Part shown: piece after piece, positions 1 to 64,000 of the stretch | How positions within the stretch are numbered: position 1 is the first letter of the stretch | How the letters are laid out: the number at the start of each line of letters is the position of its first letter | Assembly: GCA_032622095.1 (NCBI GenBank) | Contig: CP136061.1 | Span: forward strand, 238,190,609 to 238,254,608 | Length of the DNA stretch: 64,000 nt | From: Siphonodentalium dalli | Taxonomy: Eukaryota; Mollusca; Scaphopoda; Gadilida; Siphonodentaliidae | Direction: 5' to 3' | Translations under genes and position numbers: made by a program | Notes under the pieces: generated by a model | The model's input: the letters and a program-made list of their open reading frames with translations, nothing else | What the model was told of the DNA's origin: nothing | Database searches by the model: none

Positions 1-420
1 GTATGGTGTTTTGGGTCCATGGATAAATGGGCTTCAAACATGTCTAAATGGTTTTATAAAAAGGTGCTTGTGAGATTGGAAATTTCCAAAAATTGAGAAA
101 GTTTGAGATGTCGGTTGTGAAATTCCAACCCAAGACTTGGGAGTCTGGAGCCCGGTCGGGAGGGGTCTTGTTGAGCTGGAGGAGGGGGGTGATCAGTAGT
201 GAACAGTGGGCAATTTCATGGTGGATATTCACCTTGAAATTACCCACTGTACACTACTGAAGCCTCTCTAGCCACATATCGTGTTTAGATCTACTTTTTT
301 CAAAGTGCTTATGAAAAGTTCTGACTATTGTGGTCTCCAGAGTCCCAGTCTCATCAGTCTTTGCAGTCTGGTGAGCGACCCCACAGTCTTTGACTGTCTT
401 GTTTAGTCTAAATTTCGAAA
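1..420. repeat. Dispersed repeat, copy 1 of 2
   Basis: This stretch closely matches 7425-7803 in the same orientation, starting at GTGTTTTGGGTCCATGGATA and ending near the segment with CCCCACAGTC and TGACTGTCTTG. It contains motifs such as GGAAATTTCC and AAATTCCAACC that recur in other repeats of the window (31190, 57430, 63720). No exon or long ORF with coding character is visible. The left end is cut by the window. Confidence 0.7.
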
Positions 421-443
421 CTATGCCCTGATGTGCCCAAATT

Positions 444-846
444 TAAGCCTTGAAATAGCGTGTCTGTAATTTGCAGAATGATGGCCCCAGAGGCTAATTT
501 AGTGACGCTATCCTGCATGTCGGGCTATCATCTCCAAATTCACCCTCTGGGGACCTGCTTTGACTTCAACTGCAATGTATGACCTGAGTTGCAGTTGGTG
601 ATGTTCACCCATTAGTCACCTCAATTATGCATTTTATCTTCTGCAAATTAGGGGATGTAGAAACTGAACAGAAGGGAAAAAGTAACTAAAAGCAATGTTA
701 ATTTGAGACTAGATACTTCCCAGAATATGAGGCCTTAGCAGAATGAGGTCCCTGGAGGATGAATTTGGTGATGCTAACCCACTTTGTGAGACAGCGTCAC
801 TAAATTTGCCATCTGGGGACCTCATTCTGCAAATGACAGACACACT
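444..846. mobile_element. hAT-type MITE, truncated copy
   Basis: The left end AAGCCTTGAAATAG and the inner CATTTGCAGAATGA match the terminal sequence of the intact elements at 11286 and 24371. The right side ends at GACAGACACACTA and lacks the final TTTCAAGGCTTG. Inside are facing copies of the motif AGGGTGAATTTAGTGA, so the copy is partly self-complementary. The right terminus seems to have been lost where another repeat begins (about 848). Confidence 0.6.
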
Positions 847-847
847 A

Positions 848-2083
848 GGCTACTGTTGAAACGATTAATCGATTATTAAATAGGTTGACGCTGAAATCTG
901 CCAGTCAATTAGTCTCTACAAATCCACAACATGGCCTACTAATCGCTATAAATAACATAAGGTGTAACCATCCCTTCAAATAATGAACATCCTTCAATGC
1001 AACGGTACCCTTATTATTCAGAGATTCAGTTATTACTCCTTTTAGTGACTCGATTTTTGTATCAACCCATATACCCTGTGCCAATGCATTCTCTTATATA
1101 TGTGAGTCGACCATAGGTCGCCTCGCATATATAAGAGAATGCATTGGCCTAACAATTTTTCATCATTTGTTATTATTTTTTACAATTTTTTACAATTTTA
1201 ATAAATTTTTTTAAATCTAAAGATCGGCCCCTGGTACTGAAAGGGTTAACACGGGACACAAGGGTAGCACAGTAGATCGAGTGATCAACTCATCATGCGC
1301 TGTGTCTCTAGTTTTCTCAAAAGACGCTAACAACTCTGTGCTGGTGAGCTGCTGCGCTAGCTGGCATATTGTTTTAATTAGCTTCTATATTATTTGCTGT
1401 TCATTCTGTTAAGTTCTAGCACTGTTTCTGGATTTTGTTTGGAGTTACATAGAGGATCTCAAACGAGTTACTATTTTATACGGAATTTATCAACCGAGTT
1501 CACTAAATTTGATTTGAGCCGAGGTTTACCGAATAGAATTTAATGGACGAGGTTGATAAATTACGTATAAAATAGAACGAGTTTGTGATACTTTTTATCA
1601 CATGATCATATAATCGCTAAAATTTTATTGAAAAGAACAATAATTAATTGCAGCCAGCAAACTTTGTCCCAAAGAGCAGCGTGACGTCATTGCACGCGAC
1701 GATATTACACGTGTCTATTACGCTCGAATATTACATAGGAAAATAGTGCTAATCATGTGATAAATGTAGTTTCTTAACATCATGTTTACCTTCTCTACTC
1801 TTTATTCACATAGATTAGTTACATTCATCGAGCCTATTATTTTTATTTTTGACTGGATTTCTTGTGACAAATACCATTAAGTTGGCATTAACGACATATT
1901 TGTGAAATAATCAGTTATAAAATTACGAATAACAGTTTAAAAAATATTGTTTGAAAAGACGTTCTGTTGTCAATCATGTCACCAACAGTTGGGTTCGACT
2001 AATCAACTTGTAGTCAACTTCTCCTGTTGACTAGTCGACTTTTCTGAATACCCCAAATTGTTTCAAACCTACTATTTTCATGC
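848..2083. mobile_element. Possible hAT-like element, degenerate
   Basis: The left side has TGTTGAAACGATTAATCGA. The right side has GTTGACTAGTCGACTT and a reversed GTTTCAA. This resembles the termini of the intact hAT element at 17491-18403. No clean target duplication was found, and a TTAA-type MITE is nested inside at about 1033-1249. The boundaries are approximate and the family assignment is an inference. Confidence 0.3.
1033..1249. mobile_element. TTAACCC-type MITE, degenerate left end
   Basis: The right end reads ACTGAAAGGGTTAA. The left end is worn (TTACTCCTTTTAGTGAC instead of TTAACCCTTTCAGTGCC). Between them lie GATTTTTGTATCAACCCAT and the ~70 bp palindrome (1079-1147) with arms CCAATGCATTCTCTTATATA and the reverse. 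It belongs to the same subfamily as 2911-3345 and 3784-4012. Confidence 0.7.
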
Positions 2084-2171
2084 TTGCTCAAAATTACACA
2101 ATTCTAAAGGACTGCACTTAAATACCAGTAAATGGGTTTCTGTGATGAATTTTTTATTTTTTTTGTTGCAG

Positions 2172-2321
2172 TGAATGGTCGGCCGAGGCCCATAGAGAGT
2201 GACAGTTTAAAGCACATCAGACATGAGCTGCAACATATAAGGGACAGAGTGAACACGTTACTGGACAGGTTAGAACCACTGCCAGTCATATCCAGTTCTA
2301 TGGATGTAGCTGGTGCACAAG
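2172..2321 (+). CDS. TFG: TFG internal exon: PB1 end and coiled coil
   Basis: This internal exon of TFG, a scaffold protein at ER exit sites that organises COPII transport, encodes NGRPRPIESDSLKHIRHELQ and then HIRDRVNTLLDRLEP. It matches the vertebrate TFG segment that runs from the end of the PB1 domain (NGQPRPLES) into the coiled coil used for octamer formation. The acceptor is a T-rich tract ending TTTGTTGCAG and the donor is GTCAGT. The first codon is split, with one base on the previous exon, and the exon leaves in phase 1 (CAA G). The earlier exons with the start codon and most of PB1 lie before the window. Identification rests on family knowledge of the conserved NG.PRP.ES and coiled-coil pattern. 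Confidence 0.88.
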
Positions 2322-2910
2322 GTCAGTTTCTCATTTCTGGTATTTAATGACAAGCCAAAAATTGAGAGGAGGTGTATCTAAATGGCTACCAGTTGTCCTC
2401 CAATCCCGTTACCATGTTCATTTGGTAAAATAAATAGAGAGTAATAATTTTTTTTCGATGGTTTCGATGATTATGTGACATAAGTCACAAGTGGAATTGG
2501 CCATCGTGAGCTGAGTAAAAACATCACCATGAAGAAGAACATGGAGAAATACATAAACTTTGTTCTTCTATTCATTACTGATAGGTATCTAGTAACAAAT
2601 ATTTCGTGTGTTGAAACCATTGTTATATAAACAAAACTCTTACAGTTATTTGTCATCAAACATCGCTAATCAAATAGTAAGTTCAAATATTTTAGTCTCA
2701 ATATGATTTTCAGAATATTTTGCTATGCTCAGGAAACATATTTACCATCAATGTATATGTCCAAGAGCTTCCTCTTTCAATGGCATAGCATACAGGGCCG
2801 GGAACCTAAATCATATTCCAAAAAATATCTGCAAGTTGTTAGACTAAGTGAGCTATCCCAACAAATCATCTTGGATACAGCAAAAAACGGATTATCAAAC
2901 AGATTTGTTT

Positions 2911-3345
2911 TTAACCCTTTCAGTGCCAAGGCCGATTTTTGTATCAACCCATATACCATATGCCAATGCATTCTCTTATATATGCGAGTCGACCATAGGT
3001 CGCCTCGCATATATAAGAGAATGCATTGGCCTAACAATTTTTCATCATTTGTTATTATTTTTTACAATTTTAATAATTTTTTCTTATATTCTTTAACAGA
3101 CTTATTTTGTAGGTTTAGTGCCAGGGAATATTACATTTTTCATGGGCATCAAAATTATTATTATGAATACTTGGTGATAGTTTTAAGTTATAACATGCCC
3201 CTAAGGTTATTTTTTATCCAGTTTGTTTTTAAATTCGCTATAGCATTCTTAAGCATACCCAAAACAAATTTTAATTTTTTAGTGCCGATTTTACAGACCG
3301 TAAATTAGGGCCGATGAGATCGAACCTTGGCACTGAAAGGGTTAA
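2911..3345. mobile_element. TTAACCC-type MITE, 435 bp
   Basis: The ends are TTAACCCTTTCAGTGCCA and its inverse TGGCACTGAAAGGGTTAA, with a TTAA at each boundary, as in piggyBac-type insertion. The shared palindrome lies at 2961-3030, followed by AT-rich DNA with TTTTTTCTTATATTCTTTAA. A 201-codon open frame across 2703-3308 is a by-product of this element and not a gene. Confidence 0.85.
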
Positions 3346-3689
3346 AGGCGCAATTAATTTTTGAGTCACCGATTATTTTGTTTATATTGCCTTGATATAG
3401 GATTTTAATAACAATCTATGGCATAAATTATGATTAAAATACTATATTTGGAACGTCTGTGTCTCAGAAGGTGCCCATAGAGTAATATAAAATAGCTGAA
3501 ATTATAGAAACATTTCCCCCATTTTACTCCCAGAATGCAACATAATTCAAACTAAGACACAGAGTTATTCCCTTTCCATTGAAAATAATACATTGTGCAC
3601 TACTGTCCATATGAAACTTAAGCACAGAAAATACGTCAGTCCTCAACAAAAACAACATGTTCTCAGTTTATTACACAGAATAAATTGAT

Positions 3690-3783
3690 AATACAATGTT
3701 TTAGAGCTTTCTCTTGCAAATGGTATATAATATGGCATATATTTTATATAATGTGATCTGGGGGTTCGAAAATTAAGTGGGCC
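3690..3783. repeat. Fragment of the GGCCCACTTAA element family
   Basis: The sequence from TTTAGAGCTTTCTCTTGCAA to AATTAAGTGGGCC matches one end of the inverted-repeat element at 55379-55821. Only one end is present. It abuts the TTAA of the MITE at 3784. Confidence 0.55.
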
Positions 3784-4012
3784 TTAACCCTTTGAGTGCC
3801 AGGTCGATTTTTGTATCAACCCATACACCCTGTGCCAATGCATTCTCTTATATATGCGAATCGACCATAGGTCGCCTCGCATATATAAGAGAATGCATTG
3901 GCCTAACAATTTTTTTTTTTACAATTTTAATAATTTATTCTTATATTCTTTAACAGACTTATTGTGTAGGTTTAGGGCAGATCAGATCGGCCCGTGGCAC
4001 TCAAAGGGTTAA
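3784..4012. mobile_element. TTAACCC-type MITE, 229 bp
   Basis: Perfect terminal inverted repeats TTAACCCTTTGAGTGCCA and TGGCACTCAAAGGGTTAA frame GATTTTTGTATCAACCCAT, the shared palindrome (3832-3903) and an AT-rich spacer. It is a shorter member of the 2911 subfamily. Its C/G change in the terminus (TTTGAG versus TTTCAG) is matched in both ends. Confidence 0.9.
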
Positions 4013-4514
4013 AGGAGATTTTGGGTGAAGAAAACGACGAATGCTCACTTTGATGTGAGACATCTTGCCACAATTATTGAATTATGATGTAGGATCCCAG
4101 CCCTGTTACATGTAGCTTATGATAATAATGTAATTTAGCTTATGATAATAATGTAATGTAGCTTATGATAATAATGTAATTTTATATTTTGATCATTAGG
4201 CCTTTAACCCTTTACCCAACAAAGCGGCCAAAAATGCCCAAATAAAGCTTCAACAGCCTAAAATATCTTCGGTCTGTCTCAATAACACCATACAACTATG
4301 GATATCATTGGAACCGGTTCATTGACCACATTGTGATGGTTACAGTTATGCCCTGTGCCAATGCATTCTCTTATATATGCGAGTCGACCATAGGTCGCCT
4401 CGCATATATCAGAGAATGCATTGGCCTAAAAAATTCTTTTTTAACACTTTTTACCATTTTTTCTTACATTCTTTAACAATTTTATAATTTTTTTCTTACA
4501 TTTTTTAACAGTTT

Positions 4515-5470
4515 TTAGCTCACCTGAGACGAAGTCTCCGGTGGAGCTATAGTCATCACTCCTCGTCCGTCGTCCGTCCATCCGTCCGTCCATCCGTCCG
4601 TCCATCCGTCCGTCCGTCAACAATTCTTTGAACATCTTCTCCTCTGAAACCGGAAGACCGAATTGGTTCATATTTGGTGTGGATGTTCCCTAGGTGACTC
4701 TCATTCAGATTTGTTCAAATGAGGTCACTGGGTCAAATAGTTGCGAAACCAGGGCCATAACTCTATTCCTCCACAGTAATTCTTACAACGACTTCTTGTC
4801 CATAACCATTGTGCCGATTTAGCTAATATTTGGTATGGAGGGTCCTTGGGTGACTGGTGTTCAGATTTGTTCAAATGAGGTCACCCGGTCAATTAGTTGA
4901 GAAACCAGTGCCATAACTCATAGTAATTCTTACAATGACTTCTTCTACAAAAATATTTGGCCGAATTAGCTTATATTTGGTACTGAGAGACCTTGGATGA
5001 CTGGGAATCAGATTTGTTCAAATTGGGTCACTGGGTCAATTAGGGGCAGAGCCAGGGACATAACTCTAAAAACCAAAAAATTACATTTTTGCATTTTGAT
5101 CATATTTGGTGTGGATGTTCCCTAGGTGACTGTCATTAAGATTTGTTCAAATGAGGTCACTGTGTCAAACAGTTGCGAAACCAGGGCCATAACTATATTC
5201 CTCCTTGGTAATTCTTATAACGACTTCTTGTCAACAAGCATTATGCCGATTTAGTTTATATTTGGTATGTGGGGTCATTGAATGACTGGGGTTCAGATTT
5301 GTTCAAATGGGGTCACTGGGTCAAATAGTGGTGGAGCCAGGGCCATAATTCCCCAAAAAATAATAAAAAATTCAGGAACTTCTTGATCAATTTAACATAC
5401 AAAAACAAATATCACCCCCCCCCCCCCACATGACCCAGAACCCCACCCTGCCCCCAACCAACAGCATTCC
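4515..5470. repeat. Bivalve-type repeat with CGTC microsatellite head and ~150 bp units
   Basis: It starts AGCTCACCTGAGACGAAGTC, passes through a (CCGTCCAT)n tract at about 4561-4620, and continues as diverged units spaced about 150 bp apart. Each unit holds ATAACTC, TCTTGTC, ATATTTGGT and TTGTTCAAATGAGGTCAC (for example around 4758, 4911, 5058, 5186, 5344). Similar units return at 6830-7330. No coding frame is preserved. Repeats of this style are widespread in bivalve genomes; the function is unknown. Confidence 0.75.
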
Positions 5471-5689
5471 ACCCTATCTCATATCCTAACTCACAGGTAA
5501 ATAAAGTTTTTTTAAAAATTCCCATTACAAGGCAACTCTCCTATGAACTGATAGACACCACAGATGGAGTCCCCAGGGAGTGTATTCATGTCATCCATAA
5601 TTTAAATGAGATTAATGGTGTTATCAATGAAGCACCCTTGTTGTTTACATTATCACTCAGTGGTCATTAAAATCAGATTAATTTCATTT

Positions 5690-6830
5690 TCTCAGAGTGC
5701 CTGGCATTTGTTGAATGAGGTTCACAGAGGGTGAATTTAGTGACGCTATCCTACACAGCAGGCTAGCATAACCAAATACACCCTCTGAGAACCTTATTCC
5801 GCATAGGCCTCATCTTCTGGGAAGTATCTAGAGTCTCAAGATCTCATTCTGCTTAGGCCTCATCTTCTGGGAAGTATCTATAGTATCAAATTTACATTGT
5901 TGTTAGTTAAATTTCCCTTCTAGGAAGTTTCTGTATCCCTTAATTTGCAGAAGATAAAATTCATGATTGAGGTGCCCAATGGGTGAACATCACCAATTTC
6001 AACTGGGGAACTTCAATCTTATTCTAGGTCTTCCATAGCAGTTGAGGGCCTTATCAGAGTGAGGTCCCCAGAGGGTGAATTTAGTGATACTAGCCCGCTG
6101 TGCGGGATAGCCTCACTAAATTCACCCTCTGGGTACCTCATTCTGCAAATAACAGACAGACTATTTCAAAGCTTGATTCAAGGCTAGCATCACCAAATTC
6201 ACCATTTGGGGACCTCATTCTGCTTAGGCCTCATCTTCTGGGAAGTATCTATAGTATCAAATTTACATTGTTGTTAGTTAAATTTCCCTTCTAGGAAGTT
6301 TCTATATCCCCTAATTTGCAGAAGATAAAATTCATAATTGAGGGGCCCAATGGGTGAACATCACCAACTTCAACTGGGGAAATTCAATTTTATTCTAGGT
6401 CTTCCATAGCAGTTGAGGACTTTATCAGAATGAGGTCCACAGAGGGTGAATTTAGCATCACTAAATTCACCCTCTGGGGACCTCACTCTGCAAATGACAG
6501 ACACACTATCACACTATTTCAAGGCTTGTTGTATAATACATTGTGTTGCTTGAGGCCAGGCATACACAATGTAGGAACAGACACGCTTTTTGTGATGCTA
6601 TCCGGCACAGCAGGCTAGCATCACCAAATTCACCCTCTGGCGTCCTCATTCTGCTTAGGCCTCATCTTCTGGGAAGTATCTATAGTATCAAATTTACATT
6701 GTTGTTAGTTAAATTTCCCTTCTAGGAAGTTTCGATATCCCCTAATTTGCAGAAAATAAAATTCATAAATGAGGTGCCCAATGGGTGAATATCACCAACT
6801 TCAACTGGGGAACTTAATTTTTATCCTTAT
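5690..6830. repeat. Cluster of hAT-MITE derived copies
   Basis: Inverted motif pairs AGGGTGAATTTAGTGA / TCACTAAATTCACCCTCT occur at about 5706-5810, 6057-6165, 6425-6510 and 6600-6655. They are joined by direct copies of CTTAGGCCTCATCTTCTGGG (about 5810, 5852, 6222, 6654). These are the inner parts of the family seen intact at 11286 and 24371. The arrangement looks like repeated nested insertion or unequal exchange. Confidence 0.65.
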
Positions 6831-7424
6831 CAGATTTGTGAAAATGGGATCACAAAGTCAAATAAGGGCAGAGCAAGAGACTTAACTATTTCACTACATA
6901 GTAATTCTTAAAATATGTTTGCAAGAACTAGTTGGCTTATATAGAATGGAATGTTCTTCCTTGACTGCAATTCAGATTTTTTTAATGGGGTCACCTGGTC
7001 AAATAGGGGCCAAGCGAAGGACAGTTTCCCTCTTAATATGCTTCCTTCACAAGGACCATCAGGTCTATTTGACTGATATTTATGATTTGTATGAAGGGTT
7101 CTTTGGTGTCTGGGATTCAAATTTATTCAGATGGGGTCACCCGGTTAAATAGGGTGGGACCAGGGACATAACTATATGTCTCTATAGTAATTCTTAAAAT
7201 GTCTTCTCAAGGGATTTTGGACTATTTAGCTTACATATAGTATGGAGGAATCAGGAAGATCCTTTAGTGACTGAGATACAGATTTGTTAAAATGAGGTCA
7301 ACCTGTCAAGAAATGGCAGTCTATGGGGAGTTAACACTTTTGTGTCCAATAAAATCATAGAAATACCAAATTCATTAAAACATCTACCTTGGAACCACCT
7401 GACTGATTGGTCTGACATACATGT

Positions 7425-7803
7425 ATTGTGTTTTGGGTCCATGGATAATTGGGCTTCAAACATGTTTAAATGGTTTTAGAAAAAGGCGCTTGTGAGATTG
7501 GAAATTTCCAACAATTGAGAAAGTTTGAGGTGTCGGTTGTGAAATTCCAACCTAAGACTTGGGAGTCTGGATCCCGGTTGGGAGGGGACTTGTTGAGCTG
7601 GAGGAGGGGGGTGATCAGTAGTGTACAGTTGGCAATTTCAAGGTGGTTTTTTTTACCAAGCTAAGTCTCTCTAGCCACATATCCTGTTTAAATCTACTTC
7701 TTTTAAAGTGATTATGAAAAGTGCTGACTGTTTTGGTCTCCAGAGTCCCAGTCTTATCAGTCTTTGCAGTCTGGTGAGCGACCCCACAGTCATTGACTGT
7801 CTT
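7425..7803. repeat. Dispersed repeat, copy 2 of 2
   Basis: It matches 1-420 in the same orientation with scattered substitutions, so two copies lie about 7.4 kb apart on either side of a TFG exon. It forms the last part of the DNA inserted into the MITE at 4204-7957. Confidence 0.7.
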
Positions 7804-7953
7804 GTTATAATATTTTTCTACATTCTTTGACAATTTTATCATTTTTAATATGTGTTAAGTCAATGCATTCTCTTATATATGCGAGGCGACCTATGGTCGA
7901 CTCGCATATATAAGAGAATGCATTGGCACAGGGCCATTCTGTTGGGTAAAGGG

Positions 7954-8648
7954 TTAACCCTTTCTATACTAAATGGATTCTCCCAGTCAGTTAAAAGTGT
8001 CTATTATTGATTTGGAGGGATGTATATGTAATATAAGCTGACAACAGATAAATAAAAGTACAGAAGGAGTCTTATTTATTGAGGGAAATGTTTAGATAAT
8101 AAGTTCAACTGGTCATTTGCTGAACTTATTAGGTCAAAATAAAAAAGACCTGTGTTTCTGGTGACCCGCCCACCCTATTCCGGCACCCCCAACCATTTTC
8201 ATTTTATTGATTTTACAAAATTAGTACGCATCCAATTTTATTTTCCATGTAAACCGATTCTTTTCCGTGTAAAACGGACGCATCGCGTGTACTGTTAAAC
8301 CGGAAATTATTCCACACTTCAATTTGGTCACAGCTGAATCAAACTTACTTGTTCATGTTTATTCAATAAAACAATAAATTACACTATATTCTAATATTCT
8401 GTACTTAGTTTTATTATTTTATAGTAGATTAAAAACAAGGATAAGCAGTCCTGGGGGGGTATTCATATTTATTTTGAGTAAAGTTGAAAATAAAATGAAA
8501 AAATAAAATAAAATGAAAAGCCACCTGCCCGCCCCTATTTTTTTCTTGCATGTCACCAGAAACACAGGAATATTTTGTTTTGGCCTTTTCTGAACATTTC
8601 CTGTGGGATAACTACACGTCCATGATGCTTTAGTATAGAAAGGGTTAA
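7954..8648. mobile_element. TTAACCC-type MITE, ACTAAATG subfamily, ~695 bp
   Basis: The left end TTAACCCTTTCTATACTAAA and right end TTTAGTATAGAAAGGGTTAA are perfect inverted repeats. The left TTAA (7954-7957) is the same TTAA that closes the preceding element. The interior has the inverted pair AATAAGTTCAACTGGTCA / GCTGAACTTATT, seen again at 15883, 20335, 20785 and 21733. It lacks the GCATTCTCTTATATA palindrome. It ends 33 bp before the next TFG exon. Confidence 0.85.
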
Positions 8649-8681
8649 ACTATACAAAACCCCTATATGACTATTTTTTAG

Positions 8682-8837
8682 ATTCTGTCACACAAAGTAG
8701 TCCAAGGAAAGCAGTTACCCAGCTCAGGCCGGCTGCAGCGGTTAGTGGAAAAGAATTTGACCCTTTGTCTTCACAAAGATCTGTTGATGATGGCATTCAA
8801 AACAAAGTTGCTTCATCATTTGGATTATCCAATGATG
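8682..8837 (+). CDS. TFG: TFG internal exon: conserved FDPL block
   Basis: The exon enters in phase 1 and leaves in phase 1, consistent with its neighbours. It encodes DSVTQSSPRKAV and then EFDPLSSQRSVDDGIQNKV followed by ASSFGLSND. This matches the vertebrate TFG block [20 protein letters not shown], which follows the coiled coil. The acceptor is CTATTTTTTAG and the donor is GTGAGC. The length (156 nt) keeps the frame. The upstream TTAA element at 7954-8648 ends inside the acceptor neighbourhood. Confidence 0.9.
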
Positions 8838-8904
8838 GTGAGCTCCACTTTTAATTATTATGCTAATTCAGGCATAAAACACATATGTTTTGTTTTGGCG
8901 GGGG

Positions 8905-9410
8905 GGATATTTTGAACTGTTATCAACCGATTTCAAAGATGTTTGGTATATGAGTTCACAAGGGAATATCTTAAATGTGTTCGCAAACTTGGCCCGGGCG
9001 GACACTTTCACCATAGTTACAGACATTTGATTGTAATTATTTGGCATTTAGCACCCTCGAAAAGTTGTCTGTGGTTTATTTCCAACAATTATCAAAATAT
9101 TTCAATGATATTTGGTATATGAATTCACAAAAGGAGTATCTGAAACGAGTTCACAATCTAAGCCCGGTCATACATTTTTACTAGAGTTACAGACATTTGA
9201 TTGTAATTTTTTGGCATTCAGCACCCAGGAAAAGTTGTCCGGGGTTTATATCGAACAATTATCAACAGATTTGAAAGATTTTTGGTATACGAGTTTACCA
9301 GAAGAGTTTCGGAAATGAGTTCGCTTCTCTAACTTGGCCCGGCCATATATATTTACAGGAGTTACGGCCCTTTGATTGTAATTTTTTGGCATTGAAATTT
9401 CAATTTTAAT
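8905..9410. repeat. Tandem repeat, ~170 bp unit, about three copies
   Basis: Units carry TTATCAAC.GATTT, AAGAT.TTTGGTATA, GAGTT.ACA and ACATTTGATTGTAATT (near 9023, 9190, 9370). They end in the kernel GAGTTACGGCCCTTTGATTG, which resembles AGTTATGGCCCTTAATTAG in the array at 15150-15775. Confidence 0.7.
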
Positions 9411-9507
9411 CCCGAACTAAAACAAATATTAACCAGTCTCAAACAACTGATTTTCAGTTGTTTTTGACCATATTTTGAAAATGCCCATCCCCAACATTTC
9501 CCCACCT

Positions 9508-10266
9508 CAGGCCTTCGATTATGAGGCGTGCGATCGCGCTCGCGCACCATAGCACGCCTGAAATTAAATCTTGGCGAGTAATTAATCACACTCCTCGGCG
9601 ATATTAGGCGCATGATTGAAAAAGGGTTTATAATAACGATCAACCTTGTTTGCTGGAGAAGACTGACAGACATGCCGTATACGACGGAAGTAATTGTTTT
9701 AAGTTTTGCGCATGCGCTAGAACATTATTATAGTCAGGTGCGTTTAGCGATGTCGTCGCATTCGTATGTAGGTCTGAGTAATTCTCGGCTAGATATTGTT
9801 ACCAACATGACATATTTAAATTAATCCCACCGTGCACCCCACACCAATGCAACGTAATTTTGGTACCATGATTGTGTTGCGTTCTAAATGAAGCCGCCCC
9901 GATGGGCGGTGAAGATGAATAGAAATTGAAACTTGAGTTCGGGGCAATCAAACATTATTTTAAAAAATATCGATAGAGTTCACACAACAGGAAACTCTCA
10001 CGTGGTTACATGGTCTCTGACCGCATTTCATAACAACTTACATCCAACGGAAGCATTACGACGCAATTCGAGAATGGAGTTTTAATTACTTCAATGTGGA
10101 GAATACATGTGTACAAGATGAATCACAATGGTGATAAAATTGATTTAATTTTGAGTCTTCGTTTGTCATTTTATACCCCCGAAATATCCACCAAAATCAC
10201 ACGCCTGGGTTTCAGGTTAGGCGAGTGACCAACCACACTCCTGCATTTTACAGAATCGAAGGCCTG
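9508..10266. mobile_element. DNA-transposon-like element with AGGCCTTCGATT ends
   Basis: The left end CAGGCCTTCGATTATG is inverted at the right end as AGAATCGAAGGCCTG. A direct CCACCT flanks both sides (9502-9507 and 10267-10272), a 6-bp candidate target duplication. The inner sequence also pairs (AGGCGTGCGATC near 9530 with ACACGCCTGGG near 10199). No transposase frame is visible, so it would be non-autonomous. Confidence 0.55.
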
Positions 10267-10474
10267 CCACCTAAGCGGAGAATACCACTATTGGCGACTG
10301 CTTGTTAGAAATTTATGTAAACAGCATTTATTCCATATAATTCAGCATTACAATATAATATATGATGAGGGACTTATAGTTTTATGGAGGGATCCGACAT
10401 CAAGCACAAAGCTTATGGGGGTCGTATTCGGTTGCGTATGAATAAGCCCACACTGTGAGAATGCTTACGTACTA

Positions 10475-10944
10475 TTAAAGGTACTCAATCCGATCAGACG
10501 CTCCTAAATTACTATTCCTTTGGCTTCGGGGGTAAAAGATATTTGATTCGAGTCGAGGAACCCACCCGTCAGAGTGATTAGATATCGATGTTTGAAATTT
10601 GCTGTTTCTATTGTTTGTGGACCAGATCTTTTCTAGGAATTCGTGCTCAAACGGACAAATTGCGGTTGTAAGATGGATAACTCTAAAATCAAGTGGTTAT
10701 TATTGTTAATAATAACCACTTGATTTTAGAGTTATCCATCTTACAACTGCAATTTGTCTGTTTGAGCACGGATTCCTGGAAAAGATCTGGTCCACAGACA
10801 ATAGAAACAGCAAATTTCAAACATCGATATCTAATCACTCTGTGCTTTGATGGGTGGGTTCCTCGACTCGAATAAAATATTTTTTACCCCCGAAGCCAAA
10901 GAAATAGTAAATTAGGAGCATCTGATCGGATTAAGTACCTTTAA
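10475..10944. mobile_element. TTAAAGG-type palindromic MITE, 470 bp
   Basis: The ends TTAAAGGTACTCAATCCGAT and ATCGGATTAAGTACCTTTAA each include TTAA. Almost the whole element is self-complementary, including a long central hairpin (about 10640-10790) around AACCACTTGATTTTAGAG. Relatives lie at 19138, 47252, 60882 and as a fragment at 37118. Kolobok and piggyBac superfamilies both target TTAA; the termini alone do not settle which applies. Confidence 0.85.
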
Positions 10945-11285
10945 CTTATGATGTTCCTGAGATTTTAGAGGGTGATTATTTGGTTATATTTATAATTATC
11001 TATCTGTTGTTCAGCAACTCAGAGTGTGGACTTGATCGATAGATATATCATAATCAGATAATATATGGAGTAATAGAAATACTTTTGTGTGCTTTTTATT
11101 ATGTTAGATAAATATTTAAAATAAGACACAAATATCATCTTATATTATTGTAATACATCATTTTGTGAAAAACAATGGGGCAGGTAGTATTAATGAGATT
11201 GCAACGGAAATTAGCTGGATTAATGCTATTTTTATGCATGAATTTGTGTTATCTTTATTCAGAGTTAACCTGACATCAATGTATA

Positions 11286-11539
11286 CAAGCCTTGAAATAG
11301 TGTGTCTGTCATTTGCAGAATGAGGTTCCCAGAGGGTGAATTTAGTGATGCTACCCCGCATTGCGGGCTAGCATCACCAAATTCACCCTCTGGGAACCTC
11401 ATTTTGCTGAGGTGTAAGCAGAATGAGGTCCCCAAAGGGTGAATTTGGTGATGCTAGCCCGCTATGCGGGGTAGCATCACTAAATTCATCCTCTGGGGAC
11501 CTCATTCTGCAAATGACAGACACACTATTTCAAGGCTTG
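11286..11539. mobile_element. hAT-type MITE, 254 bp, intact
   Basis: The termini CAAGCCTTGAAATAGTGTGT and the inverse ACACACTATTTCAAGGCTTG are perfect over at least 40 bp. The 8-bp sequence AATGTATA is duplicated exactly on both sides (11278-11285, 11540-11547), the target duplication length typical of hAT. The interior has two nested GATGCTA..CCGC hairpins. No coding capacity. Confidence 0.9.
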
Positions 11540-11874
11540 AATGTATACTCGCAATCTTAGATTATCTTCGAGTACCACCCCATGATTTGTTTGGGAGCAA
11601 AAACATAGACTGGGATTATCCTCAGGGATGGGTTTACTGACGGGGTGTATACAGTAAATTGAAAGTAGATTTAGTATAGCAGGTACTCAGAGAGAAGAGT
11701 GGGAGGTGGCATATCAAACGTTTGGATGAGTCAGATATGCAGTACAGAATGGAGAGCTGGGGGATAATATGCTATTGCTTTAGATTATACACTGAATTTG
11801 TATAAATATCTTTTTATTTAGAAATTTTGTTATTAGAAATTACTAAGGGGGAAGCTTTTATTATATGCCTGTCT

Positions 11875-12000
11875 TTTAGCCTTTCATGACTGGAGCTTCC
11901 TGAAATTTTGTGAAAACCATGTGCCAATGTATTCTCTTATATATGCGAGGCTCCCTATGGATCTTTAATGCTGCACCAGCGCAGCTCCCATCCATGGGAT
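11875..12000. mobile_element. Degenerate TTAACCC-type MITE fragment
   Basis: It reads TTAGCCTTTCATGACTGGAGC, then one half of the shared palindrome (11919-11960), then CTGCACCAGCGCAGCTCCCA and CCATGGGATA. This is the CATGATGGGAGC subfamily with an internal deletion and worn ends. Confidence 0.55.
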
Positions 12001-12190
12001 ACATACACAACCAAAAGTTGGTCACTGAGCATTGAATCATTTTGAAGTGTAAGTGTTTTGTTCTGGATCAGAATCAAGATCACCCCATTGATTATGGGTT
12101 TCTAAATATTCAATCAACATCCGATGATAATCTACACAATATGTAATATTGTTGTAAGTGTAATATTTGCACACTTAAATCAATGCTGGA

Positions 12191-13091
12191 CAGTGTTCGC
12201 GGTGCCGCTTGCCAAATTTGCCAATGGCAAAAAATATTTTCATTTGGCAAAAATTTTGGCAAGTGAGTTTTTAATTATGGGATGTGAACTATCTAGTCAA
12301 AACACATCATCAAACGTGGGTTATTCGTTACGTGTGCCGAATTACAGACAATAATATGGGAAACCAAAACATGAAATACATGTATATCAATTAATTTATA
12401 TGTAGCACAGTCAGCAGTGTTATGTCAACAGTTATATGTATTCTTCTTTAGTTTTCACAAAACGGTAATCCCATCTTTCTGTTATAATCCAACTTTCATC
12501 AAACAGCTAATCGACCATGGTTAAATTGTGAGTCGGGGAAAAAAGCGATGTTTTTAAATTTTTCATTGAGGCTGTTGTAAATACTATCTAAAATGATCTC
12601 ATTGTAGATAACCCAAAAGGTAATTATTAGTTTGTTTTAACAGTTAGTCCTCCCTTTGGATTATGGATGCATGTAGTCATTGTAACAATGCAAAGTAATG
12701 GCGACATTATATAGCACGTATTTATGATGTCAGCATTATATTACCATCGAGTATAAAACAATAGTTTAATCAGCCAAATGCGAATGACGACGGATTAATT
12801 TATGGCTCATTGATTTCAGCAGTATTAGAAGGCGAAATAATATGTATGCTTGATGAATGTGTAGGCAGGTGTCGCTTAGATATTTATTGCTATTTTTTAT
12901 ATTCATTAATATCACTAACTTGCTTTTCAAGTATCTCATTTTACCTGTGTATGTGGTTAGTTTTTACAGTATATAACAAAGATAAAAGCACGATAATTTC
13001 GCCAATTATACGTGCAATTAAATTTGGCAAAAAATAATTTCATTTGGCAAAACTTTTGGCAAGAGGAAATTCTCGCCCAGCGCCAACCCTG
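12191..13091. mobile_element. hAT-type non-autonomous element, 901 bp
   Basis: The termini CAGTGTTCGCGGTGCC and GGCGCTGGG..., read inward from the right end as CAGGGTTGGCGCTGGGC, are typical hAT ends. ATGCTGGA is duplicated exactly at 12183-12190 and 13092-13099. Both ends carry TTTGGCAAAAA.TTTTGGCAAG motifs in direct orientation. Open frames inside are short and show no transposase motifs. Confidence 0.88.
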
Positions 13092-13099
13092 ATGCTGGA

Positions 13100-13812
13100 A
13101 CATTATTGCCATCAAAACATTCTTAAGCCGTGTTCCAACTGAATTTGTGATCTCCGATGACTATCTTAAACCGGAAACAAACACATACTAGTAGGCAGCA
13201 ATGAAGTTGAATGAACACAATACTGAGCCAGTGGCTCCACTACAATAAATAATATGTTCATCACCTTGTTCTTTGTGAACCCTCAATAAAACTGCATGCA
13301 ATTCAGATAAAATAAAAAAACATGTTGAATTCACATAAATAAAATAGAGATACACAGAATATATATTATGAAAAAACTATCCAAAGTTGTGACAATTTTC
13401 CAGTGCTGTTAAATTTTTCACACAGAAGTGAAACAAGCATTCTTTTAGATACCACATCAAGAATAGACAAACATGCTGAAAATAAAATGAACAGGTTTTG
13501 TTTGCATATTCCATTCTAGAGTTAGTCCCTTCATTTATTTGGGAATGTATAATTTTTGTCTGTCTGTACAAATATCTGTCACGGGTTATCAAATCTCAAT
13601 TAAATTTGGTATGGATGTTCACCATTATGAGGACTTCCAAAGAAGTTTTAATTGGTTTTGTTTGCATTCTTCATTATAGGGTTATTTCTCTTATTTGATA
13701 TAGAAATATTGATATTTTGCCTGTCCGCATGAATTTGTTCTCAACCATGCGTCATCAGATCTCAATCGAATGGAGCTTTCCAAACATAGTCATTAGTTGG
13801 TCCTAGTGGAGC
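13100..13812. other. Intronic DNA with two weak repeat units
   Basis: No exon is seen. From about 13500 to 13810 two diverged units repeat the order TGTCTGTAC/CTGTCCGCAT, ATCA.ATCTCAAT, TGGTATGGATG. They resemble the ~160 bp periodic repeats elsewhere. The remainder shows nothing recognisable. Confidence 0.4.
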
Positions 13813-14083
13813 TTAACCCTTCCATGATGGGAGCTGTGCTGGTACAGCATTAAAGACCCTGCGCCAGTGCATTCTCTTATATATACAAGTCTCTCATAGT
13901 GAGCCTTGCATATTTAAGAGAATGCACTGGCTTACATGGTCGAGGTAAATATTGTTAGGCCAATATATTCTCTTATATATGCTATGCTACCTATGGGAGA
14001 CTTGCATATACATGTATAAGATAATGCATTGGCACTAGGGTTTTCTCAAAACTTCTTGGAAGTTCTAATTATGGAAGGGTTAC
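13813..14083. mobile_element. TTAACCC-type MITE with two palindromes, ~271 bp
   Basis: The left end TTAACCCTTCCATGATGGGA pairs with a worn right end ATTATGGAAGGGTTAC. Two palindromes (13867-13932 and 13962-14033) of the GCATTCTCTTATATA type stand in series, separated by ATGGTCGAGGTAAATATTGT. The same two-palindrome layout occurs at 21235-21482. Confidence 0.82.
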
Positions 14084-14630
14084 GGTTGCTAGGCAACAAG
14101 GCATCTACAGAAACAGTTTTATTAGTTTTACAGCTCTGCATGCCTGTATGCTATAATACACCCGAGATCATACCTTCTTTTCATCTTCATTTATGAATAA
14201 TATGACAAATGTCACGCATAAATGAAAATCAGTGTTATAATCATTGCTGATTTTCCAACATTATTGCCCAAATCTAAATTTCAGTACATTATGACTTGAC
14301 AGGCAATTTAACACTGATATCGAATATAAAACTTAGGGTGAACAAATAATTCTCAATACAGAAAGCGACAGGCTCAGGCACTAATTGATAGAAAATATCT
14401 GTTACTAATTATTTGATTGACAGCTGTGGAAAGGTTCCTTGGGTGGAGATATTCAATACACAGACAGCTTTAAAAAAAAGGATCCGTTGATGTGATCGAA
14501 AATGATAATGGTCCTGTGACTGTATGCCCACCCCAGGCGGTATGCCACTTGGAAGTATGCATCGGGCGACACACCCAGTTCTTGTAATATATCATTATAT
14601 AAGTCTAATTTTTCATATGCATTTCAACAG
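14084..14630. other. Intronic DNA, nothing recognised
   Basis: No repeat family, exon or RNA gene was recognised. The stretch ends in the branch/polypyrimidine region and acceptor TTTCAACAG of the next TFG exon. Confidence 0.5.
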
Positions 14631-14906
14631 TTGGAGCTGCTACGGACAGAGCAGAAACACCTGACAGTTTATCAAGCATTGGATCTAGTTCGGCAACAGG
14701 ACTTCATGTGCCATCAGGGCCATCGCCAGCACCACAACAACCACAGAGCAGCTTTCCCTACCAACCATCACCTACTCATCAGCCACTGGGGCCCTCACCC
14801 AGCCAAGCATCAACACAGTTTGCATCTAAACCAGTTCAGCCTCCACAACCGAGTCAACAACAACCACCGCAACCTGGCGGTCAACAGGGGCAACAACCAG
14901 GTCAAG
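14631..14906 (+). CDS. TFG: TFG internal exon: P/Q-rich region, part 1
   Basis: It enters in phase 1 and leaves in phase 1 (276 nt). The start encodes VGAATDRAETPDSLSSIGSS, matching the vertebrate TFG segment AEDRSGTPDSIASSSS, which fixes the reading frame. The rest (LHVPSGPSPAPQQPQ and QPPQPSQQQPPQPGGQQGQQ) is the proline/glutamine-rich low-complexity region. Such regions in TFG support condensate-like assembly at ER exit sites. The donor is GTCAGT at 14907. A 109-codon frame over the same DNA (14631-14960) is out of phase and not the gene. Confidence 0.88.
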
Positions 14907-14947
14907 GTCAGTCACCAAAAACCTAGACATTTCGATATTTATTCAGT

Positions 14948-15181
14948 AAATAGTTTATGAGAATATATATAAATTATAAAACCAGAGAAGCGTGCATGTG
15001 ATGTGATTTACTTTTGAACTGCACACTGAAATTTCCAAATGCCTTATTAGCTCAACTTACTTTGTAAGTTTGAGCTATTGCCATGGGTTGGTGTCCGTTG
15101 TCCGTGTGTGCGTGTGTCCGTCAACAATTTCCTTTGGCGCGGGCTACAGTTCGTATCTTTGGTCGGATCTTTATGAAATTT
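14948..15181. repeat. 234 bp duplicated segment, copy 1
   Basis: By eye it is identical, base for base, to 19416-19649. It begins 41 bp after the TFG exon donor with AAATAGTTTATGAGAATATA and ends TCTTTATGAAATTT. It runs from intronic sequence into the GTCCGTGTGTGCGTGTGTCC repeat head without any change at the junction. Confidence 0.85.
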
Positions 15182-15775
15182 ATATAGGTGTCTCCCAAGA
15201 ATATCTCGGATGAGTTCGAAAACCGGCCTCGTCCGATAAAATTTGATAGAGTTATGGCCCTTAATTAGTCATTTTTCACGAATTTTCAGCTTGTTAGCGC
15301 GATAACTTCAACAAACGTTATCCGATTTGATTGAAATTTGGTATATAGGTGTCTCCCAAGAATATCTCGGATGAGTTCGAAAACCGGCCTCGTCCGAAAA
15401 AATTTGATAGAGTTATGGCCCTTTATTAGTCATTTTTCATGAATTTTCAGCTCGTTAGCGCGATAACTTCAACAAACGTTATCCGATTTGATTGAAATTT
15501 GGTATATAAGTGTCTTCCAATAATATCCTGGACGAGTTCGAAAACCAGCCTGGCCCAATAAAATTTGATAGAGTTATGGCCCTTAATTTGTCATTTTTCG
15601 TGAATTTTTAGCTCGTTAGCGCGATAACTTCAACAAACGTCCTCCGATTTGTTTAAAATTTGGAATAGACATACTTGCCAAGAATATTTCGGACGAGTTC
15701 GAAAACCAGCCTGGCCCGATAAAATTTGATGGAGTTATGGCCCTTAATTAGTCATTTTTCGATTTTACCTATTAA
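15150..15775. repeat. Tandem repeat, ~161 bp unit, four copies
   Basis: The kernel GAGTTATGGCCCTTAATTAG recurs at about 15251, 15412, 15573 and 15733, spacing 160-161 bp. Each unit also has GCGCGATAACTTCAACAAACG, TTTGGTATATA and GACGAGTTCGAAAACC. The early units are nearly identical and later ones more diverged. There is no coding frame. Confidence 0.85.
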
Positions 15776-15882
15776 TTAGTCTACCGATACTGATGCACAC
15801 CAATTGGCGGTAGCCACCGGCGGTAAGCCACCGAAAACGAGACACAGCATCTCTGATGCCACCTCTTGTATTGTAGGGATAT

Positions 15883-15952
15883 GCTCAGATAATAAGTTCA
15901 ACAAAAGATCTATGGTGATTTGTTCAACTTATTATCTGAACATTTCGTAAGG
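15883..15952. repeat. Inverted repeat from the ACTAAATG MITE subfamily
   Basis: CTCAGATAATAAGTTCAACA and its inverse TTGTTCAACTTATTATCTGA face each other across about 20 bp. This is the inner hairpin of the element family at 7954, 20281 and 21564, here without the TTAACCC ends. Confidence 0.6.
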
Positions 15953-15999
15953 AAAAACTACTTGTCAATGTGTATTTATTATAGTAATGGTTAATAAGT

Positions 16000-17270
16000 C
16001 CAAACCAATATTATAGTCTTGTTTATTTTATCACTACACGAACAGTTTCATTTGGCCAAAATCTGCCTTCCTGCAATCCTTGTCTGGGAACAATTTGGTC
16101 TGTGTCCTTTTTTTGACAATGTGAAAACAAGTTGTAGGATGGGTTCGTAATCCAGGTTATTAAATTCCTGAGGCCTAACTGGGTACTTGCTTGATATTGG
16201 TATTTGAATGCTGGACATTTCGGCACCTGGGCACTTGGCGGGGGGGGTGTTTGCTGGTCGCCACCTGGATGTTTCGGCACCCGATTTTTCATCACTTCAG
16301 ATGTTTCGGCACCTAGTTATTTTCTGATCAACGAAACTATCAGTGATGACAAGAAATTATTTTTATTTTCATTCTTTATTTTAAAAAATGTGATAAAACA
16401 TGTAAATTGTTGACAGTCTACACAGCACATAATTTTTTTATTATACAGTAGAGATAATATCGAAATTAAGAATTGTTATATTCTGGGTGTCAAAATCAGA
16501 GAACTATAAAAAAGTATAGTTTGAGTCATATTTATTATATAAGAGGCCAAATGTAGTGAAATTCAGTATAGCATATATGCCCAGGAACTGTGTTGTGGAA
16601 GGAATAATTTTAATGGCCTTGCACTGTGTTTCTCCACAGATCTGAGGCAATTATATGGCAGTGTACGTTAGACTGAAATTAGCCACACTTTACATAATAC
16701 ACAACAAGAAACCATTGCAAAATGAATCATTATTGCAATGATATGTGCTATAAATTTCCTTCTCCTTTGTTCCATGGAAAGACACAAGACATTATAATGC
16801 ATCAAAACAAGTGCTTATTATATTGTTTTGAAACTTGGCACTAATAATTAGTACCAAGGGAACCTGTGCACCTGCGATTATGAGGTCTGTCCGAATTTAT
16901 TTTTGTGGAGTTAGCCCCATTTTTCAACTTAGAAAATCTTCTCAAAATGCATAATTTTGTCCGATCTTTTATTCCTACATTTTTCAGTCAATAGGTTTTA
17001 GGATTAGGATTAAGGGTTAAGAGGTTCAAGATTAGTGTTAGGGCTTAGGGGATTTAGGGTTACCTGTTCACATAATTTCAGTGCCAATATACAGTAATGG
17101 CTACTACATTCAAATAACATGTTGAATACAGGGGGTATACCTCAGTCCCATCTGGGACAGGCCCATCGCTAGTTCTTATACCAATCATAAATATCATGTA
17201 AATAGTATGGTGTTGTCAAGTTTGTATGCTTTATTATCTAAACAAAAGCCAGGCTCTGTAACATTTTTGG
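16000..17270. other. Intronic DNA, little recognised
   Basis: Contents: a small local repeat of TTTCGGCACC near 16220-16320, an AT-rich tract, and at 16990-17065 a degenerate string of GGATTAGGATTAAGGGTTA type. No exon, TIR element or RNA gene was recognised. Confidence 0.4.
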
Positions 17271-17273
17271 CCT

Positions 17274-17470
17274 TTGTCGGAAGTATGGCTTGTTGCCATT
17301 CATCGGAAAGCTACTGAGAGCTTTCCGATGAATGGCAACAAGCCATATTTCCGACTAAATACTGAGAGCTTTCCGATGAATGGCAACAAGCCATATTTCC
17401 GATTAAATCCTGAAAAATTACCGATAATTCTGCTGTGGTTAAGGAGTCGATTTATTTAGGGCATTACTGT
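17274..17470. mobile_element. Tc1/mariner-like palindromic MITE, left end truncated
   Basis: The right end GATTTATTTAGGGCATTACTG is followed by TA. The body matches the intact copy at 30391-30606, with TTGCCATTCATCGGAAAGCT facing AGCTTTCCGATGAATGGCAA. The left terminus CAGTAATGCCC is missing, and one 60 bp piece (GAGAGCTTTCCGATGAATGG) is duplicated in tandem. Confidence 0.75.
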
Positions 17471-17490
17471 ATAAAGATATGCCCAAAAAT

Positions 17491-18403
17491 TAGGGTTGAA
17501 ACGATTAATTGACTAGCTGTAGTGAATGCTGAAATGTCATAACGTCGACTCTGAATTTTGCCTTCGACTAGTCGGAACATGTATAACGTATTCAAGATCG
17601 ATTCCGGCATAAACTGTGTTAACTGCGCGTAAGTACGGTAAGTATAACATTTGGTGGCACCCGGAATTGACAGTGTTACTAGTATAGACACACATGGTGA
17701 CCCGACTATTAATTGAAAGAATGAAATTGACAACACAATGTCTCACTCGTCGTTTGAGGTCAAAGACATCACTGCGCCATGATGGCAATGATTGACGCGG
17801 CTTTATCGTTTGTCGGAGACCGCTTTGATCTAGACAATGTGTATATTTCAATTGATCTCGCACCGTCGGGTTATGATGCGACGCTGTGTGAAGGTCGCTT
17901 AAGGTGACGTCATTGGTGCTACCGTATATAAATGATACTGACATTAAGAACTGGCTATCATATTCTACAAAGTAGCCTATACTATAGGGTCGTATTTAGT
18001 CGGAACATTAACATTTTATAGTGACACTGCTCGGCACCGGTTTATTGCTGATCACGTGACTAAACGAAATCTTGAACGCTGATATTAAATTTAAAACCTG
18101 TATAAATGATCGTGTTTCTAATCATTATCCACCACATGTCTAATTATATAATGACATTCAGTGTGTTGGATAAATATCGAGATGTTTACTGTATTATTTC
18201 CCAAATAAATTGGTGTCTATGCTGTGAAATGCGCTACGCAGTAGACCGTCATTGCATCAGTCGTCAGTGTATGCCATGTACAATGAATTTTCCGTACTAT
18301 GTTATGTTTGAAAGTTTTGATATCGGGTACCGACTAGTCGACGCAACGCGACTTTTGGGCCTCGACTAGTCGACTTTGAAATTCACTAGTCGTTTCAACA
18401 CTA
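17491..18403. mobile_element. hAT-type non-autonomous element, 913 bp
   Basis: The ends TAGGGTTGAAACGATTAATT and AGTCGTTTCAACACTA are inverted, and CCAAAAAT is duplicated exactly at 17483-17490 and 18404-18411. Subterminal GACTAG/CTAGTCGAC motifs fit hAT elements. Both strands have open frames up to about 135 codons, but none shows transposase motifs. Confidence 0.9.
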
Positions 18404-18558
18404 CCAAAAATACAATTGCATTTGATAATTCTCATTACAGTTTTTATTGCTAACATTTGGTATACAATAAGCTAAGTTAGAAATAAAATAATTCATAGGT
18501 TCAAATGATGGCACCTGTGAAGCACAATAATATTTTTTGTCTTATGTTTATTTTTCAG

Positions 18559-18905
18559 GGTTTTCGCCCTACACCCCAGGACAAACAGCATTCAGCCAAC
18601 CTCAAGTTCAACCACAACAGCAGGCTGCACAACAAACTGGCCCTCAACCAGGAGCCCCTCAACCAGGAGCCCCTCAACCATCACAGCCAAACTTCCCACC
18701 ACAAAGTTCTCAACCAGGATATGGGGCTCCTACTCAGTTTGCTAATTATGGTCAACCTCAACAACCCCAGGGTCCTCAACAAATGACGGCACAACCACCA
18801 CAGCAACAACAACCACCACAGAAGATACCACAATCGGGTGCACCAGGCTTTCCAGCTCAAGAGCAACAACAACAGCATCAACAACAACAGCAGGGATATA
18901 ATCAG
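18559..18905 (+). CDS. TFG: TFG internal exon: P/Q-rich region, part 2
   Basis: It enters in phase 1 and leaves in phase 0 (347 nt). It encodes GFSPYTPGQTAFSQPQVQPQ, the tandem QPGAPQPGAPQPS, GYGAPTQFANYGQPQQPQ and QQQQHQQQQQGYNQ. The composition and YG/PQQ spacing match the vertebrate TFG tail. The 15-bp unit coding PGAPQ is repeated exactly in the DNA (CAACCAGGAGCCCCT), a likely site of length variation. The donor is CAG|GTATGT. A TTAA-type MITE begins at +5 of this donor. CAACAA/CAGCAA runs make the exon prone to slippage. Confidence 0.9.
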
Positions 18906-18909
18906 GTAT

Positions 18910-19016
18910 GTAACCCTTTCATGATGGGAGCTGTGCTGGTGCTGCATAAAAGATCCTTTGCCAGTGCATTCTCTTATATATGGGAATAGGGAGATATAAG
19001 AGAATGCATTGCTTGC
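18910..19016. mobile_element. TTAACCC-type MITE fragment at a splice donor
   Basis: It reads TAACCCTTTCATGATGGGAG, then GCTGTGCTGGTGCTGCAT, then a shortened palindrome (18961-19014). Only the left part remains. It starts inside the donor GTATGTAACCC of the TFG exon ending at 18905, so the intron's first bases are partly element-derived. Confidence 0.75.
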
Positions 19017-19137
19017 AAGGTCAAGCAAATTTTGCATATGATGGTGATGGTCCAAGATATTTGTGCAACACGCATATTGCCTTAAATTATCATGACACGA
19101 ATCTCTGCTTCATTTCAACTTGCATCTAGATTAACGA

Positions 19138-19365
19138 TTAAAGGTGCTCAATCCGATTAAGCACCCCTAAATTACTATTTCTTTGGCTTCGGGGGTAAAA
19201 AACCACTTATTGGACCACATCTCCAAAAATTAACAAACTTCAAAAATCGATATCTGATCACTGAGCTTTGAAAGGTGGATTCCTCGACTCGTCTCAAATA
19301 TTTTTTACCCCCGAAGCCAAAGAAATAGTAATTTAGGGGTGCTTAATCGGATTGAGTACCTTTAA
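19138..19365. mobile_element. TTAAAGG-type palindromic MITE, 228 bp
   Basis: The ends TTAAAGGTGCTCAATCCGAT and ATCGGATTGAGTACCTTTAA pair. GGCTTCGGGGGTAAAA faces TTTTTACCCCCGAAGCC. It is a deleted version of the 10475-10944 element without the long central hairpin. Confidence 0.85.
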
Positions 19366-19415
19366 CTGCAAACTGCATAAATATTTTACATGTATACATT
19401 CCCTGAAACATTTTT

Positions 19416-19649
19416 AAATAGTTTATGAGAATATATATAAATTATAAAACCAGAGAAGCGTGCATGTGATGTGATTTACTTTTGAACTGCACACTGAAAT
19501 TTCCAAATGCCTTATTAGCTCAACTTACTTTGTAAGTTTGAGCTATTGCCATGGGTTGGTGTCCGTTGTCCGTGTGTGCGTGTGTCCGTCAACAATTTCC
19601 TTTGGCGCGGGCTACAGTTCGTATCTTTGGTCGGATCTTTATGAAATTT
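19416..19649. repeat. 234 bp duplicated segment, copy 2
   Basis: Identical by eye to 14948-15181, in the same orientation, 4468 bp downstream. After it the sequence continues as a different repeat (ATGAATGTTGATATTGACAT). Confidence 0.85.
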
Positions 19650-20170
19650 GATGAATGTTGATATTGACATGTAGATGGGAACGAGTCATTTTGGGGTCAT
19701 TCGGCCAAAAAACATGGCCGCTGGTGGCCATCTTGAATTTCAAATTTGAATCCATTGGCGCGGGCTACAGGCCGTACTGTTTGTCTGATCATCATAAAAT
19801 TTGTCATGAATGTTGACATTTACATGTAGATGGGAACGAGTCATTTTAGGATCCATCGACCAAAAAACATGGCCGCTGGTGGCCATTTTGGATTTTACTC
19901 TTTGCATCACCAAATCCTTTGACACATCATACAGACCACATCTCTGATCCGATCATCACCAAACTTCATATGGATCATCGGGGTGACCTCTAGATGGGAA
20001 CGAGTCATTTTGGGGTCATTTGGCCAAAACACATGGCCGCCGTCAGCCATCTTGGATTTTACTCTTTGCATCATTAAATACTTTAACACACCCTACAGAC
20101 CACAACCCTGATCCGATCATCACCAAACTTCATATTCATCATTGATGTCATTGACACTTTCATATTAATA
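19650..20170. repeat. Tandem repeat, ~155-165 bp unit, three copies
   Basis: Units share GATGGGAACGAGTCATTTT (about 19678, 19832, 19996), ACATGGCCGC..GTGGCCAT and CTGATC.GATCATCA. A looser related copy is at 20395-20770 (TCCGATCATCACAAAACTTC, CAGCCATTTTGGATTT), interrupted by the MITE ends listed next. Confidence 0.75.
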
Positions 20171-20280
20171 TCGCAACTGACTTGAGGAACTGTGGTAGAT
20201 CCGATATCAGCCTTCCGATTCGATATCAGATAGCAGCGAAGTGCCGATCGTAGGGCTCTAACACATTTATTTAACTTTTG

Positions 20281-20917
20281 TTAACCCTTTCTATTACTAA
20301 ATACTCATTGATGAGTAGTTATCTCTCATAAAATGTTCAGATAATAAGTTCAACAAAGGACCGTAGCTCTTTTTTTTACTTTTTTTTTTTTTTTAGATAA
20401 AAAGGCTTAAGCTATAGCCATTGGTTGGCATCTGTCGTCCATGGGGGGGCATCTGTCAATCAACAATTTCCTATGGCTCACACTACAAGCCGCATCTCTC
20501 ATCCGATCATCACAAAACTTCATATGGATTTTCAGGGTGACCTCCAGATGGGAGCTTTCGATTTTTTCCAAAATTTGTTAAAAAAGATGGCCGATAGCAG
20601 CCATTTTGGATTTCATATTGGAAATCATCGACACACCCTGCATTTATTGGAGAATTGTTTACAGGCATGTTTAGGATTACCTCCAGATGGGAGTAATCAA
20701 TTTTTGATAAATAACATTACCCCCCTGCAGCCATTTTGAACTTGACTCTTTGCATGACTTTGGATTTTTATTTATTGTCTGAAAATGTTCAGATAATAAG
20801 TTTAACAAACGACCTATGACTTATTATCGGTCGTTTTTTTTTAACTTATTATCTGAATATATCTTAAAGGAACTACTCATCAATTAGCATTTAGTATACA
20901 TGTAGAAAGGGTGAAAT
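20281..20917. mobile_element. TTAACCC-type MITE, ACTAAATG subfamily, interrupted
   Basis: The left end TTAACCCTTTCTATTACTAAA pairs with a worn right end TTAGTATACATGTAGAAAGGGTGAA. The pair AATAAGTTCAACAAAGG (20345) and ACTTATTATCTGAA (20843) faces inward. A bivalve-type repeat (20395-20770) is lodged between. Confidence 0.65.
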
Positions 20918-21065
20918 CAGATTTTGTTTTCTTTTAACTCGAGGTCTGGATTGTTGAATACTTTTTTAGAGCACTCTATTCTATATCCCTATTTAACGGT
21001 GTTCGTGCTGCCTGGGGAAAAAATGCACAAAGAAAACCATCTTCCATTATACATGACACATGTAC

Positions 21066-21215
21066 ATCATCGGTTGGAAATTTCAGACCAGAAATAGGTT
21101 GAAATTGTTCTGATAATTTAATTTTCAAATCAGTATTTAGTGATAAATTTGTTGTTTTTAGTCCACAAATTTTCTTACTTTCGGCCTATTTTTTGACTGA
21201 AATAGCTGTTTCTCT
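21066..21215. repeat. Dispersed repeat (GTTGGAAATTTC family)
   Basis: GGTTGGAAATTTCAGACC, AATAGGTTGAAATTGTTCT, TTTAGTCCACAAATTTTC and GGCCTATTTTTTGACTGAAA match the order of motifs at 63760-63960. The related reverse-oriented copy is at 31190-31330. Confidence 0.6.
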
Positions 21216-21234
21216 GCATGTTTGCTTTTGTTAT

Positions 21235-21482
21235 TTAACCCTCTTATGATGGGATCTGCGCTGGTGTAGCATTAAAGATCATGTGCCAGTGCATTCTCTT
21301 ATATATGCGAGTCTCCCATAGGGAGTCTCACAAATAAATGCACTGGCTAACAATGTCAAGGTAAATATTGTTAGGACAATGCATTCTCTTATATATGGGA
21401 GGCAGACTCGCATATATAAGAGAATGCATTGGCACAGGGTTTTTGAAAAAAATTTAGGAAGCTCCAGTCATGGAAGGGTTAA
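21235..21482. mobile_element. TTAACCC-type MITE with two palindromes, 248 bp
   Basis: TTAACCCTCTTATGATGGGA at the left and TCATGGAAGGGTTAA at the right are both bounded by TTAA. Palindromes lie at 21284-21344 and 21381-21434. The layout is the same as 13813-14083. Confidence 0.85.
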
Positions 21483-21563
21483 ACATCCCTTTTCATGAAA
21501 AATTTGTCATTCTAATGTATACTTTTATAACTGAATGGGAGAATCCATTCAATAAGCAGAGGA

Positions 21564-21818
21564 TTAACCCTTTCTTTACTAAATGGATTCTCCCATCCAG
21601 TCATAACCGTATACATTGAAATGACCTATTAGCCATCTGGAGGGGTGTTCCGGAAATAAAAGCAGATTACAAACAGACAAAAGATAATAGTCATAATACA
21701 TATGCAGAAGGGTTCCTATTCATTAGTTGGAAATGTTCAGATAATAAGTTCAACAAATTAACTTATCATTTCCTATGGGAACTACTCATCAATGAGTATT
21801 TAGTAAAGAAAGGATTAA
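21564..21818. mobile_element. TTAACCC-type MITE, ACTAAATG subfamily, 255 bp
   Basis: TTAACCCTTTCTTTACTAAA and TTTAGTAAAGAAAGGATTAA are inverted with TTAA at both sides. The interior has ATGTTCAGATAATAAGTTCA. It ends 29 bp before the last TFG coding exon, so it forms part of that acceptor's upstream region. Confidence 0.87.
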
Positions 21819-21847
21819 ATTTAATTTTACATTTAATTCATTTACAG

Positions 21848-22021
21848 CCTGTTGCTAGTTACGGTGGCTTCCCCCAAACTCAGCCGACAGGTGCTGGAAG
21901 TGCTGGAGCTGCTGCCCCTCCTGGAGCTGCCCCAGGGGCCGGAGGTAACCCATATGCCCGAGGACCAAATACTGGATATCAGGCTGGATACCCTCGACCT
22001 GCTGATGCGCCAAAATATTGA
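21848..22021 (+). CDS. TFG: TFG last coding exon with stop
   Basis: It enters in phase 0 after the acceptor CATTTACAG and ends at TGA (57 codons plus stop). It encodes PVASYGGFPQTQPTGAGSAG, then GGNPYARGPNTGYQAGYPRP and a short ADAPKY end. The block GGNPYAR...GY matches the conserved end of vertebrate TFG ([20 protein letters not shown]). The in-window exons sum to 1103 nt, about 367 codons, consistent with a full protein of roughly 500 residues once the PB1 exons are added. Confidence 0.9.
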   Translation, partial: PVASYGGFPQTQPTGAGSAGAAAPPGAAPGAGGNPYARGPNTGYQAGYPRPADAPKY

Positions 22022-23335
22022 CAGATCCATTTAAGTATATCAAGGCTTCTGTGATGTGTGTATGGGTTGATATATATTTGGGTTACGAACTTTCGATCAG
22101 GGTTTGCGCTTGCCCAAAACTTTAATTTGCTGAAAGTTTTACCAAAATGAGAATTTTTTGTTTATATTCTACGTTGACAATTATTTTCAGCATATTTTTC
22201 AACTTGTTGAAATTATTTTTATTGACCCAGTGAAAGTTATACACAACACATAGATAAGACCCCCAGAAATCATGTAACATGTGATTGCTGACTACAGACT
22301 TGAAACATTTTGGCCGAATGAAATTTTCTTTTGTCATTTTTGAAACAATTTGATGACCGACAATGTGAACCCTGTGTTACTGAACCTGGCTCATATATAT
22401 CTCCAGCATTACAGGATTCTGGTAGTTCCAGAATAATTGTTTGTAAAAAAGCTGAAAATCTCTTACAGTTTAAGAAAATTGTTCACAAAGGCTTCATAAC
22501 CTGGTAAATTGGGGTTACAAATATAATGAAATTAAGAAAAATGCATTTTTTTGTCCTAATCCATTCTATGTGTTATGGTACTATATTATTTTTATCTATT
22601 CCCTCACACGAAAGCCTTGCTACATTTTAAATCATGGAATTAGTGCTTAAATTTTCTGGTGAATGGGTCATCTTTGAGGCAACGGATTGTAGGTATATAG
22701 TGTGCACCATTGGGATGGATTCCAACCCCCTTCATTTTTTTGACAATTGGATTCCATCTCTTTCTATCAATTGGTTATGGGTATTAGGCATTGAATGCCC
22801 ATTTATTGACCCCTTTCCTCAGCGAAGTTACTTTGTTAGAATCATGGGTGGATTATTTATACATATTGAATGAAAGCTTTCGTATCGCAGGATTTTCAAA
22901 ACCACCACATTCAATATTTTCTGCATAAAATACAAAATGATATATATTCATATTTAAACAACTTAAAAAAATATGAAACAACTGCAGATAAAATTGGAAA
23001 TTTAGTGCAATGCCATGTCAAGCTTGTTCAAAAATGGAAATTTAGCTTATGTGCTTTATTTTTTCATGAACGCTATTGCTTTAAAAGTGTATTCAGGCTT
23101 CCAGAGCTATAGCTTAGCAACAACATATGTTTTTGAAACAAAATTTAACTTGGTGTAAACATATTTATTCCAATCATTATAACATATTTAAACATTTGAC
23201 AAACATTTACAGTAAAATAGAATAATATAGATGATCGATTGATTGGAAAGGGGATTAAACAACAAGCCCAAGGGCTTTTATTAAGTTTGCTCACAGGATT
23301 GGCATCTGCTCACTTAACATGTGGGGTATAAAGTA
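22022..23335. other. TFG 3' region, no further exon
   Basis: This is presumably 3' UTR and flanking DNA. No strong AATAAA lies close to the stop; the first clear one is near 23922, inside another element. Open frames at 22634-22873 and 22870-23112 have no recognisable domain and AT-driven composition. Confidence 0.4.
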
Positions 23336-23994
23336 AGGCCAAAAAAAAAAAGTGTTTTGGTTCTCGGGCAATTTTTTTCTTCAAATCAATGAGGGAGGGA
23401 GGGTTTTATTTTTATTTTTTATTTTTTTCTGCGCATAGTAAGCATGGGCAAAGGTAGAGGGAACTGTTATGCATTTAAACTCATTTAGTCTTATATAAAA
23501 ATGACATTGTACTACCAGTGTATGACTGGGATTACCTAACAATATATAATGCCCCTGACATTAACTACTGTTATTGTTTTCTAAAAACTGATACCTCCCC
23601 ATTCTAATATGTGATCCTGAATTTAGTCCTGTGCCTTTCAATTGTATAAAGTTACAATTAGTGTAAGTTGTTCACAATGACTAATTGTAAGAAGAGCATG
23701 AGGATCAGCTAATCATTTTCTTAATTGTAGTCATCTACTTCATGTTGTAAGCCTGCAGGTCACTTTTTAACACATTACATGTTAGAGCTCAATGCACACT
23801 AATATTGAACACATATCTGTTATGGACATGTTGATAAAATCAAAACAAAAAAAACAAAACAATTTTATTTTTCAAATTTATTTTTTCGTAAGTTTTTTTG
23901 TCATAACATCAGGCATTGCAATAAAAAGGCCTAATGCGGCCCTTTTTATTCAATGCGGCGGGGCCTGAGAACCAAAACTTTTTTTTTTTGGCCT
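23336..23994. mobile_element. Inverted-repeat element with AGGCCAAAAA ends, 659 bp
   Basis: The left AAAAGTGTTTTGGTTCTCGGG and the right CCTGAGAACCAAAACTTTTT form ~30 bp inverted ends beginning AGGCC. The target duplication is unclear (AAGTA on the left, AAGCT on the right). No coding frame. Confidence 0.6.
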
Positions 23995-24370
23995 AAGCTT
24001 ATTAGTATGAAACAATGTTATTGTTATTGTGAAATTAACACTAATTGGTAGTCTCCTAAATTATCAAATAAATTGAGGTGCAATAATTATTCATGATTTC
24101 TGAATAATCATTGCTATTAGAAATGAGGAATTGAATTATCATTATACGGTATACCAGACCACCATTCGTCACTACGGGTTATAATTTCAATAATGTTTTA
24201 AGTCAAAAGTGAATCGCGATACATATATCGTATCATGAGCAAAAATTGTGATATGTATATTATCATAGCAGGAGTGTAGTTTACATTCCTAATAATAAAT
24301 GAGTACAATATGCTATATCTAATGAGCAGTATCTTTAATGTGCCTCTTCTCAGCTCATACATGTTATTTT

Positions 24371-24780
24371 CAAGATTGTAAATAGTGTGTCTGTCATCAG
24401 CAGAATGCGGCCCCGAAAGGGTAAATTTATTGATGTTATCCCGCACAGCAGGCTAGCATCACCAAATTCATCCTCTGGGAACCTCATTATGCTTAGGCCT
24501 CAACTGCTATGGGAGACCTAGGACCAGATTGAAGTTCCTCAGTTGAAGTTTATGATATTCACCCATTGGTCACCTCGATTATGCATTTTATCTTCTGCAA
24601 ATTAGGGGATATAGAAACTTCCCAGAAGGGAAAAGTAACTAACAACAATGTTAATTTGAGACTATAGATACTTCCAAAAAGATGAGACCAAAGCAGAATG
24701 AGGTTTCCAGAGGGTGAATTTGGGATCCACCCTCTGGGGACCTCAGTCTGCAAACAACAGATACACTATTTGCAGACTTG
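24371..24780. mobile_element. hAT-type MITE, 410 bp
   Basis: The ends CAAGATTGTAAATAGTGTGT and ACACTATTTGCAGACTTG match the 11286 family. GTTATTTT is duplicated exactly at 24363-24370 and 24781-24788. The interior includes CTGGGAACCTCATTATGC and the CCATTGGTCACCTCGATTAT block also found at 540-640 and 5950-6000. Confidence 0.9.
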
Positions 24781-25583
24781 GTTATTTTACTTACCAGAAT
24801 CTAAATTAGCACACAAAAAATAGTAAAAATTAGTCTGGAACCCTGAATATATTTTAAAATTATAATAAGTTATAATTAAGTTATACACAATTTTTATCTA
24901 TAAATGTATAAATGTGAATGTATGTTTATATCTGTCCAAATTTGTCTGTTCATCTGTCCATGTCTCCTTTTGTGTGCCACAAACTCTGATTCTACTGAAT
25001 GAATAGAACTGCAACTTGTTACATTGAGGTAAATTTCCCTTGACATACTCTGTAATCACTTGAATGTGGTACTACATCACGTTCTCAGTAGTTATGCATC
25101 TCATTCTCGGTGTGCATTTTTCAATGCTGTCAAATATAAAAATAAAATGGAGCGTATTTCAAAGTAATTATATTATTTCTGCATATTATCAAGTAGACTA
25201 GGTATTCAGTCGGAGTTGTCGATATAAATGGAGGGTAGATGCCATGCTGTTGTGAGAAAAGAGTCGCACACAAGTACACCTCTACAAAATTTGTATTTGA
25301 ACACTGGAAAAAGTGTCATTATCTTATTTTATTGGTGCCAAAACAAGAGTTTTCACTCCTATTATTGTTGTATGGCATAAAACCATGTTCACACAATTCA
25401 GCATGAAACATATAAAAGTAGAAATGAGCATTTATTTCTGCCTTGAGATCACTACTGTTGTGAACATTCCGTACCAAAAGTTGTAAATCTTTTACTGAAA
25501 TAAAGGCTCAATTCTTCTTTATATGCCACTTTTATCTGTTGGGTGCTGAATCGTGTGGGCAAGATTAACACCGTGCAACAATG

Positions 25584-25984
25584 TTAACCCTTTACCCAAC
25601 AGAACGGCCATGTGCCAATGCATTCTCTTATATATGCGAGTCGACCATAGGTCGCCTCGCATATATAAGAGAATGCATTGGCTTAACACATTAAAAATTA
25701 TAAAATTGTTAAAGAATGTAAGAAAAAATGGTAAAAAGTGTTAAAAATAGATTTTTGTTTAGGCCAATGCATTCTCTTATATATGCGAGGCGACCTATGG
25801 TCGACTCGCATATATAAGGGAATGCATTGGCACAGGGCATAACTGTAACTATCACACTGTGGTCAAGGAGCCGGTTCCAATGATATCCATATTTGTATGG
25901 TTCTATTGAGACAGACCGAAGATATTTTAGGCTGTTGAAGCTTTATTTGGCCGGTTTTGGCCGGTTTGTTGGGTAAAGGGTTAA
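25584..25984. mobile_element. TTAACCC-type MITE, ACCCAACA subfamily, intact 401 bp
   Basis: TTAACCCTTTACCCAACAGA and GTTTGTTGGGTAAAGGGTTAA are bounded by TTAA. It carries two full palindromes (25615-25683 and 25761-25832) separated by TTTAACAATTTTATAA-type AT-rich DNA. It serves as the reference for reconstructing the split copy at 4204-7957. Confidence 0.92.
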
Positions 25985-26507
25985 ATGCAAAAACTCTTTC
26001 AATTATGCTGATAAAAGAAAATAATGACACTTTTTTCCAATGTTCGAATCCAAATTTTGTAAAGGTGTACTTTTTTGTGACACTTTTATGATAACAACAT
26101 TTTATTATATACTTGCCCATCAATTATAAGGTTTTAGCAGTGAGATATCATATAAGTGATATCCCACTAGTGAGATATCGATATCTCACTGGTATTATTG
26201 CGCCTGAGTGAATGCCATTCAACAAAGCTCAGACTTAAGCTCTAAACAATTTTACTCGACAAACGCGCTGGTTTCGTGAGGCAATTTTATATAAATATTT
26301 TTTGCATAATTTGTAAGACAATGAATTTTTTACGTTTATGTTAAATGATCGGCAAGTAACGAAAGTATATAATAAATACAAAATCTATTATTTTTGAGTG
26401 TTTTAAATATGGGACTATTTTTTTGGGCGTAATGTGTCAGCTTGAAATTTCTGATGTATTGACATTCTTTGGGGGCCATAGGCAAGTAACTAGAGTATAT
26501 AATAAAC

Positions 26508-26654
26508 AGAATATCCACACTTTTTCAGTGGATATGGGTTAATTCTCATTCGTGATGACAAAACATTTGAATTTCCACTCGTGGAAATTCAATGTTTTGT
26601 CATCACTCATGAGATATAACCCATATCCACTGAAAAAGTGTGGATATCCTCTAT
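26508..26654. mobile_element. Palindromic MITE, ~147 bp
   Basis: ATATCCACACTTTTTCAGTG and CACTGAAAAAGTGTGGATAT face each other around a second inner palindrome ATTTCCACTCGTGGAAAT. Arm identity is high. The similar terminal layout of the hairpin at 61548-61708 (GTTTTTGAGTGGATACC) suggests one family. Confidence 0.65.
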
Positions 26655-27059
26655 ATATCTACACTCCATTCCAATTGATAACACTATGACTGATTATCCA
26701 GTCTACTTGATAACATGGAGAAATAATACTTTGAAATATGCTCCCAATTTATGTTGAAATTCAGCAGTGTTGAAAAAATACACACCGAGAACGGGACATA
26801 TAACTACAGAGAATGTGATGTGGCACCGAACCACATTCAAGTGATTACAGAGTGTGCTTGAGAAACATGAGCATTTTCACCTTTATAGTATAAATAAACT
26901 AATTGCAAACATCAATACTTTACAGAGTTATTGTTCCTTGTTTGAACATAATTTTGTAATGAAAAGATCAGATAAAATAATACAGATAGTGTATGATATG
27001 AGGTATTAATAATTAGATGACAAATCTCTTAAGTTCCAGTTGCAGTAGGATTGTATGAA

Positions 27060-27750
27060 TACAAAGTGATTATTTTTGGTGTTGTATTATTGCTCAACCT
27101 TGAGAATCATAATGGGGGATTAGTGGACATGGTAGTGTGGGGGCAAGTGTTCAAAAACTGGTTCCTTGTATACTTTTTTAGTAGAAGCATGGCATGTATA
27201 TTTTCAACATCGGGATGGGTTGTGCTAAATAATTGGACTCTATTCCAATTTTTTAATGTCACGTGACCTCCAAATCCAAGATGGCTTCCATCACAAGCAA
27301 AAATCAGGATATTTTCGAGGATTTTTGCCCATGTTTTTGAGCAAATCTACCTCAAATAGCCGCGATATGTCCACAAATCATCCGATCCACTTGCCTTTAT
27401 GGTTAACTGGTTTAGTCGAAACAGCAGATGTGCTCAGGAAGGTCAGAGTAAACATTATGGGTTGTTTAGCGATTTTCGTTTTGAGGGCTAGGGGTGATTT
27501 ACAAGCCGTTTTTCACCATATCGGTACCCTCTCATCTTGTTCTACTTCCGGCTCGATAAAAAATTGGAATAGAGTCTTAAAAATCCCTCCAAACTGAATA
27601 GGTTATGAAAATCATAGTGGCTTGCTTCTACTAAAAAAGTATACAAGATCTACATTTGCCCCCACACTATGGGATCATGCCATCATTTATATTGATTACC
27701 AATTTCAGAACCTGGACAACGATTCCCCATTAATATCAGCAGATAAGTCT
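27060..27750. mobile_element. Inverted-repeat element, ~690 bp
   Basis: TGTATACTTTTTTAGTAGAA (27168) is the inverse of TTCTACTAAAAAAGTATACA (27626). The flanking GTGTGGGGGCAAGTG pairs with CATTTGCCCCCACAC, and AATGGGGGATTAGTGG with ACGATTCCCCATTAAT. The loop (27260-27600) has an open frame of 113 codons with no recognised domain. Confidence 0.6.
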
Positions 27751-27847
27751 AAACATGGGCAATGATCCTTGTACTTTATCTTGAATTTAAAAAAAGGACA
27801 CATATTTTTGTGATTTGCTAGACATCAAATAACATTACTAATTTACT

Positions 27848-28340
27848 ATAGATCATGCCTTGGATCTTTAATCTATAGCTCCCATACAAAACCTGAGAAC
27901 TTTTTGATGTTGTGACAGGGAAGTGTACAACATTGAAAAAAAAACAATGCAGGTAAAATATTTCTTAGTTATTAACTGTTCATTAGTAATGTACAGTTAT
28001 GTACTTCACTGTATGTGAAAGTCCCAACTCGAAATTTCACAGTTTAAGTGACTTTGTGAGTCATTTTGCTTTGCGTTGCTTACAATTATGGAATTTCTCC
28101 CAGGTTAAATGTTTTATGTTTATCAGCTCACAAAAGTAAAAAAAATACCAATCTTGAGCTGGAAATCATCTAATGTGAAGTAGATTATTCAGGAACAAGT
28201 ATTGACAAAGAAATATATTTCCTGCCTTGTTTGTTCAATGCTATAAAATTCCCTGTCAGAACAGGTCACAACATCACAATATTTTGTACTGGTGGAATAT
28301 GATCGTATTATTAGATTAGAGATTCATGGCATGATCTAAC
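27848..28340. mobile_element. Palindromic element family AGATCATG, copy 1
   Basis: The left GATCATGCCTTGGATCT pairs with the right AGATTCATGGCATGATC. Inside, TTGTGACAGGGAAGTGTACA pairs with ATTCCCTGTCAGAACAGGTC, and AACAATGCAGG pairs with CCTGCCTTGTTTG. The second copy is at 29470-30010. Confidence 0.65.
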
Positions 28341-28569
28341 ATTACTAGAACTTTAAATATGTCCATACTTTCTAGCATAATTATGTTGGAGAAGACATTT
28401 TCCAATGAAATAGCAACTTACTTTTAGCCATGTCTGAATGCCTTCTTTGTCATAAATATAACAAGAATAATCAGAATGAAGTTTCACCTTTCTGAGATAT
28501 GTGAATTCTGTGAATTTTATATTTTGTTGAACATGAATAGAAACCGTATTATATCAGAGAGGCTGGGGT

Positions 28570-29111
28570 CAAGCCTGCAAATAGTGTGTCTGTCATTTGC
28601 AGAATGAGGTACACAGAGGGTGAATTTAGTGATGCTATCCTGCACAGTGGCCTCACATCACCAAATTAACCCTCTGGGGACTTCATTCTACTTGGGCATC
28701 ATCTTCTGGGAAGTATCTATAGTCTCAGATTAACATTGTTTTTAGTTAGTTTTTCCCTTCTGGGAAGTTTCTATATTCGCTGACTTGCAGAAGATAAAAT
28801 GCATAATCGAGGTGACTATTGGGTGAACATCACCAACTTCAACTGGGGAACTAAGGTCTCCCATAGCAATTGAGGCCAAAGCAGAATGAGGTCCACAGGG
28901 TGAATTTAGTTATGCTAGCCCACCATGTGGGATAGTGTCACTAAATTCACCCTGTGGACCTCATTCTGCTTTGGCCTCAATTGCTATGGGAGATGAATTT
29001 AGTGATGCTAGCCCCCCCCCCCCCCCCCCCCCCATGTGGGATAGTGTCACTAAGTTCACCCTCTGTGGACCTCATTCTGCAAATGACAGACGCACACTAT
29101 CAGCAGGCGTG
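28570..29111. mobile_element. hAT-type MITE, ~542 bp
   Basis: The ends CAAGCCTGCAAATAGTGTGT and CACACTATCAGCAGGCGTG belong to the 11286 family. The flanks GCTGGGGT and GCTGTGGT agree at 7 of 8 positions, a slightly worn 8-bp target duplication. It contains a homopolymer C tract near 29011-29033. Confidence 0.75.
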
Positions 29112-29469
29112 GCTGTGGTATCTGTGAAATTAAGTCTCTCCACCTGCACTCTTTATATAGATTCAGGGCTATAAAATAATCATTGTGAATTGAAAATCCC
29201 AGCCAACAGAAGCTTCTGCCATTAGAAATAAATGTTCTATTTACTAGCTCAGACTGGGACAAAAAGTTTTACTATTTTTAGAGCACTATACTTTTAACGG
29301 TGATCATTCAGGTGTTTTTTTTTCTATGGAAAATCTCTTTTAAATCACTTTTAGTTTGAACATGGGTGACGCTATTCATTTCTCTACATGATTTTCCATC
29401 ATTATAATAAATTTCTCATCAAATCAAGTTTCATAAAAAGTTCTGTTGTCAGAAGTGTTGTGACTTGTC

Positions 29470-30010
29470 TGGGAAAGAGATAGATCATGTCATGAATCTC
29501 TACTCTGGCTTATGCCCGTAGAGATCATGTTCCACCAGTTCAAAACCTTGCAACATTTTGATGTTCTGACCTGTTCTGAATGGGAACTTTATAACATTGA
29601 ACAAACCATGCAGGGAATATATTTCTTTGTCAATACTTGTGCCTTATTAATCAATTTCACAGTAGGGGCGTGGCCCAAGCTCAAAATAGCATGATTTTTG
29701 TGAGCTGATATCGCAATATACTGAATTGATTACCTAGGAAAAGTTCCATGATTGTAAGCAACGCAAAGCCAAATCAGCTCACTAAAATTCACCTAAATCA
29801 TGAAATCTATCTGGGCTCTTCACATACTGTGAAATACATTATTAAGGAACAGGAGCTATTTTACCTGCATTGTTTTTTCAATGTTATAAACTTCCTTGTC
29901 GGAGCATAACAAATTTCCTAGGTTTTGAGCTGGTGGAGTATGATCCCTACAGACGTAGCCAGAGTATAGATTCATGACATGATCTAGGAAAGAGACTGAT
30001 TCCTTAAAAG
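29470..30010. mobile_element. Palindromic element family AGATCATG, copy 2
   Basis: AGATCATGTCATGAATCTCT at the left pairs with AGATTCATGACATGATCTAG at the right. TATAACATTGAACAAACCATGC pairs with CATTGTTTTTTCAATGTTATA. It lies just beyond the hAT MITE at 28570 and matches 27848-28340. Confidence 0.65.
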
Positions 30011-30390
30011 ATGCCCCATCCAATTTGTCACTTGTAATTAATTGCAATCAACTCATCACAAGGACTCCAAAAGTGAACCCCCTTCTACAGTATTATATCA
30101 TTTTCTTAACGAAAACCCCATGTGTAATAACTGGGCAAGGAAACCGTAAACACTATTCATCATAGGTGATCTTTTTCATTTTGGCATGCCTCTGCCAATA
30201 CTCTGAACTTGGCGAAACTGTCTTTTGAAAGTGGATATCTAACTGTCAAATCCGCGCCATGAATGGGTTCTAACTAGCTTTATAGGTTCGACTTAAATGT
30301 TTTGGGACATAAAAAAAGTACTGTTAAATTAAAAGTTTTATGGTGTCAATTAGGACCAGGCATCTTTTAATGTTGAATGTATTTTGTGTA

Positions 30391-30606
30391 CAGTAATGCC
30401 CTAAATAATCTACTCCTTAACCACAGCAGAATTATAGGTAATTTTTCAGGATTTAGTTGGAAATATGGCTTGTTGCCATTCATCGGAAAGGGAAAGCTCT
30501 TGAGAGCTTTCCGATGAATGGCAACAAGCGATATTTCCGACTAAATCCTGAAAAATTACCCATAATTCTGCTGTGGTTAAGGAGTCGATTATTTAGGGCA
30601 TTACTG
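30391..30606. mobile_element. Tc1/mariner-like palindromic MITE, 216 bp, intact
   Basis: CAGTAATGCCCTAAATAATC and GATTATTTAGGGCATTACTG are perfect inverted ends, flanked by TA on both sides. This is the TA duplication of Tc1/mariner elements. The body is almost entirely self-complementary around GGAAAGCTCTTGAGAGCTTTCC. Confidence 0.85.
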
Positions 30607-31180
30607 TAAATAGTGAAGCATGTTGCTTTCTTATTTTTTCAGAGCGAGGCCTGGTGTCTTGCTCTATTGCTGTAAATAGATGAAAATTCACAAATTTCTA
30701 AAATATTTATTCACACAGTGAACAAATTATGGAATGTATTACATGTATGAGACTGTATCCCTGGATCATATTCATATGTATGTCTATGATGAATTAAACA
30801 GTGAAATGTTCCATATTAACTTATCAATTCTTCGTCCAAGGTTGTAGTTCTGATATTATCATGATATCCTGCAATAGAAATAATATATATGCATCTTCAG
30901 TATTGTTGATAGAACCATGGCTATGGTGTGCCAAGGGTGGGGTGACCCAATTTAAAATTCCCTCTAAAAGATACCTTGCATTTCAAATGAAATTGCATGT
31001 TCGTTGCTCAATAACTTTTTTTCTTATTTTTTGCCCATCTCTCCCAAAATGCATCTGGATTATGGTAATATATATGTAACTCCAGATCATCGCATGCCAT
31101 TTGGTCATGCAGGTTCCTCCTTGTTGAATACTTTAAAAAGACCCGAATTTTGTTTTTTTTAAAACAGCAAATTCCCCACT
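30607..31180. other. Intergenic DNA, nothing recognised
   Basis: No repeat family, exon or RNA gene was recognised. A 92-codon frame at 30801-31079 has no recognisable motif. Confidence 0.4.
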
Positions 31181-31189
31181 AACAAATTG

Positions 31190-31660
31190 TTGGAAAATAA
31201 AACTTATTATAAAACAACAATTTCAACCTATTGCTGGTGTGAAATTTCTTACTAACATGAAATTTCCAACTGTTGAGAATTTTGACCAAAGTTGGGGGGG
31301 GGGTGAGACATACCCCACCCTGCCCCAAACCCCCCAACTTTTTTTTACGGAGTTACTGCCCTTTATCGACTTAGAATTCATGCATGCTGTGATAACTCAA
31401 ACATTATTTTGATCTGATTGGAACCAAATTTTAATTATGTGAGTTTCTCAGCCCAATATACAGATTGAGTTGGAATATGGTTTGATATGACTTTTTTTTA
31501 TATATATCTTGACTTTTTTTTACGGAGTTATTGCACTTTATCGACTTAGAATTCACGCATGCTCTGATAACTTAAAACATTTGTTTTTATCTGATCGAAA
31601 CCTAACTTTAATTATGCGAGTTTCTCAGCCCATAATATATATTATATTTTAATTGAATTA
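31190..31660. repeat. Dispersed repeat plus two ~180 bp periodic units
   Basis: 31190-31330 is the reverse of the GTTGGAAATTTC repeat at 63700-63830, including GACCAAAGTTGGGGGG. After it, CTTTTTTTTACGGAGTTACTG and GACTTAGAATTCATGCATGC recur 179 bp apart (31348, 31527) with GAACCAAATTTTAATTATG, a two-unit array of the bivalve type. Confidence 0.6.
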
Positions 31661-32624
31661 ACAAAAAATTAGATTTAAATTTTTTTTTTTAATTTAATAA
31701 AAAAAAATACATTTCTTCATTGAATTGCTGAGACTCATTTAAACACCTTCTTGGGAACTACCGTGCTGATTAATCTGACGTATGGTGTGAAGCGGCCTTG
31801 GATGGTAGGTATTCAGATTGTTAAAATGTGACCGACCTATCAAAAAGAGCCAGACCTGGTGTCACACTTTCCAAGTGACCCTCCCATCTTCAACCGCCCC
31901 CATCCCATTTCCTCCCCTCGTCCACACCCTCCCCCTCCGCGAATTCTTGTCAATGTTATATATCATTTTTGTTTTGAGAACAATAAGCATTTTAAGGCAA
32001 CTTGAGTTAATTACCTGAACATATGCTATGTCTATTTTCATCTTATCTGACAAATTTTAATAAACAAAGTTCCACAGAGCATCAAATGTTTGTGTCCAAG
32101 GGTAAATGTATTTAACTAGACCAATGGAGCTCTAGGTACTTGGATGCTTGGACTTAATTTAGATCAAACCATGCCGAGATAGGAGATATAACACCCACCC
32201 ACTGCTCTACATGGGAAACTATTTGTGCTTTTAAATTTTAGTTTGGTCTGTATATATAGGTTCGTAGCATCATTCAGCAGTTATGATATCTCTTCAGTTT
32301 ATATAGGTGTTATGTCATCTGTATATAGGCTGTTAACCCTGTTTCATCAAAATAGTAAGGTTTGTAGCAATTACTACCATGTTGATAGCATACTTCTATA
32401 CCCTACGATATATAATATAGGGTGCCATGGCTGATGCTAACTAACACTTCCCTAAATTGTGTTGTTACCTATAGGGAACATGGTATCACATGCCATGGCT
32501 TAACTATTTTGGAATTCTAATGGGTCCGGAAAAAAATATTTGCAGTTCTTGTGAAATGTTCTGCTTAGTATAGATGAGAGTGACTGAGAAGTTGAAAACA
32601 TGTTTTAAAGTTATTTTTAATTGT

Positions 32625-32875
32625 ACAGAATGGCATTACACTTAAGCATAATGGAATTACACTTAAGCGTAATAGCATTATGCTTAAGCGTAATGGCATT
32701 GCACTTAAGCATAATGGAAATCTGAATTATGCTAAAGTGTAATGACATTATGCTTAAATTACATTACGCTTAAGCGTAATAGCATTACTCTTAAGTGTAA
32801 TGGAATTACGCTTAAGCGTAATGGCATTACGCTTAGGCGTAATGGCAATTACGCTTAGGCGTAATTGGCTATTAA
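32625..32875. repeat. Minisatellite of self-complementary ~20-21 bp units
   Basis: About eleven units of the form CATTACGCTTAAGCGTAATG follow one another, with small changes (ACACTTAAGCAT, ATGCTTAAGCGT, CGCTTAGGCGTA). Each unit is itself a near-perfect palindrome centred on CTTAAG, so every unit pairs with itself and with every other unit. Confidence 0.85.
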
Positions 32876-32999
32876 ATGTGAATTTGGCCTCCCATATATA
32901 GTCACTGTCTGAAGTAGAAGTCATCTAAAAAGTTGGAGATGTCATATATTAATGTTGTAATCTGAATGTATGTCACACCTTATGTCATGACTCATGATA

Positions 33000-34168
33000 T
33001 TACCATATAGCTGTTGAAAAATCCCAATTCATAACTAACTCGAGCCGCATGTTGCGATAACTTAAATAATTTGTATAAATCACTCTATTTTTTTTTCATT
33101 TCCATGTTTATGACGAAGTCCTCGTTTCGGTACCGATGGTTTATCGATTTGGAAAATATTAACGCCTTTTAACCATTCCATGTCTTTTAGCCTTTTCCAT
33201 TATTAAATAACTATATTATATTGATATATCACATGGCAATTTGCAACAACATAAATATAACTGCTTACACAATGATAGTTTAAATGTTTATTAATCCTTT
33301 TCTTGTGATCAATAAATTCCAATAGTTTTAATTGTGTAAATTATTATCTACAATAATTTTGTCTATACTAGATTATGATTCCGATCGTAGCAATTTATTA
33401 TCGCCAAGGGATGGGTTCTACCGGCAATCGTGATCGGCCTCTCAATAACTTTCTTTTAAATTATTTTCCAAGCTATTCCTTCAAATTCAGCTACAGTGGC
33501 ATTGACACTTTCATTGTTCATAAATATACTACGGTTGGAAAAATCAGTTCATATTGCGATAATATAAATTAAAATGTTACTGTTTTAGTTTCTTTTAAAA
33601 TCAGTTCATTTTACAAAAAAACTACGTGTTCGGCTAATTCAATGCAATTTTTTCCACATCTTGTATGATAACTTTCCTCTGTGCACTGGTATCGATCACC
33701 ATCGAGTATATTATATAGATCGATGGTATCACGAGAACACGTGAATTTCAGCATAATATCAGGTGCACACACTGTCCGAACGATATCCAAATTATATAAA
33801 TATACAAAAAAATCCGGATTCTTCCTATAAAAACAAGAACGGGCAAAATATAGGATATACTATTTACACATACACAGAGGTATTATGGATATCGTTCACC
33901 CAGTGCATGCATACAATTCCATCGAATATGCATTGTGTAAAAAAAAAAATGACAACGCGGATGTAATGGAGCTGACAGAAAGATTCGCTGGGTATAGATA
34001 TAATTATGGAATTTATCTGCGGCATAAAATAATGAAACTTGTACACATGGAGAGAGATAGGTCATAAAAAAAATATTTGGAAACGCGTCAACGGTAACGA
34101 CATAAGCTGACGTCAGTACGTTATGAAGCTAAACCGGATGTGAGCGTATATATACACGCCATACCACC
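33000..34168 (+). promoter_or_regulatory. Upstream region of the SLC16-like gene
   Basis: A perfect CRE-type octamer TGACGTCA lies at 34108-34115, 54 bp before the start codon. A TATATATA string at 34147-34154 is too close to the ATG to act as a usual TATA box unless transcription starts elsewhere. The rest is AT-rich and shows no recognised repeat. The promoter call is an inference from position and motif only. Confidence 0.35.
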
Positions 34169-34430
34169 ATGTCGCCAACGAAGAGATCTCGTTTATCAAT
34201 TAATTTGGATAGCTTTAACGACGTTGACAACAATCTAGTTGACATCGATACTGATCCAATTCAAGAGGAAGAGGAAGAAACTACGGGTATCCAAAAGGAT
34301 AGTCGAGAAGCATGGATAGTCTGCCTCTGTGGATATGCCACACAACTCAACTGCTATGGGCTGCTCCATGCGTTTGGTGTCTTCTTTGTTGCGTTCATTG
34401 ATGAATTCAAGGCGTCGAAATCAGAAGCAG
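34169..34430 (+). CDS. SLC16/monocarboxylate-transporter-like, exon 1
   Basis: The start ATG sits in a strong context (ACCACCATGTCG). The exon encodes residues 1-87: a charged N-terminal tail with an acidic run EEEEE (about 33-37), then DSREAWIVCLCGYATQLNCY and the first membrane helix (about 49-75), ending FKASKSEA. The place of DSREAW and SKSEA matches SLC16 proteins, where a conserved (D/E)G(G/S)(W/F/Y)GW motif precedes helix 1 and SKSE.AW links to helix 2. The usual DGGWGW form is not kept here. Donor GTATGT, leaving in phase 1. SLC16 proteins carry monocarboxylates or related solutes across the plasma membrane. The substrate cannot be told from the sequence. Confidence 0.85.
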
Positions 34431-34985
34431 GTATGTTATAATACAAGGTTTATGATGTACCTCCTGGTTTTATATTATGTGTGAATTCACTGTATATTTT
34501 CACATTGAAGCGGAACGCGACCAGAAGAGTCATATTTCTTTATTACCATTAATTTAGTCAGAGTCCATTAGTGTCTCCGTTGATCGAAGATGGGTTACTA
34601 GAACTTAGTAGAAGGCACACGACTTCATCTCTGGGTCCAAATTTGTTAACAAGCATACGGTGCAGAATAATGGTATACAGGGTGTACAATAATTTTGCTA
34701 AAGCCAATTATAATACGGGGTGGAATAACAGTGCAGGGTAGCAATTTCCAACATTGAAGCAAGTCTATCTGAAATGCTATGAGTATGAGGTCAATCATAT
34801 ACATTTATCAAATTATGCACTGTGTTGTGTCATAGGAGTTACCGAACAGACTCCAGGAACATGTGTGTACAATCTTGTCCTAGTCTGAGCTCAGTGAGTT
34901 GGTCTGGATAACAGACCCGACAATGCTGAGAAATACTGACGAAGTTGATTTCCGTTCATTATTCCTTGTTCGATTTTGTTTATAT
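34431..34985. other. Intron 1 start, nothing recognised
   Basis: No repeat family or exon was recognised in this part of the intron. Confidence 0.4.
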
Positions 34986-34989
34986 TTCG

Positions 34990-35230
34990 CTAAAATAAAG
35001 GTTGTTGCAGGGTGGCCCCAAGACACCCTTTCCACAAACCACATACACCCACCCGATCCAAAATAGCTGCCGTCCAGAGGGTTTCAAATGGGGGCACCAT
35101 GCCATTTCTCGGCCCTTGGCCGATTTAGGTAAAACAAAGGGTGTTGTATGGTGGCATCAATCAATCAGCCCAAAACAGTCTAAATATTCAACACACACAC
35201 ACACCCACTCCGATCCAAAATGGAAGATTT
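34990..35230. repeat. Outlying units of the ~145 bp tandem array
   Basis: GGGTGGCCCCAAGACACCCT, CCGTCCAGAGGGTTTCAAAT and GCCATTTCTCGGCCC match the main array at 35755-36825. About 525 bp of unrelated DNA separates them. Confidence 0.75.
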
Positions 35231-35754
35231 GGGGTAATAAAAAGTTAATGCTGCAATGCTTTCTGGACTGTACTCATAAATCAATTTCTGAGTTAGTACA
35301 ATTTAATGAGGATACAGTCAATAGTATTGAGAAGATAAGTCGTTCACTGATCTACATGTATGAGCTGCATATCAAAAGAGCAGCGAAACTCAATGCATAG
35401 CTTTTCTGATGTAACAATTTGGAAGGGTCCATATCGGATAATTGACAATATACTCTCACTCTGCTTGATTATAATATGCGATTCACTACAAATCAATATA
35501 TAAAAATGTCTCTAATTACTGGAGCTTGGACTCTTGTGCACATACTAATCCAGAGATTCTACATATTAGTAGTTAATACGGAAACTGCTTTTTCATATCT
35601 GTTCTTACTGCATCCTGTACGTGTTTCCATACTATTTCTGCATTAACTGTTTAGTGTGCTAGGTGGACAACCAGAAACTGTGTAGCAGCTAGAACTCAAG
35701 ATTACCTGCTCTACAGGGTTCTTCGAAGACAACGGAGGAATATACTAACAACAA
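35231..35754. other. Spacer between tandem blocks, nothing recognised
   Basis: Non-repetitive at this scale, with no exon signals that fit the flanking gene. The 132-codon frame ending near 35400 begins inside the tandem repeat and is not supported as a gene. Confidence 0.4.
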
Positions 35755-36825
35755 CAACAATGGCCGCCGTCCAGGGTTTCAAATAGGGCACCCATGCCAT
35801 TTCTCGGCCCCTTGACGATTTAGGTCAAACAAAGTGCATTGCATGGTGGCCTCCGAGAGATTCTAAATATTCACCAAGACACCCTACCCCGATCCAAAAT
35901 GGCCGCCGTACAGAGGGGTTCAAATAGGGCATCCATGCCATTTCCCGGTCCCTTGGCGGATTTAGATAACATAAAAAGCATGTTGTAGGGTGGCCCCAAA
36001 AACTTTATAAATAATCACACCACACACCCACCCAAATCCAAAATGGTCGCCGTCCACATGGGTTCAATTTTAAATAGGGCACCCATGCCATTTCTCGGCC
36101 CCTTGAACGATTTAGGTAAAACAAATGGTGGTGTATGGTGGCCCACCAAGACATTCTAAATATTCACCCCGTACACCCCACCCGATCAAAAATAGCCGCC
36201 GTCCAGAGGGGTTCAACTTCAAATATAGCACCCATGACATTTCTCGGCCCCTTGGCTGATTTAGGTCAAATGGTGTTTGTAGGGTGGCACACAAGACATT
36301 CTAAATATTCACCCCACCCCGATCCAAAATGGCCGTCGTCCAGTTGGGTTCAAATTGGGCAACCATGACATTTCTCGGCCCCTTGCCGATTTAGGTCAAA
36401 CAAAGGGTGTTGTAGGGTGGCATCCTAGACATTCTAAATATTTATCACACATACTCCATCCAAAATGGCCGCCGTATATAGGGTTTCAAATAGGGCACCC
36501 ATGCCATTTATCGTCCCCTTGGCCGATTTAGATAAAAAAAAAAAAAAAAAAAAAGAGTGGTTGTAGGTTGGCCACAAAGACATTCTATGTATTCACCCAC
36601 ACACCCCACCAAGATCCAAAATGGTCGCCATCCAGTGAGGTTCAAATGGTGCACACATGCCATTTCTCGACCCCTTGTCCGATCTAGATGAAACAAAGGG
36701 TCTTGTAGGGTGGCACCCGAGACATTCTAAATATTCACATCACACACCACACCCCCAATTCAAAATGGCCGCCGCCCACAGTTCAAATAGGGCACCCATG
36801 CCATTTCTCGGCCAACATGTTATAT
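35755..36825. repeat. Tandem repeat array, ~145 bp unit, about eight copies
   Basis: The landmark GCCATTTCTCGGCCCCTTG recurs at about 35792, 35937, 36087, 36237, 36370, 36503, 36658 and 36802, spacing 133-155 bp. Each unit also has TCCAAAATGGCCGCCGTCCA, TTCAAATAGGGCACCCATG, GATTTAGGTAAAACAAAGGG and ACATTCTAAATATTCACC. Unit length varies by small indels and a poly-A run near 36537. The array lies in intron 1. Confidence 0.9.
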
Positions 36826-37117
36826 TTGATCACCGATCTGGGGAGAGGTTTATTGGCTTTAATTGACAAACCAACGCAAGTGTGTGACTTTTATATTGTG
36901 GTCTTTTTTGTATTATACATACATGTATGCACTGATTTGTATCAAGACTGTATATACTAGTAACTGTTCACATAAATATATAATTTGTTGGATTAGTAAT
37001 GTACGTATATACGGCATGTAGTTGATAATGACATTGGGGACGACGGTGATATAAGGTGACGACGGCGAAGACAACGATCGATGATAGTGTTGGTATAATT
37101 CCATCTGACTATATATA

Positions 37118-37265
37118 TCTTTGGCTTCGCGGGTGAAAAATATTTGATTAGAGTCGAGGAACCTACCCATCAAAGCTCGAAATGTGTAATTATGTTGTGG
37201 CCATGCAGAAAAGAGTCGTCAAACCGATGGATTGCAGACGAAGATGGATCACTCTAAAGTCAAGT
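37118..37265. mobile_element. TTAAAGG-type MITE fragment
   Basis: ATCTTTGGCTTCGCGGGTGA, ATTTGATTAGAGTCGAGGAA and CACTCTAAAGTCAAGTG match the left half of 10475-10944 in order. The ends are missing. Confidence 0.65.
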
Positions 37266-37472
37266 GTTAATACGGCCAAATTTCGTGATACGCAAGTGAT
37301 ATATGGCCATATTTCGTTGAACAACATGTTGATAAATAACACGTTTTGGGAAATTTTATACCATAATTGATAGAGGTTAGCATTATTGTGTTGTAATTAA
37401 TCGATTCTGAATGGTGGACGCATATCAACGGCTAAATTAAGCGAGGACGAATTTCCTATTAGTTTGTGAAAG

Positions 37473-38708
37473 ATGTCGGCAGAAACAAGGAAACATTTGC
37501 AGAATACAGGACAAGAAAACTGTTATTCCTGTAACGGAAAATTCAAGATAAAGAAACACAGGATTGTTTGTGACTTTTGTAAGCAGCACCACCATTTCAG
37601 ATGTCAAGGGATAGATGCAGAGGACTCAACAGACATACTAAATACATCAAGTAGTATTTTGTGGTCGTGCAAGAAATGTAGAAACAAAAGCGACAGCCAG
37701 AATAAATGCCACAGTGACCAGGATACAAACGATGACACTAAACGGAATAACCTGGAAACAAAAGAAGAATTGATACCAAATATGGAACAGGTAAGCAGGA
37801 AAGGACAATCAAAAACGCGGGAACAATTAAGCTCTGAGGATATGGGTATTTGGATGTTACACATCGAAAAGTTGCTGGAAAAAGTAATAGCAAATATGGA
37901 CAAATTTGATGCGTGTATCAAAATTAAAGTGGATCAGCGCATTGATAACTTCGAAAAGAAGTACAACACAAAAGTGGAAAAACACACTTCAGAAATGGAA
38001 AAGAGATTACAGAAAATAGAGTCATATATGTTGAAACTAGAAAAAAGAGTAAATAGATGTGAAGAAAAACAAACTACTGAACGGGGAGAAACATACACGC
38101 AATTAGAGGCATCAAAAGGAAAATCAGAAAAACTAATAAAAGAATTCGAAGAGAAAAACAAACGATTATTTGAACAGCAGCGAACAGAAATACAAGAAAA
38201 ACAGACTATGCTAGAAACTATTATAGAAGAAAAACTTTAAAAACCCATGAACGCATATAAAGAACCAACTGGAATTTCAGAATCAAAGAACCACAACATT
38301 GTGATAGCAAATATACCCGAATTGTCACAAACAGAAGAATATTCAAGAGAACAGGACTGGCACCGTATAAGCAATAAAATACAAGAAAGGTCAAAATTTA
38401 ACGACAGCGATGTCTTGTCCTTTTACAGACTTGGCAACAGGTCTTCGAATAAAAATCGACCGGTCAAGATAGTCGTGAAAAATAAACAAACTCGAGACAA
38501 AATGATTCGTGATGCTATCGGATACAATAAAATGGACAGTAAAACAACAGGCAGTGAAAAAATATACTTTAATTTAGATCTCACGAAAACGCAAATGGAA
38601 CAGCTCTATGAACTCCGCATATAACTGAAAAGGAAACAGAACGTTTACCCTTCTAGGAACTTCCGCTTGGAAGGTAATTGGATAGTGGAACTTTATACTT
38701 TGAAATAG
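37473..38708 (+). pseudogene. Non-LTR retroelement ORF1 remnant with two in-frame stops
   Basis: One reading frame runs 412 codons and is broken only by TAA at 38238 and TAA at 38622. Part 1 (37473-38240) has a PHD-type zinc finger: C17, C20, C33, C36, H41, C44, C66, C69, in the C4HC3 spacing, with W64 two residues before the last pair. A long charged coiled coil follows (about residues 130-255). Part 2 (38247-38624) has NIVIANIPE, then SFYRLG and RPVKIVVKNKQTRDKMIRDA and NLDLTKTQMEQLYELR. This is the RNA-binding pattern of ORF1 proteins of CR1/L2/L1-like elements. Part 3 (38625-38708) has NVYPSRNFRLEGNWIVEL, the usual ORF1 end. No endonuclease or reverse transcriptase follows. It lies in intron 1, on the gene's strand. 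It may be a decayed non-autonomous copy. Confidence 0.8.
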
Positions 38709-38832
38709 TGCACTCCAGTGAAATCAGTATTACTCAATTTATTGTGACGTCGAAATTGTAAATGATTATATTATTAACGGGGACTAAGAGTCAAACAGAC
38801 TCGTTCTCAAATAAAGATGATGATGATGATAA
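38709..38832 (+). repeat. Retroelement 3' tail with (ATG)n
   Basis: A short 3' UTR contains AAATAAAGATGATGATGATG, a short-period tail of the kind many non-LTR retrotransposons use in place of poly-A. It follows ORF1 directly, so the part that should encode reverse transcriptase is absent. Confidence 0.65.
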
Positions 38833-38913
38833 CAAAAGCGTAATTTGAATAAATTGTGTTGTTGTATTTTGTGATATGGGGACCGCCTGAATGTTCGTCG
38901 TCTCTGTTTTCAG

Positions 38914-39485
38914 CATGGGTTGGCTCCGCAACATACGGATTGTCTATGGTACTCGGACCGGTTGTAGGTTTCCTATTGAACAAGTTCGGCAATCGATCGG
39001 TGACGATGGTCGGAGGCTTCATATGTGTGATATCGTTGGTTGTGTCGTCTTTCTGTACATCACTTTCCCAGCTGTTCCCTGCTTTCTCTGTTCTATACGG
39101 CATTGGATCGGGGTTGGCTGTGAATCCAACAATGACTGTTGGGCAAACCTATTTCGACAAACAACAATCAGTTGCAATGGGTATGATAACAGCCGGGAGC
39201 AGCACGGGGACACTCATTTTCAACCCACTTGCACAGGCCTTGGTCGACACGGTTGGATGGAGAAACACATTCAGAATATTTGCTGGGATCTCCTTTATCA
39301 CTACTCTCAGTGGAATCTTCATAAAGCCCATTAAACAAGAAACAGATCAAGTGCAGAGATTGAAAAACTCGCCCATGAAGGGATTGGTTTGTGAACTGAA
39401 GCTTTGGAAGAACAGAGTCTTCATAATTTGGATGTTAGCATTGTTCTGTGTGATGTTTGGTTACTATATACCTTATGTCCACTTG
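38914..39485 (+). CDS. SLC16/monocarboxylate-transporter-like, exon 2
   Basis: Residues 88-278. The acceptor is TCTCTGTTTTCAG, the first codon is completed across the junction (G|CA), and the exon leaves in phase 0 at donor GTGAGT. It encodes helices 2-7: AWVGSATYGLSMVLGPVVGF, KFGNRSVTMVGG (helix 2/3 loop), YGIGSGLAVNPTM, then the family signature TYFDKQQSVAMGMITAGSST, equivalent to the YF.KRR.LA.G.A.AGS motif at helix 5 in SLC16. The loop after helix 6 (KPIKQETDQVQRLKNSPMKG) is short. Helix 7 ends GYYIPYVHL. An overlapping 147-codon frame is a shadow. Confidence 0.92.
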
Positions 39486-39507
39486 GTGAGTACTATAATA
39501 ATTTATA

Positions 39508-40268
39508 TTAACCCTTTCATGACGGGAGCTGGGCTGGCGCAACATTAAAGACCATGTGCTAATGCATGCTCTTATATATGCGAGTCGACCATAGGTCGCC
39601 TCACATATATATAAAGACATATTATGGACTTGTTCGGGTGCGTGAAACTGCTAAGTTAGTATTCAGGTGCTATGCCACCTGGGGGAATGTGGTATTCTAC
39701 CAACATACCGAAAATCTCAAGCAAATCGACCGTACCACTCCATATAAAACATTGTCTCAACTACGCTAAATTGTAAATATTTACTACTCGAATCGGGACG
39801 CTTCTATCGGCGATAAACTAACGAAAACAATTTCGCCATCGGCAGTCACTGCCTTTAATTAATATACAAGAATGGCGGTGTGTGTTGTCAATTTAGATAT
39901 ATTATATTTGTACAAATAACTACTTTGAACAAGATTATTCTCCATTCTCCTACGGGAGTGTTTCATATCACTTTAAGAACTTTACCATTTTTTATAATTT
40001 TTTCTTACATTCTTTATCAATTTTTTATCATTTTTTCTTACATTAATCTTCAACAATTTTTGTTATTTTTTATGATTATTTCTTACATTCCTTTAATTTT
40101 TATTATGTTTTTTTTCTCTCACATTTTTTAACAATTATAAAAAATAATATAAAATTTTTAGGCCAAAACATTTTCTTTTATATGCGAGTCGACCATAGGA
40201 GAATAAGAGAATGCATTGGCACAGGGTTTTCGCAAAAAAATCATGAAGCTCCCGCCATGAATGGGTTA
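39508..40268. mobile_element. TTAACCC-type MITE, split, next to a splice donor
   Basis: The left end TTAACCCTTTCATGACGGGA begins 23 bp after the exon 2 donor. The right end GCTCCCGCCATGAATGGGTTAA closes at 40268. Palindrome halves lie at 39555-39620 and 40162-40221. The inserted middle (about 39620-40130) includes AT-rich repeats of TTTTTTCTTACATTCTTTAT at 39985-40131. The ~250 bp size of relatives shows that about 500 bp was gained. Confidence 0.78.
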
Positions 40269-40789
40269 ACCATTTGACAACTGGATAATTGCTCCAATAT
40301 ACTATCCCTTCACGGTTGATGTTTGTGAATCGGCATCATTGGCATGGTATAATCAGATTCTCAGTGTCAATTTACACAATATATGATCATATATTTAGAG
40401 TGGTCCTTGGTGGTCAGAGTATAGTTAACAGCCATATGGAATTTTCCGGATAAATTTTCTATTGCCGTACGAACGCCGGTCATCCCGCAGTGTCCACATC
40501 TAAAATGATCTAAAATGACGATGATCGACGATCTGTATGTCAAATTGTGAAATTATTGTGACAAAAATCGCATTTATCTTATTATTATGATCATTTTTTG
40601 GAAGGTCGGACAGGTCGGCGTACGAATACCGGTATTTTTGGAATACCGAATACCTCCTAACAGAGGGGCCGGAATACGGCATACGTACCTCATAACAGGG
40701 CATGGAATACGGCGTACGAAAAGGGGGTGGGTGGGGGCCTCCTATATAATTGGAAATTGCATAAGGGTTTCAGGCGGGAAGCGGTTAGG

Positions 40790-43700
40790 CATGATAGTCC
40801 AGGAGATATTGGTCGACCTCTGCACCCCCCCCCCCCCAGGACTTAACTTTACCCCACTAATTTTCTTCCTTAAGGTCTCACTTGTTAACCTGTGTTAACA
40901 AGAAAAAAAAGTGGCCGCAGAGACTCCAGACAAGATGGCGTCCATCATGGCGGCCATTTTTTTAAATGCACCAGGTCTCTTTGATCGCCATTATAGTAAA
41001 GATGTCACATGCCGTCTTGTTTTCCGCTCGATTCGTTATGCTAATATACAACCCTTACAAATTAGCCAAAAATCCGACACCAGAATCCAATATGGCGGCC
41101 AAGATGCCCGCCGAAATGTGAAAATATGCTATTTTTCTGACATGTTACCACCTTTCGTTTGTCTCTGTGGGAAAATGTTGGTATCTTTGCGTCATGTTAT
41201 ACATTTATCATATAGAGGAGTCATTGGCGACCACATGGGGTCCATAATATACATTCATTGCGGGATATTTTTGTCCGATATCACATTTTCCCAAATGCCG
41301 GTATAATAGGTCAAAGCCGAATCTACGTTAATAAAGCGATGTAATGTTTCGAATCAATGAATGTTATTGCTATTATAACAACACCCATGCATATATATGT
41401 GCCGGAGATACTCAAGCTAGGATTTCTCTTATACCTGAGTTGAGGAATATTTACCCAAATCCAAGATGGCGGCCAAAATGGTCACCAGAAATATAAAATC
41501 GCCGATTTTAACATCAGTGAACATTATTGTCATGACAACTCCACACCTGCTTACTATTGTGAGTTGGGAACACTTAGGCGAAGAACTTTCCTTGTACCGT
41601 ATCCAAATAAAAGTCCCCCAAATCCAAAATGGCGCCCACAATGGCGGACAGATTTTGAAAAATCACCGAAATTCCCTCATATTCACATCATTGGGCATTA
41701 TTGTCGAGACAACTCCACCCATGCTTACAATTGAGTTGGAAATACTGAGGTGAAGTAATTACATTACATCTCATGCAAGAAATTGTTTTCCAAATCGAAG
41801 ATGGCGGCCAAAATGGCGACCGAAATTTGAAAACAAGTCTACATTCCTTTACTTTCTTACGATGGGCGTTATTGTTTCGCGATGTCTATCCACAATTACA
41901 TGTTGATATGGAATAGTGACATGAAGTATTCATTAGGGTTTGGCAATTGATACTCATAGCCAAGATCGCTGCTAAATTGGCGGCTAGAAATTGATAAGAA
42001 ATCGATATTTTCACATATTAATTTCTACTTAGCGCCGATAATGGCCGTAAGCGTAGGTGCGCCGAATAGTTATATCAGAACAATTACCTGATAACAGATT
42101 CTGATTTGCCACGTCACGTCCATAATTATCTGGACCAGCTTCCATTTCTTTGTCTGATAAATCTAGGTCGCTCACAACGACAAAGTATTCACCACTTCCT
42201 GGGACTAGGGTCCCTCTAATCATAACGTTTCAAACAATTCATTTTCCGGTGTCTAGCTTACGATTTTAAATATTTGCTAACTATGATATTTGTGCGTCAT
42301 CTTGAACTAGGGAGACATATGGCCGATGAGTATACAAGCTTACAGAAGGTCATCTCTATGTATGTGTCTCATACCCCATGGGATAACGACATGTACACCC
42401 GGCGAACCAGTTAGCTAGTCACTTCTCAATAGATGGTTCGTCAACTCACAAACTCAGCGAACGCATTGGCATATGTGGACAACTTCGACAGTGTTTCGAA
42501 GGTTGCTAGCTGTCTCATTCCTTTGGACAGATGTCTATATGCTAAGGAGAAGACCCCTAGTGTACAGACTACCCACACTTCTTAACCATTATCCGAAGCA
42601 AACTGTGTGACGCCCGCAGTCGTCTCGTCGAATATCTCCCAGCAGAGAAGAACAATGCTCGCGGTGCTAGTTTGTGGACATGCGCCATGATAGTGGGGAT
42701 GAAATGGGCCACCGTATACACCACCCCTACACCTGGTGCATGTTTAAGATATCGAATGTCATGCGTGTCGGTTTTATTTGGTGTGGTAAGATTGTATTTC
42801 CGCATCCGTTTCGAAGCCTTTCTGATTCAACTACGTACACTTTTGTCTGGATAATACTATGCTAGCCTCCCTCAAAACAGTCGGATGGACTAAAAGATAA
42901 TGTCTTTATAGCATGAATGTATGCGTGTTTTGTTATCCTCTCTCGGGGTTAGTGTCAGTATGTGGGCGGTATTATTCCAGAAAATGTCAGGAACTGTGGT
43001 GCATTTATTTCACTATGTATTTAAAGAACAATTTACAGTCTCGATGGCAATGGCTGTGGACGTTGGGGAACGCGACCTTTATGATCATATAGCTTTATAT
43101 ATAACTTTAGAATATAGTAGTTAATGTCTCATGTAGGAAAATGGTCGCAATGGTGATGTTACCAAGAAATCACTTGGTGTACCAACGTTTGTTGAACTGA
43201 ATGCAAGAGCTCATCAACGTAACATTCCTCTGGGTGTTCTTCGCGTTGAACATTTCACCATTTTTTTGATGGCATTTGTACTTTCTTGAACCATACCACC
43301 CAGCGTGAGTATGACATATCAACCAACTATCAAAGGTATCGCCGTTAAGACTACACCCCAGTCTTGGTGGGGCTTATACAGCAGTAGCCAATGGCATACT
43401 CCTGGTCCAGTTGTTTAAGAACGGCTTCCAAACGGATGGGAACATACCATCTTAGCATACAAGGAAAGCAAAGCCACACATGAGATCCTGTCTGAATGTA
43501 AAACATAACAAAATAAGGGGCGGTGCAGTCATGGTCCAATTTCATTTCCACTATCATGACACATACCCACAAACTAGCACCGTGTGTATTGTTATCATCT
43601 GCTTGGATCTGTTCGGTGAGACGATTGCTGGACGCCAACAAGCTTGTTCTTATGATCATGTTCAAGGAGTTTGGGTATATTGTGCATTATGGTCCTCTAC

Positions 43701-45663
43701 GCCTTAGCAGAAATGCATCCGTCAAATGTCTGGCTTTCAACATTCGAAGCCATATACAGAAGTTGTCCGGGGACATCAGTGCATTAGATGAGTATGTGAA
43801 TTGATGAACCATATATTGAGAAGTGGCTGTTTAGGAAAATCACCAGGTGTACACGTTGTTATCCCCATTAGGTCACCAAAGCTGACAATACGCAGATAGA
43901 TAGGTCCTTCTGAAAGCTAGTATACGCATCGACCGAATACATTTATAGTGTATCGCACAAGATGACGCATATACCCCATATGTAGCATCTGAATTATACC
44001 ATAAGCTATACCACGAATGAAGCTCGCTAAGAATTCCAAGCTTTCGAAACAAACACGTGAGCTGCACACCGGCATATGTATTGTTTGAAACATTCCGATT
44101 AGTGGCACCCTTCTACAAAGAAGAGTAGTGAACTGTTGTTGTGAGTGAGATAGATTAATCTGACGAAGAGACGGAAACGAGTCTAGATAATGCTGAATGT
44201 GGCAATTCAGAATAAGCTCAGGTACTGTTGTTTTGATTCTTGGAAGTCATAATATGACTATTCGGCGCACCCATATACGGTTACGGCCAGTATGAGCCCT
44301 TAGTGGAGAATGGATTTTGAAATGCCACATCGCGATTGTGGGTTTTCATCCTTCCAAAAGGCTACGACTTACACTGGAACGAATAGATGGCTTATATTAT
44401 GTACCGTTTCGTTTATACAAATCAATATTATGACAAAAAGTTGAAATTAGTATGTGATAATATCGGCTTCTTTTCAATTTCTGCCCGCCAGTTTGGCCGC
44501 CATATTGACTGTGAGTATCACTTGCCAAACCCTAATGAATAATTCATACATATCAACATGTAATGGTGGGTAGAAATCGCGAAACAATAACGCCCTATCC
44601 TAAGAAAGTAAAGGAATGTAGGCGTGTATTCAAATTTCGGTCGCCATTTTGGCCGCCATCTTCGATTTGGAAAACCATTTCTTGCATGAGATGTAAGGTA
44701 ATTACTTCACCTCAGTATTTCCAACTCAACTGTACGCATGGATGGAGTTGTCTCGACAATAATGCCCAATGGTGTGAATATGAGGGAATTTCGGTGATTT
44801 TTCAAAATATGTCCGCCACTGTGGGCGCCATTTTGGATTTGGGGGACTTTTATTTGGATATGGTACAAGGAACGTGCTTCGCCTAAGTGTTCCCAACTTA
44901 CAATAGTAAGCAGGTGTGGAGTTGTCATGACAATAATGCTCACTGATGTTAAAATCAGCGATTTTCGGCGATTTTTTATTTCTGGTGGCCATATTGGCCG
45001 CCATCTTGGATTTGGGTAAATATTCATCAACTCAGGTATAAGAGGAATCCTAGCTCGAGTATCTCCTGCAAATATATATGCATGGGTGTTGTTATAATAG
45101 CAATAACATTCATTGATTCGAAACATAACATCGCGTTATTAACGGAGATTCGGCTTTGACCTATGATAACGGCATTTGGGAAAACGTGATATCGGACAAA
45201 AATATCCCGCAATGAATGCATATTATGGTCCCCATGTGTTCGCCAGTGACTCCTCTATATGATAAATGTATAACATGACGCAAACATTCTAACATTTTCC
45301 CACAGAGACAAACGAAAGGTGGTAACATGACAGAAAAATAGCATATTTTCACATTTCGGCGGCCATCTTGGCCGCCATATTGGATTCTGTTGTCGGATTT
45401 TTGGCTAATTTGTAAGGGTTGTACATTAGCATAACAAATCGAGCTGAAAACAGGACCGCATGTGCTATAATCTTTACTATAATGGCGATCAAAGAGACCT
45501 GGTGCATTTAAAAATAATGGCCGCCATGATGGACGCCATCTTGTCTGGATGACAAGTGACAAGTGACAAGTGAAAAAAATTAGAGGAGACCTTAAGGAAG
45601 AAAATTAGAGGGGTGAAGTTAAGTCCTGGGGGTGCAGAGGTCGACCAATATCTCCTGGACTAT
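40790..45663. mobile_element. Giant foldback element in intron 2, ~4.9 kb
   Basis: The left end TAGTCCAGGAGATATTGGTC and the right end GACCAATATCTCCTGGACTA are exact inverses. The symmetry continues inward: 40921-41330 with 45150-45550, 41455-41830 with 44640-45010, 41940-42080 with 44260-44540, 42360-42480 with 43760-43870, 42600-42740 with 43490-43640. It fades near 43000-43270, so each arm is about 2.2 kb. TGA lies outside both ends, a possible 3-bp target duplication. No long frame has recognisable domains, so it would be non-autonomous. Arms differ by scattered changes and small indels. Confidence 0.85.
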
Positions 45664-45780
45664 GAACTCTCAGAATGCACACCTTTGTACAGGCGAAACA
45701 TTGGGCCCGTCACTTGACATTCAAACCGCATCACGAACATGGATCAGGTTTTTGTTCACGATACTTCAAATATTCCACAG

Positions 45781-46150
45781 CTTTCATATGCAAGAAGTGT
45801 CGGCATTTCCATGGACAAGGGCGCTGTTGTTGTAATGGTCCTGGGAGCTTCGACGGCTACAGGTCGTCTCATGTTCGGACGAATAGTTCAACACAAGATG
45901 CTCAACCGACTCCACATGCATCAACTCTCAATGGTTGTGACGGCCACGATGTTCATGTTTCTACCACTGATCAAATCATTTGGTGGGCTCATAGCATTCG
46001 TCATCTGCCTCGGATTGGTTGATGGCTGCTTCGTTGTGTTAATCCCGGTTCTGACGTATTCCTTAATGGTCGGAGAGAACACAAACATAGCTTGGGGTTT
46101 CATCATGGCAACGTCATCTATAACGTTCACACTGGGTCCACCAGTATCAG
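45781..46150 (+). CDS. SLC16/monocarboxylate-transporter-like, exon 3
   Basis: Residues 279-401 and the first base of 402. The acceptor is ACTTCAAATATTCCACAG. Starting at CTT joins HL to LSYARSVGISMDKGAVVVMV in frame and restores the SLC16 pattern PYV.L..YA...G. A further upstream AG would add VFVHDTSNIPQ and fits the family less well. It encodes helices 8-10, including LGASTATGRLMFG with the conserved arginine, and ends GPPVSG at donor GTAAGT. In MCT1-type carriers an aspartate precedes this arginine by four residues; here that place is threonine. The exon lies between two giant foldbacks. Confidence 0.9.
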
Positions 46151-46529
46151 GTAAGTGCTCACTATACACATACGTGGACATTAAAAAGTTCATTCAGGGG
46201 TCCCGCACCACAGGTATTAGGCACACATTTTTTTTTTTTTTAATAAAAATCTCGGAAAGGTATCTATCTCATTTTTGATAGAGGTCAGCATTTTTCTCTA
46301 CAAAAGCAACATTTTATTTTTTATTGATCTGTAATTGCAGCACTATGTGACCAAATAATCATAGTTTTCAAAAAAGTTTGGTTCGCCGTCGTATTTGAGA
46401 TTAGTGAACATAGAAAAACATTTAAAGTTGATAAATAAAATTTATTTGGTTGGTCCGTCCAATGAAAAATACAAAAATCAAACAATCCAACCCCTAAATC
46501 ACCGAAACTATACTCCAATCATCAAACTA

Positions 46530-47009
46530 AATAGCCCTATTGTCAAACAGACGTTGTTTCACGAAGGACAGCTAATTTGGGTGTGGTACTCAACATACAT
46601 CGAGTGTAATAACAGTTTTACAGATTTCTTTTCGCGGGAGGCCATTTTGAAAGTGCGAAACAAACTCGAGAAACGCTGCAGTAAATGACTCCAAAATAAA
46701 ATAATTTTACATCGATAAAAAAAAATGTTTTATATCTAATTCCTTATCTAGTGGGTATTATATCCACCGCATGATTTTTGTCATTAAGAATGCCGGATAT
46801 AAATTAAAAGAGAGATATTAAAATTAATTTAATAAAGTTCAAGTTAGTTTCGATTTCAGTTTTGCAAAATGGTCTCCCGCGAAAAGAAATCTGTAAAACT
46901 GACGAAAAAATAGGACATAAATCGTTATTAAACTCATGTATGTTGAGTACCATCCCCCAAATTAGCTGTACTTCGTGAAACAACGTCTGTTTGACAATAT
47001 AGGGCTATT
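46530..47009. mobile_element. TA-flanked inverted-repeat MITE nested in foldback arm
   Basis: AATAGCCCTATTGTCAAACA and TGTTTGACAATATAGGGCTATT begin ~130 bp inverted ends that include TTTTCGCGGGAGGCCATTTT and its inverse. TA flanks both sides. The opposite foldback arm (near 53757-53775) lacks it and reads straight through, giving a natural empty site. Confidence 0.85.
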
Positions 47010-47251
47010 TATAGTTAGGGAGCCCGCATATGTTCTATTTACACTTTTGCGTACAAAAGGTTTGACCCCCTAAAGTTGGTACCAATAATGGAACATTCTG
47101 AAAAACCGATTTCTTAAGTTGCGCATTCCTGGGGTTTAGGGGCTGCTGAACCCCAAAAAGTGCCAAAAATCACTTCTATTTACACTTCCGCGTACATCGA
47201 TGAATTTTGGTTTGATGATACTCCCAAGTGTACTGATTAAGAATACACAAC

Positions 47252-47728
47252 TTAAAGGTACTCAACCCGTAAAGAGGGTCCCCGTCTCAACAGATTCCAA
47301 CAACAACAATCCGATCAGAGGGTCCTATATTACTATTTCTTTGGCTTTGGGAGTAAAAAATATTTGATTCGAGTCGAGGAACCCATCAAACAAAGCTCAG
47401 AGTTATTAGATATTGATTTTTCAAATTTGTTATGTTCTCGAGATGAGTACTGATAACTGCCGTAATCTGCTCTGGATGTGTACTCCAAATCTATTCAAAC
47501 AGACACGGATGAATAACTCTAAAATCAAGTGGTAATTTTAACGCAATTTTGACTGAGTTCTGGGCCAGATAGTATTCCCGATAATGAAAAATAATAGATT
47601 TCTAAAATCGATATCTAACAAATCTGAGCTTTGATGGGTGACTTCCTCGACTCGAATCAAATATTTTTGACCCCCGAAGCCATTGAAATAGTAATTGAGA
47701 GGAGTTTTATCGGGTTGAGTACCTTTAA
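47252..47728. mobile_element. TTAAAGG-type palindromic MITE, 477 bp, nested
   Basis: TTAAAGGTACTCAACCCGTA and TATCGGGTTGAGTACCTTTAA are bounded by TTAA. The opposite foldback arm lacks it (53530-53545 reads TTTCTTAAGTTGTGTTTTCTT). It matches 60882-61369 closely, in the opposite orientation. Confidence 0.88.
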
Positions 47729-49289
47729 GAAAGGGATTTTCCTGGGGTTTTCAGATAAGAAAGGGGGTCCCATGCTGAACCCCAAAACGTGATTTTTCAC
47801 ATTTGTTTACACTTTCGCGTACATCCATAATTTTTGGTCTCAAAGTACTTTGATATATACTAATTATAAAAACACAACTTAAGAAGGAACTTTTCCTGGG
47901 GTTTTAAGATAAGAAGGGGGTCATCAGGTCACCCCTCAAAACGTAAAAAATCACTTTTATTTACAGGATTGCATTCGCCCAAGTGTGTGTGTGTGTGCGT
48001 ACACCCCTGGAACGTTGCACTATTACAACCAATACATCCCTAAATCGATACGATCAAGAAATATATATTCAACCCGATCCATTTTCTAGAACTATAAGTG
48101 AGCCTGTTTTATGAAAATTATAGCGGGAAAATCTGGTAAAATGTATACAAATGTATATATTTTCGTGAAGCTAAGACATAATGACACTTTTTTGGGGCCA
48201 AAATTGAAACTCACCATCCAAGATGGCCGCCAAAATGGCCACCGGAAGTTGAAAATACTAATTTTTTCACAAATATCTTCTAGATCAAGTCATGCTGTTT
48301 GGAACTGGTTGAGTAATACAACTTTATTTTGTGCTTTGTATATTAACTGATCATTGGAGCAATTAAATATGCAATTATTGGGGTCCTAACCCCTTCCGAT
48401 CCATCAAAAAATCCATTGTACAGAATGCGGTATAAAATTTCACCAAAAAAATCACAATTGGGATTCTAGTCATATTTCAACAAGAAATGAAGAGAACTTT
48501 GTAAGGCATGTCATTACCTATGCATATTCCAAATCACTGGAACCAAAATTCTTACTTTGGCTCAAAATGGCTGCCAATATGGCCGCCAAAATATGGAAAA
48601 TGGTAAATATTACACCAGCGTGTCCTGCAATCGCTTACAAGTTGTGTTGATGTATAAAATTGGCCATTCTGCATTCTATACATTGAATACTAACATGTCT
48701 GATGCACCATGGTTAATTGTTACTATTTTCACCACTGACATCGTCAAAAATATTGGACTTTTCTCTAAAAAACTTGACATAAATATTGGCAAAAATTCAG
48801 TTTTCAGGTTTGGACCATTTTTTCAGGTAAAATATAACTATCTTTGGATTGAAAGGTGTTTATTGTTTTGGTCTATCTTAAATGTGCCACACTACGGTGT
48901 TTATAGACCAAATTGCTCAAGATGGCAACCAAATTTGTAAAATGCTATTTTTTGTACATATATCCCGAACATTCTCTGCATTATCCGAAAAGGTAGCAAA
49001 TTGTGACTCACTTGCTTATTATACGTGTTAGTTAATTAACTGACAACTACATGTTCTATTCCCAGTTGTCCCAGTTCCGTATGGGGCATGACAAATTCAT
49101 TTTAAAGTATGTAATTTTACCGAGAACCTCTTTTGTTATTTTTGCCATATTTATTGAAAGGAAATGGGCAGAACAATGATACAGAACTGAGATGGACCAC
49201 AATCTTTGGCTATTCTGGTCCATTATGATAAAAAAAAGTCTACATGATACAGTGTGGATGCCAAGATCGTAGCCAGGGAGTTACTCTGT

Positions 49290-51960
49290 GATCATATGTG
49301 AGGTGAATAGGTATACAGGGAGTTATTGTATGTCATGACTGATGTGAGTAGGTATACAATGAGTGACTATATGGTTATAAGTGGGTTGTCCATGGTAAGA
49401 TGGTATACAGGGAGAGGTCATGGTCAGGTGTGAGGTGAATCGGTATGTATGGAGTGACTGTATGGTGTATGATTGTGTATATCCAGTACGGGTGCATCCG
49501 GTGTGCCTGTATGGTCATTGGTGTGGTGTGTGGGTATAGCTACATGGTCATCTATGTGTTGATTATGTATATATGGAGTGACTGTAAGGTCATGGGTGGG
49601 ATGTTCATGATCATGGATGGGTATACAGGTATACAGGGAGTTATTGTATGTCATGACTGATGTGAGTAGGTATACAATGAGTGACTATATGGTTATAAGT
49701 GGGTTGTCCATGGTAAGATGGTATACAGGGGGAGGTCATGGTCAGGTGTGAGGTGAATCGGTATGTATGGAGTGACTGTATGGTGTATGATTGTGTATAT
49801 CCAGTACGGGTGCATCCGGTGTGCCTGTATGGTCATTGATGTGGTGTGTGGATATAGCTACATGGTCACCTATGTGTTGATTATGTATATATGGAGTGAC
49901 TGTAAGGTCATGGGTGGGATGTTCATGATCATGGATGGGGTGTGTGGATAAATAGGTAGTGATTTTATGGTTACGGGTAATGTGTATAGGTATACATGGA
50001 ATGACTGTACGGTCATGATTGTATATGAATACATGGAGTAAGCTGTGTGGACATTATCGAGCGTGTGGGTACATAGGGAGTGTCCTTGTGGTAACGGGTG
50101 GGATGTATATTTATATATATCGTTGATGTATTATCATTGGTGGGTGTATAGGGCTTAGCTGTATTATCATGGATGGCGTGTATGATTATACAGTGAATTG
50201 CTGAATTGTCATGTGTGAGGTGTATATGCAAGTATGGATTGTTTGAGTGGTCGTATGTGCGGGTTTTTTGTATATCTGGAAGGGCTGAATGGCCATTAGT
50301 GAGGGTTACATGTATACCTGGAGTGAACCTATGGTCTAGGGTGGGCTGCATATGTATATCGAGTGGTTATATGACTATGTGTGTCGAATAGGTAGTGACT
50401 GTGTGGTTAATGGTGAGATGGGTACATGTAGGTATACAAGTAGTGACTATGATCATAAATGTAATGAACATCTATACAGGGGGTGACAGGCATATGAGTA
50501 TACATGTACCTGGTGTTCCTGTTTGGTGACTCGTGTCGGTATCGTCATGTGTAGGTTATACCAGTACACACACGTGTTGCTTTATTGTCATGGGCGAGGG
50601 ATATGTGTATATAGCGAGTGGCTATATGGTCATGGATGATGTGCATATGCATACATGGAGTGACTATACTGACATGGCTAGGGTGTATTAGTATATCTTG
50701 AGTGGCTATTCGGGTATGGTGTGACAAATAGGGATACAGGGATTGACATGGCCAATGTTGGGGTGAATATGAATACAAGGATTGACCATGATCGTGTATG
50801 AATGTTTTGAATAGGTACACACGGGGTGACTATATGGCCATAGGTCATGTGAAGGAGTATACCAGGTAACATGGGTGAGGGTATGTGTATGAAGCGAGTG
50901 GCTATATGGCCATTGGTGATGTGCATATGTATACCGGAATGACTTTATGGTCATTGTTGTGGTGTTAATGTATATATTGATTGTCCATTTGACCATGCGT
51001 TTGGAGAATAGGTATACAGGGGATGACCTTATGGCCAATGGTGAGATGAATGGGTATACATGGAGTAACTATATGCTTATGGGTCATGTTTAGGAGTATA
51101 CCCGGTGTGCCTGCAGTGTGACGCGTGGCTGTATGGTCACCCGTGGTCATGGGTCAGGTGTACATGTATACAGTGGGTAACTATATTTTTATGTCTGTGG
51201 TGTTTATGTATATATGTAATGACTGTGTGATAATGGGTGGCTATCGCTTTCCACGACATGACATGACCTCTCTATTGATTAACATATCCTTGAGTTATTG
51301 TGGAAAGCGATAGCCACCCAAGGTACATATGTATTACCCACCCATTACCCCAGTCACTCCATATGTACATACACACCACACAAATGACAACATAGTCACC
51401 CACTTTATACACGTACATGTACTAGTACACCTGATCATACAGCCATACTTGGTTATACCCGTACATACCACAAATGACGATACAGCCACGAGTCACCATG
51501 CATGAACACCAGTATACACCTACACCCGACCATATAGTCACTCTATGTATACATATTCACTACATTCACGATCATACAGTCACTCATTGTATACATATTC
51601 ACCTCACCATGGACCATACAGCCACTACATGTATACCTATTCGCCACACCATGACCATGGAGTCAACCCAGGTATACATATGCACATCACCAATGGTGAG
51701 CCCTTCCAGATATACCAATATCCGCACATACGACCACTCATAAGTTCCATACTTGCCATACTCATACACACCATCAATGATAATAAATCTACTCCCCATA
51801 CACCACCAATGATAACACATCCACAACATATATAAATATACGTCCCACCGTTACCAACAGGGCACTCCCTATATACACACACACATCATTCATGACCATA
51901 CAATAACTCCCAGTATACCTATTATCCTCATCTATGATCATAACTCCCTGGCTACCATAT
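49290..51960. repeat. Diverged minisatellite with a strand switch
   Basis: Units of roughly 50-60 bp repeat GTATACAGGGAGTGACTATA, GGTCATG and GGTGAGGTG on the + strand to about 51240, and the inverse (CAGTCACTCCATATGTACAT, CATGACCATA) from 51310 to 51960. At 49321-49620 and 49639-49938 a 318 bp block is repeated almost without change. A 20-bp-arm hairpin (GGGTGGCTATCGCTTTCCAC and its inverse) sits at the switch. Confidence 0.85.
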
Positions 51961-54119
51961 TGGCTTCCACCCTGTATCCAGTTGATAAATGTTTATCATA
52001 ATGGGCCAGAATACCCACATATCATGGTTCATCTCAGTTCAGTCTCAAAGTTCTGCCCATTTCCGTTCAATAATATGGTTCTCCGCAAAATTCCATACTG
52101 CAACTTTAAAACGAATTTGTCATGTCCCACACGGAACTGGGACAAACATAATAGAACGTAGTTGTCAGTTAATTACATTGTAACTAACACGTACAATAAC
52201 CAAGTGAGTCACAATTTGCAACTTTTTTCGGATAACGCAGAGAACAATGTTCGGGATATGTTAACTTTTAACTTCTAACAAATTTGGTTGCCATTTTGGA
52301 AGCCATCTTGAGCAATTTAGTCTATAAACACAGTAGTGTGACACATTTAAGATAGACCAAAACAATAAACACCTTTCAATCTAAAGATAGTTACATTTTA
52401 CTTGAACAAATGGTCGAACCCTGAAAAGTGAATTCTTGCCGATATTTATGTCCAATATTTCTGGTAAATGTCAGTGGTGACAATAGTAAAAATGATCCAT
52501 GGTGCATCAGACATGTTAGTATGGAATGTATAGAAAACATATTAGCCAATTGTGTACATCAACCACAACTTGTAAGCGATTGCAGGACACCCTGGGGCAA
52601 TATTTACCATTTTCCATATTTTAGCGGCCATTTTCGCAGCCATTTTGAGCCAAGGTAAGATTTATGGTTACAGAGATTTGGAATATTCATAGGTAATGAT
52701 ATGCCTCATTTACATTACAATGTTCTTTTCATTTCTTGTTGAAATATGACTAGAATCCAAATTGTGATTTTTTGTAAAGTTTTGTACTGCGTTCTGTAAA
52801 ATCGAATTTTTGAGGGATCGGAAGGGGTTAGGACCCCAATAATTGCATATTTAATTGCCCCAATGATCAGTTAATGTACAAAACAGAAAATAATGTTGCA
52901 TTACTCAACCAGTTCCAAACAGCATGAATTGATCTAGAAGATATTTGTGAAAAAAATTAATATTTTCAACTTCCGGCAGCCATTTTGGCGGCCATCTTGG
53001 ATGGTGAGTTTCAATTTTGGCCCATAAAAGTGTTATTATGTCTTAGCTTCACGAAAATATATACATTTTACTAGATTTTCCCGCTATAATTTTCATAAAA
53101 CTGGCTCACTTATAGTTCTAGAAAATGGATCGTGTTGTGGGGGGAGGGGGGTAACAAGTCTCGTTCTTATCAGAAAACGACATGAATATATATTTCTTAA
53201 GTTGATCGTATCGATTTAGGGATGTATTGGTTGTAATAGTGCAACGTTCCAGGGGTGTACGCACATACACACACGTTGGACGAATGCAATCATATAAATA
53301 AAAGTGATTTTTTACGTTTTGAGGGGTGACCTGATGACCCCCTTCTTATCTTAAAACCCCAGGAAAAGTTCCTTCTTAAGTTGTGTTTTTATAATTAGTA
53401 TATATCAAAGTACTTTGAGACCAAAAATTGTGGATGTACGCGAAAGTGTAAAAAAAAGTGAAAAATCACGTTTTGGGGTTCAGCATGGGACCCCCTTTCT
53501 TATCTGAAAACCCCAGGGAGATCACTTTCTTAAGTTGTGTTTTCTTAATCAGTACACTTGGGAGTATCATCAAACCAAAATTCATCGATGTACGCGGAAG
53601 TGTAAATAGAAGTGATTTTTGGCACTTTTTGGGGTTCAGCGGCCCCTAAACCCCAGGAATGCGCAACTTAAGAAATCGGTTTTTCAGAATGTTCCATTAT
53701 TGGTACCAACTTTAGGGGGTCAAACCTTTTGTACGCAAAAGTGTAAATAGAACATATGCGGGCCCCCCAACTAGTTTGATGATAATAGTATAGATTTCGG
53801 TGATTTAGGGGTTGGATTATTTGATTTTTTTATTTTTCATTGGGCGGACGTTTCGGGTACTAAAAAATAAATTTCATTGACAACTTCGAATGATTTTCTA
53901 TGCTCACTTGTTTAAAGTACGACGGAAAACTAAACTCTAACCAAAAATATGATTATTTGGGCACATAATGCTAGAATTCCAGATCAATTTGATAAAAAAT
54001 TGCTTTTGTGAGGATGATTTTTGACCTCCTATTTTCACTATCAGCCTAGATACTTACCTTTATATATTTTTATTAATTTTTGTTTTGTTTTGCCAAATAC
54101 CTGTGTCCCGCACTCCCAA

Positions 54120-54631
54120 TTGAAACATCAGCAGCAGCAGCAACAACAACAACAACAACCAAAAACAAGAAGAAGAAGATATGTTTTATAAAATCTAATT
54201 TTACATCACTGTTGGTTTTATTCCACTTATTAATGTGTTAGAAATCACACATGACATACACAGTTAGGATTATACATGTAAATACCAAATAATGTAATTT
54301 TATTGGCAATTGTTTTGAGCAGACCCTTCAATTGTTACTGTCGCTCTAAATACGAGAAGACATTAATTAAAATTTAACCATCTGATAACTGAATAATCGA
54401 TGCGCGAGTAGTTAATGGATTTATTGTGATTCATTTGTGAGAATATTCAGCTATAAACGTACAACAAACAGAATGTCCACATCCAACGCCGATATTTAAA
54501 AAGAACAAATGTTACTTGTTTAATATATATGGACTTGTTTTTTAAACTTTTCATTTGAACAGTCGTGTAAATGAATGAATGTTAAAACTTATCAATTCAG
54601 TACCGAAGGTTGCATGATTATTTTATTTCAG
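54120..54631. other. End of intron 3 with CAG/CAA/AAG microsatellite
   Basis: 54128-54180 is a run of CAGCAG, CAACAA and GAAGAA triplets. The rest shows no recognised repeat and leads to the acceptor TTATTTTATTTCAG. Confidence 0.55.
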
Positions 54632-55056
54632 GTGCAATATCGGATGCGACAGGATCATATAACTTGGCATTCCACTGCGCCGCCATTCCCATCATGTTAG
54701 GGTCGGTAATCCTGTTTTTCATCCCATGGGCACAACGGACATCCACGAGCAATAACGTGATGATCATCATCAGCCAAGATGCCCTACTCGGCGCAGACGA
54801 CAGCGATGGCCAAGATGGTCATCTCGGAGCCTCGTCTTCCACAGAGACAGTCATCTGCTCATCAAAGAAGAAACGCTCTATTAAACGACCGATGCCGAGG
54901 TACTCAACTGAAGCTAACGACGTTCTTGAAGCACTACAACGCAATTCAACCATATTAACTGAGCTACTTGGACAGAGTCATGCACAAGACATTTCTAAAC
55001 CGACAGAATGGAGGTGTCAGGCATGCCGTTGTAGGAGTGATTTGCTTTATTCCCAG
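54632..55056 (+). CDS. SLC16/monocarboxylate-transporter-like, exon 4
   Basis: Residue 402 (completed across the junction) to 543. It encodes GAISDATGSYNLAFHCAAIP and IMLGSVILFFIPWAQR. This is the SLC16 segment GPP..G...D.TGSY..F with helices 11 and 12, continuing directly from GPPVS of exon 3. The cytoplasmic tail begins after WAQR and has an acidic stretch (GADDSDGQDG), a basic cluster SKKKRSIKRP and a Cys pair CQACRC near the end. The acceptor is TTATTTCAG and the donor is GTAGGT, leaving in phase 0. An alternative read-through would stop shortly after 55056. Confidence 0.9.
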
Positions 55057-55378
55057 GTAGGTTGAAATTCTGTGTCAGGATGCAGCTATCCAGAGGTGCG
55101 GAGTTGCCATCTTTAAATATCCAACATGAACTATATATATATATACTTGTATATATAGGAAAAAATCAAACAATAACGGAAATATTCCATCTGGGAGTTA
55201 TTCAGTCTCACGATTGACAACTGCTGATAGTAAAATATGCAAACATTCATTGGTCAAAACACCACATTCTTATTAGGTCATAACAACCTTGTCATTGTTC
55301 CCAGAATTGTTACGTTGTATACGTTATTATCAGAGGATCTTGATGTTTCGCCAGTCCAGTATAAACTCGGACACCGTT

Positions 55379-55821
55379 TAAAGGCCCACTTAATTTTCGA
55401 ATGACCAGCTCACATTATATACAACATATTCCATATTATATACCATTTGAAAGAGAAAGCTCCAAAACATTGTATTATCAACTGATCCGGTCGAATAATC
55501 TGGGAACATATTGTTTTTGTCGGGGTACTGAAGTGTGTTCTGTGATAAAATTTGATCCAGACTGTACTATAAAGTATATTATTCTCAATGGAAGGGGAAT
55601 AACTCTATCTCTTAGTTTGAATTCTGATGCATTCTGTGTTGACAAGGGGGAGTCTTGGAATGAATCTGAGAATCTCTATCACTTGGTGGACACTCCAAGG
55701 CCACAGCTGTGCCGTATTATGGTGAAATATATATATATTTGGTTCCTCTTCCAAACGGTATATAATATGGGATATGTTGTGTATAATGTAATCTGGTCAT
55801 TCAAATATTAAGTGGGCCTTT
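55379..55821. mobile_element. Inverted-repeat element with GGCCCACTTAA ends, ~443 bp
   Basis: TTAAAGGCCCACTTAATTTTCG and ATATTAAGTGGGCCTTTGA are inverted. GAATGACCAG pairs with CTGGTCATTC, and TATATACCATTTGAAAGAG pairs with CTTCCAAACGGTATATA. The left boundary is TTAA and the right a TTGA. A 136-codon frame inside is not conserved-looking. A fragment of this family lies at 3690-3783. Confidence 0.65.
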
Positions 55822-56138
55822 GATGTAATTACTGGTGCGAATCCTGTATTATATACTGTTTGATGTAGGTGTAAATCAACTGCCACCCATGTTTGGACAT
55901 TATGTGCCTGCACCCCTGCCCCCCCCCCATATCTGAATAGCTGCAGAACTGGGCTCTGCGGGTGGTATCACCACTTTGTTATGGATTCTGTGATGGGCGA
56001 CAAAAAATACCGAGTCTGAAATCCCGTTTAGTCGTTATTGTATAGATACATTTATATGCAAGTTGAGATACCAAATGTAAAGCCAATCTATATGTTCAAT
56101 CACGAAACGAGACTAAATATAACCATTTATGTTGCCAG

Positions 56139-57041
56139 GTTACACCTGTAAGCCAGGTGCCGAACAATATGTCAGTTCCAATCGGATACACGTTTGTCAA
56201 CTACGATCCCCAGCAAATGCAACAACAGGCACCCTTTGGGAAGAGAGAACCAACAAGTAACCAAACATCCACCTCGGCATTCACAATGAGGCTTCCATCA
56301 CGTCAAAGTTCGACAGCTTCCCACAGCATCGGTTTCCCAACAGCCAGCGACCTCTACCAGGCAACAACATCGAGACAGAGCAGGGGTACCAGTCCTATGT
56401 GCAGTCCAGATCAATCATATGACAACTGCGCGATGGATGACTATATCAACACCATTATGGGTCAGTCGTCAGAAAATATATCCGCTTCTGTAACTGAGAG
56501 CACCGGAGAAGAAGTTTTGGACCGAGTGCTCGTTGGCGAAACAGCTATGATGTATCAGCCCAGGGTGGGCCCTCAACAGATTGCGAATGGTGGCAATCGA
56601 CAAGCCTTCCCCGTTATGGCAAGCGTGACGCAACAGCATCAAACAGACAAACCAAATACAGGCGGTGGCCCATACGTTGTGGTACCACAATATGCTTATT
56701 CTCAAAACAGCAATGTTCTACAACAACAGCCGCAGCAGCTACCAACAATGACATCGGCAGAGGTAAATGCGTCTGGAACGGGGAGTCCTATGACATCACC
56801 ATTTTCGATAATTTCGGTTTCGCCGACTGTAGGATATCCCATAGATGTTGCGTCTGCTGTTTCTCAGTCGAGACATTCCACCGTTTCGTCGCCACCGCTT
56901 GCTCTGCCAACTGTTCTCGAAGAAGATGTTCTTCCCAACAATTCTACACAGGCTACGTCATCTGGCACAAACGAAGAAAGAACGAGTGCGACTAACGATC
57001 AACCAATTGACGACGTGTTTCAACATCTATTCGAGAATTAA
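56139..57041 (+). CDS. SLC16/monocarboxylate-transporter-like, exon 5 with stop
   Basis: Residues 544-843. Two in-frame acceptors are possible, ATGTTGCCAG (start 56139) and GTAAGCCAG (start 56157). The first gives a phase-0 join SQ|VTPVSQVPNNMSVPIG. The exon encodes only cytoplasmic tail: low-complexity Q/S/T-rich sequence (DPQQMQQQAPFGKREPT, VLQQQPQQLPTMTSAE) with short acidic pieces, ending QPIDDVFQHLFEN. No known domain is seen. A ~300-residue tail beyond helix 12 is long for SLC16, where full proteins are usually about 430-650 residues. The open frame over 295 codons with biased coding composition supports it as a true exon. Confidence 0.85.
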   Translation, partial: VTPVSQVPNNMSVPIGYTFVNYDPQQMQQQAPFGKREPTSNQTSTSAFTMRLPSRQSSTASHSIGFPTASDLYQATTSRQSRGTSPMCSPDQSYDNCAMDDYINTIMGQSSENISASVTESTGEEVLDRVLVGETAMMYQPRVGPQQIANGGNRQAFPVMASVTQQHQTDKPNTGGGPYVVVPQYAYSQNSNVLQQQPQQLPTMTSAEVNASGTGSPMTSPFSIISVSPTVGYPIDVASAVSQSRHSTVSSPPLALPTVLEEDVLPNNSTQATSSGTNEERTSATNDQPIDDVFQHLFEN

Positions 57042-57379
57042 ATAGTTTGAGATGAGACGTATGTCATTTTTGTTTAAATGAAGCCACCGCACTGGGATGG
57101 ATATATAGTAGGGTTCTTTATTCCGAAGATTCTATATTGCATCTACATCAGATCCGGGGTTAGATGTCCAATAACATGTAATTCCCAACTGCAGTGTATT
57201 GCATCCCCAAGTTTTTGACCCCAACACACACACAAACGAGACCCAAATTTCCAAGTCTGGAAAATTTGTTTTAATAATTCACTCTAGTTGGCAGTACATA
57301 CATTAGTTCCATTACATGAACTTCGTATTCCTTGTCAACACTTACGAGTGGTGTTCATTGTGGTGTTTCCATTTAGTTT

Positions 57380-57385
57380 AATAAA
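57380..57385 (+). terminator. Candidate polyadenylation signal of the SLC16-like gene
   Basis: AATAAA lies 339 bp after the stop codon, the first canonical hexamer downstream. No cDNA evidence is available. Confidence 0.5.
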
Positions 57386-57419
57386 CTATCCAGAAAGTGA
57401 CACAATTTTCACGATTATA

Positions 57420-57680
57420 TTTATTTGAATTTCCAATTTTCAGAACAATTTTCACCTAGTTTTGGTCTGCAATTTCCAGCTGTTAAAAATTTGGCCTAAG
57501 TTGGGTGGTGGTGGGTTCATCACAACCCCTTGTCAACATCACCCTGAATTTATTCCACTCTGAACAGGGGGGGGGGGATCTGCAAATTTGTTCCGAATGA
57601 AATATAAGAGAGGTGGGTACATCATTTTCTCCAATCGCTTGCCAGTGAGTCTCTGTCGGAAAATTCCAACCCAAGAGGTG
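57420..57680. repeat. Dispersed repeat (GTTGGAAATTTC family)
   Basis: Motifs AATTTCCAGCTGTTAAAAAT, GGCCTAAGTTGGGTGGTGG and GGAAAATTCCAACCCAAG relate to 1-420 and 63700-64000. A G tract (57569-57578) and a C tract (57821-57836) lie nearby. No coding signal; 57680-58380 shows nothing else recognisable. Confidence 0.45.
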
Positions 57681-58389
57681 CAACTAGAAGTTCACACTTG
57701 TTGAACTTTTCTGGACTCGCTATCCGAAATGGTGATATCCAAGGAAGCATTCCCAGTCATGACCCCTTCGCCAGTAAATCAACACGTATATACAATTTCA
57801 TCACAAAAAATAACATACAGCCCCCCCCCCCCCCCCATACCTTTGCATTACATGCGGAGTCAAATAAAAGTCACTAAATGTTAATAAGAATATCGTGTTG
57901 GTTCAGAGAGTGTACAATTTCAATGGCGTGACATTTTTAAGACATAGTTATTCTTAAATGGGTCGAACGGAACATATTACTGTACGATTCGTGTAATACG
58001 TCGCGACTGGTGACTCGTCGTACACGAATAGGAGTACCGTGACTGACGAGTGGGGTATCCACATAATTAGTCTCTACTTTCAGATTGTGAACACACCCCA
58101 ACCCAGCTAATGTCAATATAAGCTGCAAACACAACGGCCTTTTCATTGCAAAAAGTGGGATTTCCGACAGATAATGTATCTGTTAAAATGACCTTTGAAG
58201 ACGCGTTTTTGCGAGAAATTGTTTTCTGAAGTGATCAAAGGTCATTTTTATCTATAAAAAGTCGGTCGCTCAAATGGAGCTCGCTTGCGATCGGTCAATG
58301 TGTATAATGTATAATATATATATACTTACATTTATTAGTTGTTGGTAATCCGTCTATTCAGTCAAAAAACTTGTGTTGTTGTTATTTTT

Positions 58390-59460
58390 GTTATTCAGCA
58401 ATATTTTGATATAAAAATAGATTTGTCTCGCCTCGGCCACAGCAACTTCCGATCAGTTGTCTGTACGGTTTATACACTGACTTTCACACGATCATTGTGT
58501 TTGGGAGTCGCCTGCTATTTCCGATGCTCATTCCGTTTCCTTAGCGGAACCGACTTAAAGGGGTACTGTACGCCATTTTCAATAAATTCCCGGTGATAAC
58601 AACGATCTATTATCGATACTATATAGAAATATAAGTAATTTGAGTCGAAGATGTATTCTGTAAACGCTCAGGTTAATAGGCTATCTTAAAATTTAATAAT
58701 TTAAAAGTTAATAATTTAATATAAATTGATTTTATGGCTCCAGCCATAAAATGGCGTCTCTTAAAATTCGAATTTCCGTGTACAAAACGTAATCAAATTA
58801 TAATTGAGGGATACTGGATTAGGAAAACAATTGCACACACGATCGTTTGAAACATTATGCTTATACGGGGAGAAAACCCAAGCCACTCATTGACTAGTGA
58901 CGGTACACTAACTTAAATGAGTATATGAGACTACTAAGCATATAATATAATGTTTATTTGATTCATTTGGTTGAAAACTTTACAAAAATTACTCGACAAC
59001 GACAATTTGTATTTTTGCATTCCGGTAAATTTGCCATCCGTAACAATACTTCGTACTCAACAGACTTTCAAAAAATGGAAAAGTTGTTAACTTATTCTCC
59101 GACTCGGGGATTATAGAAACCAACAACAACATCTTGGGTACAGTACCCCTTTAAACAATCGCTGAATAAAACTTTGTTCAGTTTCACACGGTACAATCGT
59201 TTCGACGATAGGCGACCAATTTCATGATTTAATTAGGATTGTGATGTCCCCCCACCCCCCTGCCTTTCGGTCTCGGACGACGGATTCGGGGTCTGTTATG
59301 GCATATTCCGGATGCCAGACTAGCGATGCCGTCGGGCTCATATTTCGGATGCTTCCATTCAATCCATTGATATTCACAGTGTATAAACCGTACAAACAAC
59401 TGGTTGGAAGTTGCTGTCGCCGAGGCGAGACAAATCTATTTTAGATCAAAATATTGCAGA
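58390..59460. repeat. Inverted repeat enclosing a TTAA element
   Basis: The left arm (about 58395-58540) contains AATATTTTGATATAAAAATAG, GTCTCGCCTCGGCCACAGCA and CGGTTTATACACTGA. The right arm (about 59320-59455) has the inverse order: CAGTGTATAAACCGTACAAA, GCTGTCGCCGAGGCGAGAC and GATCAAAATATTGC. The loop is occupied by the 600 bp element at 58555-59154. Confidence 0.75.
58555..59154. mobile_element. TTAAAGG-type element, GGGGTACTGTAC ends, 600 bp
   Basis: TTAAAGGGGTACTGTACGCC and GGGTACAGTACCCCTTTAA are inverted and bounded by TTAA. Inside, ATTTATGGCTCCAGCCATAAA forms a small hairpin (near 58730-58750). The second, interrupted and inverted copy is at 60824-62523. Confidence 0.85.
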
Positions 59461-59484
59461 GTTTTTCCAGGTCAAGTTCGAAAT

Positions 59485-59775
59485 ATGAGTTCGTGTTTAC
59501 TGACTTGTGGCTCTATGAGTTCGTGTTTACTGACTTGTGGCTCTATGAGTTCGTGTTTACTGACTTGTGGCTTGTTTACTGACTTGTGGCTCTATGAGTT
59601 CGTGTTTACTGACTTGTGGCTTGTTTACTGACTTGTGGCTCTATGAGTTCGTGTTTACTGACTTGTGGCTCTATGAGTTCGTTAAATTTACTGACTTGTG
59701 GCTTGTTTACTGACTTGTGGCTTGTTTACTGACTTGTGGCTCTATGAGTTCGTGTTTGCTGACTTGTGGCTCTTT
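59485..59775. repeat. Minisatellite, 30 bp and 19 bp units
   Basis: The 30 bp unit TGAGTTCGTG + TTTACTGACT + TGTGGCTCTA alternates irregularly with a 19 bp short form CTTGTTTACTGACTTGTGG. About ten units in all, nearly identical, pointing to recent expansion. The unit derives from the ATTTACTGACTTATGGCTC kernel of the surrounding repeat (see 59925). Confidence 0.9.
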
Positions 59776-59779
59776 TCGA

Positions 59780-60310
59780 CTTAGAATTTTCAATATTTGA
59801 GGCTTCTGGATGATAACTTAATTTAGTTTGGTTTATTTTATCGGAACCAAATTTGGTTTTCCAGACCAAAATACAGGTCAAGTTCGATTATGGGTTTGGT
59901 CCAAATATTTTTTACTGACTTATGGCTCTTTTCGATTAGAATTTTCAATATTTGAGGTTACTACAGTTTAGTGTTACTGCCATTGTTTGTTTGTGTACAA
60001 TAATTTTTGATAAATTTTTTCTTACATCCTTTAACAATATTTTTTTGGATAATTTTTTCTTACATTCTTTATCAATTTGTATCATTGTTTCTTAAATTCT
60101 TTAACAATTTAAAAAAAAAAAAATCATTTTTATTCGCCCGTTTGAAAAATATGTCCGTATATTGTGTGAGATTGGTCTGTCCGTCCGTTAGCAGTTTTGG
60201 TTTCCGGATGTTAACTTTAGTTTTGGTTATTTAATCGGAACTAAATTTGGTATGTGAGTTTTCCAGACCAAATTAAAAGTAAAGTTCGAATTTGGGTTCG
60301 TTCGTGTACA
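59780..60310. repeat. Bivalve-type ~170 bp periodic repeat, reverse sense
   Basis: GGAACCAAATTTGGTTTTCC, AGACCAAAATACAGGTCAAG and GACTTATGGCTCTTTTCGA recur, with CTGTCCGTCCGTTAG near 60180. An AT-rich TTTTTTCTTACATTCTTTA block (60010-60110) interrupts it, like those at 39985 and 25690. Confidence 0.6.
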
Positions 60311-60881
60311 GTTCATAAAAGCACACCGGGCGTATTTTGCCATGCCCAGCGTAGCTATTGTTCACAACTAATGTTCACATCAGTTGTGTGATTGACCGCT
60401 TGATAGACATACTTGCAAGGGATACCATCGAACTCAATTGACAACGCCGAGTATATGTGACCGTGACAACGACGATTATGCAACCAGCAATAGAAATTTC
60501 ATTCACTTGTGCTCATGCGAAGTCGTTTTCTAATGAAAGTCATCCTCGCTAGACATTCACATATAAGTCACAGGTTGTTATTTTGTATAACAGATGCATG
60601 GGACTGATAAGGCAGTATATCATGGCATGTAAATCACGTGAGCGTATGAATACGAGATTAAGACTCTTTCATTTGGAGCCAACTGAGGAAATTAAAGTAT
60701 GTGTCGAATCGTATATTGTACAGGTGAAATGCCATATCACGTTAATAACGAGAGCACGCCGTCGGGGCGTGGCATAATACGCCCGTTTCTGTAGTACAAT
60801 GGGGCAAGGTTTAATTCATTTGTTTGAAGGGGTACTGTACCCAAATGTTGTTGTTGGTTTCTGTAGTCTCTGAGTCGGAGA

Positions 60882-61369
60882 TTAAAGGTACTCAACCCGA
60901 TAAAACTCCTCTCAATTACTATTTCAATGGCTTCGGGGGTCAAAAATATTTGATTCGAGTCGAGGAAGTCACCCATCAAAGCTCAGATTTGTTAGATATC
61001 GATTTTAGAAATCTATTATTTTTCATTATCGGGAATTGTTTCTGGCCCAGAAGACAGTAAAAAATTCGTTGTTATTACCAACTTGATCATAGAGTTATCC
61101 ATCCTTGTCTGTTTGAATATAATTTTGGCGTAAAATCTCGAGCATGTTACCAAATTGACGGCAGTTATTGGTACTCATCTCGAGAACATAAGAATTTTCA
61201 AAAATCAATATCTAATAACTCTGAGCTTTGTTTGATGGGTTCCTCGACTCGAATCAAATATTTTTTACCCCCAAAGCCAAAGAAATAGTAATATAGGACC
61301 CTCTGATCGGATTGTTGTTGTTGGAATCTGTTGAGATGGGGATCCTCTTTACGGGTTGAGTACCTTTAA
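60882..61369. mobile_element. TTAAAGG-type palindromic MITE, 488 bp, nested
   Basis: TTAAAGGTACTCAACCCGAT and ACGGGTTGAGTACCTTTAA are bounded by TTAA. It closely matches 47252-47728 in inverse orientation, including the GTTGTTGTTGGAATCTGTTG segment. Confidence 0.88.
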
Positions 61370-61547
61370 GGTAACAATTTTTCCATTATTTGAAAGTCTG
61401 TTGAGTACGAAGTAGTGTTACGGATGGCAAATTTACCGGAATGCAAAAATACAAATTGTTGTTGTCGAGTAATTTTTGTACAGTTTTCAACCAAATGTAT
61501 CAAATAAAAGTTTTATTATATATGCATACTAGTCCCATATATAGAGG

Positions 61548-61708
61548 ATGTCTAGTGTTTTTGAGTGGATACCGAAAAATACGTCATGAGTGAGCCAGAC
61601 AAATGTTTATTTTCGTGAGCGGCTTGCCGCGAGCGAAAATAAACATTTGTCTCGGTCACGAATGACATATTTTTTGGTATGCACTCAAAAAACACTAGAT
61701 ATTCTTTT
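61548..61708. mobile_element. Palindromic MITE, ~160 bp, nested
   Basis: TCTAGTGTTTTTGAGTGGAT faces ATGCACTCAAAAAACACTAGA. A central GACAAATGTTTATTTTCGTG pairs with CGAAAATAAACATTTGTCTC around GCGGCTTGCCGC. Confidence 0.7.
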
Positions 61709-62539
61709 TATTATAGGCATTTCCAAAGAAATTCACCATTTACGACGTTAAATGATCTCACAATCGTCTTCAATCGACGCATCATTTTTGAAGCCACCAG
61801 CTGATCGCTGCCTGTTCACGCAATGCTACTTCACCATCCGCAGAATATAAAAATATAGTTCCCGTATTCTTCCCTTTATTCCCCCCCCATAAATATGTCG
61901 AATTTCAACATAAAATAGATTTTGTTATTATAAATGTAATATCAGTGAATATAATATAAATTAGAATATCACAATGGGTTCTTTCACTGTGTCCTTCTTC
62001 AACAGTACAAACCGGAAGCAGTATTGGTACACGCAAGTGAATCGGTCGCACGCGCGAGCTAGTGTGAAAGTATATTATTCTATATCCCCTTCTGGGTGAT
62101 ATCGATGTTTATCTAAACGCGTTTTTTTTTATAATTCACTGTTGAGCGTATAATAAACTCATTTATCGTCACTAGTCAGTGAGTGGCTTGAGTTTTCTCC
62201 CCTTGTCAGCAATCTCAGCATAATGTTTCAAACGATCGTGTGTGCAATGGGTTTACTAATCCAGTATCCCTCAATTATAATTTGATTACGTCTGGTACAC
62301 GGAAATTCGTATTTTAATTTACGCCATTTTATGGCTCCAGCCATAAATTCAATTTATATTAAATTATTAACTTTTAAATTATTAAATTTTAAGATAGCCT
62401 ATTAACCTGAGCGTTTACAGAATACATCTTCGACTCAAATTACTTATGTTTCTATATATTATCGATAATAGATCGTTGTTATCATCGGAAATTTATTGAA
62501 AATGGCGTACAGTACCCCTTTAAGACGAAATAAAAAACA

Positions 62540-63640
62540 AAAATAAAACACAATAATCTGGAAACCGCATATCAGGTAAAATCTAAGTCGAAAAAGGGGC
62601 ATAACTCAGTTAAAAAATCAAGTGGACAAAACCCATATTCGAACTTGATCTGTATTTTGGGGTGGTAAACTAATATACCAAATTTGGTTCAGTTCACTAG
62701 TTAAGTGATTCAATCTAAAGTTATCATTTGGAAACCGCAAATCAGGTAAAATCTCAGTCGAAAAAGGGACATAACTCAGTCAAAATAATGCGGACGAAAC
62801 CCATATTCGAACTTGATCTGTATTTTGGGGTGGTAAACTAATATACCAAATTTGGTTCAGTTCACTTGATTCAATCTAAACTTCTCATCCGGAAACCACA
62901 AATCAGGTACATTCTAAGTCGAATAAAAGGTCGGTAGACCTCATGTCCGCCTCTAAGCGTTGACTTGATACGACCGTTGTTTGCGCATAAAAACCTGTCT
63001 TTAGTGCTAGTAAACCTACATACCAAATTTAATTTCATTCAGTACACATTTACTAAAGTTATCATCCGGAAAGCTCAAATAGGCAAAAATTCTAAGTCAA
63101 AAAGGGACATAACTCTGGTGAAAATTGGCGGGCGGAACCCGAATTCGAACTTGGCCTGTGTTTTGCTGGGAGAAAGACACATACCAACTTTGGTTCGGAT
63201 CAAATAATCCAAACTGGAGTTATCGGTCGGAAAACAAAAATGTTAACAGACGGTCAAATTCTAATTCGAAAAAGGGGCATAACTCTGGTGAAAATTGGCG
63301 GACGGAACCAGAATTCGAACTTGACCTGTCTTTTCTGCTAGTAAACCCACATACCAAATTTAATTTAATTTGGTTCACTCTAACTAAAGTTATCATCCGG
63401 AAACCTCGGACGGACGCACGGACGCACGCACGCACGCACGCACGCACAGGCGGATTATAATAGTCCTCCGAACCCGTTGGGTCGCGGACAAAAAGGGGCA
63501 TAGCTCAGTCAAAATCATGCGGACGAAACCCATATTCAAACTTGATTTCTATTTTGGTGTGGTAAACTAACATACCAAATTTGCTTCGGTTCACTCGATT
63601 CAATCTAAAGTTGCCATAGCATCATAAATAGATTCACTGG
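62540..63640. repeat. Tandem repeat, ~160-175 bp unit, about seven copies
   Basis: Kernels AAAAGGGACATAACTC (near 62605, 62765, 63105, 63275, 63495), ACATACCAAATTTAATTT, CGAACTTGATCTGTATTTTG and ATCATCCGGAAACC recur. A (GCAC)n microsatellite (63415-63450) lies inside. No coding frame persists across units. Confidence 0.8.
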
Positions 63641-63699
63641 AAAAGAGTTACTCACATTAAGAAAAATGTACAGCTGGAATCAGAATCAGAGACGTGGCG

Positions 63700-64000
63700 A
63701 CAGGGGGGTGGGGTTTGGGGGGGGGGGTCTCACCCCCACCAACTTTGGTCAAAATTTTCAACAGTTGGAAATTTCATACCTGCCTAAACATTAGTTGGAA
63801 TTTTCACATCAACAATAGGTTGAAAATGTTCTTGTATAGTTTGATTTTCAAACAAACTATTGGGGGGAATTAATTGTTTTTGGACCAATATTTGCATATT
63901 TTCCTATTTTTTGTCAAAATTTTTGATTGAAATGGTCATCAGTTGGAAATTTTCCAACCTTATAGGGATGTGACAGGTTGGAAATTTCCAACACTTGGAA
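63700..64000. repeat. Dispersed repeat (GTTGGAAATTTC family), cut by window end
   Basis: CAACTTTGGTCAAAATTTTC, AACAGTTGGAAATTTCA, AATAGGTTGAAAATGTTCT and TTTTTGGACCAATATTTGC match 21066-21215 and the inverse of 31190-31330. Confidence 0.6.

Follow-up and report, generated by a model that had tools for sequence, protein, structure and literature searches.

In the solved piggyBac system, the tip of the element is held by the core domains of the transposase, and two paired C-terminal domains grip a palindromic internal repeat, set at unequal distances in the two ends (PMC7351741). A CRD dimer is what binds this repeat in the element of Trichoplusia ni (PMC7351741); in piggyBat of Myotis, one end carries three palindromes (PMC11707139). 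Among non-autonomous elements, human MER85 (PMC3459987) and the CMITEs of Acropora corals (PMC2872659) serve as precedents. In the MER85/PGBD3 pair, a 16-bp palindrome (GTTCCAtTAtTGGAAC) sits 3 bp inward of one TIR, 96 bp away from the second, and most of the binding requires it (PMC3459987). The printed internal consensus of the CMITEs contains the short dyads GGGG-TT-CCCC and GACGA-GTAAAA-TCGTC. One CMITE combines the tip of one family with the interior of another, and the authors suggested that tip motif plus interior is enough for several transposases to transpose such elements (PMC2872659).

Here we describe elements in 64 kb of DNA from the scaphopod Siphonodentalium dalli (the window), for which the coral CMITEs are the closest precedent. 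Like the CMITEs they are piggyBac-like MITEs flanked by TTAA, with different CCC-type tips and an internal region that is shared between families and more conserved than the tips. The CMITEs, however, are only about 100 bp long and have a single internal region, 75 bp in length and of different sequence, with no 69-bp palindrome per end (PMC2872659). MER85 is likewise a non-autonomous TTAA element with an asymmetric subterminal palindrome, there bound by transposase, but this is shorter, of other sequence and present once per element (PMC3459987). piggyBac and piggyBat have CRD-dimer-bound palindromic internal repeats and asymmetric ends like those of our type B elements, whereas their palindromes measure 19 bp and about 14 bp, respectively, with the outer one near the tip (PMC7351741, PMC11707139, PMC13405395); the two sequences are unrelated to each other and to the present palindrome. 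KolobokP elements also target TTAA and abound in bivalves, yet their termini are 5'-RR instead of CCC and they have long terminal direct repeats (PMC9587614). A Kolobok identity was rejected on the CCC tip.

A 69-bp palindrome in three types of TTAA elements

One 69-bp palindrome occurs in 15 copies within the window, distributed over three element types (A, B and C). With a profile derived from seven of them, 15 places scored above the inclusion threshold, the seven source copies included, and these places agree within a few base pairs with the roughly fifteen positions listed in an earlier note on this DNA. In a pattern search of the window the arm CCAATGCATTCTCTTATATA yielded 26 matches at up to three mismatches versus 0.03 expected. 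The consensus is GCCAATGCATTCTCTTATATATGCGAG-T-CGACC-ATA-GGTCG-C-CTCGCATATATAAGAGAATGCATTGGC, with a single T/C mismatch in the stem. Folded as single-stranded DNA, the consensus copy at 2962–3030 forms a stem of 27 bp plus 5 bp (−35.4 kcal/mol, z −15.6). Shortening or rearrangement affects the copies at 11919, 18961, 21284, 21381, 39555 and 40162; a 6-nt insertion is present in the copy at 13962. Rfam returned no match at the gathering threshold across the window, and no known structured RNA was found. The arm pattern and a gapped two-arm pattern had no match in prokaryotic and viral contig collections, which are little informative for such hosts. In the literature searched, with Repbase not covered, we recognised no earlier description of the palindrome.

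The tips of the three types are TTAACCCTTTCAGTGCCA (A), TTAACCCTTTACCCAACA (B) and TTAACCCTTTCATGATGGGAGC (C). As the earlier note had correctly read, they have only TTAACCCTTT in common, which is followed by AGTGCCA in type A, ACCCAACA in type B and CATGATGGGAGC in type C. The A elements carry the palindrome at one end only. All are on the forward strand, namely A1 (tip TTAACCCTTTCAGTGCCAAGG; 2911–3345, 435 bp; palindrome 2962–3030 at the left end), A2 (tip TTAACCCTTTGAGTGCC; 3784–4012, 229 bp; palindrome 3834–3902) and A3 (1035–1249, start approximate; palindrome 1080–1148), the left tip of which has decayed.

The copies at 4351 and 7861, listed separately in the earlier note, are both real but belong to a single B element, because its two parts correspond to one half each of the element at 25584. 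Once they are joined there are two type B elements, not three. The first, B1/3 (4204–7957, forward strand), has a long-end palindrome at 4357–4425 and a short-end palindrome at 7859–7927, and its interior is broken between about 4519 and 7800 by some 3.2–3.3 kb of other repeats. The second, B2 (25584–25984, 401 bp, reverse strand), has its short-end palindrome at 25614–25682 and its long-end palindrome at 25763–25831.

Type C is represented by five copies or remnants, the first four of which are on the forward strand. C1 (13813–14083) has a mutated right tip and palindromes at 13863–13931 and 13959–14033; C2 (18909–19013) consists of a left end only, with a shortened palindrome at 18960–19013; C3 (21235–21482) has two shortened palindromes (21285–21347 and 21375–21433). 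C4 (39508–40269) combines C tips with an A/B-type centre, its palindromes being truncated (39558–39611) or inverted and shortened (40162–40220). The C5 remnant (11876–11992, no strand assigned) is a right tip with half a palindrome (11923–11960) fused to a left-tip remnant. All 15 copies lie within TTAA-type elements, A3 and C5 each having one decayed tip.

Including the type D elements described below, we compared ten elements. TTAA stands at both ends of eight of them (A1, A2, B1/3, B2, C3, C4, D1 and D3), as is typical of the piggyBac superfamily, and the tips begin with 5'-CCC (CC[C/T]T) in inverted orientation, the motif given for this superfamily (PMC2872659). Since both TTAA and CCCTTT are present, we regard the elements as piggyBac-like. 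The left and right tips of the same element agree at 17–22 of 24 bp in eight of the ten, the exceptions being C1 and D2 with their decayed right tips. Differences, too, are shared by the two tips of an element: at position 11 of either end A1 has C and A2 has G, and D1 has CTATAC at both tips where D3 has CTTTAC. The earlier note had proposed a search for a piggyBac transposase gene; no such gene or domain was found in the 30 ORFs scanned of the 31 in the window with at least 110 aa.

Type D elements and their palindrome

A fourth type (ACTAAATG) had been thought to lack a palindrome. This was mistaken, as type D possesses a subterminal palindrome of its own. The arms of this palindrome are different (GTTCAGATAATAAGTTCAAC), and a pattern search for them gave 7 matches versus 0.02 expected. 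On the forward strand, D1 (tip TTAACCCTTTCTATACTAAA; 7954–8648) adjoins B1/3, whose closing TTAA is its first TTAA, and contains a partial D palindrome from 8090; D2 (20281–20913, end approximate) has a decayed right tip and D palindromes at 20335 (half) and 20787–20858; and D3 (21564–21818) has a single collapsed D palindrome at 21735. D4 (15883–15994, reverse strand) is one D end with a mutated tip and both palindrome arms (15883–15902 and 15922–15941). The D copies with both arms reach fold z values of −7.4 (15874–15950) and −8.9 (20780–20866); a third, partial one reaches only −2.9. The D-arm pattern found no match in the viral contigs, a collection that is likewise little informative here.

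Between the A/B arms and the D arms similarity was undetectable, shuffles doing as well in 1009 of 5000 global and 3273 of 5000 local alignments. By sequence, the D2R and D4 centres resemble the CGACC-ATA-GGTCG dyad, albeit with modest statistics. In this comparison, for which the D-centre segments were chosen after the match had been seen, letter shuffles were as good in 3 (D2R), 28 (D4), 395 (D2L) and 4301 (D1L, which gives no support) of 20000 cases, and random palindromes attained the score of 10 for D2R in 8 of 20000 and the score of 8 for D4 in 110 of 20000.

Position of the palindromes in the element ends

With the first T of TTAA as the reference point, the palindrome centre lies at 82–85 bp in seven intact ends of types A, C and D (A1, 85; A2, C1L, C3L and C4L, 84; D2L, 83; D4, 82). 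No clean distance was available for C1R (wrong tip taken) and D2R (decayed tip, insertion), and the value for C4R, where the palindrome has lost 10 positions, was 73. Across types, the spacers that separate tip and palindrome, 40-odd bp in length, are unrelated. Off this spacing are the long end of D1, with the palindrome edge at 135 bp, and the type B ends, which are asymmetric in both B elements with centres at 64 and 187. Unequal dyad distances near both tips, a trait of the piggyBac type, are thus seen in B and not in every type, given that C is symmetric (palindrome edge at 49–50 bp at both ends) and A has a single palindrome. Relative to the nearest tip, 11 of 12 scoreable copies have the same orientation; C4R is inverted and three copies were undecided. 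When 32 strong hairpin centres were located without regard to sequence, all nine A/B/C palindromes lay within 250 bp of a TTAA[C/T]CC tip, versus 2 of 22 other strong hairpins, with D4 set aside for its mutated tip. The palindrome is, accordingly, a subterminal part of the element ends.

These observations bear on two readings in which the palindrome has no such standing. It could be a by-product that plays no part in transposition, consisting of hairpin-prone DNA that template switching or gene conversion copies, corrects and homogenises. Palindrome-specific deletions and the one inverted copy in type C would suit this idea, and so would the paired changes between the arms reported below; we nevertheless think it unlikely, because the tip distance is near-constant in three types despite unrelated spacers and comparable hairpins are seldom near such tips. 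It could also be an independent transposon, either the palindrome alone or the core from palindrome to palindrome, that is nested in the TTAA elements, as the earlier note had suggested. In favour of this one can cite CCCTGT, where the outer edge is sharp in each of the three tip types, CCC itself being a piggyBac-like tip. Yet neither 12 single palindromes nor five cores had an own target site duplication above chance, the flanking repeats (2–4 bp and 2–3 bp, respectively) staying within the chance range, and the core edges lack TTAA. As orientation and spacing are moreover fixed and no copy in the window lies outside a TTAA-type element, we consider a nested transposon highly improbable.

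Conservation of palindromes, tips and interiors

A and B palindromes are identical at 68–69 of 69 positions (99–100%), whereas the segments from tip to palindrome align weakly, with 50–63% of aligned bases identical, TTAACCCTTT included. Within their own families the A and B palindromes agree at 67–68 of 69 positions. Over ten between-type pairs, identities amount to 595/628 for the palindrome versus 215/380 for the tip segment, and to 216/385 for the remaining interior. Only the palindrome part of the interior is therefore more alike across types than the tips, in the manner of the CMITEs; the remaining interior is not. Within A and B (five pairs), the counts are 338/345 for the palindrome, 293/323 for the tip segment and 233/273 for the interior. 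Palindrome conservation exceeds that of the tip with p 3e-5 and that of the interior with p 2e-9 when all five overlapping pairs are used, and with p 0.007 and 0.003, respectively, when only three non-overlapping pairs are retained.

Type C presents another picture, the palindrome being no better kept than the tips (343/440 vs 315/394 in eight pairs) and taking nearly all indels (98 gap columns vs 5, summed over the eight pairs). A simple account would be that the A/B copies are young and derive from constrained sources, and that the C copies are old, their hairpins eaten by deletions. C1L, C1R and C3L have a different centre with paired changes, and C4 has the A/B centre under C tips. This shows one tip type over two core types; an old C element with an A/B core would also explain it. 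Paired changes in the C arms amount to 8 double-changed cells versus 2.5 in shuffles (reached by 0 of 500), although the number of double-changed pairs (4 vs 2.2, reached by 54 of 500 shuffles) and the pair types (287 of 500) are weaker.

The stretch common to A, B and C starts at CCCTGT, immediately outside the palindrome, and runs inward through CTAACA and an AT-rich interior, in which a TTTTTTCTTACATTCTTTAACA-like motif is found. The motif is weak evidence for a shared body, since it is also present, without palindrome, at about 59999–60132. The idea in the earlier note of a module traded between families survives in part: sharing fits better than a separate transposon, but what is shared is not the palindrome alone. 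Types A, B and C seem better described as one body with different tips than as carriers of a lone travelling palindrome.

A serious, if tentative, alternative is that all types diverged gradually from one ancestral element, the palindrome being held by constraint as the tips drifted, without any exchange of tips or modules. The layout that D keeps with unrelated arms and a similar centre is in line with this, as are the intermediate C palindromes, in which pairing appears to be kept through paired changes. On the other hand, palindromes of A and B resemble each other across families no less than within them, though the tips are little alike beyond TTAACCCTTT, and no intermediate tip occurs within the 64-kb window.

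Proposed recognition of the element ends

We consider it probable that the elements are non-autonomous piggyBac-like MITEs with a TTAA target and a CCCTTT tip, which have a common body under exchanged or diverged tips, and that the palindrome is, by analogy, an enlarged version of the internal repeat recognised by the piggyBac C-terminal domain. The long palindrome inside the ends would act as a subterminal (internal) recognition site. In this scheme the tip would be contacted by the catalytic part of a piggyBac-like transposase, and the centre dyad, some 80 bp inside, may be where its paired cysteine-rich C-terminal domains, or else a host factor, dock. A, B and C would then have different tips on a common body made up of the palindrome and an AT-rich interior, and D would repeat this layout with arms of its own. 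Binding by a transposase, an exchange of tips and a role of the long arms are what we infer here. The succession of tip, spacer and dyad, with unequal ends in B, fits the solved piggyBac plan by analogy, except that the distance is greater and the arms are much longer. The long arms could possibly provide further binding sites, a bend or a cruciform, the last having been suggested for such repeats (PMC12324416).

Several observations run against the proposed scheme. Known palindromes of the piggyBac type measure 16–19 bp and their outer copies are nearer the tip; the conservation of the C palindromes, the one-ended A elements, the spacing in B and D1 and the interior motif at about 60000–60130 also sit uneasily with it.

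A more far-reaching version, which we regard as rather doubtful, has the piggyBac-like ends of this genome made up of two recognition modules that assort freely, the tip and a docking dyad (CGACC-ATA-GGTCG), the dyad lying about 80 bp inside in a palindrome of 69–70 bp. At least four tip types would share this dyad with two arm sequences, one body would be moved by several transposases of differing tip preference, and the arms would be kept paired by hairpin-templated correction while diverging.

The oddity known from corals, different tips on one interior, may reflect how piggyBac-like MITEs are designed in general; a possible reason is that several tips can make use of a palindromic docking site in a subterminal position. 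If this is true, end recognition would be modular in the piggyBac superfamily, which bears on the mobilisation of several MITE families by one transposase and on the evolution of asymmetric ends. The likeness to the corals extends to the tip, as that of CMITE family VI (CCCTTTCACTGCCA) is a single base off the type A tip CCCTTTCAGTGCCA (PMC2872659).

C4, a type C element (39508-40269, + strand) of the piggyBac-like MITEs, is housed in the intron directly behind an exon of a major facilitator transporter (38853-39548; Pfam MFS_1, E 6.7e-25). A second piece of the same transporter lies at 45718-46278, where the Pfam match is under the cut-off. Two ORFs stand side by side at 37470-38624 and look like a retrotransposon ORF1; a PHD finger is weakly matched, under the Pfam cut-off, in the first of them.

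Within 18870-18935, C2, a type C element with a left end only (18909-19013, + strand), starts about 5 bp behind a putative exon end, ATCAG|GTATGTAACCC. Its tip would therefore fall in the region of the 5' splice site of a TFG-like gene rich in Gln and Pro.

At 21482-21649 two terminal sequences of type D elements meet head to head, with one TTAA common to both, and form an imperfect inverted repeat of 84 nt. The perfect-looking inverted repeat at 10570-10842 (135 nt, 96%, loop of 3 nt) is unrelated to the 69-bp palindrome. A separate hairpin family, GCAGAATGAGGTCC...GGTGAATTTAGTGATGCTAGCCCGC, whose members were assigned by eye, partly from hairpin centres, has six centres (5756, 6100, 6458, 11361, 11464 and 28925), and no TTAACCC tip occurs within 250 bp of them.

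The AT-rich motif of the element interiors also occurs at 59999-60132, with neither palindrome nor TTAACCC tip, and is adjoined by a 30-bp tandem array (59484-59773).
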